Source of the DNA: Cephalotus follicularis
Taxonomy: Eukaryota > Streptophyta > Magnoliopsida > Oxalidales > Cephalotaceae
Length of the DNA: 64,000 nt
NCBI GenBank assembly: GCA_001972305.1
Contig: BDDD01000084.1
Coordinates: 550,668 to 614,667 of the forward strand
Reading direction: 5' to 3'
Of this stretch, positions 1 to 64,000 are shown in pieces. The position numbers and the translations under genes are program-made. The notes under the pieces were generated by a model. The model had not been told where the DNA came from, did not search any database, and saw only the letters and a list, made by a program, of their open reading frames with translations. The first letter of the stretch is position 1, and each line of letters opens with the position of its first letter.

Positions 1-312
1 AATTAATTTGGAATTAATTTTTACACCTGGATAATATATTTGATATTTTTCGGGGTCATTAAAATAGTTTGTGACTATTTAAAAATGACTTTACTGACCC
101 CCGGGGCGTTTCTATAGTTTATTGTCGTTACCAATTTTGACCAAGACTTTCGGGTCCTGCATGTTTATTAAAAAAGTGACTTGTGTTGGACACATGTTAT
201 TTGGTGAAAAAATCTAGTTTTTTTAACTAGTATAAATTAATTGGACATTAGTGGGATTTTTGGCCCCACTTGGATGTGGTTATGTGTTCCTTATCCTACT
301 AGACGTCTTATT

Positions 313-323
313 AATATATAAAG
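313..323 (+). promoter_or_regulatory. TATA box of LTR G
   Basis: AATATATAAAG is followed within about 20 bases by a purine-rich GAGA leader, the arrangement expected of an LTR U3/R boundary. Family C shows the same order with a pyrimidine-rich leader. Assignment is by motif and context only. Confidence 0.45.
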
Positions 324-1786
324 AGAAGTTAAAACAGGGAGAGAGGGAGACAAAAAGCGCGGGGCGCGCTTTAATTAAAAGAGAGAAAAAGAGAGCTCGG
401 GCAGAACACACAGAACGTGTTGCGCTGGGTGTCATTTTTTTAAAAGAAAGAAACAGAGAGAGAACAGGGCATCGAGGGCGCGTTTCTCACCGAGGAAGAG
501 AGAGGTGCTAGGCGTCGGTGACCGGAGAGAGAAAAGCAGGCGACATGAAGCCTTCATTGTCAATAGTATCCATTTCCTTCTATGTTCTTTTCTCTCTCTC
601 TTTCTCCTCTACGGCAAAGCTTCGAGAGACGTGTAGATCGGAGCTTTTTAGGGACTGTTATGGCGCTACCAGAACCACGACGTTGCGATCGGAACTCACT
701 GAGTCAACTCAGTGAGTTTCTGAAGGCACCGACGATTCATTTGTGATCCATGGCGAGTCACGACGCATCTCCGGTTGTTACGTGTAGATCGGCTATTTTT
801 GTGGCCGTTGAATGCGTCGCCGGAGCTCCGGCAAGTTGGCCAGAATTTCAGCCAGAGCTTTGGTGGCGCAGAGTTTTTGCTGTCTTTGTGTAAGATGCAG
901 TGGGAGCGGGTGTTCATCCCATGTGAAGGAGGTGCCTAAAGATGGTGGAGCCTCCAAACGATGACGAGAATCCTATAGCCGATCCAGATCGTAGAGCCGT
1001 GGTAGTCATTGGCATTGATACAGTGAGTACAACTCCTCTTCATATTAGCTTATTATCTTCTATTGCTTTTATATACCATGTGATGATTTCCATATCTTCA
1101 TACTTGAGCTCCTATTATTGGTATCTTTGATCAATTCCTATATATTGATAGAAATTACTGTTATGTGGCTATGTGCCTGTGTGAGATATGTGCTTATGAG
1201 ATATTAATGTTGTGATGTCTGTTTTCTGTTAATCTTCTGTCCTCGTTTCTATGGTGATAACTATTGTCAGTTCTGTAATGTGGCTTTATTTCTAGATTTG
1301 TCTATATTGTGAGTAGGACGTCTCCTTTTCTTACCTTACTCTTTCTTGCAATTCCTTTGATGGTGGTATGTGCCCCTATGTATATTTCTTAATATGAGAT
1401 GACCTGCTGATAGCTTGATTTGAGTTTAAATTTCGTATTCGATTTAAATTATGGTCACATTCACTTTTCCATTATTGAGATACCCTTTGATTCTGACTTG
1501 ATAATTATTTCTTGCTCTAGGTGGTAGTATCACCTTCCCTTATAAGCATTATCGTGATGTTTCATTTTGTACTCTGATGCTGGTACCCATTTGTTATATA
1601 CTTTTGCACGCAGGCCCATCGGATGAGGGTGGGGTGCATGCCGTACCAGGCCCATCGGACGAGGGTGAGGTGTTACGTATGATGCGTAGCCTATTGGCAT
1701 ACTCTAAACCGGTGTATGATATATATATATATATATTATAGCCTCAAGCTCATTGCTATACCTTGATGATATTTTATGTGTACCAG

Positions 1787-2412
1787 CATTCCCAGACATT
1801 TTAAATTATACGTGGGCACATTTGTGGATCTTGTTTATAACTGTGGAACCCATTTTTTAGTATTGAAATTTCTTTTTGTGGATTTACAGTTTTATTTTCA
1901 CCATGTGTTTATATTCCATTCTACATTATTTCTCCTGTTATTCAGCATTCCCAGACATTTTAAATTATACATGGGGACATTTGTGGGTCTTGTTTATAAC
2001 TGTAGAGCCCATTTGTTGAGTATTGAGATTTCTTTTCGTGGATTTACATTTTTATTTTCTCCTTGTGTTTATATCCCTGTCTACATTAATTATCCTTTTA
2101 TTAAGCATTCCTATACATTTTAAATTATACGTGTGCACATTTGTGGATCTTATTTATAACTGTGGAGCTCATTTGTTGAGTATTGAGATTTCTTTCCATG
2201 AATTTACTTTTTTATTTTCACCTTGTATTTATATCCCTGTCTACATTATTTCTCCTTTTATTCAGCATTCCCAGACATTTTAAATTATACGTGGGTACAT
2301 TTGTGGATCTTGTTTACAACTGTGGAGCCCATTTGTTAAGTATTGAGATTTCTTTCCGTGGATTTACATTTTTATTTTCACCTTGTGTGTATATCCATGT
2401 CTACATTATATT
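1787..2412 (+). repeat. 160-bp tandem repeat, copies 1-4
   Basis: Copies begin with a CATTCCCAGACATTTTAAA-like word at 1787, 1946, 2106 and 2266, giving periods of 159, 160 and 160 bp. Each copy continues through a conserved TTGTGGATCTTGTTTATAACTG-like block (up to 20 bases conserved at a time) and ends in CTACATTATTTCTCC. Copy 4 is cut by element A and resumes at 12276; copy 5 starts at 12294. Short frames here are side effects of the repeat and not genes. Confidence 0.93.
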
Positions 2413-4255
2413 TGTAATGCCCCAAACCCCAATGGTGAACCCCCAAGGCCTGGTGTGCGACAAACCTTACCATACTCTTCATTATCATTCTAGCAGCATA
2501 AATAAAACATTTAAATATATAATAAGGCAAACGGAACAATCCAATAAAAATCATAACTTAAGTGGATAAAACCCCATTTATACAATACTGTTCACAATCA
2601 GTACTCTGCCACAGACCGTCAGGTCATAATACAATTTACCTTTACATTTATACCATTGGGTCGTTAGACTGCATAGGAGGGGGAGACCTACTCGAGTGCT
2701 GTAATCCTCAACTTGCTGCGAAACTCCACCTGCACTTGACCCATTACTTTACAATGCAATGGGTCAGCAACCACTGGTTGTGTAGGAACTACAACCTATG
2801 CATGTATGGAGTGCTCGGGTGCAGCAAGCGTATGCAATTATGCCAATAGAGATACATGCAAGTGTACAACCATACAATCCGAAAGTCCATAACATTCAAA
2901 CCATTCATTACAGTCACTTATATCATTCATCAGCTTGCCTCGCTTAGGGAGGAGCAGAGAACGCACTCTTGACGTTAAAGGCAGAGGAGCTGAGATGGGA
3001 AAAACAATACATTTATTAGGCGGACTTGGTTCCTCGCACTCCTCGGCTTGAGGAATAGCAATGTACGCACTCTAGGCGTTATAGGTAGAGAAGGGGAACA
3101 TACACATTCACATTTATCCTTTAGTCAGACCTCGTCACAGATACAACATTTATACATTAACCTTACACTATATAGTAACATTCATTTAACATTGTGGCTC
3201 ATCTCTATTGGTGATCCATCAGGCTCATCTCAATCAGTGATCCCCGTGCGCTATTCGCCTCGGTGATCCTCCTGGTTAATCTTAGCTGGTGACCCATTGG
3301 TTCATCTCGGGCGATAGCTTTCCTGGTTCATCTCGGTACATTCACTTAAGAGGTCTATCACTATTACACTTAGTCTGCCTTACGGTACATTCACTAATTT
3401 GTCCTCTGACTTAATCATTGTTCGGTCACGCTAATCCTCATCGGACACATTGTCCTTCTCGGACACATCAGCGCTTGAACACACTAGTTCTGCTCGGACA
3501 CATAGTCATGCTCGGACGCACTAGCGCTGCTCGGACATGTAGTCCTGCTCGAATACATTACATTCCACTAAACACTAACATTCAATTGAAGATTCTATCA
3601 TTTCCAAAGGACAATAATACACCTTTAACCTTACATTTCCTAATACATTCATTTCCATTACTCTAGTCAATTACAGAGGAACACATACATTTCAAACATT
3701 ATACAATGGTTTGAGTAAGTAGTAGAACCTACCTCAATACTGTCAAAACTCGATCCCTTCGAACTCAAACTTCTAGAATTCTTCTCCGTACTTTCCTTTC
3801 TTTCCGTTAGACACGAACTGTTGCTCCTCTTACTTCTAAGCGAGCTCTCGTCATTACAATTACTCATTCACTTTCAGAGTTGTCCACTTCATGTCACTCT
3901 CAAGGCTAGAAGTGAGCGGATTTAAATGGGAGTGGAGAGGAGGGACAAGAATTCTCAAGACAATGAAAAATTCTTGTCTCCTTCTCCAAAAGATGCAGCA
4001 ACCGTCCCCACTCGCCTCACTTTCCATTATATAGACATACGGTAGAAGGCTCTGGAACTCCCAACACATTTCTTCAGCCAGCGCTCACGATGTGGGCTGA
4101 GGACTTGAGTCAGCCCAACCATTCATTACAAATTTGGTCCAATAGATTCATTAAAATTTCGGTCCAATAGAGGGGAAACGTTTCCAAGCCCAATTTTCCA
4201 TCCCTTTCATGAGGAGGAAACATACACAATACATGTAAAATTTCAGGGTGTTACA
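2413..4255 (-). repeat. 3' LTR of element A
   Basis: This LTR aligns end to end with 10412-12275, with many scattered substitutions and small indels, so the insertion is old. It contains GGTTCATCTCGG/GGTGACCC minisatellite units (3180-3340) and GCTCGGACACA-type units (3415-3555). The right LTR carries extra or missing units in the same tracts. A stem-loop (TGACCCATT with AATGGGTCA) lies at 2737-2766. Confidence 0.93.
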
Positions 4256-4291
4256 ATCCTTCTCTGTCCCCCCCCCCCCCCCCCCCTTTTT
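4256..4291 (-). other. Polypurine tract of element A with a 19-base G run
   Basis: Directly inside the 3' LTR, the minus strand reads as a purine-rich stretch containing 19 consecutive G (plus-strand C run at 4268-4286). This is the position of the plus-strand primer for reverse transcription. The matching place in element B has TCCTCCCATCC and no homopolymer, so the G run probably expanded here. Confidence 0.75.
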
Positions 4292-4311
4292 GGAATCTCG
4301 TCCCGAGATTT

Positions 4312-5700
4312 TTAGAATAGGCTAGGATATGGTGCTCTCATATCGTCCCCATGTTCCCATGTAGCTTCTTCAATACCATGATATTTCCACAATACCTTTA
4401 CTAATGGAATATTCTTACTCCTCAACTGTTTCATTTGTCGATCAAGGATTCGGATAGGAGTCTCATAAAAGCTCATGTCTGGTCCTAACTGTAATGGTTC
4501 CCACCAAAGCATGTGAGAAAAGTTGGGTTGGTATTTCCTTAACATTGAGACATGCAAGACATCATGTACATTCGATAAACTGGGAGGCAAGGCAAGTCTG
4601 TAGGCAGCTATGCCTACTCTCTCAAGGATCTCAAAAGGTCCTATAAAGAGAGGGGATAACTTTCCTTTCTTACCGAACCTCATAATGCCTTTAAAGGGTG
4701 AGACCTTAAGAAAAACATGATCTCCCACTACAAATTCCAGTTCTCTTTTACAGTGATCCGCATAACTTTTCTGTCTACTTTGTACCTTTAAAAGCCTTTC
4801 TCTGATCATTTTAGCCTTTTCCGTAGTTTCTTGTACCAACTCTGGTCCCAATAGATTCCGTTCACCAACTTCAAACCAACAGATTGGGGTTCTACACTTT
4901 AATCCATAAAGAGCTTTGAATGGTGCCATTCCAATGCTGGCAGGGAAGCTGTTATTATATGAGAATTCCATTAACGACAGATATGTATCCCAACTGCCAC
5001 CCTAGTCCATTGCACATGCTCTAAGCATGTCTTCTAGAGTTTGAACAGTCCTCTCAGACTGACCATCAGTCTTGGGATGAAAAGCAGTGCTAAAATGGTG
5101 TTGGGTACCAAAAGCTGATTGCAATTTCTTTCAGAACCGTGATGTAAATCGAGGGTCTCTGTCAGATACCACGCTGATTGGCACCCTATGGAGCCTTACA
5201 ATCTCTGCAATGTACAAGGTTGCTAACCATTCAAGGGAATATGTGGTTTTGATCGCAAGAAAATGAGCAGATTTAGAAAAGCGGTCAACAATCACCCATA
5301 TAGCATCACGGTTAGTCCTTATTCCTGGTAATCCAGTCATGAAATCGATAAAGATGTGTTCACATTTCCCTTGTGCCACAGGTTAGGGTTGGAGTAACCC
5401 TGCTGGCTTCTGATATTCTGCTTTAATTTGCTGACATGTCAGACAAGAGGTGACATATTCAACAATTTTTCTTTTTCATACCATTCCACCAATAGTTAAG
5501 CTTTAGATCTCGATACATCTTGGTACTCCCCATATGTACCGAGAATTTGGAGCGACGAGCTTGTGATAACAGTTCATTCTTCAATTCTTTATCATTGGGA
5601 ACACAAATTTTATCCCGATATCTGATGAATCCATCACTTTGCATTGAGAAGTCAGACTTCAATCCACCTTGAACATTCATTGCAGCCTTAAGCAGCATTC
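4312..5700 (-). pseudogene. Integrase and chromodomain-like tail of element A
   Basis: Read on the minus strand from 5700, the region gives an HHCC zinc-binding region, the integrase core and the C-terminal domain. The core shows [34 protein letters not shown] and an SERTVQTLEDMLR segment with the final acidic residue. The tail includes FIGPFEILERVG, LHVSMLRKY and IPLVKVLWKYHGIEEATWE, typical of chromovirus integrase ends. Stops occur between the blocks (near 5380, 5130 and 5000). In the zinc region the first histidine of the usual AHRS motif is arginine (ARRSKFSVH). It is non-functional. Confidence 0.93.
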
Positions 5701-6235
5701 CATCTGTACATTGAGCTTCCTAGATTCTTTCCAATAACCTTGGACGTACCTGTATGTGAAAAATCATTAGGCACGCTAACTGGAGACTTAATGCGTCTGC
5801 CACAACATTAGCTTTGCCTGGATGGTATTGAATTTCATAATTGTAATCATTGAGCAATTCCATCAATCTTCTCTGTCTCATGTTCAAATCTTTCTGTGAA
5901 AATAGGTACTTCAAGCTTTTGTGATCTGTATAAACCTCGAACTTTGTACCATATAGATAGTCCCTCCATTCACACAGTGCAAAGACTAATGTTGCCAACT
6001 CCAGATCATGGGTTGGGTAATTCTCTTCATGATGCTTCAATTTTCCTGAGGCATAAGCGATCACCTTTCCATTCTACATCAGGATACAACCCAAGCCACT
6101 GCTTGACGCATCACTATATATCACAAAACCTTCACTACCTTCCGGTAAAGCTAAGATTGGTGCAAAATTCAATCGATGCTTCAGCTCCTGAAAGCTCCAT
6201 TCACACTGTTCATTCCATACAAATGCTGCATTCTT
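5701..6235 (-). pseudogene. RNase H domain of element A
   Basis: The minus strand encodes VIYSDASSSGLGCIL, then a stop, then [35 protein letters not shown] and [14 protein letters not shown]. These are the catalytic-core landmarks of a Ty3/gypsy RNase H (first D in YSDAS, then E, then D in TDHKSL). The domain follows RT and precedes integrase. Stops near 6075, 6235 and 5718 break the polyprotein. Confidence 0.92.
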
Positions 6236-6934
6236 CTACGTCAATGGGGTCAGAGGCGTGGCTATGCGCAAGAATCCTTCAACAAAACGACGGTAGTATC
6301 CTGCCAAGCCTAAGAAGCTCCGGACCTCCGTCACATTCGTTGGTCGCTTCCAGTCCTTAACTGCTTCAATCTTTGAAGGATCTACTGATAATCCGACATT
6401 GGATATAATATGACCAAGAAAAGCTACCTCTGATAACCAGAATTCACATTTGCTGAACTTGGCATATAATCGGAGATCTCTAAGAGTTTGCAATGCCAAG
6501 TACAGGTGTTCTCCATGTTCTTGCATCGTCTTTGAATATACCAGGATATCATCGATGAAGACTGCAATAAATCGATCAAGATATGGACTGAATATTCGGT
6601 TCATTAATCTCATAAATGCGGCAGGGGCATTAGTCACCCCGAATGGCATTACCACAAATTCATAATGTCCATAACATGATCTAAAAGCTGTCTTCGAAAT
6701 GTCTTCCTTTCTGACCCTTAGTTGATGATATCCGGATCTCAGATCTAGCTTAGAGAACACCGTTGATCCCTTCAATTGATCAAAGAACTCGTCAATGTGC
6801 GGCAGTGGATATTTGTTTTTAATAGTCACCTTATTAAGCTGCCGATAATCGATGCACATTCGTAACGATCCGTCCTTATTTTTGAAAAATAAGATTGGTG
6901 CTCCCCACGGGGTTACACTCGGTCTGATAAAACC
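6236..6934 (-). pseudogene. Reverse transcriptase of element A, main part
   Basis: The minus-strand frame covers most of the RT fingers and palm: [51 protein letters not shown] (first catalytic D), [16 protein letters not shown] and FIDDILVYS (the catalytic DD pair). It ends in [15 protein letters not shown] before a stop. The domain is cut at 6934 by solo LTR X; the frame running on into X is chance. The upstream RT residues resume at 8121. Catalytic residues look intact, but the polyprotein cannot be made. Confidence 0.93.
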
Positions 6935-8115
6935 TGAAAGTAATGTAACTATATGGCAACCTTTAAACAACAAAAATACTTTGTATGCGGAAAATAAAAA
7001 TTGAATTATGAAAATGAATAAGCACACGATAACAAATAAATAAAGAGTTAAGGGATAGAGATGTGCAAACAAATTTATAGTGGTTCGGCAAATCCGTGCC
7101 TACGCCCACTTTCTCAAGAACCCCTTGAGATTCCACTAGCTACCACTAGCAACCTTTGATTTTCGGCTTACGGGTGCAAATCAAACAAACCACCTTACAC
7201 TTGATTTTGGGTACCGGGTGCAAATCAATCAAACACCTTACAAGGGTTCACTCCCCTCTTTTACAATGAATGAATTGTAAAGATAATATGTGTTTACAAA
7301 TAACCTCTCACAGGTTGAATATAAAAGTGTAAACATATTGCAAGCTTTGGGTATGAAAGTGTTTAGCAAAAGCTTGATGTTATTCTCTTTGTAGATATGC
7401 AAGTTGAGCTTTTGTGATTGAATGTTCAAAATGTTGTTCCTTAGTCACTTGAGCTTGTCTCTTGGCTTGTATTTATAGCATTCTTCAAATTATAGCCGTT
7501 GCAAAAGTCTTAGGCATATTGGATATAATAATTTGTTGATGCAGCCTTGTTTTAGTCTCTGCTGGCAGAAAGACGTCGATGTCTTTCAAAAGGCGTCGAT
7601 GTCTTTTGTGATATTTCCCGTTGAAAGTGCGCCAACTAGCCGTTCTATGTTTCCCAGGTCTTGTCCATTTAAAAAGACGTCGATGTCTTTTTAAAGGCGT
7701 CGATGTCATTTCTGAGAAATCTCCAAGCTTTTGAATGTATGAACATCACGTCGACTTCTTCTTCCTAGGTCGATGTCTTTTATGACTTTGGCAGGTTGTC
7801 TTTGAAAGGCGTCGATGTCTTATGAAAGGGATCGACTTCTTTTGTACGGACGTCGACTTCTTTGACTGTATGGATCGATGTCTTCACCAGAATTTGTCCT
7901 GTAACTTTGGGTATTTAATGACGTCGACTTCTTTCTTATAGGGATCGACTTCTTTTGTACGGACGTCGACTTCTTCTCTGGAAGGTCAATGTCTTTTGTC
8001 CTGCAGAAGATTTTTGCCTTGACAGCAAACTTTCCAATGCCTTGCACATTAAACAAACATGTTAAATGCAAATTTGTAATCATGAAAACTTAGGATTGAG
8101 TTTCAAACCCCAACA
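6935..8115. mobile_element. Solo LTR X, 1181 bp
   Basis: The insert runs TGAAAG to CCAACA (TG...CA) and is flanked by perfect AAACC target duplications at 6930-6934 and 8116-8120. It splits the RT of element A exactly; removing it joins GATAAAACC to TTTATCGAG, as in the uninterrupted element B. It has no coding capacity. It contains a GTGGTTCGGC...CCTACGCCCACTT block (7081-7110), seen in many plant copia LTRs, so a copia origin is likely but not proven. Its right half carries a phased TCGA palindrome array. Confidence 0.88.
7565..7995. repeat. Phased TCGA palindrome array in solo LTR X
   Basis: Palindrome centres (C of TCGA) lie at 7577 and 7597; 7681 and 7701; 7752 and 7771; 7813, 7833, 7854 and 7876; 7925, 7946, 7967 and 7987. 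Neighbours within a group are 19-22 bp apart. Words are of the AAGACGTCGATGTCTTT type plus a local variant GACGTCGACTTCTTT. The DNA between centres is largely unrelated, unlike an ordinary tandem repeat. Confidence 0.85.
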
Positions 8116-8120
8116 AAACC

Positions 8121-8354
8121 TTTATCGAGTAACTCCTACAATTGCACTTTCAAATCCTTTAATTTCGGAGGGGCCATTCGATAAGGCGATCTCGATATAG
8201 GTGTTGTCCCTGGCAGAAGATCTATAGAAAATTCCACATCTCTCTCGGGAGGTAAGGATGTCAATTCCTCCAGAAATACATCTGGGTATTCACATATAAC
8301 TAGGACATCTTCCAAATTTGGTATCCATTTTCTTCCATCGATAACATGTGCCAA
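8121..8354 (-). pseudogene. N-terminal RT linker of element A
   Basis: The minus strand reads [40 protein letters not shown] and LKDLKVQL. This is the conserved segment between protease and RT in Ty3/gypsy elements. It belongs to the RT part beyond solo LTR X and is in register with the same segment of element B. Confidence 0.92.
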
Positions 8355-8369
8355 GTAAGCATCACAACC

Positions 8370-8840
8370 CTATCTCAAGAGTCTGTCAGCCTGAATAGCG
8401 GATATCATTTGAGCTGGTTGATGCTCTAACATTCCAATGAACTGGAACGGAGACTGTCCTGGCAAATGGAAGGTTACAACCTTCCTATTACAATCTACAC
8501 AAGCGTAATGTGCAGATAACCAATCCATTCCCAAAATTATATCAAGTTCGTCCATCAACAACACTATCAGATATGCCAATAGAACATGTCCGTCGATCTC
8601 AATGGCACAAGACTTACACACCCATTCGGAGGTAACAGACTCTCCTACTGGTGTGCTCACTTCCATTAAAAAGGGTAAGGGCTCCGACTCCACATTTAGA
8701 CGGCGTGTAAAATGCAATGAAATATAAGAATGGGATGAGCCTGAGTCTATAAGAGTCCGTTCCATACTATGAAATATGTATACCGTACCTCCAATCACTA
8801 AGGCAGATCCTACTGTGGCCTGTTTATCCATAGCATACAC
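8370..8840 (-). pseudogene. Retropepsin-like protease of element A
   Basis: This 156-residue minus-strand frame holds the aspartic protease: TLIDSGSSHSYISLHF with the catalytic DSG, then VGESVTSEWVCKSCAIEIDG and DIILGMDWLSAHYACVDCNR. It would process the Gag-Pol polyprotein. Key residues are present, but gag upstream and RT downstream lie in other frames or beyond stops. Confidence 0.92.
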
Positions 8841-8866
8841 CCTACCTTACACGGTAGGTGTTAACC

Positions 8867-10284
8867 CTATTGGTTACTTTCCACAATCTCCTCATCCTGA
8901 GCTAGTGCTGGGACAACCTTGATATTGCTGTTCAGAATTACGGTTCTGTTGAGGACCTCCCTGGTATGAAGCTGTACTCTGTCCTGGCTGATTGCCATAT
9001 TTGTACCTTTCATAAGGTCATTCTGCAACTTTATGATTTGTAGCTCTACATACATACATTTACCATTTTTCCACCAACAATCGTCAGATGCATGATTCGT
9101 ACGCTTACAATATATGCAGGGTTCATAAGGAGCTTGATTGCTGGAGTCAGCAAGTTTGGAATGACTCTTTTGTGGTGACAATAATCTCTTGTCCCTTCGT
9201 CGAGAGCCACGACCTCTTCTTCTCTACTGAGAGTTATAAGATTGCTTTGCAAATCTGGAGGAACCCACTAGGCTACCAATGATATGGAGGGATCCACTCT
9301 GACCGGAGCTACTCCTGTACCTCGATCAATGGGATTTATTACTACCTCCAGAACTTCTACCAGACTGTCCCCCTGGGGATACTGATCTTTTATTATCAGT
9401 CTGAATCCTCAAATTGCGTAGATCATCGGCTACAGCTTCTATGTCTCTGTCTCTGCTAGACAATTCAATGAGGGATCTTAGCCGTAAAGGTACCAACTAT
9501 TGTCTGATATCAGGTCTAAGACCAATAAGAAACTTTTTGTCCTTTCTCGTTTCAGTGTTGACCATGTGTGAAGCTACTATTGACAATTCAATGAATTTGA
9601 ATTCATACTGGGCTACCGTCATTTCACCTTGAGTCAAGTTAAGAAATTCTGCCTCTCGTTTGTCCACTTCTGCTTCAGGGTAATACTGTTCATTAAACTC
9701 TGCTTTAAATATGTCCCATGATATTACTATCCCTGATTGCTCCCATGAGGCCTCAATCATTTTCCACCAGTGCTCTGTTTCACCCTGCAACATATAAGTG
9801 TCTAAGAGAATATACTAGGAATCAAAACATTCCAAAACTCTGAATATGTTTTCAATTTGCATTAACCATCTCTCAGCTGCTACTACATCTGAGTCCCCTG
9901 TGAACACTGGGGGATTCAGTCTCAAAAATCTGACCAAAGGATCCTCTAGACATGTAGGTTGATCAATCGATCTCCTTGCTGTCATAGTACGCCTAAGGTT
10001 CCTCGCGGTAGGTGGTTATTCAGGTGCTTCAGTCGCACGTCTATCAGGGGTTTGGTAGCTGAGGTTTATTCTGATGCAGTCGTATGGCGTTGCATAAATT
10101 CATTCATTTGTGCCATCATTGCATGCATCCTTCTCATAAGACCCCTAGATTCCTGTCGATCAGGGGCTGTCACTTCTGCCTCTTGGGCTACATTTACTCC
10201 TTCTGTATCTCTATTTGCTCGAGTACGTCTAGCCAGCGGCTTGGCTCTCGCTCCCCGTGCAATTCTACTCCGACGATCATCCAT
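8867..10284 (-). pseudogene. Gag of element A, several broken frames
   Basis: The first frame starts at 10284 (MDDRRSRIARGARAK). The capsid-like block at 9497-9793 has MLQGETEHWWKMIE, FNEQYYPEAEVDKREAEFL and LTQGEMTVAQYEFKF, the retrotransposon Gag signature. A zinc knuckle CIYCKRTNHASDDC (CX2CX4HX4C) lies near 9100; the second knuckle expected after it is lost to a frameshift. Stops separate the blocks. Gag would form the cytoplasmic particle. Confidence 0.9.
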
Positions 10285-10394
10285 ACTTCCTTATATAAAA
10301 ACAAAGGGTTAATATCCACTTATAATATCCGTATGCAAAAATATTTAATTGCCAAGGACTCCATACTGGTATACCTAGCATAGAAGAACCTGGA

Positions 10395-10406
10395 GCTTTG
10401 ATACCA
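10395..10406 (-). other. Primer binding site of element A
   Basis: The minus strand reads TGGTATCAAAGC, complementary to the 3' end of plant initiator tRNA-Met apart from one drifted base. It lies 5 bases inside the 5' LTR. Confidence 0.88.
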
Positions 10407-10411
10407 AAACT

Positions 10412-12275
10412 TCTAACGCCCCAAACCCTAAGGGTGAACCCCCAAGGCTTGGTGTGCTACAAACTATGCCATACTCTTCATTAGCATTGTAGCAGCATAA
10501 ATAAAACATTTAAATATATAATAAGGCATGCAGAACAGTCCAATAAAAATCATAACTTAAGTGGATAAAACCCCATTTATACAATATTGTTCACAACCAG
10601 TACTCTGCCACAAACCGGCAGGTCATAATACAATTTACCATTACATTTATACCACTGGGTCGTCGAACTGCATAGGAGGGGGAGACCTACTCGAGTTTTC
10701 TAATCCTCTACTTGCTGCGAAACTCCACCTGCACCTGACCAATTACATTACAATGCAATGGGTCAGCAACTACTGGTTGTGTAGGAACTACAACCTATGA
10801 ATGCATGGAGTGCTCGGGTGCAGCAAGTGTATGTAATTATGCCAACAGAGATATATGCAAGTGTACAACCATACAATCCAGAAGTCCATAACATTCAAAC
10901 CATTCATTACAGTCACTTATATCACTCCTCGGCTTGCCTCGCTTAGGGTGGAGCAGAGAACGCACTCCAGACGTTAAAGGCAGAGAAGCCAAGATGGGAA
11001 AAACAATGCATTTATTAGGCAGACTTGGTTCCTCGCATGCCTTGGCTTGAGGAAGAGCAATGTACGCACTCTATGCGTTATAGGCAGAGGAGGGGAACAT
11101 ACACATTCACATTTATCCTTTAGTCATACCTCATCACAGTTATAACATTTATACATTAACCTTACACAATACAATAACATTCATTTAACATTGTGGCTCA
11201 TCTCGATTAGTGATCCATCAGTCTCATCTCAATCAGTGATCCCCGTGTGCTATTTGCCTCGGCGACCCTCCTGGTTCATCTCAGCTGGTGACCCATTGGT
11301 TCATCTCGGACGATAGCTTTCCTGGTTCATCTCGGCGGTGACCGCGTTAAGGTTCATCTCAGGGGGTGACCCAGTACATTACCCATTTATCTATACAGAG
11401 GTATGTCACTATTACACTTAGTATGCCTTACGATACATTCACTAATTCGTCCTCTGACTTAATCATTGCTCGGTCACGCTAATCCTCCTCGGGCACATTC
11501 TTATTCTCGGACACATCAGCACTAGCGCTGCTCGTACACGTAGTCCTGCTCGGACGCACTAGCGCTGCTCAGACACATTACATTTCACTAAACACTAACA
11601 TTCAATTGAAGATTCTATCATTTCCAGAGGATGATAATTCACCTCTAACTTTACATTTCCTAATACATTCATATCCATTAGTCTAGTCAATTACAGAGCA
11701 ACACATACATTTCAAACATTATACAATGGTTCGAGTAGGTAGTAGAACCTCCCTTAATACTGTCGAAACTCGATCCCTTTGAACTCAAGCTTCCAAAATC
11801 CTTCTCCATACTTTCCTTCCTTGCCGTTAGACACGAACTGTTGCTCCTCTGACTTCTATCCGAGCTCTCGCCATTACAATTACTCATTCGCTTTCAGAGT
11901 TGTCCACTTCATGTCACTCTCAAGGCTAGAAGTGAGGGGATTTAAATGGTAGTGGAGAAGAGGGACAAGAATTCTCTAGACAATGACAGATTCTTGTCTC
12001 CTTCCCCCAAAGATGCAGTAATCGTCCCCACTCGCATCACTTTCCATTATATAGACATACGATGGAAGGCTCTGGAACTTCTTACACATTTCTTCACCCG
12101 GTGCTCACGATGTGGGCTGAGGACTTGAGTCGGCCCAACCATTCATTCGAAATTTGGCCCAATACATTCATTAAAATTTCGGTCCAATACAGGGGAAATG
12201 TTTCCAAGCCCAATTTACCATCCCTTTCATGAGGAGGAAACATACACAATACATGTAAAATTTAAGGGTGTTACA
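10412..12275 (-). repeat. 5' LTR of element A
   Basis: This is the partner of 2413-4255. The inner end has drifted to TCTAACGCC where the outer LTR reads TGTAATGCC. It holds an extra GGTTCATCTC..GGTGACC unit at 11321-11370 that is absent from the left LTR, and its TCGGACAC minisatellite (11470-11580) differs in copy number. The stem-loop seen at 2737 is present at 10736-10766 with one mismatch. Confidence 0.93.
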
Positions 12276-13080
12276 ATTTCTCCTTTTATTCTACATTCCC
12301 AGAAATTTTAAATTATACGCGGGCACATTTGTGGATCTTGTTTATAACTGTGGAACCCATTTGTTGAGTATTGAGATTTCTTTCTATGAATTTATATTTT
12401 ATTTTTACCTTGTGCTTATATTCCTAGTTATATTATTTCTCCTTTTATTCAGTATATTCCCGTCTTTCCGACATATGTACCAGGGGATGTTTTTACCTCA
12501 CTTAGTCATTTGGACTAACTCTTGCCTTTATCTATTTCAGATAGCAGTAGGATAGTTACTAAGTCTGCTTCAATCGATGTTCGACAACGAGGGCATGCTA
12601 ACCGGAGTTCAAGCATATGTATAGTATTCGTACAAGTCTTGTTAGCATCATTGTCATCAACATCTTTATTTTTGCATAGTGTTACATATGTGTTTACATA
12701 AACGTTTATTATTGTTGGACGGCTAAACCCATAGTTTGTTGATAAATCGATAATATGGTTGAGACAGAGCCCATGCATGTTTATTTCATAGATTGTGGCT
12801 TGCTGAGGGCTGAGTCACTATATAGATTCATATTTCTTTTTAGGTGGCAATTTGTGACATAGTCCAATATACAAACACTACATGCCTTTTTTTCATAAAA
12901 TTTTAAGAGTTAGAATTATTTTTAAATTTTAAAGAAGTTTAAATTCTTTTGCCTATTAAAAATATGGTTATATATAATTATAAATGATATTTATATATGT
13001 TGTTCTTTACAAAAATTTTATAACTAGTTTTAAGAAATTTATTTTATTTCTTTTAAGAAGCTTTTCAAATAAGTATTAAG
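12276..13080 (+). mobile_element. LTR-like segment, family G, downstream part
   Basis: This continues the sequence interrupted at 2412, with the rest of tandem copy 4 (12276-12293) and copy 5 (12294 to about 12452). It has a TTAGTC-ATTTG-GACTAA stem-loop at 12502-12518. The stretch 12850-12930 (GACATAGTCC..ACATGCC, AAAATTTTAAGAGTTA) matches the terminal part of LTR C near 34170-34235. The true LTR end is not visible; it appears truncated near 13080 where a copia fragment begins. Confidence 0.6.
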
Positions 13081-13083
13081 AAA

Positions 13084-13690
13084 TCATGTGGAGGTCTCCA
13101 AATAGGGGGCTTGCCACGTGATTGTCACATCTGTCTCAATAGGAAATCTTGTACCGGTCGGAACGAGGGTGACAACATACATCAACAAAGAAGCAACGAC
13201 CTCGTCCAAACAAAGAGTATCCATTCCAAACAACAGTGTAGTGACAATGTGATCATATGATATGGGTAGTGATAAGAACAAAAGAAGTGCTTGATCCTCC
13301 CTCTCGATCTTCACTTCCAAAGATGCCGGCTCCGTTAGAACTTTGTTGAACTCACTCAAATGCACCTCAAAACTCGATCCATCTTCTAGATAAAGGCCAT
13401 ATAAATTATTCTTCAAGAACAATATATTCTTTAAAGACTTTGACTTGTATCTACTCTCTAATTTCTCCCAAACATCTAACTGAACAATTAAACTAATGAC
13501 CTACCGTAATATGTTATCTGCACCTCTTGAGTGCTTTAATTAGACCTTCCCACATCAAGATATTCTTCAAACATTGTTGCCACAACATGAAGTCATTATG
13601 GCCATTGAAGGGTACCATAGGGAAACTCAAACCCTTTCCTGCCATCTGATATGCTCCACCTCTTTCCTCAGTTTTTGCCATCCGCTCCAA
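13084..13690 (-). pseudogene. Copia gag fragment
   Basis: The minus strand encodes FLKNNLYGLYLEDGSSFEVH, LSEFNKVLTEPASLEVKIER and LLFLSLPISYDHIVTTLLFG, the UBN2-type Gag capsid region of plant Ty1/copia elements. Upstream (13440-13690, other frame) are remnants resembling MVPFNGHNDFMLWQ and WEKLESRYKSKSL, the N-terminal Gag pattern. The 3' part of the element (pol and second LTR) is absent. Confidence 0.85.
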
Positions 13691-13699
13691 CTATCCTGA

Positions 13700-14406
13700 T
13701 CAACTTCAATTCAACTCACGAATTGTTCTTGATCACCCAAACATAGCCAAACCACACTAACCAATAGAAATCCCACAATCTTAGTATAATATCACTAATA
13801 TGACCTATTCCCTAGGTTTGGAACATTAAAAAACCTTGAGATCCACTCTTGAACCACCCAATTCCAACTCCGATATCACGATCAAAAGACCAAGCAATCA
13901 CAACTGTTCTAAAAAAAAGATTTTTTTTTCTTTCTTTCTCTTTTCCCCACGCTCCAGCATGAGGACAACTCTCACTCACCAGGGGGTGTGGTGCGTGAGA
14001 GCTCCTCCAGACGGATGACGACTAGACCAATGGCGTTGGATTGATCGATAGACAATGGTTATACCGTGGTTGTATAGCTTTGCTTGATATGGCCTATAAC
14101 AACGGCATTGAAGCCTCGAAGTTTCAAAGCCTCTTGCAGCTCATGCTCTCTTGTTCGGCCACCTCTGAAGATGACGTTTGCACCGATAGACCGGTAAAGT
14201 TTCCTGATCATGTTGGTACCTTTGGACGGCGATGACAACCTCTGAAAATGGTGGAACTTCAACAAAAGGTGGTGCTGACATCAACAGGCTTTGATGCTGA
14301 TGTTAGCGTGCATTTTGCGTTTCTTCCGTTTGTTCTTTTTTTTTCTTTTGATTTTCATTTCCCCATTCTATCTTCCACAGTCTTGTACTTTGATCAATCA
14401 ACTTGT
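13700..14406 (-). other. Leader region of copia remnant H
   Basis: This stretch lies between the gag fragment and the primer site and should be the untranslated leader of the same copia element. A minus-strand frame at 14059-14265 (68 residues) resembles nothing I recognise. T-rich runs lie at 13920-13950 and 14335-14350. I see no other feature. Confidence 0.4.
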
Positions 14407-14417
14407 CTTTGATACCA
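14407..14417 (-). other. Primer binding site of copia remnant H
   Basis: The minus strand reads TGGTATCAAAG, matching the tRNA-Met primer core with one drifted base. It lies two bases inside an LTR edge that begins TGTTCAGAATATC at 14420. Confidence 0.72.
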
Positions 14418-14419
14418 CT

Positions 14420-14479
14420 TGTTCAGAATATCAGACTCTCTATTCACGCATGAATTGATCTAAGAAAACACGCACGAAC
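14420..14479 (-). mobile_element. 5' LTR fragment of copia remnant H
   Basis: The LTR begins TGTTCAGAATATCAGACTC next to the primer site and is interrupted after 60 bp by a solo gypsy LTR. It resumes at 17132 after the CGAAC target duplication. Its far end is not identifiable. Confidence 0.6.
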
Positions 14480-14872
14480 TGTAACACCCCGGACCCGCAG
14501 GGCAGACACGTGGCATTACTCTCAATACAATATACAATACAATGGTCGGGACTAGAAATATAAAAATGCGGAAAACTTTAAAACTTTGCAATACATATCA
14601 TCTGCGGAAGATACAATACACTGATCCATACATACGGTGCAATACAATACAAATCCTTTACAATACAAGTCTTTTACAATACATTATCAATCTTTCAATA
14701 CAGTATTACAATGCAATACATTTCCATCCTTCACTACAATATCTTTATCAGCTTTGAGATACCCAAGAAGTCGTGCGGTCAACGGGTCTTCAGTCCTTCT
14801 GTCCACTGCTACCTGCTGCCCTACCTATGCCGCACACAAAGGTATAACACAGCCCCATCCCGAAGGATGGGG

Positions 14873-14889
14873 TTAGCCACATTGGCTAA
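14873..14889 (-). other. LTR stem-loop TTAGCC / GGCTAA
   Basis: This is a perfect 6-bp stem with a 5-base loop, next to a GC-rich second hairpin (GCCCCATCC with GGATGGGG, 14852-14872). Both recur at 36693-36725 in element D. The position, downstream of the TATA box and leader in transcript sense, suggests an RNA structure in R or U5. Confidence 0.6.
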
Positions 14890-15526
14890 GCAAAAACCCC
14901 ATACAGCATGTATGCATGTACAATGTGCAATATCGGTGACAATCTATACAATATCAATGTGCGGTGTACAATATCAATGCATGACATGGCAAATGTACAT
15001 GTACAATTGGCGATCAGACTACCCGTATGACAGTGGCCCATAACAGACCATACAGATAGGATCTATAACAATCAATCAATGGCAGATACTCAATGGTGGT
15101 GTATGAAACACCCAAGCAATCAATCAATATCCTATAGAGCATGCGACCGGGTCAATACAATGTCAATCGGTTAGCGGTGATCAATCCCGCGGAAGGTAGT
15201 CCTTCAAAAAGGGTGGGAGATCTACCTACGGTTCTCAGACTGATCAGGTCTGGAACGCATAGGTCTTCCAGCCTATGGCTGGGCTAATACAATCTTGATG
15301 AGCTACAACTGATGGAGCTACTGATGCCGTTAGGGAGCTACGGCCCTCAGCGAGCGTTAATCGTCAATCAATCGTGCTCGTCAGCACATGCTCGTCAGCA
15401 AGACAATACAATAAAAGAAACGATCGACGGAATAGGTGGACAAGTCAACCTAACATGCTGACGTAAACCACAAGGTCACTCTATAGGATCCATACAATAC
15501 AATCAAGTCAATACAATGTAAGTAAA

Positions 15527-15869
15527 GTCAATAAGTGGTGGTGTCTAATGGAGAAATGGGAACGTGAGTCCATCGTACCGACTTAGACTCACAACAACAC
15601 TCATGACTCAAGCAATCGATCAATGTATCAATACAACGTCGAAGCAAAGTCAATAAGTGGTGGTGCCTAATGGAGGGATGGGAACGTGCATCCATTTTAC
15701 CGACTTAGACTCACAACAACACTCATGACTCAAGCAATCGATCAATGTATCAATACAACGTCGAAGCAAAGTCAATAAGTGGTGGTGCCTAATGGAGGGA
15801 TGGGAACGTGCGTCCATTTTACCGACTTAGACTCACAACAACACTCATGACTCAAGCAATCAATCATCC
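15527..15869. repeat. 122-bp tandem repeat in the solo LTR
   Basis: Units start with GTCAATAAGTGGTGGTG at 15527, 15649 and 15771, exactly 122 bp apart; the third is partial. Units 2 and 3 are nearly identical and unit 1 is more diverged, pointing to a recent duplication of unit 2 or 3. Element D LTRs have one copy of this segment (around 35990-36060). Confidence 0.93.
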
Positions 15870-16089
15870 CATAGCCACTAGGCGGTGACAATCGAATCGA
15901 CGGAATAGGAATGAACATCTATTTGGTCAATGAGAGTCACTGAGTCGTCACCTATGGCCCAAGCTATCACTTTATCAATCTATCAATTCGATCTTTGAAA
16001 ACCATTGGAAACTGTGTTTTAAACGCTTGAATACCTCAATGTGAAAAGGGTTGAAAAACCAGCTTTAACAGTTAAAAAATTCCACTCAG

Positions 16090-16412
16090 CCAGAAAGGCG
16101 TCGATGTCCTTAACAAAAGACGTCGATGCGTATCAGGGCATACTTTTGAAAACGGTAGAAAGACGTCGATGTCTTTCTCAATTTGGCCGAAGACGTCGAT
16201 GTCCTTGGACAAAGACGTCACCGCGTTTCAATGAAAATGGTCTGAGAACGCGCATCGATGTCTCGCTTCGACGCCTTCTCAGAGGAAAGACATCTCAAGC
16301 AAAAGACGTCGACGCCTTTCAAGGACGTCGATGTCTTTGCTGCGAAAACAAGGAGGCGGCATCCCAAGCGAAAGACATCGATGTCCATGGGCAAAGGGAT
16401 CGATGTCTTTGC
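16090..16412. repeat. Phased TCGA palindrome array in solo D-family LTR
   Basis: Centres lie at 16102, 16124, 16167, 16197, 16219, 16256, 16269, 16310, 16329, 16379 and 16401. Several pairs are 19-22 bp apart and others about 41-43 bp. Words are variants of AAAGACGTCGATGTCTTT. The long open frame over this stretch is a side effect of the repeat. Confidence 0.85.
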
Positions 16413-17126
16413 TGGGAATGGCCGATTTATCTGCAGAAAACCAGCAATTTTCAAGCTAAAATCCAATCAAATCCATTCTTTATGAAACCAATGGTTAAAA
16501 ATCGTTCTTTAAGGTTAGTAAAACTAGTTACAACATTCAATTTAACATTTCAATCTTTTTATTAACAATTAGGTCAAGGATTTACCAAAAACCCCAATTT
16601 CACTCAGTACATTCAATTCAATCATTCAATCAGTCATTCAATCATGCAATTCAATCAATCAATCAATAAAGCAGTAGGTAATTCAGTAAAGAAGTCCTAC
16701 CTGTCACTGAAGCTTCAAAAGTTCAGCTCCCAATCAATCAATCGGCAAAAATCGCCCAAAAATCCGCTACTTTCTTGTTCAATCGGTAAGCCACCACTTG
16801 TAATCGGTGTCCTTGTTGAAGGAGCTGCAAATCCGGCTGCAAGAGAGGAAGATGGAGGCTCCAGCTAGAGAGAGAGTGGGAGAAGGATACATAGAGGGAG
16901 AAAGATGTGTGAAAATGAGAGAGTGAGAGTGAGAATTGACTTATATAGTCGATACGGTCAACTATCCGAAACTCTGCCCAAAATCCCGACTATACATGCA
17001 TGTGATCAAAACAATATCAATAGGTATAAGAATACCTCAATTCAATACAGTTCAGTACGGTCTAAAACGGTACAATACGGTACGATGTATGCATGAACAG
17101 TACAAAAGGGAATTCGGGTCGTCACA

Positions 17127-18729
17127 CGAACACAATAAGACAATCGAAAACAAGAACACACAGGTAGACATGGTTCGCTCAAAATTGACCTACGCCCATG
17201 GAGAATCCACTAGGGATATCTTCTATTCTTTATCGGTCAAGAATTAGATCCTCATCCCACGCTCAGCTCTTATGTCTTGGGTACTATTTATTTGACATTC
17301 ACCTTAACAACTAGTTTCACATACCGGGTTTACAATCACACATATAGAGACATATATATAGGAAAACTTGAACCCTAAACAACAATTACTTGTTTTATAT
17401 GTAATGGACTCAACTTGACCCAAAAATACAAAAGCCAAGAAAAAAAAAATACAAGACAAAAAATTCAACAATAACAATAAATACCTAAAATACTATCAAG
17501 TGGCCAATGAAGTAAAGTTGTAGAACTTGCAGAAAAAATTTATGAAATTCACGTTGGTGATTTCTAGTAGAACAAGTGGCCTACTAAATATATATTTGGG
17601 TAATTCAATACATATACACACATATATAGGTAACCGCATGACGCTAACTCACCAGACACATTCATGGTCGTTGTGCCCTAACTAGCCACTTTCTATCTTC
17701 CAATAGTCATAGGCTTATAGCATAATCTTTACCCTTGGCATTGTTGCTCTAAATGAACTACAAAGTCAATTGCAAAATAATTAGCATTCAATCGAACTAT
17801 CCCAAGTTGCATGGCTCAAGTGATGACAGGTTGAAATATGAGACATCCTTGCAATCTTCTCTTTTGGCTTTTTGTTAATGGTAACTTTGTCAAAGATAAT
17901 TAACATCTACACAAATAGAGGTTATTGTTCTTAATGCCATAGTCTAGGGTTGCTCTTTGCATAATTTGTGGTTGCCTAGATACAAGCTCCTCTCTAAATA
18001 GTTGGCTTAGTTTAACAAAAATAAAAGTATGGATTGCTAAATATAATATGAAAAGAACTTTGAGGTGTGACATTATCTTTAAAGAATTATTTATCCCTAA
18101 ATTTGTTATTAGTTACTGCAAAAATTCTTCTAAGATGCAACAAAGCTCTCTGTTAAATTTGACAGGTAACAATCCTTACAAATCTTTCAAAAACTCTTTT
18201 TAAAATAATAAATGATTTTTGGCTATGTTTATAAGAAAAAAATGAGTTTTTATCATAGAAAAATGAAGAAAAAGAAGTTGGGAGATATTTAATTGTATTT
18301 ACATGTATATATGTCTGTGTGTACACAGACCAGACCAATCAATCGTGTTTTGGTAGGATCATACACAAAAGTTGGTTTTAGAAAAAAAATTAAAACAACT
18401 GTTTAAAATAATTATGTCATAATTAAACTCAAAGTTAATTAAAAAATAATTAACGATATCCAAAAATTAAAAATAATTCAATCAATTTAATAAAAACAAA
18501 TCCTCTTATATGCTTTTTTTAACTATGACATAAGTGTTTATAAAAAAGATTGATCAAAGTATATCAAATGTTGGTGAAATTATTGATAGAAAACTTACAA
18601 TAACAATGAACCGATCAAATGATTTTTTTTTTATTTTAGATACTAAAAAGGATGCAGGAAAAAAGGTAACATTTGTATTTATTTTTTGGAAATATACTGT
18701 CGCTTATGCAAGGTAAAAACAAAGCTTCT
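17127..18729. other. Copia LTR continuation and AT-rich spacer, no gene seen
   Basis: The copia LTR H resumes after the CGAAC duplication, but I cannot place its outer end. From about 17400 the DNA is AT-rich with no frame resembling a known protein, no clear terminal repeats and no RNA gene. Confidence 0.4.
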
Positions 18730-18984
18730 TGATAGGCTGTCTCAAATAAGATGTTTACGTAAGCATCCTAAGGTGAGAGCGCTTGAAAAATGTAAATAGC
18801 GACTGCGCTCTTGTAGACTCTAATGATCCTGTATTAGCGACTACCTGACATGAAGCCAATTGTTAAAAGGGTATTAGCGAATTCTTTGACGACTGTCATA
18901 TTCTTCGCTAATACACTTCTAGTGAATGTTTAAAGGTCTTAAACAATTGTTAAGGTATTCGCTAAAACCTCTTCTCTTGTAGTG
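18730..18984. mobile_element. CACTA (En/Spm) transposon terminus, degenerate
   Basis: The segment ends CTTCTCTTGTAGTG, the complement of a CACTACAAGAG terminus typical of CACTA elements. Short subterminal repeats of the TATTAGCGA / TCGCTAATA type occur at about 18831, 18871, 18911 and 18956 in both orientations, as in CACTA subterminal regions. No matching left terminus or 3-bp duplication is visible, so this is one end of a broken element. Confidence 0.6.
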
Positions 18985-19605
18985 CTTATGATTAATATTA
19001 TAAGAAGAATTTACAATAACAAGAATAAGAAGATTGAATTATTCTTGAATAATCTAATGGATATTATTTATGCTTACTCCATCATTAATTAAGTCACCTT
19101 TTTTAAAAGCCACATATCTTTTCCTAATGCATTGATATGTAATGTTCTATAAAGAGAAATAATTAAAATAATCTAATCACATGGATAAAATGAACACATA
19201 CAGAATTTGATGTCATTTTATGATCTGTATATAAATAGAACATTGAATACAACGATTTAGTTTAATTAACTGAATTGATATTTTACGTAATTAACTATTA
19301 CGATCTAATTAGAAAAACTTATTCTAATCCTCAGTAATAAATACACTTATCCATATCTAACTTCTCCTGATCAAGATACAATTAGCTAATTATCATTAAG
19401 CACTTTTTCCCTCCCATATCTTCATGGATAAATTACCATGTTCAATAGACAACTGTATATACTTCATGGTTAGAATACATATTTAAGTATCATCAAAATA
19501 TGATATCTTATACATAATTAACATGAAGGATCATGTCTAAAGACCACTAACATTACTGCAAGAATAACAAGCTTATTTGGCATGCAAGTAAAACTACAGA
19601 CAAAT
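18985..19605. other. AT-rich spacer, nothing recognised
   Basis: There is no frame of interest, no terminal repeats and no RNA gene that I can see between the CACTA end and LTR C. Confidence 0.4.
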
Positions 19606-19915
19606 TGTGACATCCGTATCCTAGTAGCCTGTGTCTGTGAGTCTACGTGGCGTTCTGTATGTCTGTCTAATTGTTAGTCTATTTTTCTGGCATTTGTGAC
19701 ATATGCATTATGGCATTAATGAAATTTTTACCAGTTTGAATTCATTCTGATGGTTTTTCTGCATAACAAATAAATTTTCTTGGTTGTAAATTAAATGATG
19801 TTTTACTGAAATGGTTGTTGAATTCAAAAAATAAGCCAAGTGGTATGTCCTAAACATCCAATTTATGTTCGTATCAGTTAAATTCTGGACACAAACCCAG
19901 TCCGTTATTGTTGAG

Positions 19916-19926
19916 TATATATATAT
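19916..19926 (+). promoter_or_regulatory. TATA box of LTR C
   Basis: TATATATATAT is followed by a CT-rich leader. In the second copy of this LTR the same place has grown to a long (TA)n run at about 62383-62428. Confidence 0.5.
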
Positions 19927-20716
19927 TGAGTTCTCTCTGTCTCTTTATTTTTTTTCTTCTCCCTCCCGTTCTCTCTTCCTCTCTCTCGTTCTCTCTCTCT
20001 CTGCTCAATCTGCCAGCGAGGCACCGGCGATATCGCCGTGACCACCTGAGTGCACCAGACGCCACCCCGACACCGGCAATGGCCCCCGTACGCGCGACCA
20101 GCCATTTCTCTCTTCGCCTCTGTTTGGTGTCGAACCTCCGTCTCCGGTGACCGTCACGGCAATACTAGCCCAGATCCGGCATCCTCGCGTTAAGGCAAGT
20201 CGAACCCGACCAGCCCCGATCCATGGCGACGTCGGCAGCGTAGATCAACGACGAAATCAACCGTGGTCAAACGCGCCTGTTCCGGCCAGATGCGGCATCA
20301 CCGTAACCAACGCGCCTTAGATATGTGATCCCCGAACTCCGGCGAGCTAGATCTGACCCCGCTGTTGTCCAACCACCGCGCGTGGCTGACACGATCAAGC
20401 CAGTGGCGGCGGGTGAGCCCACGCGCCGACAGCCTCTTGCAACGTGTTTCAGACGCGCCCAGCATTTCGACTCCGTTTTCCGCATAGGCATGATCCGTTC
20501 CAGTTCTGCTCCGCGATTCCGGCTCCGTGCTTCGTTCCATATATTTTCGGTAAACTCTGAACTCTATTATGTTAATTCTGCTTTCCAGTGAATTCTGTAT
20601 TTCTGTATTTGTTATTGCGATAATAACAACTTGAATTGTGTAATCAATTCGAAATTTGGATAATCTGGGCAACCACTTAGACTTATTTTAATGATTTCAA
20701 TAGTGTGTATAATTGA

Positions 20717-23354
20717 TGTCACGCCCCGAACCGTGGGATGGGCCCCACGACTCGATACGTGGAAATCCGTACAATCATCATCATAATTAAGCATAAAAAT
20801 TAAACTTAAAATAAATCATAACCATGAATCTTTATTTAATGTGTGGATAAACAGACCCAGTTTACACTGCTATAAACCAGAATAAAATAAATACATAATT
20901 TATCTCTTGCAACTTGTCCATGAAAGCGTACTGTCGAGGAGGAGTAACTTACTGCACTCTTTATCCTTGCTGCTGCTGCGATGTGCCTCCACTACCTGTT
21001 CCTGTACCTGGCCCATTCAGAGGAATGGGTCAGCAACCCTGAGGGTTGTGTAGGTTACCACATACACGGGCACATACCAGAGGAACAAACACACAAGCAG
21101 AGGAGAAAATCATAATAAATATGCATGTCTACATGAATGCAGATCACAATCCATGACATTGTCATTATCATCCTTTGTCCTCGAACTGCTCTATTCAAAC
21201 CATACATATCACCTACAGAGGAGTCTAGTCCGGTTATACTATGGTCTGGTCAGTGTATAAGGTTCACCTTTAGGCTCACCAGCCCACGGAATTCTCCTCT
21301 GGTTCACCTACAGAGCGGTTCACCCTTTGCTCACCTGCTCGCGGTTGAGCCCTTGGATCACCAGCTCTGGCGGAATTCACCCTTAGGTTCACCATTGGCT
21401 GATTCGCCCGAGATCACCAGCCTCGCGGAGTTGGCCCCATTGGGCTCACCAACTCGGCAGAATTCTCCCCTGTTGGGCTCACCAGCCAGGGACCATCTAT
21501 CTAAGACTTTTCCCTTTACATTCCATTTTCTAATTCCATTTCCTTCCCTGGCGTATTTCCCTTTTTCTTTCCTTTGGATTCCTTAAGCCATTTCTTAAGT
21601 CAGACCAGGGGTCACCATTGTGCATGGCATCTCCCATGCACAAGGTTCACGTCAAAGCATGCATGGCGTATGCAGGACGTAATCTTCAATTAGCTGCCCA
21701 AGCATGCATGCATACGTACATATTTCCTTACTTGTGAATACATGCGGGGAACAATACTTGGGCGGGGACGCATGCATGCTTACAAGCAGCAATCTTTCTT
21801 TTTGAACGCATACTGGGAAGACATGACAGAAGACATCATGCTCCTCAGGCGAAAGCACTGTCTATGGCAGGGATGAGCCATTGGGCACCCCGGGTAGAGA
21901 AGGACCATAATCGGCTCCTCTGGCGCCTAGCAGAGGAGACCCACAACGCAGTAGGACAGGGAAGGGTCACGGACGGTACCTCTGGCGTGTGTCTCCTCCA
22001 ACTTTGTCACCCCGACGCGCCTCCCCCGGCTTTGTCACCCCTGGCACCTCTCCCCCGGCTTCGTTAACCCCGGTACGTCTCCCCCGGCACCTCTCCCTCG
22101 ACTTCGTCTCCCCCGGCACCTCTCCCCCGGCTTCGTCTCCCCCGGCACATTGCTTCCCATTCTTCGTCACCACGGCCATGAGTCTTTCCGGGCATAGTCA
22201 CCACAGGTGTATGACACCTCTGGCATGGTAGGGAGCTCAGGCATGGCAGGGGAGCTCAGCACCACGTTCCTCGGTACCTCATCTCCTCAGCATAGTCACT
22301 TTGTCATCCCTGGCATACCTCCTTGGGAGCTCGCATGGCACGTCACAGAACCATGGGTGTCCTGTTTTTCACGCCCTGGACGCATGCCTTTTGCTCGCTG
22401 GCGATGAAGGGAGCCCGGCGCCAGCTAGTGAGGCGTGGTGTGTCACCATGCTTAGGCGCATGGCCAGGAAGGCTCAACTCCATCCTGGCGTCCCTGCTCA
22501 TGGCGTCATTATGCGTGTGTACTGTTTATACAAACAGTAACGCATAATGTAGGGAGGGGGACAACACGTGGGGCAAACAACATGGTTCATACACGGGAAC
22601 ACATATACATATGTATATATCCTACTTGCAAATGCTAATACAAACCGTAATGCACCTCAACAAGCAAATAAATAAACAACCAATGAACGCACACAGCAGA
22701 CAAACAATAAAACATCACACAACAATCAAGCATACACACAGCAGCTGGTAGGCACTCGGACATGGAGCAACCTACTTGGGGTAAGGTTGAGAACGGAGAT
22801 GCTTCCTCCTCTCCTCATAAATTCTGGTTTCTCTTCTCGGCAGAGGTCTGCTACACACTTTGGCTTTGCCAATTATCCTTCCTTGCACATCCTTGCTCGC
22901 AGGGGATGAGGATTTATACAAGAGAAAGCACAGGAGACATAGGGCCTCCTTGCACAGCACCTCTCTTGTCTCCTACGTCCCACTCTCTCACTCTCCCGAT
23001 TTTTCTAGAACAAAACGTGAAGAGAATGGGTAAAAGTGTAGCTCCCAGATTTTTTTATAGTCATTATGGAAGTGTCCAGAATTTTTAAGAGATATCAAAC
23101 GGATGCAGACTCTTCTTCTGGGCTTGGGCCGACTTCCCCAATTGGTCCTCTCTTCTTTATTTTCAAGCCCAATCGCCTTATACCATATTAAATTCAGCCC
23201 AAATAAAAATAAAACAATTCTTAAGCCCAAGGTCATAATCTATATCCCATTAAGACCCAAATAAATACATCATAATTATCGGGTCCAACCCAAAAGGCGG
23301 AAAAATAATTACAAAGCCCAATAATAATATTTTATAATATTTAGGGCTCTTACA
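20717..23354 (-). repeat. 3' LTR of element B, long form
   Basis: It matches the right LTR over its first about 850 bp and last about 190 bp. It also holds about 1.59 kb (21568-23162) absent from the right LTR. It includes GGTTCACC/GCTCACCAG minisatellite units (21260-21490) and a GC-rich minisatellite (21990-22150). The TGGCCCATT..AATGGGTCA stem-loop is at 21009-21032. Confidence 0.9.
21990..22150. repeat. GC-rich minisatellite, CCCCCGGC type
   Basis: There are about seven imperfect units built on CTCCCCCGGCTTCGTC and CTCCCCCGGCACCTC, 20-30 bp each. The frames across it are repeat artefacts. It lies in the LTR segment missing from the other LTR of element B. Confidence 0.85.
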
Positions 23355-24002
23355 TCCTGTCACACCCCGTTATTTCAATCCATCAATGACCAGCATATAA
23401 GGTGATATCAGTATTAACATATATTCCAGCATTTCATTTGACAGTAAAACAGTATGCGGAAATAGTCAATAAGCCAGAATGTATAAAGTACAAGTCTTCG
23501 CACGCATCCCATACTACGTGCGGTTACAAGCAGAAATATCCTTAACAAGGAAACATCATAAAAAGGAGTATGATTCGTTCGTTCATTACAGTACATAAAG
23601 CAGTAAAGTAACAACCTTAAACGATAAACAGAAGCTTCCAGAAGCTTCGGCAGCAAGCTCCAAATGTCCTCGCTCAATCTGTAATGGTAGGGGTTAGCCG
23701 TTGTCCTCACTTGGCTAAGCAGGAAGATAGTGTATGCAGAAGAAATACAGTAGGTATATACTAACAAAGGTGGTATATACAGTAACGTTTAATTAAAACA
23801 GTAGTTTTGATAAATCGTAACATTCACTTAATATGGCTTTTAAGCCGTTAATTATGCATATAATACATAATTCATTCGATCAGTGACTTATCAGTGGTAA
23901 TGATGTTAATTAACATCATACAGTATGTGCATTATGTTGGTAACATGTACAAATCATCAACAATACAAACAGTAGCAATTCGGTGATTATTATGCAGATC
24001 CA

Positions 24003-24086
24003 GCCCAGAACAGTCGGCTGCCCTCAAGAACCAGCCGGCTGTTGGGTATAGCAGTCGACTGCAATACATGACAGTCGACTGTTTTT
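24003..24086. repeat. Phased CAGTCGACTG palindrome cluster
   Basis: Four decamers (CAGTCGGCTG, CAGCCGGCTG, CAGTCGACTG, CAGTCGACTG) are centred at 24015, 24036, 24056 and 24076, spaced 21, 20 and 20 bp, with unrelated spacers. The flanks CCCAGAACAG and TTTTTGCCCAGAA also flank the cluster in LTR F. Confidence 0.88.
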
Positions 24087-25083
24087 GCCCAGAAATGTGG
24101 CAGATCAGTTTTGTGTAATGCAATTTCAGTGCTCAAATCAATCCAATGCAATGAGAAAATTAACATACAAGTCATGCATGATCATATCTTCCAATACATA
24201 ACACTACCCCTACCTCAAAATGTTATCCCAATATCAATTGAATGATCTATCTCTTTGAAGCTTTCCAAGTCTCTTCCAAGCTTTTTACCCAATCAATTCT
24301 TTTCACTCACAGGAGGTTCAATCTATGCATGTTATAGGTGCATGCATCAGTAGCAGATAAACATTCCAATCAGTAGCTTTAGTTATAATATCATTAAGCT
24401 TTATGTCCCTCCATTTTACTACTTCTTATGCATGATCAACTATCTCAATTCTTAATCTCTTAATGGACAGAAGATGAGTAGGTATATACATAAGAATTTC
24501 AGTAGCTTATCATGGCATTAGTAACAACCTTCAATCCAAATTTAGAGATTGCATGATCATATGCTTGAGCCAAAGTTATATTCCTTATCAATTCATCCTC
24601 TTAAGATGTTAATAAATCGTTTATACAGTAGATTAAACATCCTCCTAACCTCAATGTCAGCTTACAATAACCCAGAAGTTAAGATTCGAACTTACCAGGA
24701 ATGTCAAGGATCCCAAGTTCCCACTTTGAGCCTCAAGCTCCAAACTCTCCAATGCAAGCTTTCAACCAATTTCTCCAGCAACTCTCTCAATATTTTGGTG
24801 TTTCTAACACTCATAACATCCTCACATTCGGATGATATAGGCCATGAATTCGCCAGAGATTATTAGCTCCACATTTCATCCATTTCCTCTCACTCACATG
24901 CACATGTCTCATATGCTTTTCTTTCTTAATTCTTGTAATTGCAGGTTCTGCAAAAATGCAGGTGGAGCAGAGGACATGCAAGGCCTCTACCTGCATGTAA
25001 TGGCAGCTCGGGACACCTGTCTCCCATGCATGCCACGCCAAAAATCAGATGACACCTGCACAGACACATGTTCTGTCGGGATT

Positions 25084-25116
25084 CCAGTCGACTGTTTTCA
25101 CAAGGCAGTCGACTGC
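25084..25116. repeat. CAGTCGACTG pair
   Basis: Two perfect decamers are centred at 25089 and 25110, 21 bp apart, in the same solo LTR about 1 kb from the four-copy cluster. Confidence 0.85.
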
Positions 25117-25328
25117 CAAGAGTGAAATTAGGGTTTCACAAGTTCGGTTTCCACCAAACGAACCTCCAATCAATCCAAACATAAAAATTCACAGGAGAAT
25201 TCAATAATTGGACAATATTTCAATTAAAATGTATATTTTATTTCAATAATCGGATCAATATACATCAAATTGAAATAGTGGTTATCACACATCCTCCCAT
25301 CCTTATATAAATCTCATCCCGAGATTTC

Positions 25329-25763
25329 CTAGGATGAAAACAACTGGGGGTATTTAGCTTGCATATCATCTTCTCTTTTCCACGTAGCTTCTTCCACTCC
25401 GTGGTATTGCCACAATACCTTCACTAACGGAATGGTCTTGTTCCTTAACTGTTTAACTTGCCGGTCGAGAATCTGGATAGGTATCTCTTCAAAACTCAAA
25501 TCCGTTCTCAACTCCAGTGGCTCCCATTGTAAAACGTAAGAAGGGTCGGGATGGTACTTCCGCAACATCGAAACATGAAACACGTTGTGCACATCCGCTA
25601 GGCTGGGTGGTAAGGCAAGTCGATAATCAACAACGCCCACTCTCTCAAGAATCTCAAAAGGTCCTATAAACCGAGGGGTCAACTTTCCTTTCTTGCCGAA
25701 CCTCATAATTCCTTTAGTTGGAGAGACTTTAAGGAATACATGATCGCCCACAGCGAACTCCAA
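25329..25763 (-). pseudogene. Integrase C-terminal and chromodomain-like region of element B
   Basis: The minus-strand frame has VGDHVFLKVSPTKGIMRFGK, FIGPFEILERVGVVDYRLAL, HVSMLRKYHPDPSYVLQWE and KTIPLVKVLWQYHGVEEATW, then a stop after YPQLFSS. This is the GPF/Y segment followed by a chromodomain-like tail, the C-terminus of chromovirus Pol. The start methionine is internal to the polyprotein. Confidence 0.93.
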
Positions 25764-25780
25764 CTCTCGCCTGTGGTGGT

Positions 25781-26798
25781 CTACATAGCTTTTCTGCTAC
25801 TTTGAGCTTTACGGAGTCTTTCCCGGATAACCTTTACCTTCTCGATCGTGTCTTGCACAAGCCTGGGTCCCATGAGACTCTGTTCTCCCACTTCGAACCA
25901 ACAGATCGGGGTTCTGCATTTCCTTCCATAGAGAGCCTCGAACGCCGCCATACCAATACTGACGTGAAAACTGTTGTTGTACGAGAACTCTACTACGGGT
26001 AGATGGTCTTCCCAGCTACCTCCCCAATCCAAAACACATGCCCGTAGCATGTATTCCAGAGTCTGTATAGTCCTCTCAGACTGCCCATTAGTCTGGGGAT
26101 GGAAAGCTGTGCTAAAATTCAACTGAGTACCAAAAGCTTCTTGCAGCTTCCTCCAAAACGCGATGTAAAACGGGGGTCTCTGTCAGACACCACACTGATT
26201 GGTACTCCATGGAGCCTCACAATTTCAGTAATATGCAGATTTGCTAGCCGCGTGAGAGAAAAATTCATCTTGATCGCAAGAAAGTGTCCAGATTTAGTAA
26301 AGCGATCGACGATCACCCATATAGCATCACGGCCGTTCCTTGTTCCGGGCAGTCCGTCACAAAATCCATCGTTATATGTTCCCATTTCCACTGTGCCACT
26401 GGCAACGACTATAACAATCCTACTGGCCTTTGGTGTTCTGCTTTAACCCGTTGGCATGTCAAACAGGAAGCAACATATTCTGCTATCTCTCTCTTCAGGT
26501 TGTTCCACCAATATCTCAACTTTAGATCCCGGTACATCTTGGTACTTCCTGGATGTACGGAGAAACTGGAGCGATGCGCTTGCGACAACAGTTCATCCTT
26601 CAGCTCTTTGTTATTAGGAACACATATTCTGCCCTGATATCGGATTAATCCGTCACCTTGTACAGAAAAATCCGTCTTTAACCCTCCGTCTTCTGTCAAA
26701 GCTAGCTTGAGTAAGTCACCATCGTGGCTCTGAGCTTCGCGGATCCGGTCCATTAACCATGGATGCGTCTGAATATGAGCAATAGTTAGGCAAGCCAA
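25781..26798 (-). pseudogene. Integrase zinc-binding and core of element B
   Basis: The minus strand gives the HHCC domain (AHRSSFSVHPGSTKMYRDLK, then YVASCLTCQRVKAEH), the core with [20 protein letters not shown] and [16 protein letters not shown], and TAFHPQTNGQSERTIQTLEY carrying the catalytic E of the DDE triad. Frames change at about 26400 and 26120, so the protein is broken although motifs survive. Confidence 0.93.
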
Positions 26799-26799
26799 T

Positions 26800-27248
26800 C
26801 AACAACTGAGGGTGTCTGTAACAACATTAGCTTTGCCTGGATGGTACTGTATTTCACAGTTGTAGTCATTAAGCAACTCCATCCATCTGCATTGCCTCAT
26901 ATTCAGGTCATTCTGAGAGAATAAGTACTTTAGGCTCTTGTGATCGGTATACACCTCGAACTTTGTACCATATAGGTAATGCCTCTATTTACACAGAGCG
27001 AACACTATCGCCGCTAACTCAAGATCATGAGTGGGATAGTTTTCTTCATTGGGCTTTAACTTTCTTTAGGAGTATGCGATCACTCTTCCATTCTGCATAA
27101 GGACACATCCCAGGCCATTGCCTGATGCGTCACTGTATACAACGAAACCTTCATTGCCCTCTGGTAAGGCAAGGACTGGCGTAGTAGTCAGCCGATGCTT
27201 TAACTCCTGGAAACTCCATTCACAAGCATCATCCCAAACAAAAACCAC
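26800..27248 (-). pseudogene. RNase H domain of element B
   Basis: FVVYSDASGNGLGCVLMQNG carries the first catalytic D. The continuation in broken frame has [32 protein letters not shown] and [14 protein letters not shown]. Stops at about 27065 and 26990 interrupt it. It lies between RT and integrase. Confidence 0.9.
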
Positions 27249-27314
27249 ATTCTTCTACGTCAATCTAGTCAGAGGTGTAGCAATCTTTGAGAATCCTTCT
27301 ACAAACCGACGGTA

Positions 27315-28151
27315 CTATCCTGCCAAGCCAAGAAAGCTCCGGACTTCCGTCACATTCGTTGGTTGTTTCCAGCTCTTCACTGCTTCGATCTTTGTAGGAT
27401 CTACTGACAATCCTGCGCTGGATATAACATGACCAAGGAATGTCACCTCTGATAACCAGAATTCACATTTGCTAAACTTGGCATACAACTGATGGTCTCT
27501 GAGAGTCTGTAATGCCAAGTGCAGGTGTTCACCATGTTCTTCCATGGACTTCGAGTATATCAAGATGTCATCAATGAACACCACTATGCACTGGTCAAGA
27601 TATGGACTGAATATCTTGTTCATGAAGCTCATAAATGTTGCAGGGGCATTGGTCACCCCGAACGACATTACTACGAATTCGTAGTGTCCATATCGTGACC
27701 TGAAAGCAGTCTTGGGAATATCTTCCGCTCTAACTCGGAGCTGATGATATCTGGATCTTAGATCCAACTTAGAAAACACTGAAGATCCCTTAAGCTGATC
27801 AAACAGATCGTCGATATGTGGTAGTGGATACTTATTCTTAACTGTTACTTTATTCAGCTGCTGATAATTGATACACATTCTTAGGGATCCGTCTTTCTTC
27901 TTCACGAACAAGACCAGTGCTCCCCATGGGGATACACTGGGTCTGATGAAACCTTTATCTAGCAACTCCTGTAGTTGCACTTTCAATTCTTTTAACTCAG
28001 GAGGGGCCATCCGGTAAGGAGCTATCGATATTGGAGCCGTCCTGGGTAAAAGGTCTATAGCAAACTCCACATCTCTCTCAGGAGGTAAGGATGCCACCTC
28101 TTCCGGAAACACATCCGGGTATTCACAAACCACAGGAACATCCTCCAACAT
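27315..28151 (-). pseudogene. Reverse transcriptase of element B
   Basis: The 278-residue minus-strand frame runs from the protease-RT linker ([20 protein letters not shown]) through KFIRP-like [63 protein letters not shown] and FIDDILIYS to RSFLGLAG. The catalytic D and DD are present. Two normally conserved positions have drifted: CIDY is CINY and RSGYHQ is RSRYHQ. It gives the uninterrupted reference for the RT of element A. Confidence 0.94.
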
Positions 28152-28640
28152 GTGCCAGGTAAGCAGTACAACCCTGTCTCAAGAGTCTATCAGACTGAAT
28201 AGCAGATATCATAGAAACCGGCTGATACTCTAATGTCCTGACAAACTGGAACAGAGACTGTCCTGGCAAATGGAAGGTTACAACCTTCCAGTTACAATCC
28301 ACATATGCATTATATACTGCCAGCCAATCCATACCGAGAATTAAATCAAGTTCGCCCATCTGTAATACTATAAGGTCTGCCAGGAGAATATGCCCGCAAA
28401 TCTAAATGGCACAAGATCTACACACCCACCGGGAGGTAACCGACTCTCCTACCGGTGTGCTAACCTCTATCGTAAAAGGTAAAGGCTCGGGCTCCACATT
28501 CATTCGTCTCATAAAATGAGAAGCAACATATGAATGGGATGAGCCCGGATCAATCAAAGTTAATGCCTGAAGCTGAGATACACAAATCATACCTCCAATC
28601 ACTGAGGGTGATCTGAATACAGCTCGCTGATCTATAGCAA
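28123..28640 (-). pseudogene. Protease of element B with altered active site
   Basis: The minus strand encodes LTLIDPGSSHSYVASHFMRR, VGESVTSRWVCRSCAI and LDLILGMDWLAVYNAYVDCN. The catalytic triplet, DSG in element A, is DPG here. A stop separates the two halves near 28400. It would be inactive on both counts. Confidence 0.92.
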
Positions 28641-28779
28641 AAACTCTTCCTTGCACCGTAGATGCAAATCCCATCGGCTGTTTTCCACGGTCTCCACGTG
28701 AACTAGTGCTAGGGCAGCCTTGCTGGAAACTTCCCTGAGGTCGATTCGAACCTTGTCCTGTTTGTCCTCCTGTGTTGAA

Positions 28780-30047
28780 CTGATTCTGTGGGCATTGTGT
28801 AGATATATGATCTGGAGCTCCACAAGTCCAACACCTACCATCTTTCCACCAGAAATCCTCAGAAGCATGGTTGGTACGACCACAATGCATACAGGTTTCA
28901 ACAGACACCTACTATTCATCGACAGGTCTAGAGGAACCTTCTTGCGAAGCTGACGCCTCCGTCGTGCATTACGATCGGGTCTTCTCTGTTGAGATCCACG
29001 AGATTATCTTCCCAACCTCGAAGGTCCTGCGGGGCTACCAATACTGCGGGGAGATTCTCCCTGCCTCGGACTGCTGTGATATCCCAACCTTCGGGATTTA
29101 TTGCTACTACCAGAACTCCTTCCTGACTGATCGCCAGGAGGGGTAGGTCTCCGTTGGCCTATCTGGATCCCTAAATTCTGGAACCGCTGAGCCAAGGCTT
29201 CCACTTCACGTGCCCTATTAGATAATTCAAAGAAGGATCGTAGATGTAGGGGCACTAACTTCTCTTGAATGTCAGGTCGAAGTCCTGCAAGGAACTTCTT
29301 AGCCTTTCGCGACTCAGTATTCACCAGGTACAGAGCTATCCTCGATAGCTCGATAAACTTGGCATCGTATTGGGCCACCGTCATGTCTCCCTGAGTCAAG
29401 CCCAAAAATTCAGTTTCTCTTTTATCGATTTAAAAGTATCCCAAGAATAGGTCGTTCCAGATATCTCCCACTGGGATTCAATCATTTTCCACCAGTGTTC
29501 AGCTTCACCTTGTAACATATATGTCGCGAACACAACCTTCTGAGAGTCAGAACAATCCATGACTCGAAAGATCTTATCCATTTGGATTAACCACCTCTCC
29601 ACCGATATACCATCAGGATCCCATGAGGGCTGGAGGGTTTAACATCAAAACTCCGATTAAAGGGTTCTCTCGTCGCGAAGGTTGGTCGACAGATCTCCTT
29701 GCAGCTACAGCTCGCCTAGCTGGTCGAGCGGCTGATGTCTGTTCAGAAGCCTCTGCTGCACGTTTTGCTGGTACAACAACAGGTGGTTATTCATCTTCAT
29801 CCGGTTGTCCTTGGAGAAATTCATGCATTTGATTTATCATAGCGCGCATTCTCCTCATGAATCCTCTTCGTTCCTCTCTGGCAGGGGCAGCAGGTTCTAC
29901 TTCTGGAGGTGCATTAACTTCTCCTTGTTCTTCGGCACCTCTAATTGAACGGGTACGCCTAGTTGACGGCCCAAACCTCTCTCCTCGTACGCTTCTACTT
30001 CGTTGTCCATCCATCTGGTTCATATAAAGGAACGGGTCAATATCCAA
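28780..30047 (-). pseudogene. Gag of element B, broken
   Basis: It starts at 30047 (MDIDPFLYMNQMDGQRSRSV), with a basic N-terminus and RRGFMRRMRAMINQMHEFLQ as in A and D. The capsid block has YMLQGEAEHWWKMIESQWE and LTQGDMTVAQYDAKFIELSR. The first zinc knuckle is spoiled (CMHCGRTNHASEDF, last C changed to F); the second, CWTCGAPDHISTQC, is intact. Frames change at about 29780, 29600, 29400 and 29000. Confidence 0.9.
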
Positions 30048-30105
30048 ACATATATCTTAATTCCACTTGCCAAGGGTCCTATCCCGGCGCATCCAGAATA
30101 GTACG

Positions 30106-30117
30106 GCTCTGATACCA
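30106..30117 (-). other. Primer binding site of element B
   Basis: The minus strand reads TGGTATCAGAGC, an exact match to the usual tRNA-Met primer complement, 5 bases from the 5' LTR. Confidence 0.93.
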
Positions 30118-30122
30118 AAAAC

Positions 30123-31168
30123 TGTCACACCCCGAACCATGGGATGGGCCCCACGACTCGACACGTGACAATCTGTATAATCATCATAGCATAAAAATTA
30201 AACTTACAATAAATCATAACCATGAACCTTTATTTAATGTGTGAATATACAGACCCAGTAATCATATAAATTACACTGCTATAAACCAGAATAAAATAAA
30301 TATATAATTTATTTCCTACAACTTGACCATGAAAGCGTACTGTCGAGGAGGAGTAACTTACTGCACTCTTTATCCTTGCCGCTGCTGGGATGTGCCCCCA
30401 CTACCTGTTCCTGTACCTGACCCATTCATAGGAATGGGTCAGCAACCCTGAGGGTTGTGTAGGTTACCACATACACGGGCACATACCAGAGGAACAAACA
30501 CACAAGCAGAGGAGAAAATCATAATAAATATGCATGTCTACATGAATGCAGATCACAATCCATGACATTTCCATTATCATCCTTTGTCCTCGGACTGCTC
30601 TATTCAAACCATACATATCACCTACAGAGGAGTCTAGTCCGGCCATCCTATGGTCTGGTCAATGTACAAGGTTCACCTTTAGGCTCACCAGCCCGCGGAA
30701 TTCTCCTCCGGTTCACCTGCTCGCGGTTCACCCTTTGCTCACCTGCTCGCGGTTCACCCCTTGGATCAGCAGCTCTAGCGGAATTCACCCTTAGGTTCAC
30801 CATTGGCGGATTCACCCGAGATCACCAGCCTCACGGGGTTTGCCCCATTGGGCTCACCATCTCGGTGGAATTCTCCCATGTTGGGCTCACCAGGCAGGGA
30901 CCATCTATCTAAGACTTTTCCCTTTACATTCCATTTTCTAATTCCATTTCCTTCCCTGGCTTATTTCCCTTTTTCTTCAAGCCCAATCGCCTTATACCAT
31001 ATTAACTTCAGCCCAAAGAAAAATAAAACAATTCTTAATCCCAATGTCATAATCTATATCCCATTAAGGCCCAAATAAATACATCATAATTATTGGGTCC
31101 AGCCCAAAAGGCGAGAAAATAATTAAAAATCCCAATTATAATATTTTGTAATATTTAGGGCTCTTACA
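30123..31168 (-). repeat. 5' LTR of element B, deleted form
   Basis: This 1046-bp LTR has lost about 1.59 kb relative to its partner. The junction lies at CCCTTTTTCTTCAAGCCC near 30975, with a few bases of TTC microhomology at the break. The missing part is the central to upstream LTR in transcript sense, probably including the promoter. The TGACCCATT-CATAGG-AATGGGTCA stem-loop is at 30418-30441. Confidence 0.9.
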
Positions 31169-31619
31169 ATTGAAGTTTAAATGATAATTTTAATAATCAT
31201 ATTTCGGCTGCTATTAACCGTATTGGTCGGTTATAGTTTTCTGACATCTACACGCATTTCATTGCATAACACATTGTACGGCATAGTAAGTGTTTGTGTT
31301 CTGATAGTCTATTATCTGTCTATCTGTCTGTTGGCAGAGGATCATGCCTTTGAGGTCGGCCATGGAGGCGACCAATCGTGGGATTTGCTCATCTGTTCAG
31401 TGAGTGGAACGCCTTTCTTTAACCGTTTTTTATTCTGAAATTCTTTTAAATGACTTAATATTTAAACGTGTTCGTTTATTTATTTCCGTATCTGAATGAA
31501 CTTGGATTTACTTCATTTCTGAAATATGTTTAAGTTTTAATGTCTGATACATCCCTTTTAATGTTTTCCAAATGCTCACAAGATGATAGTCATAGTATGA
31601 CGATATTTTCAGTTATATC

Positions 31620-33146
31620 TGATGGAAACGGATATACCGAGTCCGGTGCCAAAATGGACATAGGTGTGTAGGGTGTAGAATAAAATTTTAAATATACAAT
31701 CATGCAGCGGAAGAACACCCAATAAAACATAAACCATTCCATAATGGCATGTCCACAGACCACATGAATCACCACAACATCAACAGAATCGAATTAGTGT
31801 CACCATTGCAAACAATGGTGACACACAATCATGGCAAAAAGAAGAAGGACCAAGAATTATACCAGTGGGTGTAGGCTCCTTCGTTCTTTGCCGCTACAAG
31901 CTTGAGTAGATTCCCTTTGATCTTTTCCAAGCCACAGGAAATGCAAGCAATCCTTCCAGCAAATGCAAAAGCACTAGAACTCACTCTCTCTCCCACTTAG
32001 CTTAGAAAGGGAGTATTGATTATGACCAATAAAGTCAATAATCAATCCACCCTAGATAAGCCTTTGCTTGGTGTATACCAGATGAAGAATCACTCACAAT
32101 CTACAGAGGAATTCGAGCTCTCAATTGCCCAGCAAAAAATCAAGCCTTTTTCCACACCTCCATTTTTCTGCAGAAATCCCTTTTAACTAGCCTACATTTC
32201 TCTCTCCCAATCTCCCATTTACTTAGGATAATGGCCTTCACTCCCTGGGAGTCCGAAGCCATGATTCCCACATTTCTAAAACGTGTAAAATTAAGAGAAA
32301 TTGGCTAATTATGTGAGAGAAGTAGTGCCCATGAAGTGAGATCGTGCACTGGTTGCACGTTCTGCTCAAAGACGTCGACGCCTTCCAAAAGACGTCGACA
32401 CCTTCCAAAAGACGTCGACGCCTATGCAACGTGGCACTAAAGTACATCGATGCTTTCTAAAAGACATCGACGTCTATATCAAAGAAATGCATCGACGTCT
32501 TTCTAAAAGACATCGACGCTTTCTGGCCAGTCAAGCATGAAAAGTCTAACTCTTTTTGTGATCTCATATAACTTTCAAATATTGGTTAAGTACGATTAAG
32601 CATATGTGTTTCCACAAAATGTAAAATCCACACAACCGATATTTGACACCAAGACTTAATATGTCTAACATATTAAAGATCCAATCATTATAAGGCAGGG
32701 ACCCTTTAAAATCTTGGTTAGATCGAGAGGTGTTCACAAATTACCGAAGTACCCCTAGGGTTCGGTTTAGCCATTCTAAATGGTCCTCGACCAATTTAAA
32801 TGTTATCAGAATAATATCTAGTATTATCCAGATGGAAAAATTATCTAATTAATTTTCCCATAATTTATTACACACCTCATTAACCCTAGATTTTCTAAGT
32901 TGTCGGTTCGCGTGCACTATAATCCCTTACCAGTCTCACAGCCTCCATGCCATCCAACCTTATGTCGGAGCATCACTAGTATAAGTAGGTAATAATTAAA
33001 CTACTTCAATTATGTGATAAAATACAAGTGATATAGCCATAACAAATTTAGCACGCATCATATATATAAGAATAAGATTGTTCTATACATGGTAAGATAT
33101 AATGTGACAACCCATCTAATGGCTTATCGGGTCACTATATCTAACA
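31620..33146 (-). mobile_element. Solo copia LTR of the E family, 1527 bp
   Basis: TGATGGAAACGG to ATATCTAACA has perfect ATATC duplications at 31615-31619 and 33147-33151, inside LTR C. It matches the LTRs of copia element E but lacks about 0.65 kb present there (42395-43045), the break lying near 32930. It keeps the uninverted form of the segment that is rearranged in the right LTR of E. Confidence 0.93.
32366..32523. repeat. Phased TCGA palindrome array in solo copia LTR
   Basis: Centres lie at 32376, 32396, 32416, 32448, 32468, 32493 and 32514; spacings are 20, 20, 32, 20, 25 and 21. Words are AAAGACGTCGACGCCTTCC and AAAGACATCGACGTCTAT variants. Confidence 0.87.
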
Positions 33147-33800
33147 ATATCTGTACTTGAAAGAAAAACGATTTCTGTATCTGTTTTAAATCTGTTTTGA
33201 TACGTTGATAATTTTTGTATATGTCTGAATCTGTTTTAAATTTGTTTGAATCTGTTTTAAATCTGTTTTGAGGTATTGGTGATTTCTGTACTTCTGAAAT
33301 CTGTTTAAATATGTTTCGATGCATGGTGATCTCGGTATTGTATTAGTTACCCATCTGATGCCCATGAGAGGCACTGTCTACATGTGTATGACTTTCTGCT
33401 AATGGTTTGACACGATGGTGTCATTGCCACTATTTCTGCTGGAAGTTCGGTCCGACGGGGCCCAGGTGTCAACCTTACCTAGTAGACCCATTGCATCTTT
33501 ATATATTTATTCTGTTTTAAAACTCTGTTAAATATTATGTATATTTGAAATTCTGATGATTTAAATCTGTTTGAAAGAAATGATCTAGTTTTCTGCTGAT
33601 TTCTGAAAATATCTGTTTTATAAATCGGTTTTGAAATTATATTATGTTTAAGTTGTTTTAATCTGTCTTATAAATCAGATTCTGGATTTTGACTCTATTT
33701 CTGAAATTCTGTTTCAGTTGTTTTATACTTTTGTTATATCTTTTTTGCAAATATATTTTTATGCGAGCAAAACTCCGCTGAGTCTTTTGTTCCATCTCAC

Positions 33801-33815
33801 TAGTCCTGTGGACTA
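33801..33815 (+). other. LTR C stem-loop TAGTC / GACTA
   Basis: A 5-bp stem with a 5-base loop CTGTG, corresponding in position to stem-loops in LTRs G (12502), D (36693) and I (60154). It is followed by a run of C as in several others. Confidence 0.5.
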
Positions 33816-34423
33816 ACCCCTTCGTTTTCAGTTTATGAGAGGTTAGTCTATTGAGCTATGTCAGCTGAAGTTAGTCAGTTTGCTGATGTGAGACATAAGG
33901 GCATGCCTACTAGTGTTTCCACACATGCATAGCAGCAGTACATCAATATTTTAAATTATACATTATTTATGTTTTATATAAATGTTTTTGTTTTGTTTAA
34001 AAGGGCTGAGCCCTTTTTCTATTTATGTTTTGATAATATGGTTAAAGCGGAGCCTAACCCATACTTGTTTTCTGCTTTAAATTGTGGCATCCTGAGAGCT
34101 GAACCCCTTTATAAACTACTAATTCCTCCTTCGGGAGTGTGGATTTTATAAACCGTGTTTTTCTTTACATGGGGCATAGTCCGATAAACGGATATTACAT
34201 GCCCGATTTTCTTAAAATTTTAAGAGTTAAAATTATTTTCAAGTTTTTGAAGAAACTTTTCTGTTTATTTAATGGTTTTTAAATAACTTTGTATATTCAT
34301 TTTGTTTAAAAACGCATTTTTGAAATTCTGTTTTGCTGAACCTACGAAGTGAGTCTCTACTGGGAGGTTTGGCCTCGTAGTGGGTGCGACGGATCCTAGC
34401 GATCAGGGTCCGGACGTGTCACA

Positions 34424-34695
34424 AGTGTTCTTTCTGTGAATCACTTCATTGAATCCATTCATTAATGAGCATCCACGTTCATACCATTTAGTCTTGTACA
34501 TAATGACGATAAGAATAATCATTCTCTTAAACAAGCTTGGTATGATATAAGCTAATTTAGTTGAATTAAAAACGTCTTATTTACGTGATTTTATGACTAC
34601 GAAAATTCTAGAATAAAGTTTACGAGAAACCGAGTCTCACTGCATGATCGCGCCATGGTCTCAGTTCTAATACTTTAATATAAGGACATCATTTC
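34424..34695. other. Short spacer between LTR C and element D
   Basis: This is 272 bp of AT-rich DNA with no recognised feature. Its last five bases, ATTTC, are the left target duplication of element D. Confidence 0.5.
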
Positions 34696-35399
34696 TGTGA
34701 TGACCCGAATTTCCTTTCTGTAGTGTTCATGTGTTTACTGTACTATATTGAACTGTATCGGACGGTATTGAACAGAGGTATACCTATACCTATCGTTATT
34801 GTATCGATTATATGCATGTATAGTCGGGTTTTGGGCTGAGTTTCAGAGAATTGACCGAATTGACTATTTAAGTCAATTTCCTTTGTCATTTCCCTCATAC
34901 TCTCACCATTTCTCATTCTTCTCCCTCTCTCTCTACCCTTCCCTCTCTCCCTCTAGCTGTGCAGCCTCATTCTCCCCTTTACAGCTCCAGATTGGCTTCT
35001 CCAGCAACCAAGATAGCGATTACAAGTCTTTTTCTTGCTGTTTGAACAAGAAAAGAGGGGATTCTTGGGTGTTTTTCCGGCCATTGATCAATTGTTGCTC
35101 AATTGTTGAAGCTTCAGTGATAGGTAGGACTTCTTACTTGAATTGCCTACCTCTTGTATTGATTGAATGATTGAATTGAGTGATTAAATTAGTGTATTTA
35201 ATGAGATTGGGGTTTTTAGGGTTTTAATTTAATCCTTGACCTAATTTTTAATACAAAGATTGAAATGGAAATTTGAAGGTTGTAACTAGTTTTATTAACC
35301 TTAAAAGACTTATTTTAACCCTTTGTTTGCAAAGAATGGGTTTTAATGGATTTTTTACTTGAGATTTGGCTATTTTTTCGGCATAAAATCGACCCTAGC

Positions 35400-35712
35400 C
35401 CATGTACATCGATGTCTTTTGCTTGAAATGCCGCATCCTTGATTTCTGCAGCAAAGACATCGATGTCTTTCAAAGACATCGACGTCTTTGCCCAGGATTT
35501 CTCTTTTTTGAAGAAGACATCGATGAGCGATCATAGGTTATTTTTAATGAAAAGCATCGACGCCTTTTCCCAAAGACATCGACGTCTTTAAGCCAGATCT
35601 CTATACAAATAGAGACAAACATCAATGTCTTTCAAAGACGTCGATGTCCTTCTACAGTTTTAGAGAATTACCTGAAACGCATCGATGTCTTTTACCAAAG
35701 ACATCGATGCCT
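35400..35712. repeat. Phased TCGA palindrome array, 5' LTR of D
   Basis: Centres lie at 35410, 35461, 35480, 35521, 35558, 35580, 35623, 35642, 35683 and 35705. Doublets 19-22 bp apart recur about every 60 bp. AAAGACATCGATGTCTTT at 35453-35470 is a perfect 18-bp palindrome. Confidence 0.9.
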
Positions 35713-36692
35713 ACAGTGCAGAATGAAATTTTAACTGTTTTAAGATGGTTTTTAACTCCTTTTCACATTGCTGCTTGACCGGAGCCTCACTTGAGGTATT
35801 CAAGCGTTTGAAACACAGTTTTCTACGGTTTTCAAAGATTGGATTGTTAAATTGATAGAGTGATAGAGTGAACCATGGTCGATGATCCAGTGACTTTCAT
35901 CAACCAGATAGATATTTCTTTCCTATCTCGTTGATTCGATTGTCACCGTCTATTGGCTACTGATTGATTGATTGATTGAGCCATAGATGTAGTGAGTCTA
36001 AGTTCGGAACTTTGGACGCTCATTCCCATTTCTCCATTAGACATCACCACTTATCGGCATTGTACTGACAGATTGATTGATTGTATTGTATGGATCCTAT
36101 AGAATGACCTTATGATTCGTGTTGGCTGTTAGGTTGTTGACTCTGTCCACCTATTCTGTTGATTGTTTCATTTATCGTATTGTTTTGACCTGCTGACGAG
36201 CAGTACTGTATTGATTAACGATTGATGCTCCCTTGAGGGTCGTAGCTCCCTAACAGTATAGTAGCTCCCTCAATTGTAGCTCATCGAGATTGTATTGACC
36301 GAACCATAGGCTGGAAGATCTACGTGTTCCAGACCTGATCAGTCTGAGAATAGTAGATAGATCTCCCACCTTTTTCGAAGGACTACCTTCCGTGGGATTG
36401 ATCATTTCTATTTATTGACATTGTACTGACCCGAGGTCGCATGCTCTATAGGATATGATTGATTGATTGGGTGTTTGATGCACCACCATTGAGTGTCTGC
36501 TATTGATTTATTGTTATAGATCCTATCTATATGCTCTGTTATGGGTCAGTGTCATACGGATATTCAGATCGCTAATTGTATACATGCATTTGCCATATCA
36601 TGCATTGATATTGTACACATCACATTGATATTACATAGATTGTCACAGATATTGCACATTGTACATGCATACACGCTGCATGAGGTTTCTGC

Positions 36693-36709
36693 TTAGCCAG
36701 TGTGGCTAA
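36693..36709 (+). other. LTR D stem-loop TTAGCC / GGCTAA
   Basis: A perfect 6-bp stem with loop AGTGT, followed by a CCCC/GGGG hairpin (36710-36726). It is conserved in the solo LTR at 14873; in the 3' LTR copy (52613) one G of the stem is lost. Confidence 0.6.
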
Positions 36710-37081
36710 CCCCATCCTTCGGGGGGTTGTGTTATACTTTTTATGTGCGACATAGGTAGGGCAGCAGGTAGCAGCGGACCGAAGGCTTGAGGATTCCATC
36801 CACCGAGGGATTGTTTTGGATCTGACAGAGTTTGAAATTTTTTATTGTAAATGTACCGGCGAGTATTGTATTGAAATGAAATGACTGGCATAGTATTGTA
36901 ACAGAATACTATTGTATGGTATCGCAATGATGGAATATTGTATTGTATCTTCCGCACAATGACATGTTTTGTAAAGTTTTAAGTTTTCTGCATTTTTATA
37001 TTGCTAGTCCCGACCACTGTATTGTATATTGGATTGAGAGAATTCCACATGTCCGTTCTGCGGGCACGGGGTGTTACAGAA

Positions 37082-37093
37082 TGGTATCAGAGA
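37082..37093 (+). other. Primer binding site of element D
   Basis: TGGTATCAGAGA lies three bases after the 5' LTR and matches the tRNA-Met primer site apart from its last base. Confidence 0.9.
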
Positions 37094-37262
37094 CACTGGT
37101 TGGCCTGCTAGCTAAGTATATTAATGCGTTGATTGAGATTGATTGAATGAAATTGCATGATATATGTTCTTGCTTATTCGTGCCATTGTTTATTGGAAAA
37201 GAGATTGATATTTGAATTGAAAGTGATTGTATCTGATCATCCCATTGTTGCCTTTTATAGCA

Positions 37263-38615
37263 ATGGATAATAGAGGAATGCGTGGCCGACGGTGTGGAAG
37301 GAATGCTCCTACCCTTGCCCCTGCCCCTACGCCTGTTGATGATGAACCGGCTCATGATAACGTCTTTCCATAGTATGATCCTAATGCTCCACCAGCTTGG
37401 GCTGATCCTGAGGTTTGGAGAAAGTTGTGTGCAACTATGGCACAGATGTATACTCTGATGGGACGCCGACAGGCTAGAGCTGAACGTAGACCAAGGAGAG
37501 AAGGCATGTTGAGCCGCTTCTTAAAGTTGCAGCCTTCAGCATTTGTAGGACTCCCTGACCCTACCCTTCCTGAGTCTTGGCTAAATCAATTAGAGAAGAT
37601 CTTTGAGGTCATGGGATGTGATGATGAACAGAAATTGGTATTAGGAGTGTATATGCTTCAAGGAGAAGCCGAGCATTGGTGGGCTATGGTTAACACCGAT
37701 TGGACAAGAAATGGTACAGTCCGCTCTTGGAATGCCTTCAAAGGAGAATTCAATACAAGGTACTACCCTCAAGTAGAGACAGACAGAAGAGAGATTGAAT
37801 TTGCTAACTTGGTACAGGGAAGTATGACAGTTGCTGAGTATGAGGCGAGGTTCTTGCAATTAGCCCGAGCTGCCCCGTACTTAGTGGAAGGCCAAGAGCG
37901 TAGAGCAAAGAAGTTCCTTCGGGGGCTGAGATTGGATTTGAGGAGGCATTTGACTCTCTTGGGATTAACCTCCCTATCGGATATTTCTTCTCGGGCTATG
38001 CAGCTTGAGGATATTGCAGCTGAGACTAAACTGATGAGAGATATGGCCCACACCAGGCCTGCTCCTTCTTCCTGGCAGGGTGGTAGTGACAGTGGTAGCG
38101 CGAAGTCACAGAAGACTAACAATAGCCCCTCTCCTGGTTCTCAAGGTAGCAATCAGGATAGTGAGAGCTTGCCCCATTCTCAGAGGAGAAACAGATCAAG
38201 GAACACACATCGTGGAGACCAATCTACAGCTCCTAGTCAGTGTACACCTTCCAGATTTTCTGGAAGTGGTGATCAGAGTGCTTTGGTTCCTTGTGTGCAT
38301 TATCAGAAAACCAACCATACTTCTGAGAATTGTAGGTGGTTTTTGGGTCTTTGCTTGGGTTGTGGTAGCTTCAACCACATTGCTAGAGATTGTCCTCGGA
38401 GTTTTCGTCCTAGAGGAGTGGATCAGATACAGCAGTCACAGCCTCCACAGGGACCGACTACCAGTATACCATTTTCTTTCCATGCGACTTTACAGTCCAG
38501 AGGGAAACAGCCTATGAGTTCTGCTCCGACAGTTCAGGCTAGAGTTTTTGCTATGGAACCAAGTGCTGCAGCAGGGTTTGATGTTATGATTGGAGGTACT
38601 ATTCGACTCTTTTAG
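37263..38615 (+). pseudogene. Gag of element D, one amber stop
   Basis: The natural start is ATG at 37263 (MDNRGMRGRR); an in-frame TAG at 37371 interrupts codon 37, and the rest is open to 38615. The capsid block includes FLKLQPSAFVGLPDP, YMLQGEAEHWWAMVNTDW, FNTRYYPQVETDRREIEFAN and LVQGSMTVAEYEARFLQLAR. Of two zinc knuckles the first is damaged (CVHYQKTNHTSENC, second C changed to Y) and the second is intact (CLGCGSFNHIARDC). It is the best-preserved coding region of the window, suggesting later loss than pol. The protease frame starts before its end. Confidence 0.93.
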
Positions 38616-38923
38616 CTCCCTGCACAAGTTCTTATTGTTCATCACACTCATACATTGCATTGCATTTTGTCTCCTATGTTGGTTTGAAACTGGAGTACCT
38701 TCCTTTTCTGACGGAGGTATCCACACCTCTCAGTGAGTCAGCGACCACTGATCAAGTGTGTAGAGATTGTATTGTAGAGATTGATGATCGTTGCTTATTA
38801 GCCGATCTTATTGTTCTTCCTATGGGTGGCCTAGAAGTGATTCTGGACATGGATTGGTTGTCTACTAGCTTTGCTCAGGTAGATTGTCATCGAAAGGTAG
38901 TGGTTTTCAATCCTCTGGGATGA
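38616..38923 (+). pseudogene. Protease remnant of element D, active site deleted
   Basis: After a stop at 38613-38615 the frame shifts. At about 38628-38650 the bases for the catalytic DSG are missing: the flanks of LIDSGSSHSY remain, reading SHSYIALHFVSYVG in a shifted frame. Downstream LPFLTEVSTPLSESATTDQV and LEVILDMDWLSTSFAQVDCH confirm a gypsy retropepsin. It cannot be active. Confidence 0.88.
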
Positions 38924-38935
38924 CCACCTTTTCGA

Positions 38936-39245
38936 TTGCTTGGCACCTTAGAGCCTTTGTTTGTTCCGATGATTTCGGATTTGCATGCGGACAGATTGTT
39001 ACGACAGGGATGCCAGGGGTTTTTGGCACACGTGCTCAATACAGATAGATGGCGGACGGAACTGGAAGATATTCCAGTGCTTTGCGAGTTCGCAGATATT
39101 TTTCCTCTGGATTTGACTTCGTCACCGCCTGACCGAGAGATAGTGTTCGTGATTGATTTGATACGGGGAACTGCACCGATTTCTCGAGCACCGTATTGAA
39201 TGGCACTGATAGAATTGAAAGAGTTAAAGATACAGTTGTAGAATC
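38936..39245 (+). pseudogene. Protease-RT linker of element D
   Basis: [35 protein letters not shown] and IDLIRGTAPISRAPY match the linker before RT in A and B. After the stop at 39197 the frame continues as ELKELKIQL, where RT should begin. Confidence 0.9.
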
Positions 39246-39480
39246 TTTTGGACATGGAATTAGAGAAAGTGGCTACTGCTTTTGATGGGGGTTTCAAACC
39301 CGATTCCTCTCTCTCGACAGATGGATTGTTGACAACAGATCAGAGTTTTGAGGAACAAGACCATTTCATTGGTTATTGTTCTTTGGTAGTATCACGGTTC
39401 AATGGAACGCACCTAGGAGCGCGAGGACGATATGAGAGAGAGATATCTCTTCCTGTTTGTTGACCGACTGACTGTTGAAT
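39246..39480 (+). pseudogene. Fused integrase and chromodomain scraps of element D
   Basis: Right after the linker, the segment ATAFDGGFKPDSSLSTDGLL matches the region before the integrase zinc motif in B (LTEDGGLKTDFSVQGDGLI). From about 39344 a different frame reads LRNKTISLVIVLW, a stop, then YHG and MRERYLFL, matching the chromodomain-like tail. Two deletions therefore joined linker to pre-integrase and pre-integrase to tail, removing RT, RNase H and nearly all integrase. Confidence 0.82.
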
Positions 39481-39499
39481 TTGGGGACCAGATTCTTTT

Positions 39500-39512
39500 A
39501 AGGAGGGGAGAA
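39500..39512 (+). other. Polypurine tract of element D
   Basis: AAGGAGGGGAGAA directly precedes the 3' LTR start TGTGATGACCC. Confidence 0.9.
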
Positions 39513-41098
39513 TGTGATGACCCAAATTCCCTTTTTGTATTGTTCATGCGTATACTATACTGTATTGAACTGTATCGGATGGTATTGAACAGAGGTATTC
39601 CTATACCTATCGTTATTGTATCTATTATATGCATGTATAGTTGGGTTTTGGGCTGAGTTTCAGAGAATTGACTGAATTGACTATTTAAGTCAATTTCCTT
39701 TGTCATTTCCCTCATACTCTCACCATTTCTCATTCTTCTCCCTCTCTCTCTACCATTCCCTCTCTCCCTTTAGCTGTGCAGCCTCCTTCTCCCCCTTACA
39801 GCTCCAGATTGGCTTCTCCAGCAACCAAGATAGTGATTACAAGTCTTTTCCTTGCTGTTTGAACAAGGAAAAAGGGGATTCTTGTGTGTTTTTCCGGCCA
39901 TTGATCGATTGTTGCTCAACTGTTGAAGCTTCAGTGATAGGTAGGACTTCTTACTTGAATTGCCTATCTCTTGTATTGATGGAATGATTTAATTGAGTGA
40001 TTAAATGAGTGTATTGAATGAGATTGGGGTTTTTAGGGTTTTAATTTAATCCTTGACCTAATTGTTAATAGAAAGATTGAAATGGAAATTTCAAGGTTGT
40101 AACTAGTTTTATTAACCTTAAAAGACTTATTTTAACCCTTTGTTTGCAAAGAATTGGTTTTAATGGGTTTTTTACTTGAGATTTGGCTATTTTTTCTGCA
40201 TATAATCGAACCTGCCCAGCAAAGACATCGATTCCTAGCCCATGGACATCGATGTATTTTGCTTGAAATGTCGCATCCTTGATTCTGCAGCAAAGACATC
40301 GACGTCTTTCAAAGACATCGACGTCTTTGCCCAGGATTTCTCTTTTTTGAAGAAGATATCGATGCTGAACATCGATGCGCGATCATAGGTTATTTTTAAT
40401 GAAACCCGTCGACGCCTTTTCCCAAAGATATCGACGTCTTTAAGCCAGATCTCTATAGAAATAGAGAAAGACATCGATATCTTTCAAAGACATCGATGTC
40501 CTTCTACAGTTTTAAAGAATTGCCTGAAACGCTTTGATGTCTTTCGCCAAAGACATCGACGCCTACAGTGCATAATGGAATTTTAACTGTTTTAAGCTGA
40601 TTTTCAACTCCTTATCACATTGCCGCTTGACCGGAGCCTCACTTGAGGTATTCAAGCGTTTGAAACACAGTTTTCTATGGTTTTCTAAGATTGGATTGTT
40701 AAATTGATGGAGTGATGGAGTGAACCATGGGCGACGATCTAGTAACTTTCATCAACCGGATAGATATTTCCTTCCTATCTCATTGACTCGATTGTCACCG
40801 TCTATTGGCTACTGATTGATTGATTGATTCAGCCATAAGTGTAGTGAGTCTAAGTTCAGAATGTTGGACGCTCATTCCCATTTCTCCATTAGACATCACC
40901 ACTTATCGGCATTGTACTGACAGATTGATTGATTGTATTGTATGGATCTTATAGAGCGACCTTATGATTCGTGTCGGTATGTTTGGTTGTTGACTCTGTC
41001 CACCTATTCTATCGATCATTTCATTTATTGTATTGTTTTGACCTCCTGACGAGCAGTACTGTATTGATTGACGATTGATTCTCTCTTGAGGGCCGTAG
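39513..41098 (+). repeat. 3' LTR of element D, part 1
   Basis: It is closely similar to 34696-36240. It carries the same CT-rich leader, palindrome array and downstream segments. It is cut by copia element E within GGGCCGTAG and resumes at 52161. Confidence 0.95.
40218..40566. repeat. Phased TCGA palindrome array, 3' LTR of D
   Basis: Centres lie at 40229, 40250, 40300, 40319, 40360, 40373, 40410, 40432, 40475, 40494, 40535 (TTGA) and 40557. The first doublet (40229/40250) keeps a copy that is missing from the 5' LTR, and one extra centre (40373) is present, so the two LTRs differ by gain or loss of single palindromes. Confidence 0.88.
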
Positions 41099-43272
41099 TG
41101 ATGGAAACGGATAAACCGAATCCGATGCCAAAAACGGACTTAGGCATATAGGGTGTAGAATAAAACAAAAAACATAGAAAATGGAAGCGGAAGAACACCC
41201 AATAAAAATAAAAAACAGTCCATAAGGCATGTCCACAGACCACATGGATCACCACATCATCAACAGAATTGAATTGGTGTCACCATAGCATACAATGGTG
41301 ACACACAAGCATGGCAAGAAGAGAAGGACCAAGAGATATACCAGCGGGTGAAGGCTCCTTCTATCTCTGCCACAACACGCTTGAGTAGATTCCCTCTTTC
41401 AAAGCTTCCTATGCGTTCTGCTTCTTATCCAATTCGAAGCCTAAGAGCTCCAAGCACCAAGATGAAAAATAAAGTTCTCTCACACACTCTCTAAGCTTAG
41501 GAAAGGTAAATCTATATTGACCAATGAAATCAAAAATCAATCCACCCTAGATAAGCTCTTGCTTGGTGTATCACAGATGAAGGGAACACTCATAATCTGC
41601 AGAGAGAAATACGATTTTCTCTTGCCCAGCAAAACTCTACCACCCCTTTACATTTTCTGCAGAAAATGCTTATCACTAGCCTCCTCCTTCTCTCTCCCAC
41701 TCTCACATTCACTTAGGATCATGGTCCTCACTCCTAGGGAGTTTGTGGTAATGATCCCTACGTTCCCATAACATGCAAGAATGGGAGATGGCTGCTGGAG
41801 ATGAGAGAGAAAACGTGCCCACGAAGTGAGCTCGTGCACAGGTTGCACGTTCATCTCAAAGACGTCGACGCCTTCCAAAGGACATCGACGCTCATGCAAT
41901 GTGGCACTAAAAATATCGACACTTTCTAAAAGACATCGACGTCTTTAAAAATGTTAAGCATCAACGTCTTTCTAAAAGGCGTCGACGCTTTGTCTATCCA
42001 TTGAAGCAATTAGAGTCTAACTCTTTTAGTGATCTCATGTACCCTTCGAATATTGGTTAAGTAAGATCAAACATATGTGTTTCCACAAAATGTAAAATCC
42101 ACATAACCGATATTTGACACCAAGACTTAATATGTCCAAGATATTAAAGAACTAATCATTATGAGGCAGGGACCCTTTAAAATCTTGGTTAAAACAAGAG
42201 GTGTTCATAAATTACCGAAATACCCCTAGGGTCCGGTTTAGCCATTCTAAATGGTCCTTGACCAATTTAAATGCTATTGGAATAATATCCAAATATTATC
42301 CAGATGAAAAAATTAATCTAATTATATTTCCTATACACCTCATAAACCCTAGATTTTCTAAGTCGTCGGTTCACGTGTACTATAATCCCTTGTCATGCTT
42401 GGCCCCGATTGAGGTCTAGGGTAAGGATATGTGTCAACCCTAGATAATACCTCAATGGCTAAAATATCTGATCATTACTAGGACCTTTGGTAAACTCTCC
42501 GGAAATCTAATTTCCAGTCTACCTCAACCTTGGCCAAGGATTTCATAAGCCCAAAGTATAATCAGACCATAATAGGGCCGATCACCTTCGCTCAGGTGTG
42601 ACAATCCCATATTGCACACTCACTTATATTCGTATAGATTCGATCATACCCAAAGACCACCCGATTGCCAGCCCTGCGTAAGGACTGGGTAAGGTGGAGA
42701 TCAAGGCATAACCGTCTCCATACAATATAGAGTAGTCGCTCAGGTCTAAGGATCAGACGAGTTTGAGAACTCACTAAGTGATGATCACTTATACACAACG
42801 CAACAAGTAGGAGTCACTATTGACATGAGAATAGTGACTATCCAAATAGTGTCTCTTACGCGGGTCCAGTTCAGTGTACATGCTCCCAGCGAGCACCCCG
42901 TATTTGCCCTAGTGTCCAACACATATGGTAGTGAGAGAATCCATCCTCCAATTCCATGAGAATGCAACATACGCGCAAGTTTATCCGGTTCACTAATGCC
43001 CACAAAGTGAACCTATGACTTGGAACAAATTTGACATAAGGAATAAGGTAACCAGTCTCACAGCCTCCATGCCAGGCATCCAACCTTACGTTAGGGCATC
43101 ACAAGTATAAGTAGGTAATTAATAAACTACTTCAATTATGTGATCAAATACAAGTGATATAGCCATAACAAATTAGCACGCATCATATATATAAGGAATA
43201 AGATTGTTTCATACAAGAATGTATATAAAACGACAGTCCATCCAATGGCTTGTCGGGTCACTATATCTAACA
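41099..43272 (-). repeat. 3' LTR of copia E
   Basis: It is 2174 bp and nearly identical to 50007-52160 apart from short indels and the inverted segment at 50165-50189. It keeps the unrearranged sequence there (about 41249-41330). It includes a palindrome array (41857-41991). Confidence 0.95.
41857..41991. repeat. Phased TCGA palindrome array, 3' LTR of copia E
   Basis: Centres lie at 41866, 41886, 41917, 41937, 41962 and 41983, forming three doublets with spacings 20, 20 and 21 bp. Confidence 0.88.
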
Positions 43273-43284
43273 ATCTCCCACTTG
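43273..43284 (-). other. Polypurine tract of copia E
   Basis: The minus strand reads CAAGTGGGAGAT beside the 3' LTR, the standard plant copia polypurine tract. Confidence 0.9.
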
Positions 43285-43386
43285 ACCCTCAAGCCATGAA
43301 CTCCTATAGCCTAGACCCATCGTCCCACGATGATGCTCCAGAGTCTTGGTGCCCATTACCTTGGTCAGTGGATCTGCTGTGTTCTC

Positions 43387-44094
43387 CTATGAGGAGACCC
43401 TCTCAAGTTGTATATCTCCCCTACCAATAATCTCTTGGATTAAATTATAGCGCCGCTCGATGTGTTTGGATCGCTGGTGAGACCGCGGTTCCTTGGCTTG
43501 TGCTACAGCCCCATTATTATCACAGTATATTACAACTAGACTAATAATGGAAGGAACAACTCCTAGTTTGGTAATGAACTTGTGCATCCATACACCCTCC
43601 TTGGCGGCATATGAGGCTGCTATGTACTCGGCTTCTGTGGTAGAATCTGCAATAGTCCCTTGCTTGGAATTGTGCCAGCTCACAGCTCCACCATTAAGTA
43701 TAAAAACGTACCCAGAGACAGATTTGTGATCATCCGGATCACTATCAAAACTGGAGTCTGTAAAGCCCTCCAATTTCAAATCACTATCATTTCCATATAT
43801 CAAGAACATATCCTGAGTCCTCCTAAGGTACTTCAGGATTCCCTTGACCACTTCCCAGTGCTTCTCACCGGAATCAGACTGAAAACGACTTGCCATACCC
43901 AGGGCAAGTGCGATATTAGGCCTAGTACATAACATGGCATACATGATCGACCCTACTGCTGAAGCATAAGGTATCCGACTCATGCGTGCTCTCTCTTCAG
44001 ATGTCTGAGGAGACATCTTTTGAGAAAGATGAATTCCTTCGCCTATTGGTAATAGGCCTCTCTTGGAATTCTCCATGCTAAACCTCTTCAGCAC
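43387..44094 (-). pseudogene. RNase H region of copia E
   Basis: This 235-residue frame is open to its natural stop. It holds RT-to-RNase H linker motifs (MLKRFSMENSKRGLLPIGEG, SRIPYASAVGSIMYAM, RPNIALALGMASRF) and the RNase H core: EGFTDSSFDSDPDDHKSVSG, then STTEAEYIAASYAAKEGVWM and IYCDNNGAVAQAKEP. Catalytic D, E and D are present. A stop at about 44100 separates it from RT, so it is a piece of a broken polyprotein. Confidence 0.94.
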
Positions 44095-44112
44095 CTTGCT
44101 GATGTACTGGCT

Positions 44113-44985
44113 TTAGGAAAGCCCATGCAACCTATTGGATCTATCCCTGAAGATCCTAATACCCAGTATATAGGTGGCTTCTCCCAAATCTTTCATGGAA
44201 AAATTCTTAGTTAGCCATATTTTTGCAAACTGCAACATCCCTACATCATTCCCAATGAGTAGAATGTCATCTACATATAGCACTAAGAAAGTGATACTAG
44301 GTCCCTCTTGCTTTCGATAAACACATGGCTCATCTACATTTTTAACGAAGTCAAAAGCTTTGACTGCTTCATCAAAACGTAGATTCCAGCTACGAGATGC
44401 TTGTTGTAGTCCATAGATGGACCGTTCAAGCTTGCACACCATGTGCGGGTGCTCAAAAGATGTAAACCCGTCGGGTTGGGACATATAAATATCCTCTTCA
44501 AGACGCCCATTTAAGAATGCCGTCTTGACATCCATTTGCCATATCTCATAATCATAATGAGCGAAGATCCATTTGCAGCCAATAGGCACTATGCCTTCGG
44601 GTGCTTCAACCAAATTCCATACTTGATTGGAGTACATGGAATCCATTTCGGATTTCATGGCTCCTAGCCATACTTCAGATTCAGTGCCTTGCACTACCTC
44701 TAAGTAGCTGGCAGGCTCGTCATCTTGAATGACGTTTATCTCATCAGTACCATCAATGAGGAAACCATACCTCTCAGGTGCTAATGGGATTCTACCTGAT
44801 CTCCTCAAAGGAGTTTTGCCTAACTGAGAACCATTCTCAGTCTGAGATCCATTCTCAGCTATGTCTATTGAAGGTCTAACCTCCAACTCCTCCATCTCCT
44901 GTGTGGTTTCTACCTGTGGCAACTCCTTGAGTTCCACCTTACTCCCACTGTTTCCTTCAAGAAGGTATTCCTTCTCTAGGAACAC
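44113..44985 (-). pseudogene. Reverse transcriptase of copia E, internal deletion
   Basis: The 290-residue frame runs from the integrase-RT linker ([16 protein letters not shown]) into RT with [35 protein letters not shown] and [15 protein letters not shown] (YVDD catalytic motif). Between GCKWIF and AHYDYEIW about 45-50 residues usual in copia RT (the segment ending just before the first catalytic D) are missing without a frame change. RT would lack part of the fingers and be inactive. Confidence 0.93.
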
Positions 44986-45033
44986 AACATTTCGCTAAAC
45001 AAATATCTTTTGTTCGCTAGGGTGGCAGAAGTA

Positions 45034-45765
45034 CTATCCTTTTGTTTCTTTAGGATACCCTACAAACCTGCAATGGTCTGACCGCGCTTCCAGCTTATCT
45101 GCTTCAAGCCTCTTGACATAAGCCGGACAGCCCCAAACCTTCAAATGGCTTAGGCTGGTTTTCCTCCCTGACCATACTTGGTATGGAGTAGAAGGCACAG
45201 ATTTTGAAGGAATCAGATTCAAGATATAAGCAGCTGTGTCTAGGGCATAACCCCAGAGATAGGTAGGAAGGTCAGTAAAAGATATCATCGATCGAACCAT
45301 GTCTAACAAAGTTCGATTCCTCCTTTCGGATACACCATTATGCTGTGGTGTTCCAGGAGGAGTCCACTGAGATAGAATTCTGTTATCTCTAAGATAACCT
45401 AGGAATTCAGCTGACAGGTATTCTCCACCTCGGTCCGACTGAAGTATTTTAATGGATTTACCTGTTTATTTTTCTACTTCAAGTCTGAACTCCTTAAATC
45501 TCTCAAAGGATTCTGACTTGTGTTTCATCAGATACACATAACCATACCTAGATAAATCATCGGTAAAAGTTATGAAGTAGATATAACCACCTCGCGCACT
45601 GACTGACATAGGACCACATACGTCAGTATGGACTAAACCTAGTAAGTCCATAGCCCTTTCTCCTTTACCAGAGAAGGGTGATTTGGTCATCTTTCCCAAT
45701 AAACAGGATTCACAAGTTGGATAGGACTCTAAGTCCTGGATATCAAGGAGATCATCCTTAACCAA
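45034..45765 (-). pseudogene. Integrase of copia E
   Basis: The minus strand encodes the zinc-binding end (CESCLLGKMTKSPFSGKG), core residues in GLVHTDVCGPMSVSARGGYI and FTDDLSRYGYVYLMKHKSES, and after a frame break MLDMVRSMISFTDLPTYLWG, YILNLIPSKSV and PYQVWSGRKTSLSHLKVWGC. The middle (about 45310-45465) is in another frame and reads like GGEYLS and PPGTPQHNGVSERRN in part. Typical copia integrase, dead by frameshift. Confidence 0.92.
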
Positions 45766-45807
45766 CTGTGATAGTCTAGCATCACTAAGATGACCAAGTC
45801 TACAATG

Positions 45808-46065
45808 TCAGGTATAGGTTTTATTTAACTCAGTTTCTCTTTGTCTTTTCTTGTTACTTTGCTCTATGGATAGGACTTTGGATTGTGCAGTATTTAAGAC
45901 AAATAATCCATTGTCGATAAAACCATTACCGACACAAACATTGTCAGAATAAACAAAACATTGAATGCCTTGGAATCTGAGCTCCAAGCCCAAATTACAT
46001 AAGTACGAAACACTTATAATATTCCTTACAACATTTGAAATGAAATAACATGGATCAAGTGTCAA
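45808..46065 (-). pseudogene. Protease to GAG-pre-integrase linker of copia E
   Basis: The 85-residue frame includes CYFISNVVRNIISVSYLCNL and FQGIQCFVYSDNVCVGNGFI, the segment between protease and the pre-integrase domain of copia Pol. Its first residues overlap the end of the previous frame by four bases, a frameshift and not a natural start. Confidence 0.88.
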
Positions 46066-46714
46066 TACATGACATTACATAAAGTAACATCATAAATCCC
46101 TACAGCTTCAGCGATGATCCTAACTTTTCTTAGTCCCTGCAATGAATTGCAACGGTTAGTTCCACATCCAGTATCCAATACCCATGAAGAACTACTATTC
46201 AAAGCTAGATTTAGTTCAATCATGAACATACCTGATGTACTTGCACCATGCAAAACATCAGAAGAGACTCCAGCACCAGTAACTCGATAATCCTTTTTCC
46301 AGTGCCCGGTCTTACCGCACTGGAAACAAGCACCTTCAGCAGCTAACTTCTTCAATCGATCTTTGGCAACACTCCCACTAGATCCAAGCTTCCCCTTCTT
46401 CTTCTTTTGCTTCTTCTTACCCTTGCCTTTAGTGTTGACAGGCATGAGCACGCCCTTCCCTTTATAGGAAGATGAGGCACTGCCCTTTCCTTGGGTAGAC
46501 CTAGAAGATGGAAGACACAGGGAGTGGGTCTTTGACTTCCCAAAGTCAAAATCGGCCTCAACCGTCCTCAACATAGCTATCAGCTCAGACAGAGTCACCT
46601 CTATCTTGTTTATGTGAAAGTTCACCAAAAACTATGAGAACGACTTAGGAAGGGACGTCAAAATAAGATCCACATATAGATCATGGCCCATGACAAACCC
46701 TAATTGAGCCAGCT
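46062..46714 (-). pseudogene. Gag C-terminus and protease of copia E
   Basis: The minus strand reads HINKIEVTLSELIAMLRTVE, a lysine-rich basic tract (KGKGKKKQKKKKGKLG), a zinc knuckle CFQCGKTGHWKKDY whose last cysteine is tyrosine, then the protease active site SSSSWVLDTGCGTNRCNSLQ. A stop before FLVNFHINK breaks the Gag. Upstream Gag (LYVDLILTSLPKSFS) is cut off at 46714 by LTR F. Confidence 0.92.
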
Positions 46715-47894
46715 TGTAATACCCTGCTTGTTCGTATGTGCTTTATGGATATTATATATATATATGTATGTGTGTTGTTTTCGGACTTTTAAATTTGTTT
46801 TATTTTAAAGTCCGGTCACCCTGTGTTTTGGGCTTATGTGATTTGGGCTATTTGATACTAGCCTAAATTTTTGGATATGTTTATATGTTAATGTACGTTG
46901 GGTTGGGCCTATGTCATGTCTTTTTTTTTTTTATCAAACTTAATTTTACAACTTTCAAAATATTAAAACAATTCCATTTTATTTTAAAATCCTTTTATCT
47001 TATTTTATTTATTTTCTTTTATCTTTTTTATCTTTTATTCTTTTCCTTTTCTTTCTTCTTCCTTTCTTTCCTTTCTTCTCCTCCCTTCTCCCGACACTCT
47101 CTCCCTCCCTCATAAATTCCACACGTCTTCAATCTCCTTCTTCCTTATTAAGCCGATTTTGTCTCCTCTTCTTCCTTAACAATTCCTCAAATCACTCTAA
47201 TTCTTCCTGTTTTAAAGAATGTCAATGCCTTGGGTATTTGCCATCCGTTTTCTCTATTTGTCACTGCCGATTTCTGCTTGTGAAGCTTGTGTTAATCTGC
47301 TGAGGATTCATTTCATCAGGTTGTTTGAGGTAATCTCAATTTTCTGTTGTCCTTTGGTTGGATTTCTTTGATTGGTTTGAAGCTTTATACTTTTCTCTTG
47401 GTTTGGTTCTTTTGGTCCCCTGTATACAGCCGGTTAACAAGTTAACTATGGTGTTTTTGCTATGTTTCTGGATTCTGGATACTCATTCCAGGTTAGTGGT
47501 TTCACTGTAATGATTGTTTCACTTTGTCTTTGGTTTCGTTGCTAATATTCTTAGTGTCTTTTGATTCCTATGTATACATATGTTCTGTCATAGTGTTAGT
47601 AAGTCTGTCAGCATGTTTTAAATGCCCTAAACATGTCATAATATGGTTTTAAATGTCTGCAAGTGATAATGGATGAAATTTGGACCTAAACATATGCATA
47701 TGCTTAGAGAATTATTTCTTTCTCTTGTAGTTAGACCACTGTCTAACTGTTTCCATGTCGATTATGTGTTCCTGTATCATCTAAATGTCATATATGGTCA
47801 TATGTTTATGTTCTTGTGTCTCTGGTTTAATGTCATTTTCGTTTAAACCAGTTTCTGCATGAAATTGTCAAGTTTCTGCTGTTCTGTCGTCCAG

Positions 47895-48085
47895 AACAGT
47901 CGGTTGTTCTTGTGGACAGTCGGCTGGATTGGATGAGTAGTCGACTGTCTTGGGTTGTGTAGTCGACTGGATCTAAGTGACAGTCGACTGCCTGCATTCT
48001 GGTTTGTGTAGTCGGCTGGCCCTTGTGATTAGTCGACTGTCAAGCTTCCCCAGTCGGCTGGTGCTTTGTAACAGTCGGTTGTTTT
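47895..48085. repeat. Phased CAGTCGACTG palindrome array in LTR F
   Basis: Nine centres lie at 47901, 47921, 47942, 47964, 47985, 48013, 48034, 48055 and 48076; spacings are 20, 21, 22, 21, 28, 21, 21 and 21. Words are CAGTCGACTG, CAGTCGGCTG and CAGTCGGTTG. Spacers of about 11 bp are all different. Confidence 0.92.
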
Positions 48086-49154
48086 GCCCAGAAAAGTGTT
48101 GTTTTCAACTGTTTTGATTTGATTGTTCCTCGAATTGATCCGGGTCTTTTCCAAATACTGATGTAAGTCTGTTTAATGTCTTTAATGTTTCTTAGACCCT
48201 TATATGAATGGTTTTGGGTGTCTTTTAGATTGTTGTGCTTCAAGGGGAGTTTGATTTAAATCATCTATCCGTAAGTGCTTTTGCGAACGCATAAGGTACG
48301 GATACTTCGTTCCTTGATACACTCTTATGATTTTATCAGAATAAATGAGTTTTGCGTTATGCTATGCTTCTTCGTTTATTAAATTGGTAATGTTTTATGG
48401 TTTTGACATGTTTCGAAAATGAAGTTGGTTTGACATTTTTGAATGTTTCCGACTTTATTCATATGATACGAAATGATACGATATGTTACGATATGTTATG
48501 ATCACCTCTTTATAGCGAAGTATAAATGAGTTGATGTTTTGACTATGAAATGTATGTTATGATACCGTTGTGAACGATTTTTAAATATGCTTTGTGAAAG
48601 CATATTTATGTGTTTTTAAATTGATTTTGATAAATCAATGTTTCTGAAATGATTGAATACTGAGTATTGTACCCACCTATGGGGCGTACCATAGGCATGT
48701 CGTAGGCCTGACACGGGGACATGACACTTCCGTAGCGGTGTGATTAGTCTACGACGTCTCTGAGTGTTATGAATAAATCCCATGAGTTGGATTTATGGAT
48801 CCGCTATGTGATAGAGGCGTATGAATCGATTCTAGTATATGATATGTGATATGTGAGAATTGACTTGTGTAGTGCCGTACACTTCAATTCTAGTGGGCAT
48901 GTGGAATTAGCGCCTCCCTTGCCAAATATATGTTATGTGATATGTATGTGGCTCAGTATGACTTATGAATCGTGATATGATGTTTTGAAATGTTTCGTAA
49001 ATGTTTCGAAAGTTATATGGATTTTATGAAAGTACAAATGTGACTTTACGGATATGTAATTGTTTTTAATTGCTTAAGGTTTTTATGACAAAGTTTATTG
49101 AAATCTTACTGCTTTTAAAATTTATCGTTTACTGTTTTAATTCCCTTATCCGTA

Positions 49155-49169
49155 CTGAGGTTTGCTCAG
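49155..49169 (+). other. LTR F stem-loop CTGAG / CTCAG
   Basis: A 5-bp stem with loop GTTTG, at the place where other LTRs of the window have TTAGCC or TTAGTC stems. Confidence 0.45.
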
Positions 49170-49190
49170 CCGCGTTTTTGTTTTCCATTA

Positions 49191-49993
49191 AATAATAAAT
49201 AAATAACATCCATCCACACATAAAAAACCATAAACTAGGTCAATGTCTTTTTTCGGGCCATCCATTGTGCATAAGACTTATATATATAATATCCAATATT
49301 ATAAAACACAAATAAAACAAATGCTATAAATAATAACCAATTATAAAATTTAATTTAAGGATTGTTAACTGATCAAACTCCCACTAAATCAAGTAATGAT
49401 TTTTGATTTTCTAAGTGCCAAAATGTATAAAATCCAATTTTATTAAAAAATAGTTTTTTTAAATAAAAGACGTCGACGCTTCCCAGAAGGCGTCGACGCA
49501 TTTCACAAAAACTATTGAAAAAGGCGTCGATGCATAACACAAGCATCAATGCGTTTCACGAGAACTGTTGAAAAAGGTGTCGACATTTATCAACAACATC
49601 GACGCGTTTCCTGGGAATTGATGAACAAGACATCGATGCGTTTCAAGAGCATCGACGCGTTACACGAAAAGTTGAACAAGGCATCGACGTCTATCAAGAA
49701 CGTCGACGTCTATAACCCCTTGGGCAGTTTCTGCATTTCAAAAAATGCAGAAAATAATGGTTTAGACTTTGGCATTCCAATCTGGCAATCCAAACTGCAC
49801 TATGCAAGTTCCAAACAAAATCTAAACACATTTAAACAATATCCCCAGGACAAAAACACAATGAAATCCAATTTCATGCAATTTTCACTAAGGCACTTTG
49901 AAAATCTAGTTTGATCATAAAACATCTCCAGCAATAAAACCGTTAATCAGTTCATCATCTAAAGCATAAATTCAATCAAGGATGATGTGGGAC
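49191..49993 (-). other. Internal leader of copia E
   Basis: This is the region between primer site and lost gag start. It is AT-rich, with a palindrome array at 49465-49712. A plus-strand frame over the array (49549-49914) is a repeat artefact. No protein is recognised. Confidence 0.6.
49465..49712. repeat. Phased TCGA palindrome doublets in copia leader
   Basis: Five doublets are centred at 49474/49494, 49528/49547, 49581/49600, 49634/49653 and 49685/49704. Inside doublets the spacing is 19-20 bp; doublet to doublet is 51-54 bp. Words are AGGCGTCGACGCATTTC and CATCGATGCGTTTC variants. This is the most regular array of the window and it lies outside an LTR. Confidence 0.92.
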
Positions 49994-50005
49994 GCTCTGA
50001 TACCA
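49994..50005 (-). other. Primer binding site of copia E
   Basis: The minus strand reads TGGTATCAGAGC, complementary to initiator tRNA-Met, one base from the 5' LTR. Confidence 0.94.
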
Positions 50006-50006
50006 C

Positions 50007-52160
50007 TGATGGAAACGGATAAACCGAATCCGGTGCCAAAAATGGACTTAGGCATATAGGGTATAGAACAAAACAAAAAACATAGAAAATGGCAGCAGAA
50101 GAACACCTAATAAAAATAAAAAACAGTTCATAAGGCATGTCCACATACCACATGGATCACCACATCTTGGTCCTTCTCTTCTTGCCATGAATTGGTGTCA
50201 CCATAGCATACAATGGTGACATACAAGCATGGCAAGAAGAGAAGGACCAAGAGATATACCAGCGGGTGAAGGCTCCTTCTTTCTCTGCCGCTGCATGCTT
50301 GAGTAGATTCCCTTTTCCAAAGCTTCCAATGCGTTTTGCTTCCGATCCAATTCGAAGTCTAAGAGCTCCAAGCACCAAGATGAAAAATAAGGTTCTCTCA
50401 CACTCTCTCTAAACTTAGGAAAGGTAAATTGATATTGACCAATGAAGTCAAAAATCAATCCACCCTAGATAAGCTCTTGCTTGGTGTATCACAAATGAAG
50501 GGAACACTCACAATCTGCATAGAGAAATACGATTTTCTCTTGCCCAGGAAAACTCTAGCACCCCTTTACATTTTCTGCAGAAAATGCTTATCACTAGCCT
50601 CCTCCTTCTCTCTCCCACTCTCCCATTCACTTAGGATCATGGTCCTCACTCCTAGGGAGTCTATGGCCATGATCCCCACGTTTTCATAACATGAAAGAAT
50701 GGGAAATGGCTGTTGGAGATGAGAGAGAAAACGTGCCCACGAAGTGAGCTCGTGCACAGGTTGCACGTTCTGCTCAAAGACGTCGACGCCTTCCAAAGGA
50801 CATCGACGCTTTCTAAAAGACATCGACGTCTTTAAAAACGTTAAGCATAGATGTCTTTCTAAAAGACGTCGACGCTTTGTCTGGCCAGTGAAGCAATTAG
50901 AGTCTAACTCTTTTAGTGATCTCATGTACCATTCGAATATTAGTTAAGTAAGATCAAACATATGTGTTTCCACAAAATACAAAATCCATATAACCGATAT
51001 TTGACACCAAGACTTAATATGTCCAATATATTAAAGAAGTAATCATTATAAGACAGGGACCCTTTAAAATCTTGGTTAAAACAAGAGGTATTCATCAATT
51101 ACCGAAATACCCCTAGGGTCCGGTTTAGAAATTCTAAATGCTCCTTGACCAATTTAAATGCTATTAGAATAATATCCAAATATTATCCAGATGGAAAAAT
51201 TAATCTAATTAATTTTCCTATACACCTCATAAACCCTAGATTTTCTAAGTCATTGGTTTACGTGTACTATAATCCCTTGTCATGCTTAGCCCCTATTGAG
51301 GTCTAGGGTAAGGATATGTGTCAATCCTAGATAATACCTCAATGGATAAAATATCTGATCATTACTAGGACCTTTGGTAAACTCTCTAAAAATCTAATTT
51401 CCAGTCCACCTCAACCTTGGCCAAGGATTTCATAAGCCCAAAGTATAATAAGACCGTAATAGGGCCGATCACCTTCACTCAGGTGTGACAATCCCATATT
51501 GCGCACTCACTTATATTCGTATAGATTCGATCATACCCAAAGACCATCCGATTGCCAGCCCTGGGTAAGGACTGGGTAAGGTGGAGATCAAAGCATAACC
51601 GTCTTCATACAATATAGAGTAGTCTCTCAGGTCTAAGAATCAGACGAGTTTGATAACTCGCTAAGTGATGATCACTTATACACAACCGCAACAAGTAGGA
51701 GTCACTACTGACACGAGAATAGCGACTATCCAAATAGTGTCTCCTACGCGGGTCCAGTTCAGTATACACGCTCCCAGCGTGCACCCCGTATTTGCCCTAG
51801 TGTCCAACACAGATGGTAGTGAGAGAATCCATCCTCCAATTCCATGAGCAAGTAACATATGCGCAAGTCTATCCGATTCACTAATGCCCACAAAGTGAAC
51901 CTATGACTTGGAACAGATTTGACATAAGGAATAAGGTAACCAGTCTCACAGCTTCCATGTCAGGCATCCAACCTTATGTCAGGGCATCACAAGTATAAGT
52001 AGGTAATTAATAAACTACTTCAATTATGTGATAAAATATAAGTGATGTAGCCATAACAAATTAGCACGCATCATATATATAAGGAATAAGATTGATTCCT
52101 ACAAGAATAGATATAAAACGACAGTCCATCCAATAGCTTGTCGGGTCACTATATCTAACA
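50007..52160 (-). repeat. 5' LTR of copia E
   Basis: It is 2154 bp, nearly identical to 41099-43272. It contains a short inverted duplication (50165-50189 against 50228-50252) absent from the other two LTRs of this family, and a palindrome array with centres 50784, 50804, 50824, about 50849 and 50870; one array unit present at 41890-41920 is deleted. Confidence 0.95.
50165..50252. repeat. 25-bp inverted duplication in 5' LTR of copia E
   Basis: Bases 50165-50189 are the exact reverse complement of 50228-50252. In the 3' LTR and the solo LTR at 31620 only the right arm exists, and a CATCAACAGAATT segment stands where the left arm is. A natural CACCAT..ATGGTG hairpin lies between the arms. Confidence 0.93.
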
Positions 52161-52925
52161 CGTAGCTCCCTAATGGTATAGAAGCTCCCTCGGTTGTAGC
52201 TCATCGAGATTGTATTGACCCAGCCATAGGCTGGAAGATCTACGCGTTCCAGACCTGATCAGTCTGAGAACAATAAATAGATCTCCCACCTTTTTCGAAG
52301 GAGTACCTTCCGTGGGATTGATCATTTCTATTGATTGACATTGTACTGACCCGAAGTCGCATGCTCTATTGGATATGATTGATTGATTGGGTGTTTAATG
52401 CACCACCATTGAGTGCCTACTATTGATTGATTGTTATAGATCATATCCATATGCTTTGTTATAGGTCAGTGTCATACGGATAGTCAGATTACCAATTGTA
52501 CACATGCATTTGCCATATCATGCATTGATATTGTACACAGCACATTGATATTGCATATATTGTCATGGATATTGCACATTGTACATGCATACATGCTGCA
52601 TGAGGTTTCTGCTTAGCCAGTGTGCTAACCCCATCATTCGGGGTGGGGCTGTGTTGTACTTTTTGTGTGCGACATAGGTAGGGCAGCAGGTAGCAGCAGA
52701 CCGAAGGCTTGAGGATTCCATCTACCGAGGGATCGTTTTGGATCTGACAAAGTTTGAATTTTTTATTGTAAATGTACCGACGAGTATTGTATTGAAATGA
52801 AATGACTGGCATAGTATTGTAACAGAATAGTATTGTATGGTATCGCAATGATGGAATATTGTATTGTATCTTCCGCACAATGACATGTTTTGTAAAGTTT
52901 TAAGTTTTTAGTATTTTTATATTGA
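52161..52925 (+). repeat. 3' LTR of element D, part 2
   Basis: It continues the LTR after copia E and matches 36246-37010, including the hairpin region (52613-52629). It is cut near 52926 by the CACTA-ended composite. Confidence 0.94.
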
Positions 52926-52963
52926 TAATGTATATTGATTTTTTTTGCACTCATTTACTTTAG

Positions 52964-53271
52964 GTGGGGCATTAGTCAACTCCCATTCTTATGCCTCTGG
53001 GCCAAATACCAGTGGTCCTTCCATTGGACCACCCCCTGTGATTGCAAATAAAGCTCCCGCTACTCAGCCAGCTGTTAACGAGGTCTATTTAGTTTGGGAT
53101 GATGAGGCAATGTCCATGGTTAGTTGTTTATAAATCTACTTAACAGGTTGTTCTCTTTCTTTTCTATTGTTGTTGCAACTTTCTCACCTATCGATATAAT
53201 CTGAAATGCTTGCAGGAGGAAAGAAGAATGCCGTTATCAAAGTATCAGGTGCATGATGAAACTAGCCAGGT
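52964..53271 (+). pseudogene. Captured SUF4/BuGZ-like gene fragment, two exons
   Basis: Exon 1, after an acceptor-like TTTACTTTAG, encodes [20 protein letters not shown] and [19 protein letters not shown] intron spans about 53118-53214 (GTTAGTTG to GCTTGCAG). Exon 2 (53215-53271) continues EERRMPLSKYQVHDETSQ and ends at a donor GTAAGT. The joined reading matches my knowledge of the C-terminal region of plant SUF4 (SUPPRESSOR OF FRIGIDA 4, BuGZ/ZNF207 family), a nuclear C2H2 zinc-finger protein. The zinc fingers and the next exon are absent. Frame and splice sites are undamaged, so capture may be recent. Confidence 0.8.
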
Positions 53272-53879
53272 AAGTCATAACTACCTCTTAAATATATGCA
53301 GTTGGTTTGCGCATCTAACCAGATGGGTAGGCTTTATGTTTCAGATACGGTTGTTTACGCATTCTTTCCTATATAGAGAGGTATTTTCTATGTGAATTTC
53401 AAGCTTTATGTGTACTTTAGAAAACCCAATTAACGAAGAATTTATGGGTCCATTAATTGATTACCTTTTTACTGCCAACCATTGGTTGATGGACATGCTT
53501 TTTATTATTAAACTGTCTTTATCTGATTTGCACGCTATGCCTCCAACCGTGTGGGCGACAAAACATTCAAGTAGGTATTTTACATTACTACTTCTGTTAG
53601 TAATTACAATTTTGGCAAGCTTGCTGGAAAACTCAAGGATTCTATATGATATCTCATTATGCAGATATCAAAGTTTTCAGTCGCTCGCTACTATCGAAGG
53701 TAGGTTGCTGCTCCTTGTATGCCATCTTTGTATAAAGGTAGTCAATGTAAATGAACAGATATTATGTAAGAATTGCTTTAGAACATTATATGACCGGCTA
53801 GTTTGTGGCAGTGTGTAAGTTAGATATGTGTGTTAATGTAAAGGATGAGAATTGGTTCACCTATTGAGACATTTAAATG
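53272..53879. other. Unrecognised segment of the composite
   Basis: It continues from the intron after SUF4 exon 2. A 136-codon plus-strand frame at 53408-53818 resembles nothing I know and may be intron or other captured DNA. Confidence 0.35.
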
Positions 53880-54127
53880 ATTATATTCGCATTTGGAATA
53901 GTGTATTTCTGGTTTAAATTATGGTTGCTGAGGGCTGAGCCCATTTATGAACTGTTGATTCCTCCTTCGGGAGTGTGGTTATATGTAAATTGTGTTTTCT
54001 TTACAGGGGGCATAGGTCCGATAAACGGATACTAAATGCCCGATTTTCGTAAAATTCTAAAGTTTTAAGGAATGAAAGGAAGGTGATCACGTGTTGGATC
54101 GTGGGGATTTCCCTCACGGTTTGGGGC
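53880..54127 (+). mobile_element. Gypsy LTR tail fragment
   Basis: The motifs CCTCCTTCGGGAGTGTGG, GGCATAGGTCCGATAAACGG and TGCCCGATTTTCGTAAAATT match the last 300 bp of LTR C (34120-34225), and the segment ends GGGGCGTGACA. Only the 3' end of the LTR is present. Confidence 0.75.
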
Positions 54128-54599
54128 GTGACACACACACACACTCTCCCTCTCTGTGTGTGCACGTATGCATGTTGTTTTTCTTATTTTGAAATTTGGA
54201 TATGAAATTCTAACCAAGATATTGAGGTTGGCGATTACTTCAAAGGATCGGTATTATGACCCTAACGCTCGGGGGTTCGGGGGTTCCGCTGCCCAGACAG
54301 CGGGCGAGGGCTCGAGGGCAGAGCCCCCGAAATGTATCCGAAATTGGATATTTGTTTTGGACCGAAAATTCTATTTCTTTAGTTATGTTTGTAGTTTGGG
54401 TTTTTCCCATCAATAGCCACATGATAAGAAACTATTAGGGTTTATTCACCTATATATATGAATAGCCACATGCTTGTACATTTAAGCAAAATAATTTGTT
54501 GTCTACAATATTGTATAATAATATATTTTTATTATTTTTTAATAAAAAAATCTGATTATAAAAGATTTAAATGAATTATATATTTTTTTATTTTTTAAA

Positions 54600-54953
54600 A
54601 CCCTTTTGAAACGGTTCGTGTTAACCGTTTCAAAAGGGTATTTTTTTTTTATTTTTTTTAAAACCTTTTGAAACGGTTAGTGTCAACCGTTTCAAAAGGG
54701 TCCTATTTTTTTATTTTTTTAAAACCCTTTTGAAACGGTAAATCTCTCCGTTTCAAAAGGGCACCCTTTTGAAACGGCAGCATTTAACCGTTTCAAAAGG
54801 GTACCTTTTTGAAACGGTTTGTCCGTTTCAAAAGGCTATTGATACGTCACTTTTTTGAAATTCCATTTTTCCGTTTCAAAACCGTTTCAATTGACATTTT
54901 GAAACGGAAAAAGAGGCCTTTTGAAACGGATTCCATCCGTTTCAAAAGGCCTG
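54600..54953. repeat. Inverted-repeat array of the CACTA subterminal region
   Basis: Hairpins of the CCTTTTGAAACGG / CCGTTTCAAAAGG type lie at 54601-54638, 54664-54700, 54725-54761, 54764-54801, 54803-54835 and 54918-54953, each with about 13-16-bp arms and 5-11-bp loops; loops differ. Unpaired copies lie near 54880-54910. Such arrays are the presumed transposase-binding region of CACTA elements. Confidence 0.92.
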
Positions 54954-54966
54954 TTTTTTTGTAGTG
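54954..54966. other. CACTA terminal sequence
   Basis: TTTTTTTGTAGTG is the complement of CACTACAAAAAAA, the conserved CACTA terminus. The adjacent TAG (54967-54969) is the LTR base triplet that would be the 3-bp duplication. Confidence 0.8.
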
Positions 54967-55041
54967 TAGTCCCGACCACTGTATTGTATATTGGATTGAG
55001 AGTAATGCCACGTGCCCGTTCTGCGGACGCGGGGTGTTACA
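54967..55041 (+). repeat. 3' LTR of element D, part 3
   Basis: It matches 37013-37078 and ends GGGTGTTACA, followed by the ATTTC duplication. Confidence 0.94.
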
Positions 55042-55046
55042 ATTTC

Positions 55047-55603
55047 AACATACATATATATAAACAATAAAGCATAAGAAGGAAACATTGCAGCATGGAT
55101 TGAACCGAAACTTCATATATTGAATAAAAATTATATTATATTACAAACTAGGATATTGAATTTCATGCAACCTGTCTTGCAAGGCTAATCCTTAACATTG
55201 TTATCATCAACATCACGTTTATCTCACAACAAAAATACCAATAACTATCAACAATCCCCGCAACATTACCGACTAAATCTCCTCATCTCTTCTAATATTT
55301 TTCTTTTTCTTCTTCGCTCTTTCTTGCTTTCCCTCTCAATTATTAGAAATCCAACGAATCACCTAGTTGAAGTTTTAAAGTGCAGCGATATGGGCCAACG
55401 TCTTCAAATATCGAGTATTTGGTGGGAAAAAATCGTTGGAATATGCGAGGAAAGTGGCAGTGTTGTTGGAATATAACTTGGTTTTGGTGGTCATTGAAAT
55501 ATATCAATGGATGGTTTTAATGATTTTTGTGTTGTATAGTGGGTGGTTTTGACTATGGCCAGTGATAATCTGGAAGTTATTATGCGTTTAGGGGTAAAAG
55601 GTT
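55047..55603. other. Spacer between D and hAT element
   Basis: It has a 92-codon plus-strand frame (55198-55476) without recognisable similarity. I see no repeats or RNA genes. Confidence 0.4.
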
Positions 55604-55611
55604 GTTGTATG

Positions 55612-57065
55612 TAGGGATGACAATTTTATCCATCCCCGCATCCCCCGCCCCGTTTAAAATGGGGCGAGGATTCCCCATTAAAAGTGGGGTTGGGGTGGGG
55701 AAAAAAATTTGTCCAATTTGCGGAGACGGGGCGGGGGCAAAATTTGTCTTCTCCTTGCCCTGTTCTCGCCCCGTATAGACCCTGATCCAACCTCCGTTGA
55801 CCCCGCCCTGGCTCTATATACAAAAAATTGTTAATATGGTGATTTAAACTCAAGACCTCATACATCTAACTAACATATACAACCACCAAGCTGATATATT
55901 TTTATTTTTAAAATTTACATACTATTATATATGTTATATTTTTATACACATACATACATATATTATATTTATACATACATACATACATAAGCTGATAGCT
56001 TTTTATTTTTAAAATTCACATACTATTATACTTAAAGTTTATATATATATATATATATAATATTTTTATACACATACATACATATATTATATTGATACAT
56101 ACATACATAAATACATATTACAAGAAACATTAGATATATATAATAATAATATAATTATGCTATGAGAAGTCTTAGTGATTAATTGATATACCATTGAATG
56201 TAATCATAAACATAACTTTCATGGTCTCATGTCATAGCTATCATTAATTTTGACACGTGTCTGATGTATATATTCAATAACTTTCTTGTAATATAATTTT
56301 GAAGATGAGAAATTTCTAATTAAAATGTTAAAAGAAAACGGGAAATAGAATATAACTTACGAAATTGAGAATATTTATCAAAATCAATTAGTAAATAGTG
56401 ATTGTATTCAATCAATAATATTTGGAAGAAAAAAAGAGTTAGTATATATTTTTTAGTGAAGAAGAAAGTGACTATGAATATATGTTCAATCTAACAAGAT
56501 AATAAAGTATTTAATTATGTTTGATATGACATATAACTTAAGTGTCATGTCACCTTTAATTATCATACATAAGATTAATACTTTATAAATCTAACCATTC
56601 AATAATTTGATTTTATGGTTTAATTATATAAATCATGAACACCCATTTTCAAATGAATAAAAATATTATTCTTGTAATATGTATTTATGTATGCGTGTGT
56701 ATGTATGTATATATATATAAAATAGTATGTCAGTTTTAAAAATAATAAACTACATGCCTGATGGTTGTATATGTTAATTAGATATATGAGGTTTTGAGTT
56801 CAAATCACCACATTAACAATTTTTAGTATATATCTACGGAGCTGGGACGGGACGGGGACTGGCCAGGGATTTTTCCCCAGTAGGAATCATGTTTTTCGTG
56901 GGGATTGGGGCAAATACGGGAAAGATATTACCTTCATGGGGTAGGGACGGATGGAGATTTTAATCCACGTTGACGAGACTGGAACAAGAACGGAGGGAAG
57001 TACCAATTGACGGGCAGAGGTGGGGATGACAAAATCCGACCCACCCCGTTTCGTTGTCATTCCTA
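55612..57065. mobile_element. Non-autonomous hAT transposon, 1454 bp
   Basis: The 8-bp duplications GTTGTATG at 55604-55611 and 57066-57073 are perfect. Ends are TAGGGATGACAA and the complement of TAGGAATGACAA. Imperfect inverted similarity extends about 280 bp inward, e.g. GTGATTTAAACTCAAGACCT left against its counterpart right. The centre is AT-rich with (TACA)n (about 55950-56110). There is no transposase. Confidence 0.93.
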
Positions 57066-57073
57066 GTTGTATG

Positions 57074-57800
57074 CAGGAACTGACTAGTCTTGTACTTATG
57101 GGTATTTTAATAAGGTGATAATAGTGGGTGCTTGGTGTACATACCAATATACATAGACATGTCCTACGCAAGAGCACAAGAAATAGGCGAGAATAAATTA
57201 CTTATATGTTTCTTCTAATAAATGGTCCACTAGTATTAAATGTCCAAGACTTCTGAAGTTAAAAATATTCTGGTAAGTGAATCCATGTCTAACACAAAAT
57301 TAAACATCCTCGAGTCTAAGTATTTAAAACGTAAATGACTTTTATTACTAAAAGAATTTGAAATATCTTAATCTTTTAAATGTTTATCACTAGAATTGGC
57401 CAAAGGCTATATTGAACCAGACTTCTATGCATGTTAGTGACATAGATAAGGGGTTGACTATAGTTTTCATGCAGTGAAAATCGTGTTGTTTGTGTTGTTC
57501 ATACACGTCAATATACGTAGACATGTAGTGTGGTGGGAATAAATGAATACTTTGGTTTTGCTAATAATACTTGTATGGTTAAAAGCATTCCTTCTGATAA
57601 GCGATACCGAGTCCAACCCAAAATTAAACAAGCTCGCCCAATGTACGTACCTCTAGTAGTGCCGAAGGCTATTTGATATATCTAAGACGAATTAATATCA
57701 TATTATATATTACTGGAAATTTATAACTCTTAGGAGAAATAAAAAGAGAAGATTTATCGGACTTATTTCTAATAATTATTTTTATAAAATAACAAAAAAT
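57074..57800. other. Spacer, nothing recognised
   Basis: It is AT-rich with short frames only and no terminal repeats or RNA gene visible. Confidence 0.4.
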
Positions 57801-58631
57801 ATCAAGAACCTCACGGCTCGACGCGGGGTAAACTGTCCATACGATCCATCATTATAAATATAGTATAATATCCAAAATACGCTATAATTTAAAACTTTAA
57901 TCATCAACCAAATAGCGAAAAATTAACCATTCAGATACTTGCATAGCTAAATCCAAAGTTATACATCAAATAACATATATATGTAGCACTGCTACAAGCT
58001 AGCAGGTCGATACAACTGAAATACAAAAAGTCTTATATAAGGTAGATAAAAGCGAAACTGAACTGTAACTAGAAGTCATGTCCTGAAGGTTCGGTCTGAC
58101 TCATTTCGAGGTATCATCTGCACTCGACACTAAAAAGTGTGCTCATTTCGAGAATGAGTCATCCAAACACGGTTATGTAGGCAATAATATATGCAATGAA
58201 GTGAACAAGTATATACAGATATATGCATGACATGTGAAATGCATGAATGCCAATTGTGGACAACATTAGTACATCAACTGTAAAAACCACAAATTTCAAT
58301 TAATGTATATTATATGATTAATGAAAAAATTATACATTAAATTGAAGTTAAATGTCTATTTATTTTGTGAATTGTGATTATTGGATTTAATTGAGGGCTC
58401 AGTTGAATGAAAATTGGACCAAATTGAAATAAATGGGAAGTTGTTTAAATAAAACTTTAAAAAGGAATTGTGGCGCCAAACCGTCGACACTAAAGAAAAA
58501 GAGTCGATGCTTTGACAAGTGCAAACCATCGACACCCAACTCCCAAGCATCGACGCTTTGTGTTTAACCGGCAACGGTTTGCACGAGGACAGGTGTCTAT
58601 TTCATTCGATTATGAGCGGAGTGGTGGCATG
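57801..58631 (-). mobile_element. Decayed gypsy LTR segment
   Basis: AACCTCACGGCTCGACGCGG, the CAGTTG..ACC and GTCTGACTCATTTCGAG..ATGAGTCATCC blocks and GGTTATGTAGG parallel the A/B LTR order (CACGACTCGA, GACCCATT..AATGGGTC, GGTTGTGTAGG). Similarity is weak. It includes a four-centre palindrome cluster (58478-58562) and ends at the start of LTR I. Confidence 0.45.
58478..58562. repeat. Phased TCGA cluster, CGTCGACGCTTT type
   Basis: Centres lie at 58485, 58505, 58530 and 58551; spacings 20, 25 and 21 bp. Words are ACCGTCGACACTAAAG, GAGTCGATGCTTTG and GCATCGACGCTTTG. Confidence 0.75.
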
Positions 58632-59335
58632 TGTAACGCCCCGTAGCTGTTTTGGAGTCTAAGAAAAAACTTTTTCTATGGTGTATAATTTTGATTTTTT
58701 TTTTTTGGGCTTTGGACTTATTTGAGTAAGAGAGGAAAGTTAAGTATTGATTTTGTTATAAGCCCAAGTGTAAAGTGTGATTAGAAATAGTTAGAGGACT
58801 TAAGAGCAAAGTTTGTTGAGGAAGTTTCCAAATCCCAAGGTGATATGATGGCTTTTGTGGAGTTTAGCAAAGAGATAATTTCTTTTTGGTGTTGGCTTTT
58901 CCCTTAGCTTCGGCAGGTTAGAGTGAGAGAGAGAGCTCTAGTTCTTCTTCTTCTTCTTCCTTGTCCTTGACGAGCGAGAGGAGAGAAGCAGTTTGAAGCT
59001 TTCCAAGCTTAGCGGAGAAGCAGCCAGGCGTAGTAGCAGACGAGGAGAAAGAGAAGAAGTTCTCGTCAAAGGAAGCCAGTAAAGAACGCAGCCAAGAACT
59101 GTGAGTGGGACATCCTTTCTATGTTGTAGTTGTTTCATTATTTTCTTGATAACTCCTTCAGTTTTCAGTTCCAGTATAGTGAGAGCTTTCTAACGGGAAT
59201 TTGTTTCCCTAGCGTCCTTGTATGTTTTCTTTGACAGAAGAGAGAAAGAGAGTTTCCGAGCACTAGAGCTTAAGTTTCTTCTAAGTGATTTAGTCACTTT
59301 CCAGATAAGGTAACGTGTACGTGCTCAACCCCACT

Positions 59336-59590
59336 CCTCGACCTACTATTGTCTATGATGGGAAGTCGAGCGAGACTTCCCCCAGGTCCTACCTGGATCT
59401 CCTTTACACTATTGTCTATGATGGTGTTTAGGATTTGAGTGCAGCCGAGTACTATGTACATAGCTCCTACCTCCTCGGTCTACTATTGTCTATGATGGGA
59501 AGCTGAGCGAGACTGTCCCCAGGTCCTACCTGGATCTCCTTTACACTATTGTCTATGATGGTGTTTAGGGTTTGAGTACAACAGAGCGAA
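59336..59590. repeat. 137-bp tandem duplication in LTR I
   Basis: Copies start CCTCGACCTACTATTG (59336) and CCTCGGTCTACTATTG (59473), 137 bp apart. CTATTGTCTATGATGG occurs twice in each copy, so the unit itself contains an older internal duplication. Confidence 0.92.
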
Positions 59591-60153
59591 GTTGTCAGAG
59601 TAGAGATTAGAGCCTTTCAGTAAGTCTTATAGAGGATACATTGTCCTCGACAGTCATGCCTTCAGCTTAGATAAGTAAGTAAAGCAAAGAAATAGTAAGC
59701 TCATAGGAGAACCATGGGTTCTCGGCAGATACTGCCAAGTAGGCTTCGGCCTAGATCAGCTTAGCTCAGCTCAGCGCCACTATAAGTTGGCAACTATATT
59801 ATGTAAATAGCAAAGCAAAGCATAGTAAATAAAAGTAAGTTCCAGGCTAGTCTCATCCTTCTCGGCACCTCAGGCCAAGTTGGATCCTCTTCCAGAGCAC
59901 TTCAGTAAGTCTTTGTTTTATCTCAAGTTTTCTTCAGCTTTGTAAGTATCTTAGAGCACTAGTTAAGCAGAGGAAAGAGTAAGATTTTCTTTCATGTCCT
60001 TTGAGCGTTTCTTCAGATGTGAGCCATGACTTTATGTTTGTATAGTTTGCTTTTTTTTTTCCAAGTTGGGATCTTTAATCATGTTCATGGCATGCTTTCT
60101 TTTAGCACATTCATTTTAAGGAATGTACCAGATGATATTTTGTTCTCATTCAC

Positions 60154-60170
60154 TTAGTCAGTTGGACTAA
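60154..60170 (+). other. LTR I stem-loop TTAGTC / GACTAA
   Basis: A perfect 6-bp stem with loop AGTTG. LTR G has the same stem with loop ATTTG. Confidence 0.55.
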
Positions 60171-60780
60171 TCCCATCACAGATTGTTTTGCAGAGGACCT
60201 GGCAGGAGGAGAAGATCCTCCATACTAATAGTAGCGATCTCTAGAAGGTAGCTTTTTGACATCGGCATCTTGGATGATACGGACCAAACATCTAGCATTA
60301 CATAGCATTGGGCATTCCTTTGGGTTCCTCTACCTTCTTTTTGTTGTTGAGTAGCTGAGAGTATATCTTGTGTGTAGAAAGTAAGCTTTTGTTGTTCTTT
60401 CGTTGATCAGAGGATGTTTTAGTCAGAGGATGAACTTGTTATGTAATAACACTTTTAAGAAAGTATTTGATGTTTCTAGCCAGTGAAGTGGTTTTACTTT
60501 ATGTTTTGATGAATGTTTTATGTTGTGAGCTTTATGTTTTAAGGTTCACCCGAGGAGCTGGAGAGTCCTCAGATAGCATAGCAGAGGATAGCTTAGCAGA
60601 GGTTTGTAAGAGTAGATGTTTGAGCAAGGGGTTTTACCCGAGGAGCTGGCATTCCTTGAATGAGGAGAAAAGGCTTTTCAGTAAGTAAAGACTCTAAGGG
60701 GAAGTCCTCAGAAAAAGGTCAGAGGAGACAAGAAAGCCAGAGGTCCGAGGACGACTTGATGTTGTAACGCTACAGTGTTT

Positions 60781-62079
60781 TAAGTTAAGCTGTGCGTTGA
60801 GGCATGGTTTAGTTTATGATGAGAAATGCAGAAGAGAAAGCCCGTGGAGTAGGTGTGTCCTCGGGTGTTTAGCAGACTTGAAGTTAAGTGATCTTTTGAG
60901 GAGCACGTGGGTGTTCTCCTCGGGCATAAGCGATGCAATGCGCTTTGGAGATTTGGTTAAACAATGCTGGGGACATAAGCAGGAGAGGAGTTGGATCCTC
61001 TGCCGCTTTGGATCCTCTGTCCCGGTTGCCGTGTTAACTGCACGCCCAGCCCAGGCTTGTTGTTTGGCCCTGTGTAGCAGGTTAGAGGATCGACCCTTGT
61101 AGTTTTAGAGTAGTTAGTTAATCAGGGTTGTTGGCAGGAGCGCCATCCCCGGGCAGGGCTCGTCCTCGGTAGAGTTAGCGGGAACAGGTCGTGTCAGCAT
61201 GTCTGGTGTTTTAACATGGACAGGTGTTATGGAACGTGTCAAGCAATATGAATCAACTGCCAACTGCTGCTTGAAAGGGAATTAGACTACATGAGTCACC
61301 TGCCACCTGCAAAACCGAAAGAAATAAAAGAAGAGTGAAGAGAAAAGAGCAAAACAATGAGTTAATGGTTAGAGAGAGAGGATAAAGAGTTAAAGGTTAG
61401 AGTTAACAGTTTAATCGATTCACTGAGGTAATTCCTTATATCAGGACTGTTGAGAGATGAATCGAGAGATTGGAAATCATCTGGAAGGGAGAATCTATCT
61501 GTTATACTGTATTGAGTTTGCATGCTGGAAGCTCAAATGAAGTGGTAAGCTTCTAGATCGAATTCGTTATTGGTTTTGTAGTTTTACACTTATATGTATA
61601 TTGATTCATGCTGTAAATACCTACTGTTAACATGTAAACGTAGATTGATTCTGGAATTGAAGTGGTTGAATTGGAATCGAAGGAGTATTGGAGTTAAAGA
61701 GAGGAATCAATAAAATTGATTCTGGGAAAGCAATTTGAGGTAGGATTTATGACATGATTCTGAACATGTATCATGTATATCGTGTTGTGATGATTTTTAT
61801 ATAATTGCATGTTGAATGGGATTGAATTGTACTGTGAATATGCATGCCCTGTTCTTCTGGAATTGCATAAATGACATAAACCGTCGACGCTTAAAGCATA
61901 AATATCGACGCTTTAGGCGAAATTACATCGACGCTTAAGTGAAGAACACTGTTAATGCTTTAAGAGAACCATCGGCGCTTTAGTTGAGACTGTTGACGTT
62001 CTAGTCAAAACTATCGATGCTTAAGGACATGTTTCATGTTTAATACTCCTAATTACACGGGATGATTTCCAATAATCCA
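60781..62079. other. Unassigned LTR-like DNA before LTR C2
   Basis: The first part (to about 61100) is rich in GGATCCTC/GAGGAC words like LTR I. From about 61300 a GA-rich stretch and then a palindrome cluster (61880-62024) suggest the start of another LTR that is cut at 62080 by the second family C LTR. No coding region is recognised. Confidence 0.35.
61880..62024. repeat. Phased TCGA array, CGTCGACGCTTTA type
   Basis: Centres lie at 61885, 61906, 61929, 61953 (TTAA, decayed), 61973, 61994 (TTGA) and 62015; spacings 21, 23, 24, 20, 21, 21. Words such as ACCGTCGACGCTTAAAG fit an ancestral palindrome TAAAGCGTCGACGCTTTA (inferred). Confidence 0.8.
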
Positions 62080-62380
62080 TGTGAAATCCGTGTCCTAGTA
62101 GTCTATGTCTGTGGAGCTACGTGGCATTCTGTATGTCTGTCTAGCTGTTAGTCTGTTGTTCTGGCTTTCATGACATATGCATCATGACATTAATAAATTT
62201 ATATGATTTATTATGATAATTTTTCTGCATAACAAAGAAATGTTCTTTACTGTAAATGAAATGATGTTTTACTGAAATGACTGTTGAATTCTAAAAGTAA
62301 GCCAAGTGGTATGTCCTAAACATCCAATTTCTGTTTGTATCGGTTAAATTATGGACATAAACCGAGTCCGTTATGGTTGA

Positions 62381-62430
<50 letters not shown>

Positions 62431-62466
62431 AGTTTCTCTCTTTCCCTTTATTTTTTTGGGCTTCTC

Positions 62467-62502
<36 letters not shown>

Positions 62503-64000
62503 ATTTCTCTCTCCTCTCTCCTGTTCTTTCTCTCTCTCTGATGCCTCTGCCGCCGGCGTCACTGTAGAATCGACGCCGACAAGACCACCGGTGTGACCGT
62601 CGTGACCTTCTGAGCATACCAGAAGCAACCCCGGTGCCATAACCGGCCCCATGCCTCTCTCCGCCTCTGTTTTGCGTCGATTCTCCTTCTCCGACGACAT
62701 TCACGGCAAAGCGAGCCCATATTCGGTATCCTGGCGTCACGGAGAGTCGGACGCGACCAGCCCCGACCCATGGCTACGTCGGCAGCGCAGATCGACGACG
62801 AAGACACAGCGGGTCAAACGCGCTCGTTCAGGCCAGATGCGGCGACGCCATGACCAACGCGCCTAAGATCCGTGATCTCCATCCTCCGGCTGTCCAGATC
62901 TGACCTCCCCGCCTGTCCGATTACCGCGCATGGTTGACACACGTCCGCCAGCAGCATCGCGTGAGCCCACGCGCCGCCAGCCTCCGACAACACGTTTCAG
63001 ACGCATCCAGCTTTCCGACTCCTTTTTCCGCATTGAGGTGATCCGTTCCAGTTCCGCTCCGTCATTCCATACTCTGTTCCGTCTATTTTCGGTAAACTCT
63101 GAACTTTGTTATGTTAATTCTGCTTTTCGTTGAATTCTGTATCTCTGTATCTGTTATTGCGATAATGAGAACTTGAATTGTGTAATCAATTTGAAATTGG
63201 ATAACCTGGACGACCACTTGGACTTGCTTTAGTGATTTCAAAAGAGTGTTTAATTAAAGGTTTAAACGTTGTTTTTAATAATCAGACTTTTGCTGCTGTT
63301 GACCATATAGGTCGGTTATAGTTTTCTGACATCTGCACGTATTTCATTGCATAAAGCATTTCACGGTATAGTACGTGTTTGAGTTCTGATAGTCTGTTGT
63401 CTGTCTGTTAGCAAAGGATTTTGCTGTTGAGGTCGGCCATGGAGGCGACCAGTCGAGGGACTTACTCGTCTGTTCTGTGAGTGGAACGCCTTTCTTAAAC
63501 CTTTTTATTCTGAAGTTCTTTTAAATGGTTTGATTGTTCGAACGTTTTCATTTATTTATTTTCGTATCTGAATGAATTTGGATTTACTCTGTTTTTGAAA
63601 GATGTTTAAGTTCTAATGTCTGAAACTTTCTTTTAATATTTTCAAATGCTCGCATGATTATAGTCATACTATGACGATATTTTTAATTATATCTGTAGTT
63701 GAAAGAAAAATGTTTTTGTATCCATTTGAAATCTGTTTTAAGTCTGTTTTCATACTTTAATGATTTCTGTATCCGTATGAATCTCTTTTAAATATGTTTA
63801 AATCTGTTTTGAAGTAATGGTGATTTTCTGTTCTTTTGAAATCTGTTTAAATATGTTTCGATGCATGGTGATCTCGGTATTGTATTAGTTACACATCTGA
63901 TGCCCATGAGAGGCACTGTCTGAACGTGTATGACGTTTCTGCTGATGCTTTGACACGACGGTGTCATTGCTACTTTTTCTGCTGGACGTTTGGCCCGACG
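62080..64000 (+). mobile_element. LTR of family C, second copy, leaves the window
   Basis: It starts TGTGAAATCCGTG and aligns with 19606-20716, 31169-31619 and 33147-33460 without interruption. It has a TATA region expanded to (TA)n, a CT-rich leader, a GC-rich R region, the GTGAGTGGAACGCC block (63478) and the ATCTGTTTTAA microrepeats (63700-63850). The frames over (TA)n and (TC)n are not genes. Confidence 0.9.
62383..62505. repeat. Microsatellites (TA)n and (TC)n at the LTR promoter
   Basis: An uninterrupted TA run of over 40 bases (about 62383-62428) replaces the 11-base TATA of the first family C copy. A (TC)n run follows at about 62467-62500 in the leader. Confidence 0.9.

Follow-up and report, generated by a model that had tools for sequence, protein, structure and literature searches.

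Phased arrays of TCGA-centred dyads in gypsy and copia LTR retrotransposons of Cephalotus follicularis

Palindromic motifs in plant retrotransposons

In 2010, Bousios et al. (PMC2829016) described palindromic 'repeated motifs' (RM) in the LTRs of Sireviruses. In the available part of that report, RM are defined by at least eight copies per element, which lie upstream of the TATA box and in the upper half of the LTR. A CGG-CCG signature is given for 12 of 13 RM, Tnd-1 being without it, and two of the 13 examples are centred on TCGA (CGGTCGACCG of Vitis and ACAATCGATTGT of Tnd-1). The same text reports RM as specific to Sireviruses and absent from the classic elements compared.

The arrays described here lie in a 64-kb window, the whole stretch of Cephalotus follicularis DNA that was analysed. 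As far as the available text of PMC2829016 describes RM, the arrays resemble them in three respects: a short palindrome is clustered many times in an LTR, nearly the same motif recurs across elements of very low sequence homology and, as in some Sirevirus elements, more palindrome copies lie outside the LTR. They differ in the elements that carry them, among which are the gypsy element B and the copia element C, the latter with a short linker of classic type, and in their motif, as AAAGACRTCGAYGTCTTT lacks CGG-CCG and the 18-bp dyad consensus contains neither CGG nor CCG; CGG does occur in some words of F and S2, two of the sequences described below. Moreover, no fixed spacing is reported for RM in that text. 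Palindromic LTR motifs, some of them centred on TCGA, are already known in Sireviruses and are here extended to other retrotransposons; in view of the 2010 description, the statement of the sequence-only reading that such arrays have no described name was too strong. With the palindromes that Bousios et al. reported in 2016 from the maize Sirevirus cis-region, as presented in the available parts of PMC10760457 and PMC5311732, the arrays share clustering in the LTR regulatory region and predicted secondary structure, while the motif is another one and the small-RNA data belong to maize.

Two further systems are comparable, again from the available text of their sources. The DRE/CRT-type motif CBFHV, RYCGAC (PMC6804553), is present on at least one strand in 9/9 F words and 5/6 S2 words, whereas on neither strand does CGAC span the core of the ATCGAT form of the dyad (18 of 71 R-TCGA-Y sites). 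CBF/DREB sites were accordingly rejected, RYCGAC being missing from these units and so not present in every unit; the bZIP core ACGT was also rejected, since it is lost in the ATCGAT forms, as read from the sequence. The REM-GDE1 motif, or CLSY3 CLSY4 motif 1 (PMC12270911), likewise consists of close, strictly spaced repeated sites in plant DNA, but these are direct repeats of TTTTGCTTAT with a 1-nt gap and no palindromes.

In the open PubMed Central literature, a scope that leaves out most subscription papers, we found no description of the dyad and no known factor matching AAAGACRTCGAYGTCTTT; four 12-bp forms of the dyad were unmatched there, and AGTCGACTG alone was matched. No Rfam family was matched at its gathering threshold. 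The 18-bp word pair occurs at 4 loci in viral contigs and 12 in genome contigs, and the CAGTCGRYTG pair at 17 loci in viral contigs, always with one site per record; we take these matches as chance.

Elements that carry the arrays

The array-bearing LTRs form four families, namely S1, S2 (with a split relative, GH), B and C. Two further arrays are found in the leader of C (Clead) and in an undelimited stretch, F. Regular clusters are evident, although we draw 13 where twelve had been counted. The eight distinct LTR-type sequences claimed earlier stand as copies (S1, B1, B2, B3, S2, C1, C2 and C3) belonging to the four families, and a location in an LTR is not shown for the arrays at 49474-49704 and 47897-48081.

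S1 is a solo LTR (6935..8115, minus strand; 1181 bp, TG..CA) in gypsy element A, with the target-site duplication (TSD) AAACC on both sides, and it breaks the homology of A to element D. Its array of 14 sites (7568..7996, minus) occupies LTR positions 120-548 and ends some 90 bp short of a downstream TATA-like box at 639; S1 has two more TATA-like matches, one of them within the array, all such boxes being called from sequence alone.

S2 (23358..25289) is a probable solo LTR with the TSD CATCC, inserted where the 3' LTR of gypsy element D has its border; its termini suggest the minus strand. It occupies the gap between the LTR of D and the A-homologous internal part, which would otherwise contain an unexplained extra 1.9 kb. 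Its first array consists of two CAGTCGACTG words 21 bp apart (25080..25120, minus) and its second of four CAGYCGRCTG words spaced 20-21 bp (24005..24085, minus). The related GH LTR, which starts near 58279, is split by K, a probable solo LTR (58632-61196, TSD GCATG). The G array of 4 TCGA (58470..58565, plus) lies in the first part of GH, and the H array (61870..62030, plus), with 7 units akin to TCGACGCTTWA at gaps of 21, 23, 24, 20, 21 and 21 bp, lies in the second. S2 and GH carry their arrays near two corresponding places, but the words around TCGA differ. The duplications bordering S2 and K were found by a search for CA plus a 5-mer and could be chance; this search gave three candidate ends for S2, which is also backed by matching termini, and the K border has less support than that of S2.

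In family B, the 5' LTR of the element (B1; 34696..37078, plus) is followed by a PBS-like TGGTATCAGAG and has 10 sites (35400..35716, plus; LTR positions 705-1021) downstream of a TATA-like box at 170. The first part of the 3' LTR (B2; 39513..41098, plus) contains 12 sites (40200..40567, plus) and is split by the insertion of C, the homology resuming at 52161-52927. B3 is a solo LTR (14480..17126, minus; TSD CGAAC; 73-80% to B1 over the main masked segments) with 11 sites (16093..16411, minus). Between the LTRs of B lie gag, which matches PF03732 at 74.8 bits (cut-off 24.1) and Ty3_capsid below cut-off, and a protease that matches RVP_2; no RT was found there. Of ten gag matches, seven are named, all from plants (24-48% identity, five of them Dendrobium).

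Element C (41099..52160, minus) has LTRs at 41099-43272 and 50007-52160, the TSD CGTAG and a PBS-like sequence at 49994. Its 3' LTR (C1) contains 6 sites (41857..41993, minus) and its 5' LTR (C2) 5 sites (50775..50880, minus). Ten more form the Clead array (49465..49714, minus; gaps 19-20 and 32-34 bp), which lies past the PBS, some 280 bp into the interior of C. C3, an internally shorter solo LTR (31620..33146, minus; TSD ATATC; 74-86% to C2 over the main masked segments), contains 7 sites (32367..32524, minus). The F array (47890..48090, plus) consists of nine [CT]AGTCGRYTG words with gaps of 20, 21, 22, 21, 28, 21, 21 and 21 bp. C matches RVT_2 and GAG-pre-integrase in Pfam; no Pfam family matches ORF 43387-44094, which we take to be a putative RNase H from its place after RVT_2. 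The copia RT reaches 61% identity among the best 120 of 5,052 matches, the named ones being mostly Hibiscus, and had no match in one search of solved structures; the RT of element D had none in viral contigs.

Among the array families, the claimed presence in both gypsy and copia elements thus holds for B and C, the only two whose domain matches indicate a superfamily, B being assigned without an RT. The linker between pol and the 3' LTR averages 1.50 kb in Sireviruses and 0.078 kb in classic copia elements, and in C it measures 114 bp from the last pol ORF stop to the LTR; the gag (PF03732) and protease (RVP_2) of B point to a place outside Ty1/copia.

Copy numbers are 14 in S1, 10 in B1, 5-7 in a C LTR plus the 10 of the leader, and 6 in S2. 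The arrays of S1 and B lie in the upper half of the LTR and those of C1 and C2 in the lower half.

Dyad symmetry, spacing and conservation

The TCGA arrays are real: the dyads, their number, spacing and unshared flanks, and their conservation among family B LTRs are established in the window. The 18-bp dyad AAAGACRTCGAYGYCTTT, at 15/18 matches or more, occurs 57 times against 0.2 in ten shuffles, and all 57 matches fall inside arrays. TCGA pairs at 19-22 bp number 41, against a mean of 1.98 and a maximum of 8 in 100 dinucleotide shuffles, and 29 against 1.6 when duplicate LTR copies are dropped. Among 4-mers with at least 40 occurrences, TCGA ranks 4th in enrichment at this distance (3rd without copies), and those above it (CGAC, GTCG, GACG) are pieces of the same array words. 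The 13 clusters hold 85 of the 239 TCGA of the window within 2,664 bp (a density of 31.9 per kb, compared with 2.5 per kb elsewhere), in the RTCGAY form for 83/85 inside and 44/154 outside; the density and these shares are descriptive, because the cluster limits were set by the analyst. Three groups of three TCGA each with gaps of 45 bp or less (11732-11771, 45289-45314 and 58107-58149) were excluded, as their spacing is irregular or the word is missing.

Most arrays are palindromic, as had been claimed for all. Out of 7, mean left/right half matches are 5.9-6.2/5.7-6.2 in B, 6.2/5.2 in S1, 5.5-6.0/6.0-6.6 in C LTRs and 5.3/5.8 in Clead. They fall to 4.2/4.4 in H, and H and F are only in part palindromic and in part directional repeats. 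Information content is highest at the TCGA core, a peak that is partly built in, as sites were picked by consensus.

The reported distance of 19-22 bp between centres is strongly enriched but not exclusive, as gaps of 25, 28, 31-37 and 49-51 bp are seen too. When all pairs are taken, the spacing spectrum has its maximum at 10.2-10.4 bp; for adjacent gaps by themselves it lies at 10.6-10.7 bp. With primary gaps held fixed and the remaining gaps jittered, the ~10.4-bp signal has p 0.020 for seven arrays, 0.072 without Clead and 0.028 for S1, B1 and C1, in a test where the sites of one array are not independent. This test took 5/7 H sites and 3/4 S2 sites; with complete lists, p is 0.018 for seven arrays and 0.082 without Clead. 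Coherence of the secondary gaps in three array sets is 0.06, 0.34 and 0.23 at 21, against 0.40, 0.46 and 0.47 at 10.4 (complete lists: 0.11 and 0.24 against 0.33 and 0.43). Without Clead, spectrum peaks at 10.2 and 22.5 bp are almost level (0.472 and 0.466), and the 34-bp gaps of Clead match neither period. The secondary spacings match a ~10.4-bp helix modestly better than 21 nt; the 21-nt small-RNA register suggested earlier is not supported.

With arrays masked and borders corrected, S1, B, C and S2 have no detectable shared sequence. The arrays themselves, in 13 cross-family pairs from six of them (S1, B1, B3, C1, C3 and Clead), align with z of -1.3 to 2.5 against spacer shuffles, so that the words alone explain the match between families; two within-family pairs reach 7.1 and 6.2. 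The claim of unconserved spacers is informative only where a dyad is missing, because adjacent 18-bp dyads leave only 1-4 bp.

Over the first 1.55 kb of the B LTR, arrays included, B1 and B3 are identical at 139/162 positions in dyads and 74/119 in spacers (p 9e-6), and B2 and B3 at 150/180 and 89/135 (p 5e-4). B1 and B2, the LTR pair of one insertion and hence a neutral control, show no excess (164/180 and 127/133). In C1 and C3 the core alone stands out (23/24), with 68/83 in flanks, 23/27 in spacers and 1104/1348 outside. Dyads are therefore conserved across diverged B LTRs and not within the pair of one insertion, and in C at the core only.

Readings of the arrays

Dyad symmetry, core information, conservation in B and ~10.4-bp coherence make a dimeric protein on one helix face, as suggested by the sequence-only reading, the best-supported interpretation. 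We infer protein binding, a host origin of the protein and control of transcription, and give a probability of roughly 0.55 to the reading in which a dimeric host protein controls the elements through helically phased sites. In this view, plant LTR retrotransposons carry the arrays as cis-regulatory clusters in their LTRs and leaders. Each unit would be a dyad-symmetric site centred on TCGA, to which a dimer probably binds. With a spacing of two helical turns, or at times of three to five, the dimers would sit on one face, where they may act jointly and set element transcription. A common core and phase in unrelated families may reflect control by the same host factors or by related ones. Beside the modest strength of the helical test, several observations weigh against these phased protein sites: dyad flanks in C are not above spacers; array position relative to the presumed promoter varies, from upstream of the TATA-like box in S1 to downstream in B and C and past the PBS in Clead; and the LTR families A, D and K have no such array, with 2-7 scattered TCGA per copy (four copies).

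More tentatively, unrelated gypsy and copia LTRs of one plant may have converged on a grammar of TCGA dyads along one helix face, for which a single family of dimeric host factors would be the reader. Within an LTR, the bases flanking the core would change together when factor specificity shifts, as between S2 and GH, while core and phase stay.

It is unlikely that the arrays act as RNA or cruciform hairpins, a role suggested for the palindromes of maize Sireviruses, in which folded transcripts would be diced into small RNAs that feed silencing. The RNA of 8/8 folded arrays (of 13) is stabler than shuffles (z -2.5 to -10.2), which is no test, as any palindrome array folds well. Excess small RNAs are found at maize palindrome clusters (available parts of PMC10760457 and PMC5311732), and, provided that the TATA-like boxes are called correctly, transcription would include the arrays of B and Clead, but the S1 array lies upstream of its box at 639. 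The bases beside TCGA are independent (GC 18, AT 18, AC 21, GT 14 in nine arrays, related copies included; odds ratio 1.1, p 1.0; with one copy per family 11, 8, 10, 9; odds ratio 0.98, p 1.0). From this independence of R and Y, pairing beside TCGA is not kept. Moreover, the TCGA that would have to form the loop shows the highest conservation within B dyads, by a margin over the flank that is not significant (34/36 against 105/126, p 0.11).

Descent from one ancient tandem repeat, spread between LTRs by recombination or template switching with later decay of the spacers, would leave words that reflect ancestry, with or without function. The same 18-mer in gypsy and copia LTRs is consistent with this, as is the gain or loss of whole units, such as the one added ~20-bp unit in C3. 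The S1 and C3 arrays align above all 60 spacer shuffles, by a borderline 55 against a maximum of 54. The other 12 of the 13 cross-family pairs stay within the shuffle range and share nothing beyond words, no similarity extends outside the arrays, and words differ between the related S2 and GH, all of which makes such descent improbable. Apart from S1-C3, the copying of one array between LTRs, named earlier as a contrary case, is not seen in the sequence.

A host silencing address, at which a sequence-specific factor brings in Pol IV or a methyltransferase as with Arabidopsis REM-GDE1, seems very unlikely. The principle is established, including a need for repeated sites with a fixed one-nucleotide gap (available text of PMC12270911), but neither strand of the 64-kb window contains TTTTGCTTAT, the half-site of the REM motif. 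An element would be expected to lose such a site rather than conserve it, and CpGs in LTR pairs tend to be better kept in array cores (12/13) than elsewhere (49/72; p 0.10). Functionless slippage of a ~20-bp unit is the least probable account: Tandem Repeats Finder calls parts of the S1, C3, B1, B2, F, Clead and C2 arrays, Clead is mostly a 53-bp repeat and C flanks are kept no better than spacers, but B dyads are kept with spacers (74/119) under the LTR average (865/1195), and the same word occurs in unrelated families.

To our knowledge, host factors that switch on plant retrotransposons, and their sharing between unrelated families, are known mainly from stress-responsive cases. For phased sites of a dimeric host protein, the shared dyad with its fixed phase offers a bait for the factor and a simple test by half-turn phase shifts. 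If this reading is true, LTR palindrome arrays would not be limited to Sireviruses.

Arrays of TCGA-centred palindromes

TCGA occurs 239 times in the window. Thirteen stretches, whose limits we drew ourselves and which together amount to 2,664 bp, contain 85 of these sites, 83 of them as RTCGAY. The full unit AAAGACRTCGAYGYCTTT (word 1) has 57 matches at 15 or more of 18 positions, against 0.2 in ten dinucleotide shuffles, and all fall inside the arrays, as do 74 of the 86 matches at 13/18. Pairs of TCGA lying 19–22 bp apart number 41, compared with 1.98 in shuffles (29 versus 1.6 once duplicate LTR copies are removed). The phased palindromes described in the sequence-only reading are thus real and beyond chance.

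Word 1 forms the arrays of the solo LTR S1, of the gypsy element B and of the copia element C. The attribution to both gypsy and copia LTRs holds for B and C; a further word-1 array, Clead, lies in the leader of C. Other words are found in the probable solo LTR S2, in the S2-related LTR GH and in F, an array at 47890–48090 in undelimited sequence. CAGTCGRYTG and near forms recur every 20–22 bp in the nine units of F, apart from a single 28-bp gap, and in the six units of S2, which fall into two groups. H, one of the arrays of GH, has seven units of a third word near TCGACGCTTWA. Inspected for TCGA, the LTRs of the gypsy elements A and D and of the probable solo LTR K contain no array of this kind. 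The LTRs of A have a ~18-bp array of their own, TCGGACACATAGTCCTGC, at 3440–3551 and 11488–11580. Two exact palindromic units GGAC-N5-GTCC (3443 and 3533), similar in look to Sirevirus CGG-CCG motifs, are present in the first LTR and none in the second. The LTRs of D contain 26-bp direct repeats GCGGTTCACCCTTGGATCACCAGCTC, or rotations of these (21315–21394 and 30670–30829).

Nested elements carrying the arrays

The window, which is plant DNA, is filled by nested LTR retrotransposons and has six ORFs of at least 200 aa. Matches in a Pfam scan of 20 stop-to-stop ORFs include RVT_1 at 6239–7099 and 27318–28178, a Tf2-1-type SH3 with a weak chromodomain at 4315–5001, gypsy-type gag and protease at 37374–38920, and copia-type domains at 44116–46631 (RVT_2, GAG-pre-integrase, parts of an integrase and a zinc knuckle). 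Target-site duplications set the borders of the solo LTRs S1, B3 and C3 and of the complete element C, and probably also bound S2 (23353–25294), located at the border between the internal region and 3′ LTR of D. Element B spans 34696–41098 plus 52161–52927, with LTRs at 34696–37078 and from 39513 onward, the second split by the nested C. The ORFs scanned in the 2.4-kb internal region of B include gag and protease and yielded no reverse transcriptase, so B looks non-autonomous or deleted. K (58632–61196; 2565 bp, TG..CA, duplication GCATG) divides an S2-related LTR, of which G and H are most simply the two arrays. A 122-bp tandem repeat in B3 (15508–15866; three copies, 94%) makes this LTR longer than B1, and the units of 62-bp and 40-bp tandem repeats at 54581–54817 include inverted arms CCCTTTTGAAACGG and CCGTTTCAAAAGGG.

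Descent and conservation of the arrays

Masking the arrays left no cross-family match at E below 0.01 among S1, B, C and S2. The matches obtained were B–B, C–C, G–S2 and H–S2, plus one of 57 bp between Clead and F (E 0.003). Keeping the words and shuffling the spacers of six arrays (S1, B1, B3, C1, C3 and Clead) gave z of −1.3 to 2.5 in 13 cross-family pairs and 7.1 and 6.2 in two within-family pairs. These comparisons indicate that arrays of different families share words, not still-readable histories. Twelve of the 13 pairs show no sign that one array was copied between LTRs; S1–C3 scored above all 60 shuffles, by one point, and an old transfer with a history no longer readable is conceivable.

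B1 and B3, which are diverged LTRs, agree at 139/162 positions in dyads, 74/119 in spacers and 865/1195 outside the array. The dyad excess is absent between B1 and B2 (dyads 164/180, spacers 127/133), which were equal at birth as the LTR pair of one insertion. Constraint while the family was active, followed by drift, would give this pattern. In family C the excess is confined to the core (C1–C3: 23/24 at the core, 68/83 in the flanks, 23/27 in spacers and 1104/1348 outside the array). A tendency of core CpGs toward retention is suggestive only: 12/13 versus 49/72 in LTR pairs (p 0.10), 8/9 versus 13/26 from B1 to B3 (p 0.06) and 5/5 versus 13/25 from C1 to C3 (p 0.07).

Two parts of S2 and GH can be aligned, the beginning of each LTR (72% over 130 columns) and the region of S2 926–1172 (62% over 268 columns), and in each LTR an array follows both places. 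The second arrays have their first GTCGAC in the same columns; the first arrays have no base-for-base correspondence. The words are CAGTCGACTG-type in both arrays of S2, and TCGACGCTTWA-type in H and partly in G, where two of four units are TCGAYGCTTTG. As a single pair at low identity, this is a lead toward concerted word turnover, not proof.

Mode of action and relation to known motifs

Action as folded RNA would agree with the strong folding predicted for eight of the arrays (z −2.5 to −10.2), but palindromes must fold. The purine and pyrimidine flanking TCGA vary independently (GC 18, GT 14, AC 21, AT 18, p 1.0, and a single G..A site besides; one copy per family, GC 11, GT 9, AC 10, AT 8, p 1.0), so base pairing is not maintained there. 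Taken over all pairs of sites, the spacing spectrum has its maximum at 10.2–10.4 bp. With the primary gaps fixed and a jitter of at most 8 bp applied to the rest, three choices of arrays gave p 0.020, 0.072 and 0.028 for the signal near 10.4 bp, and 0.52, 0.48 and 0.46 near 21 bp. Complete site lists gave 0.018 (0.082 without Clead) and 0.60 (0.54), respectively; without Clead, a 22.5-bp peak is almost as high as that at 10.2 bp. Of the two readings first proposed, the spacing tests thus modestly favor helical phasing (p 0.018–0.082 near 10.4 bp) over a 21-nt register (p 0.46–0.60 near 21 bp).

By sequence-only calls, the S1 array precedes a TATA-like box and those of B and C follow such boxes; Clead lies about 280 bp beyond the PBS. 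An enhancer-type factor, active on either side of the start, would fit these positions; a pure U3 role would be at odds with them.

RYCGAC, described as a CBF/DRE-type site in PMC6804553, is present in all nine F words and absent from ATCGAT units, so such a factor cannot account for every array. PMC2829016 reports clusters of palindromic repeated motifs in Sirevirus LTRs and describes them as absent from classic elements; its Vitis (CGGTCGACCG) and tobacco Tnd-1 (ACAATCGATTGT) examples are centred on TCGA. The linker between pol and the 3′ LTR averages 1.50 kb in Sireviruses and 0.078 kb in classic copia elements. That of C measures 114 bp, provided the final pol ORF of C encodes RNase H, and the gag of B is of gypsy type; neither is therefore filed as a Sirevirus. 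The arrays may work as the Sirevirus motif may work, with no claim to membership.

All the evidence comes from one 64-kb window, in which the arrays are probably functional, predicted protein-binding sequences. Palindrome clusters in LTRs were already known; what is new is a common word and phase in gypsy and apparently non-Sirevirus copia elements.
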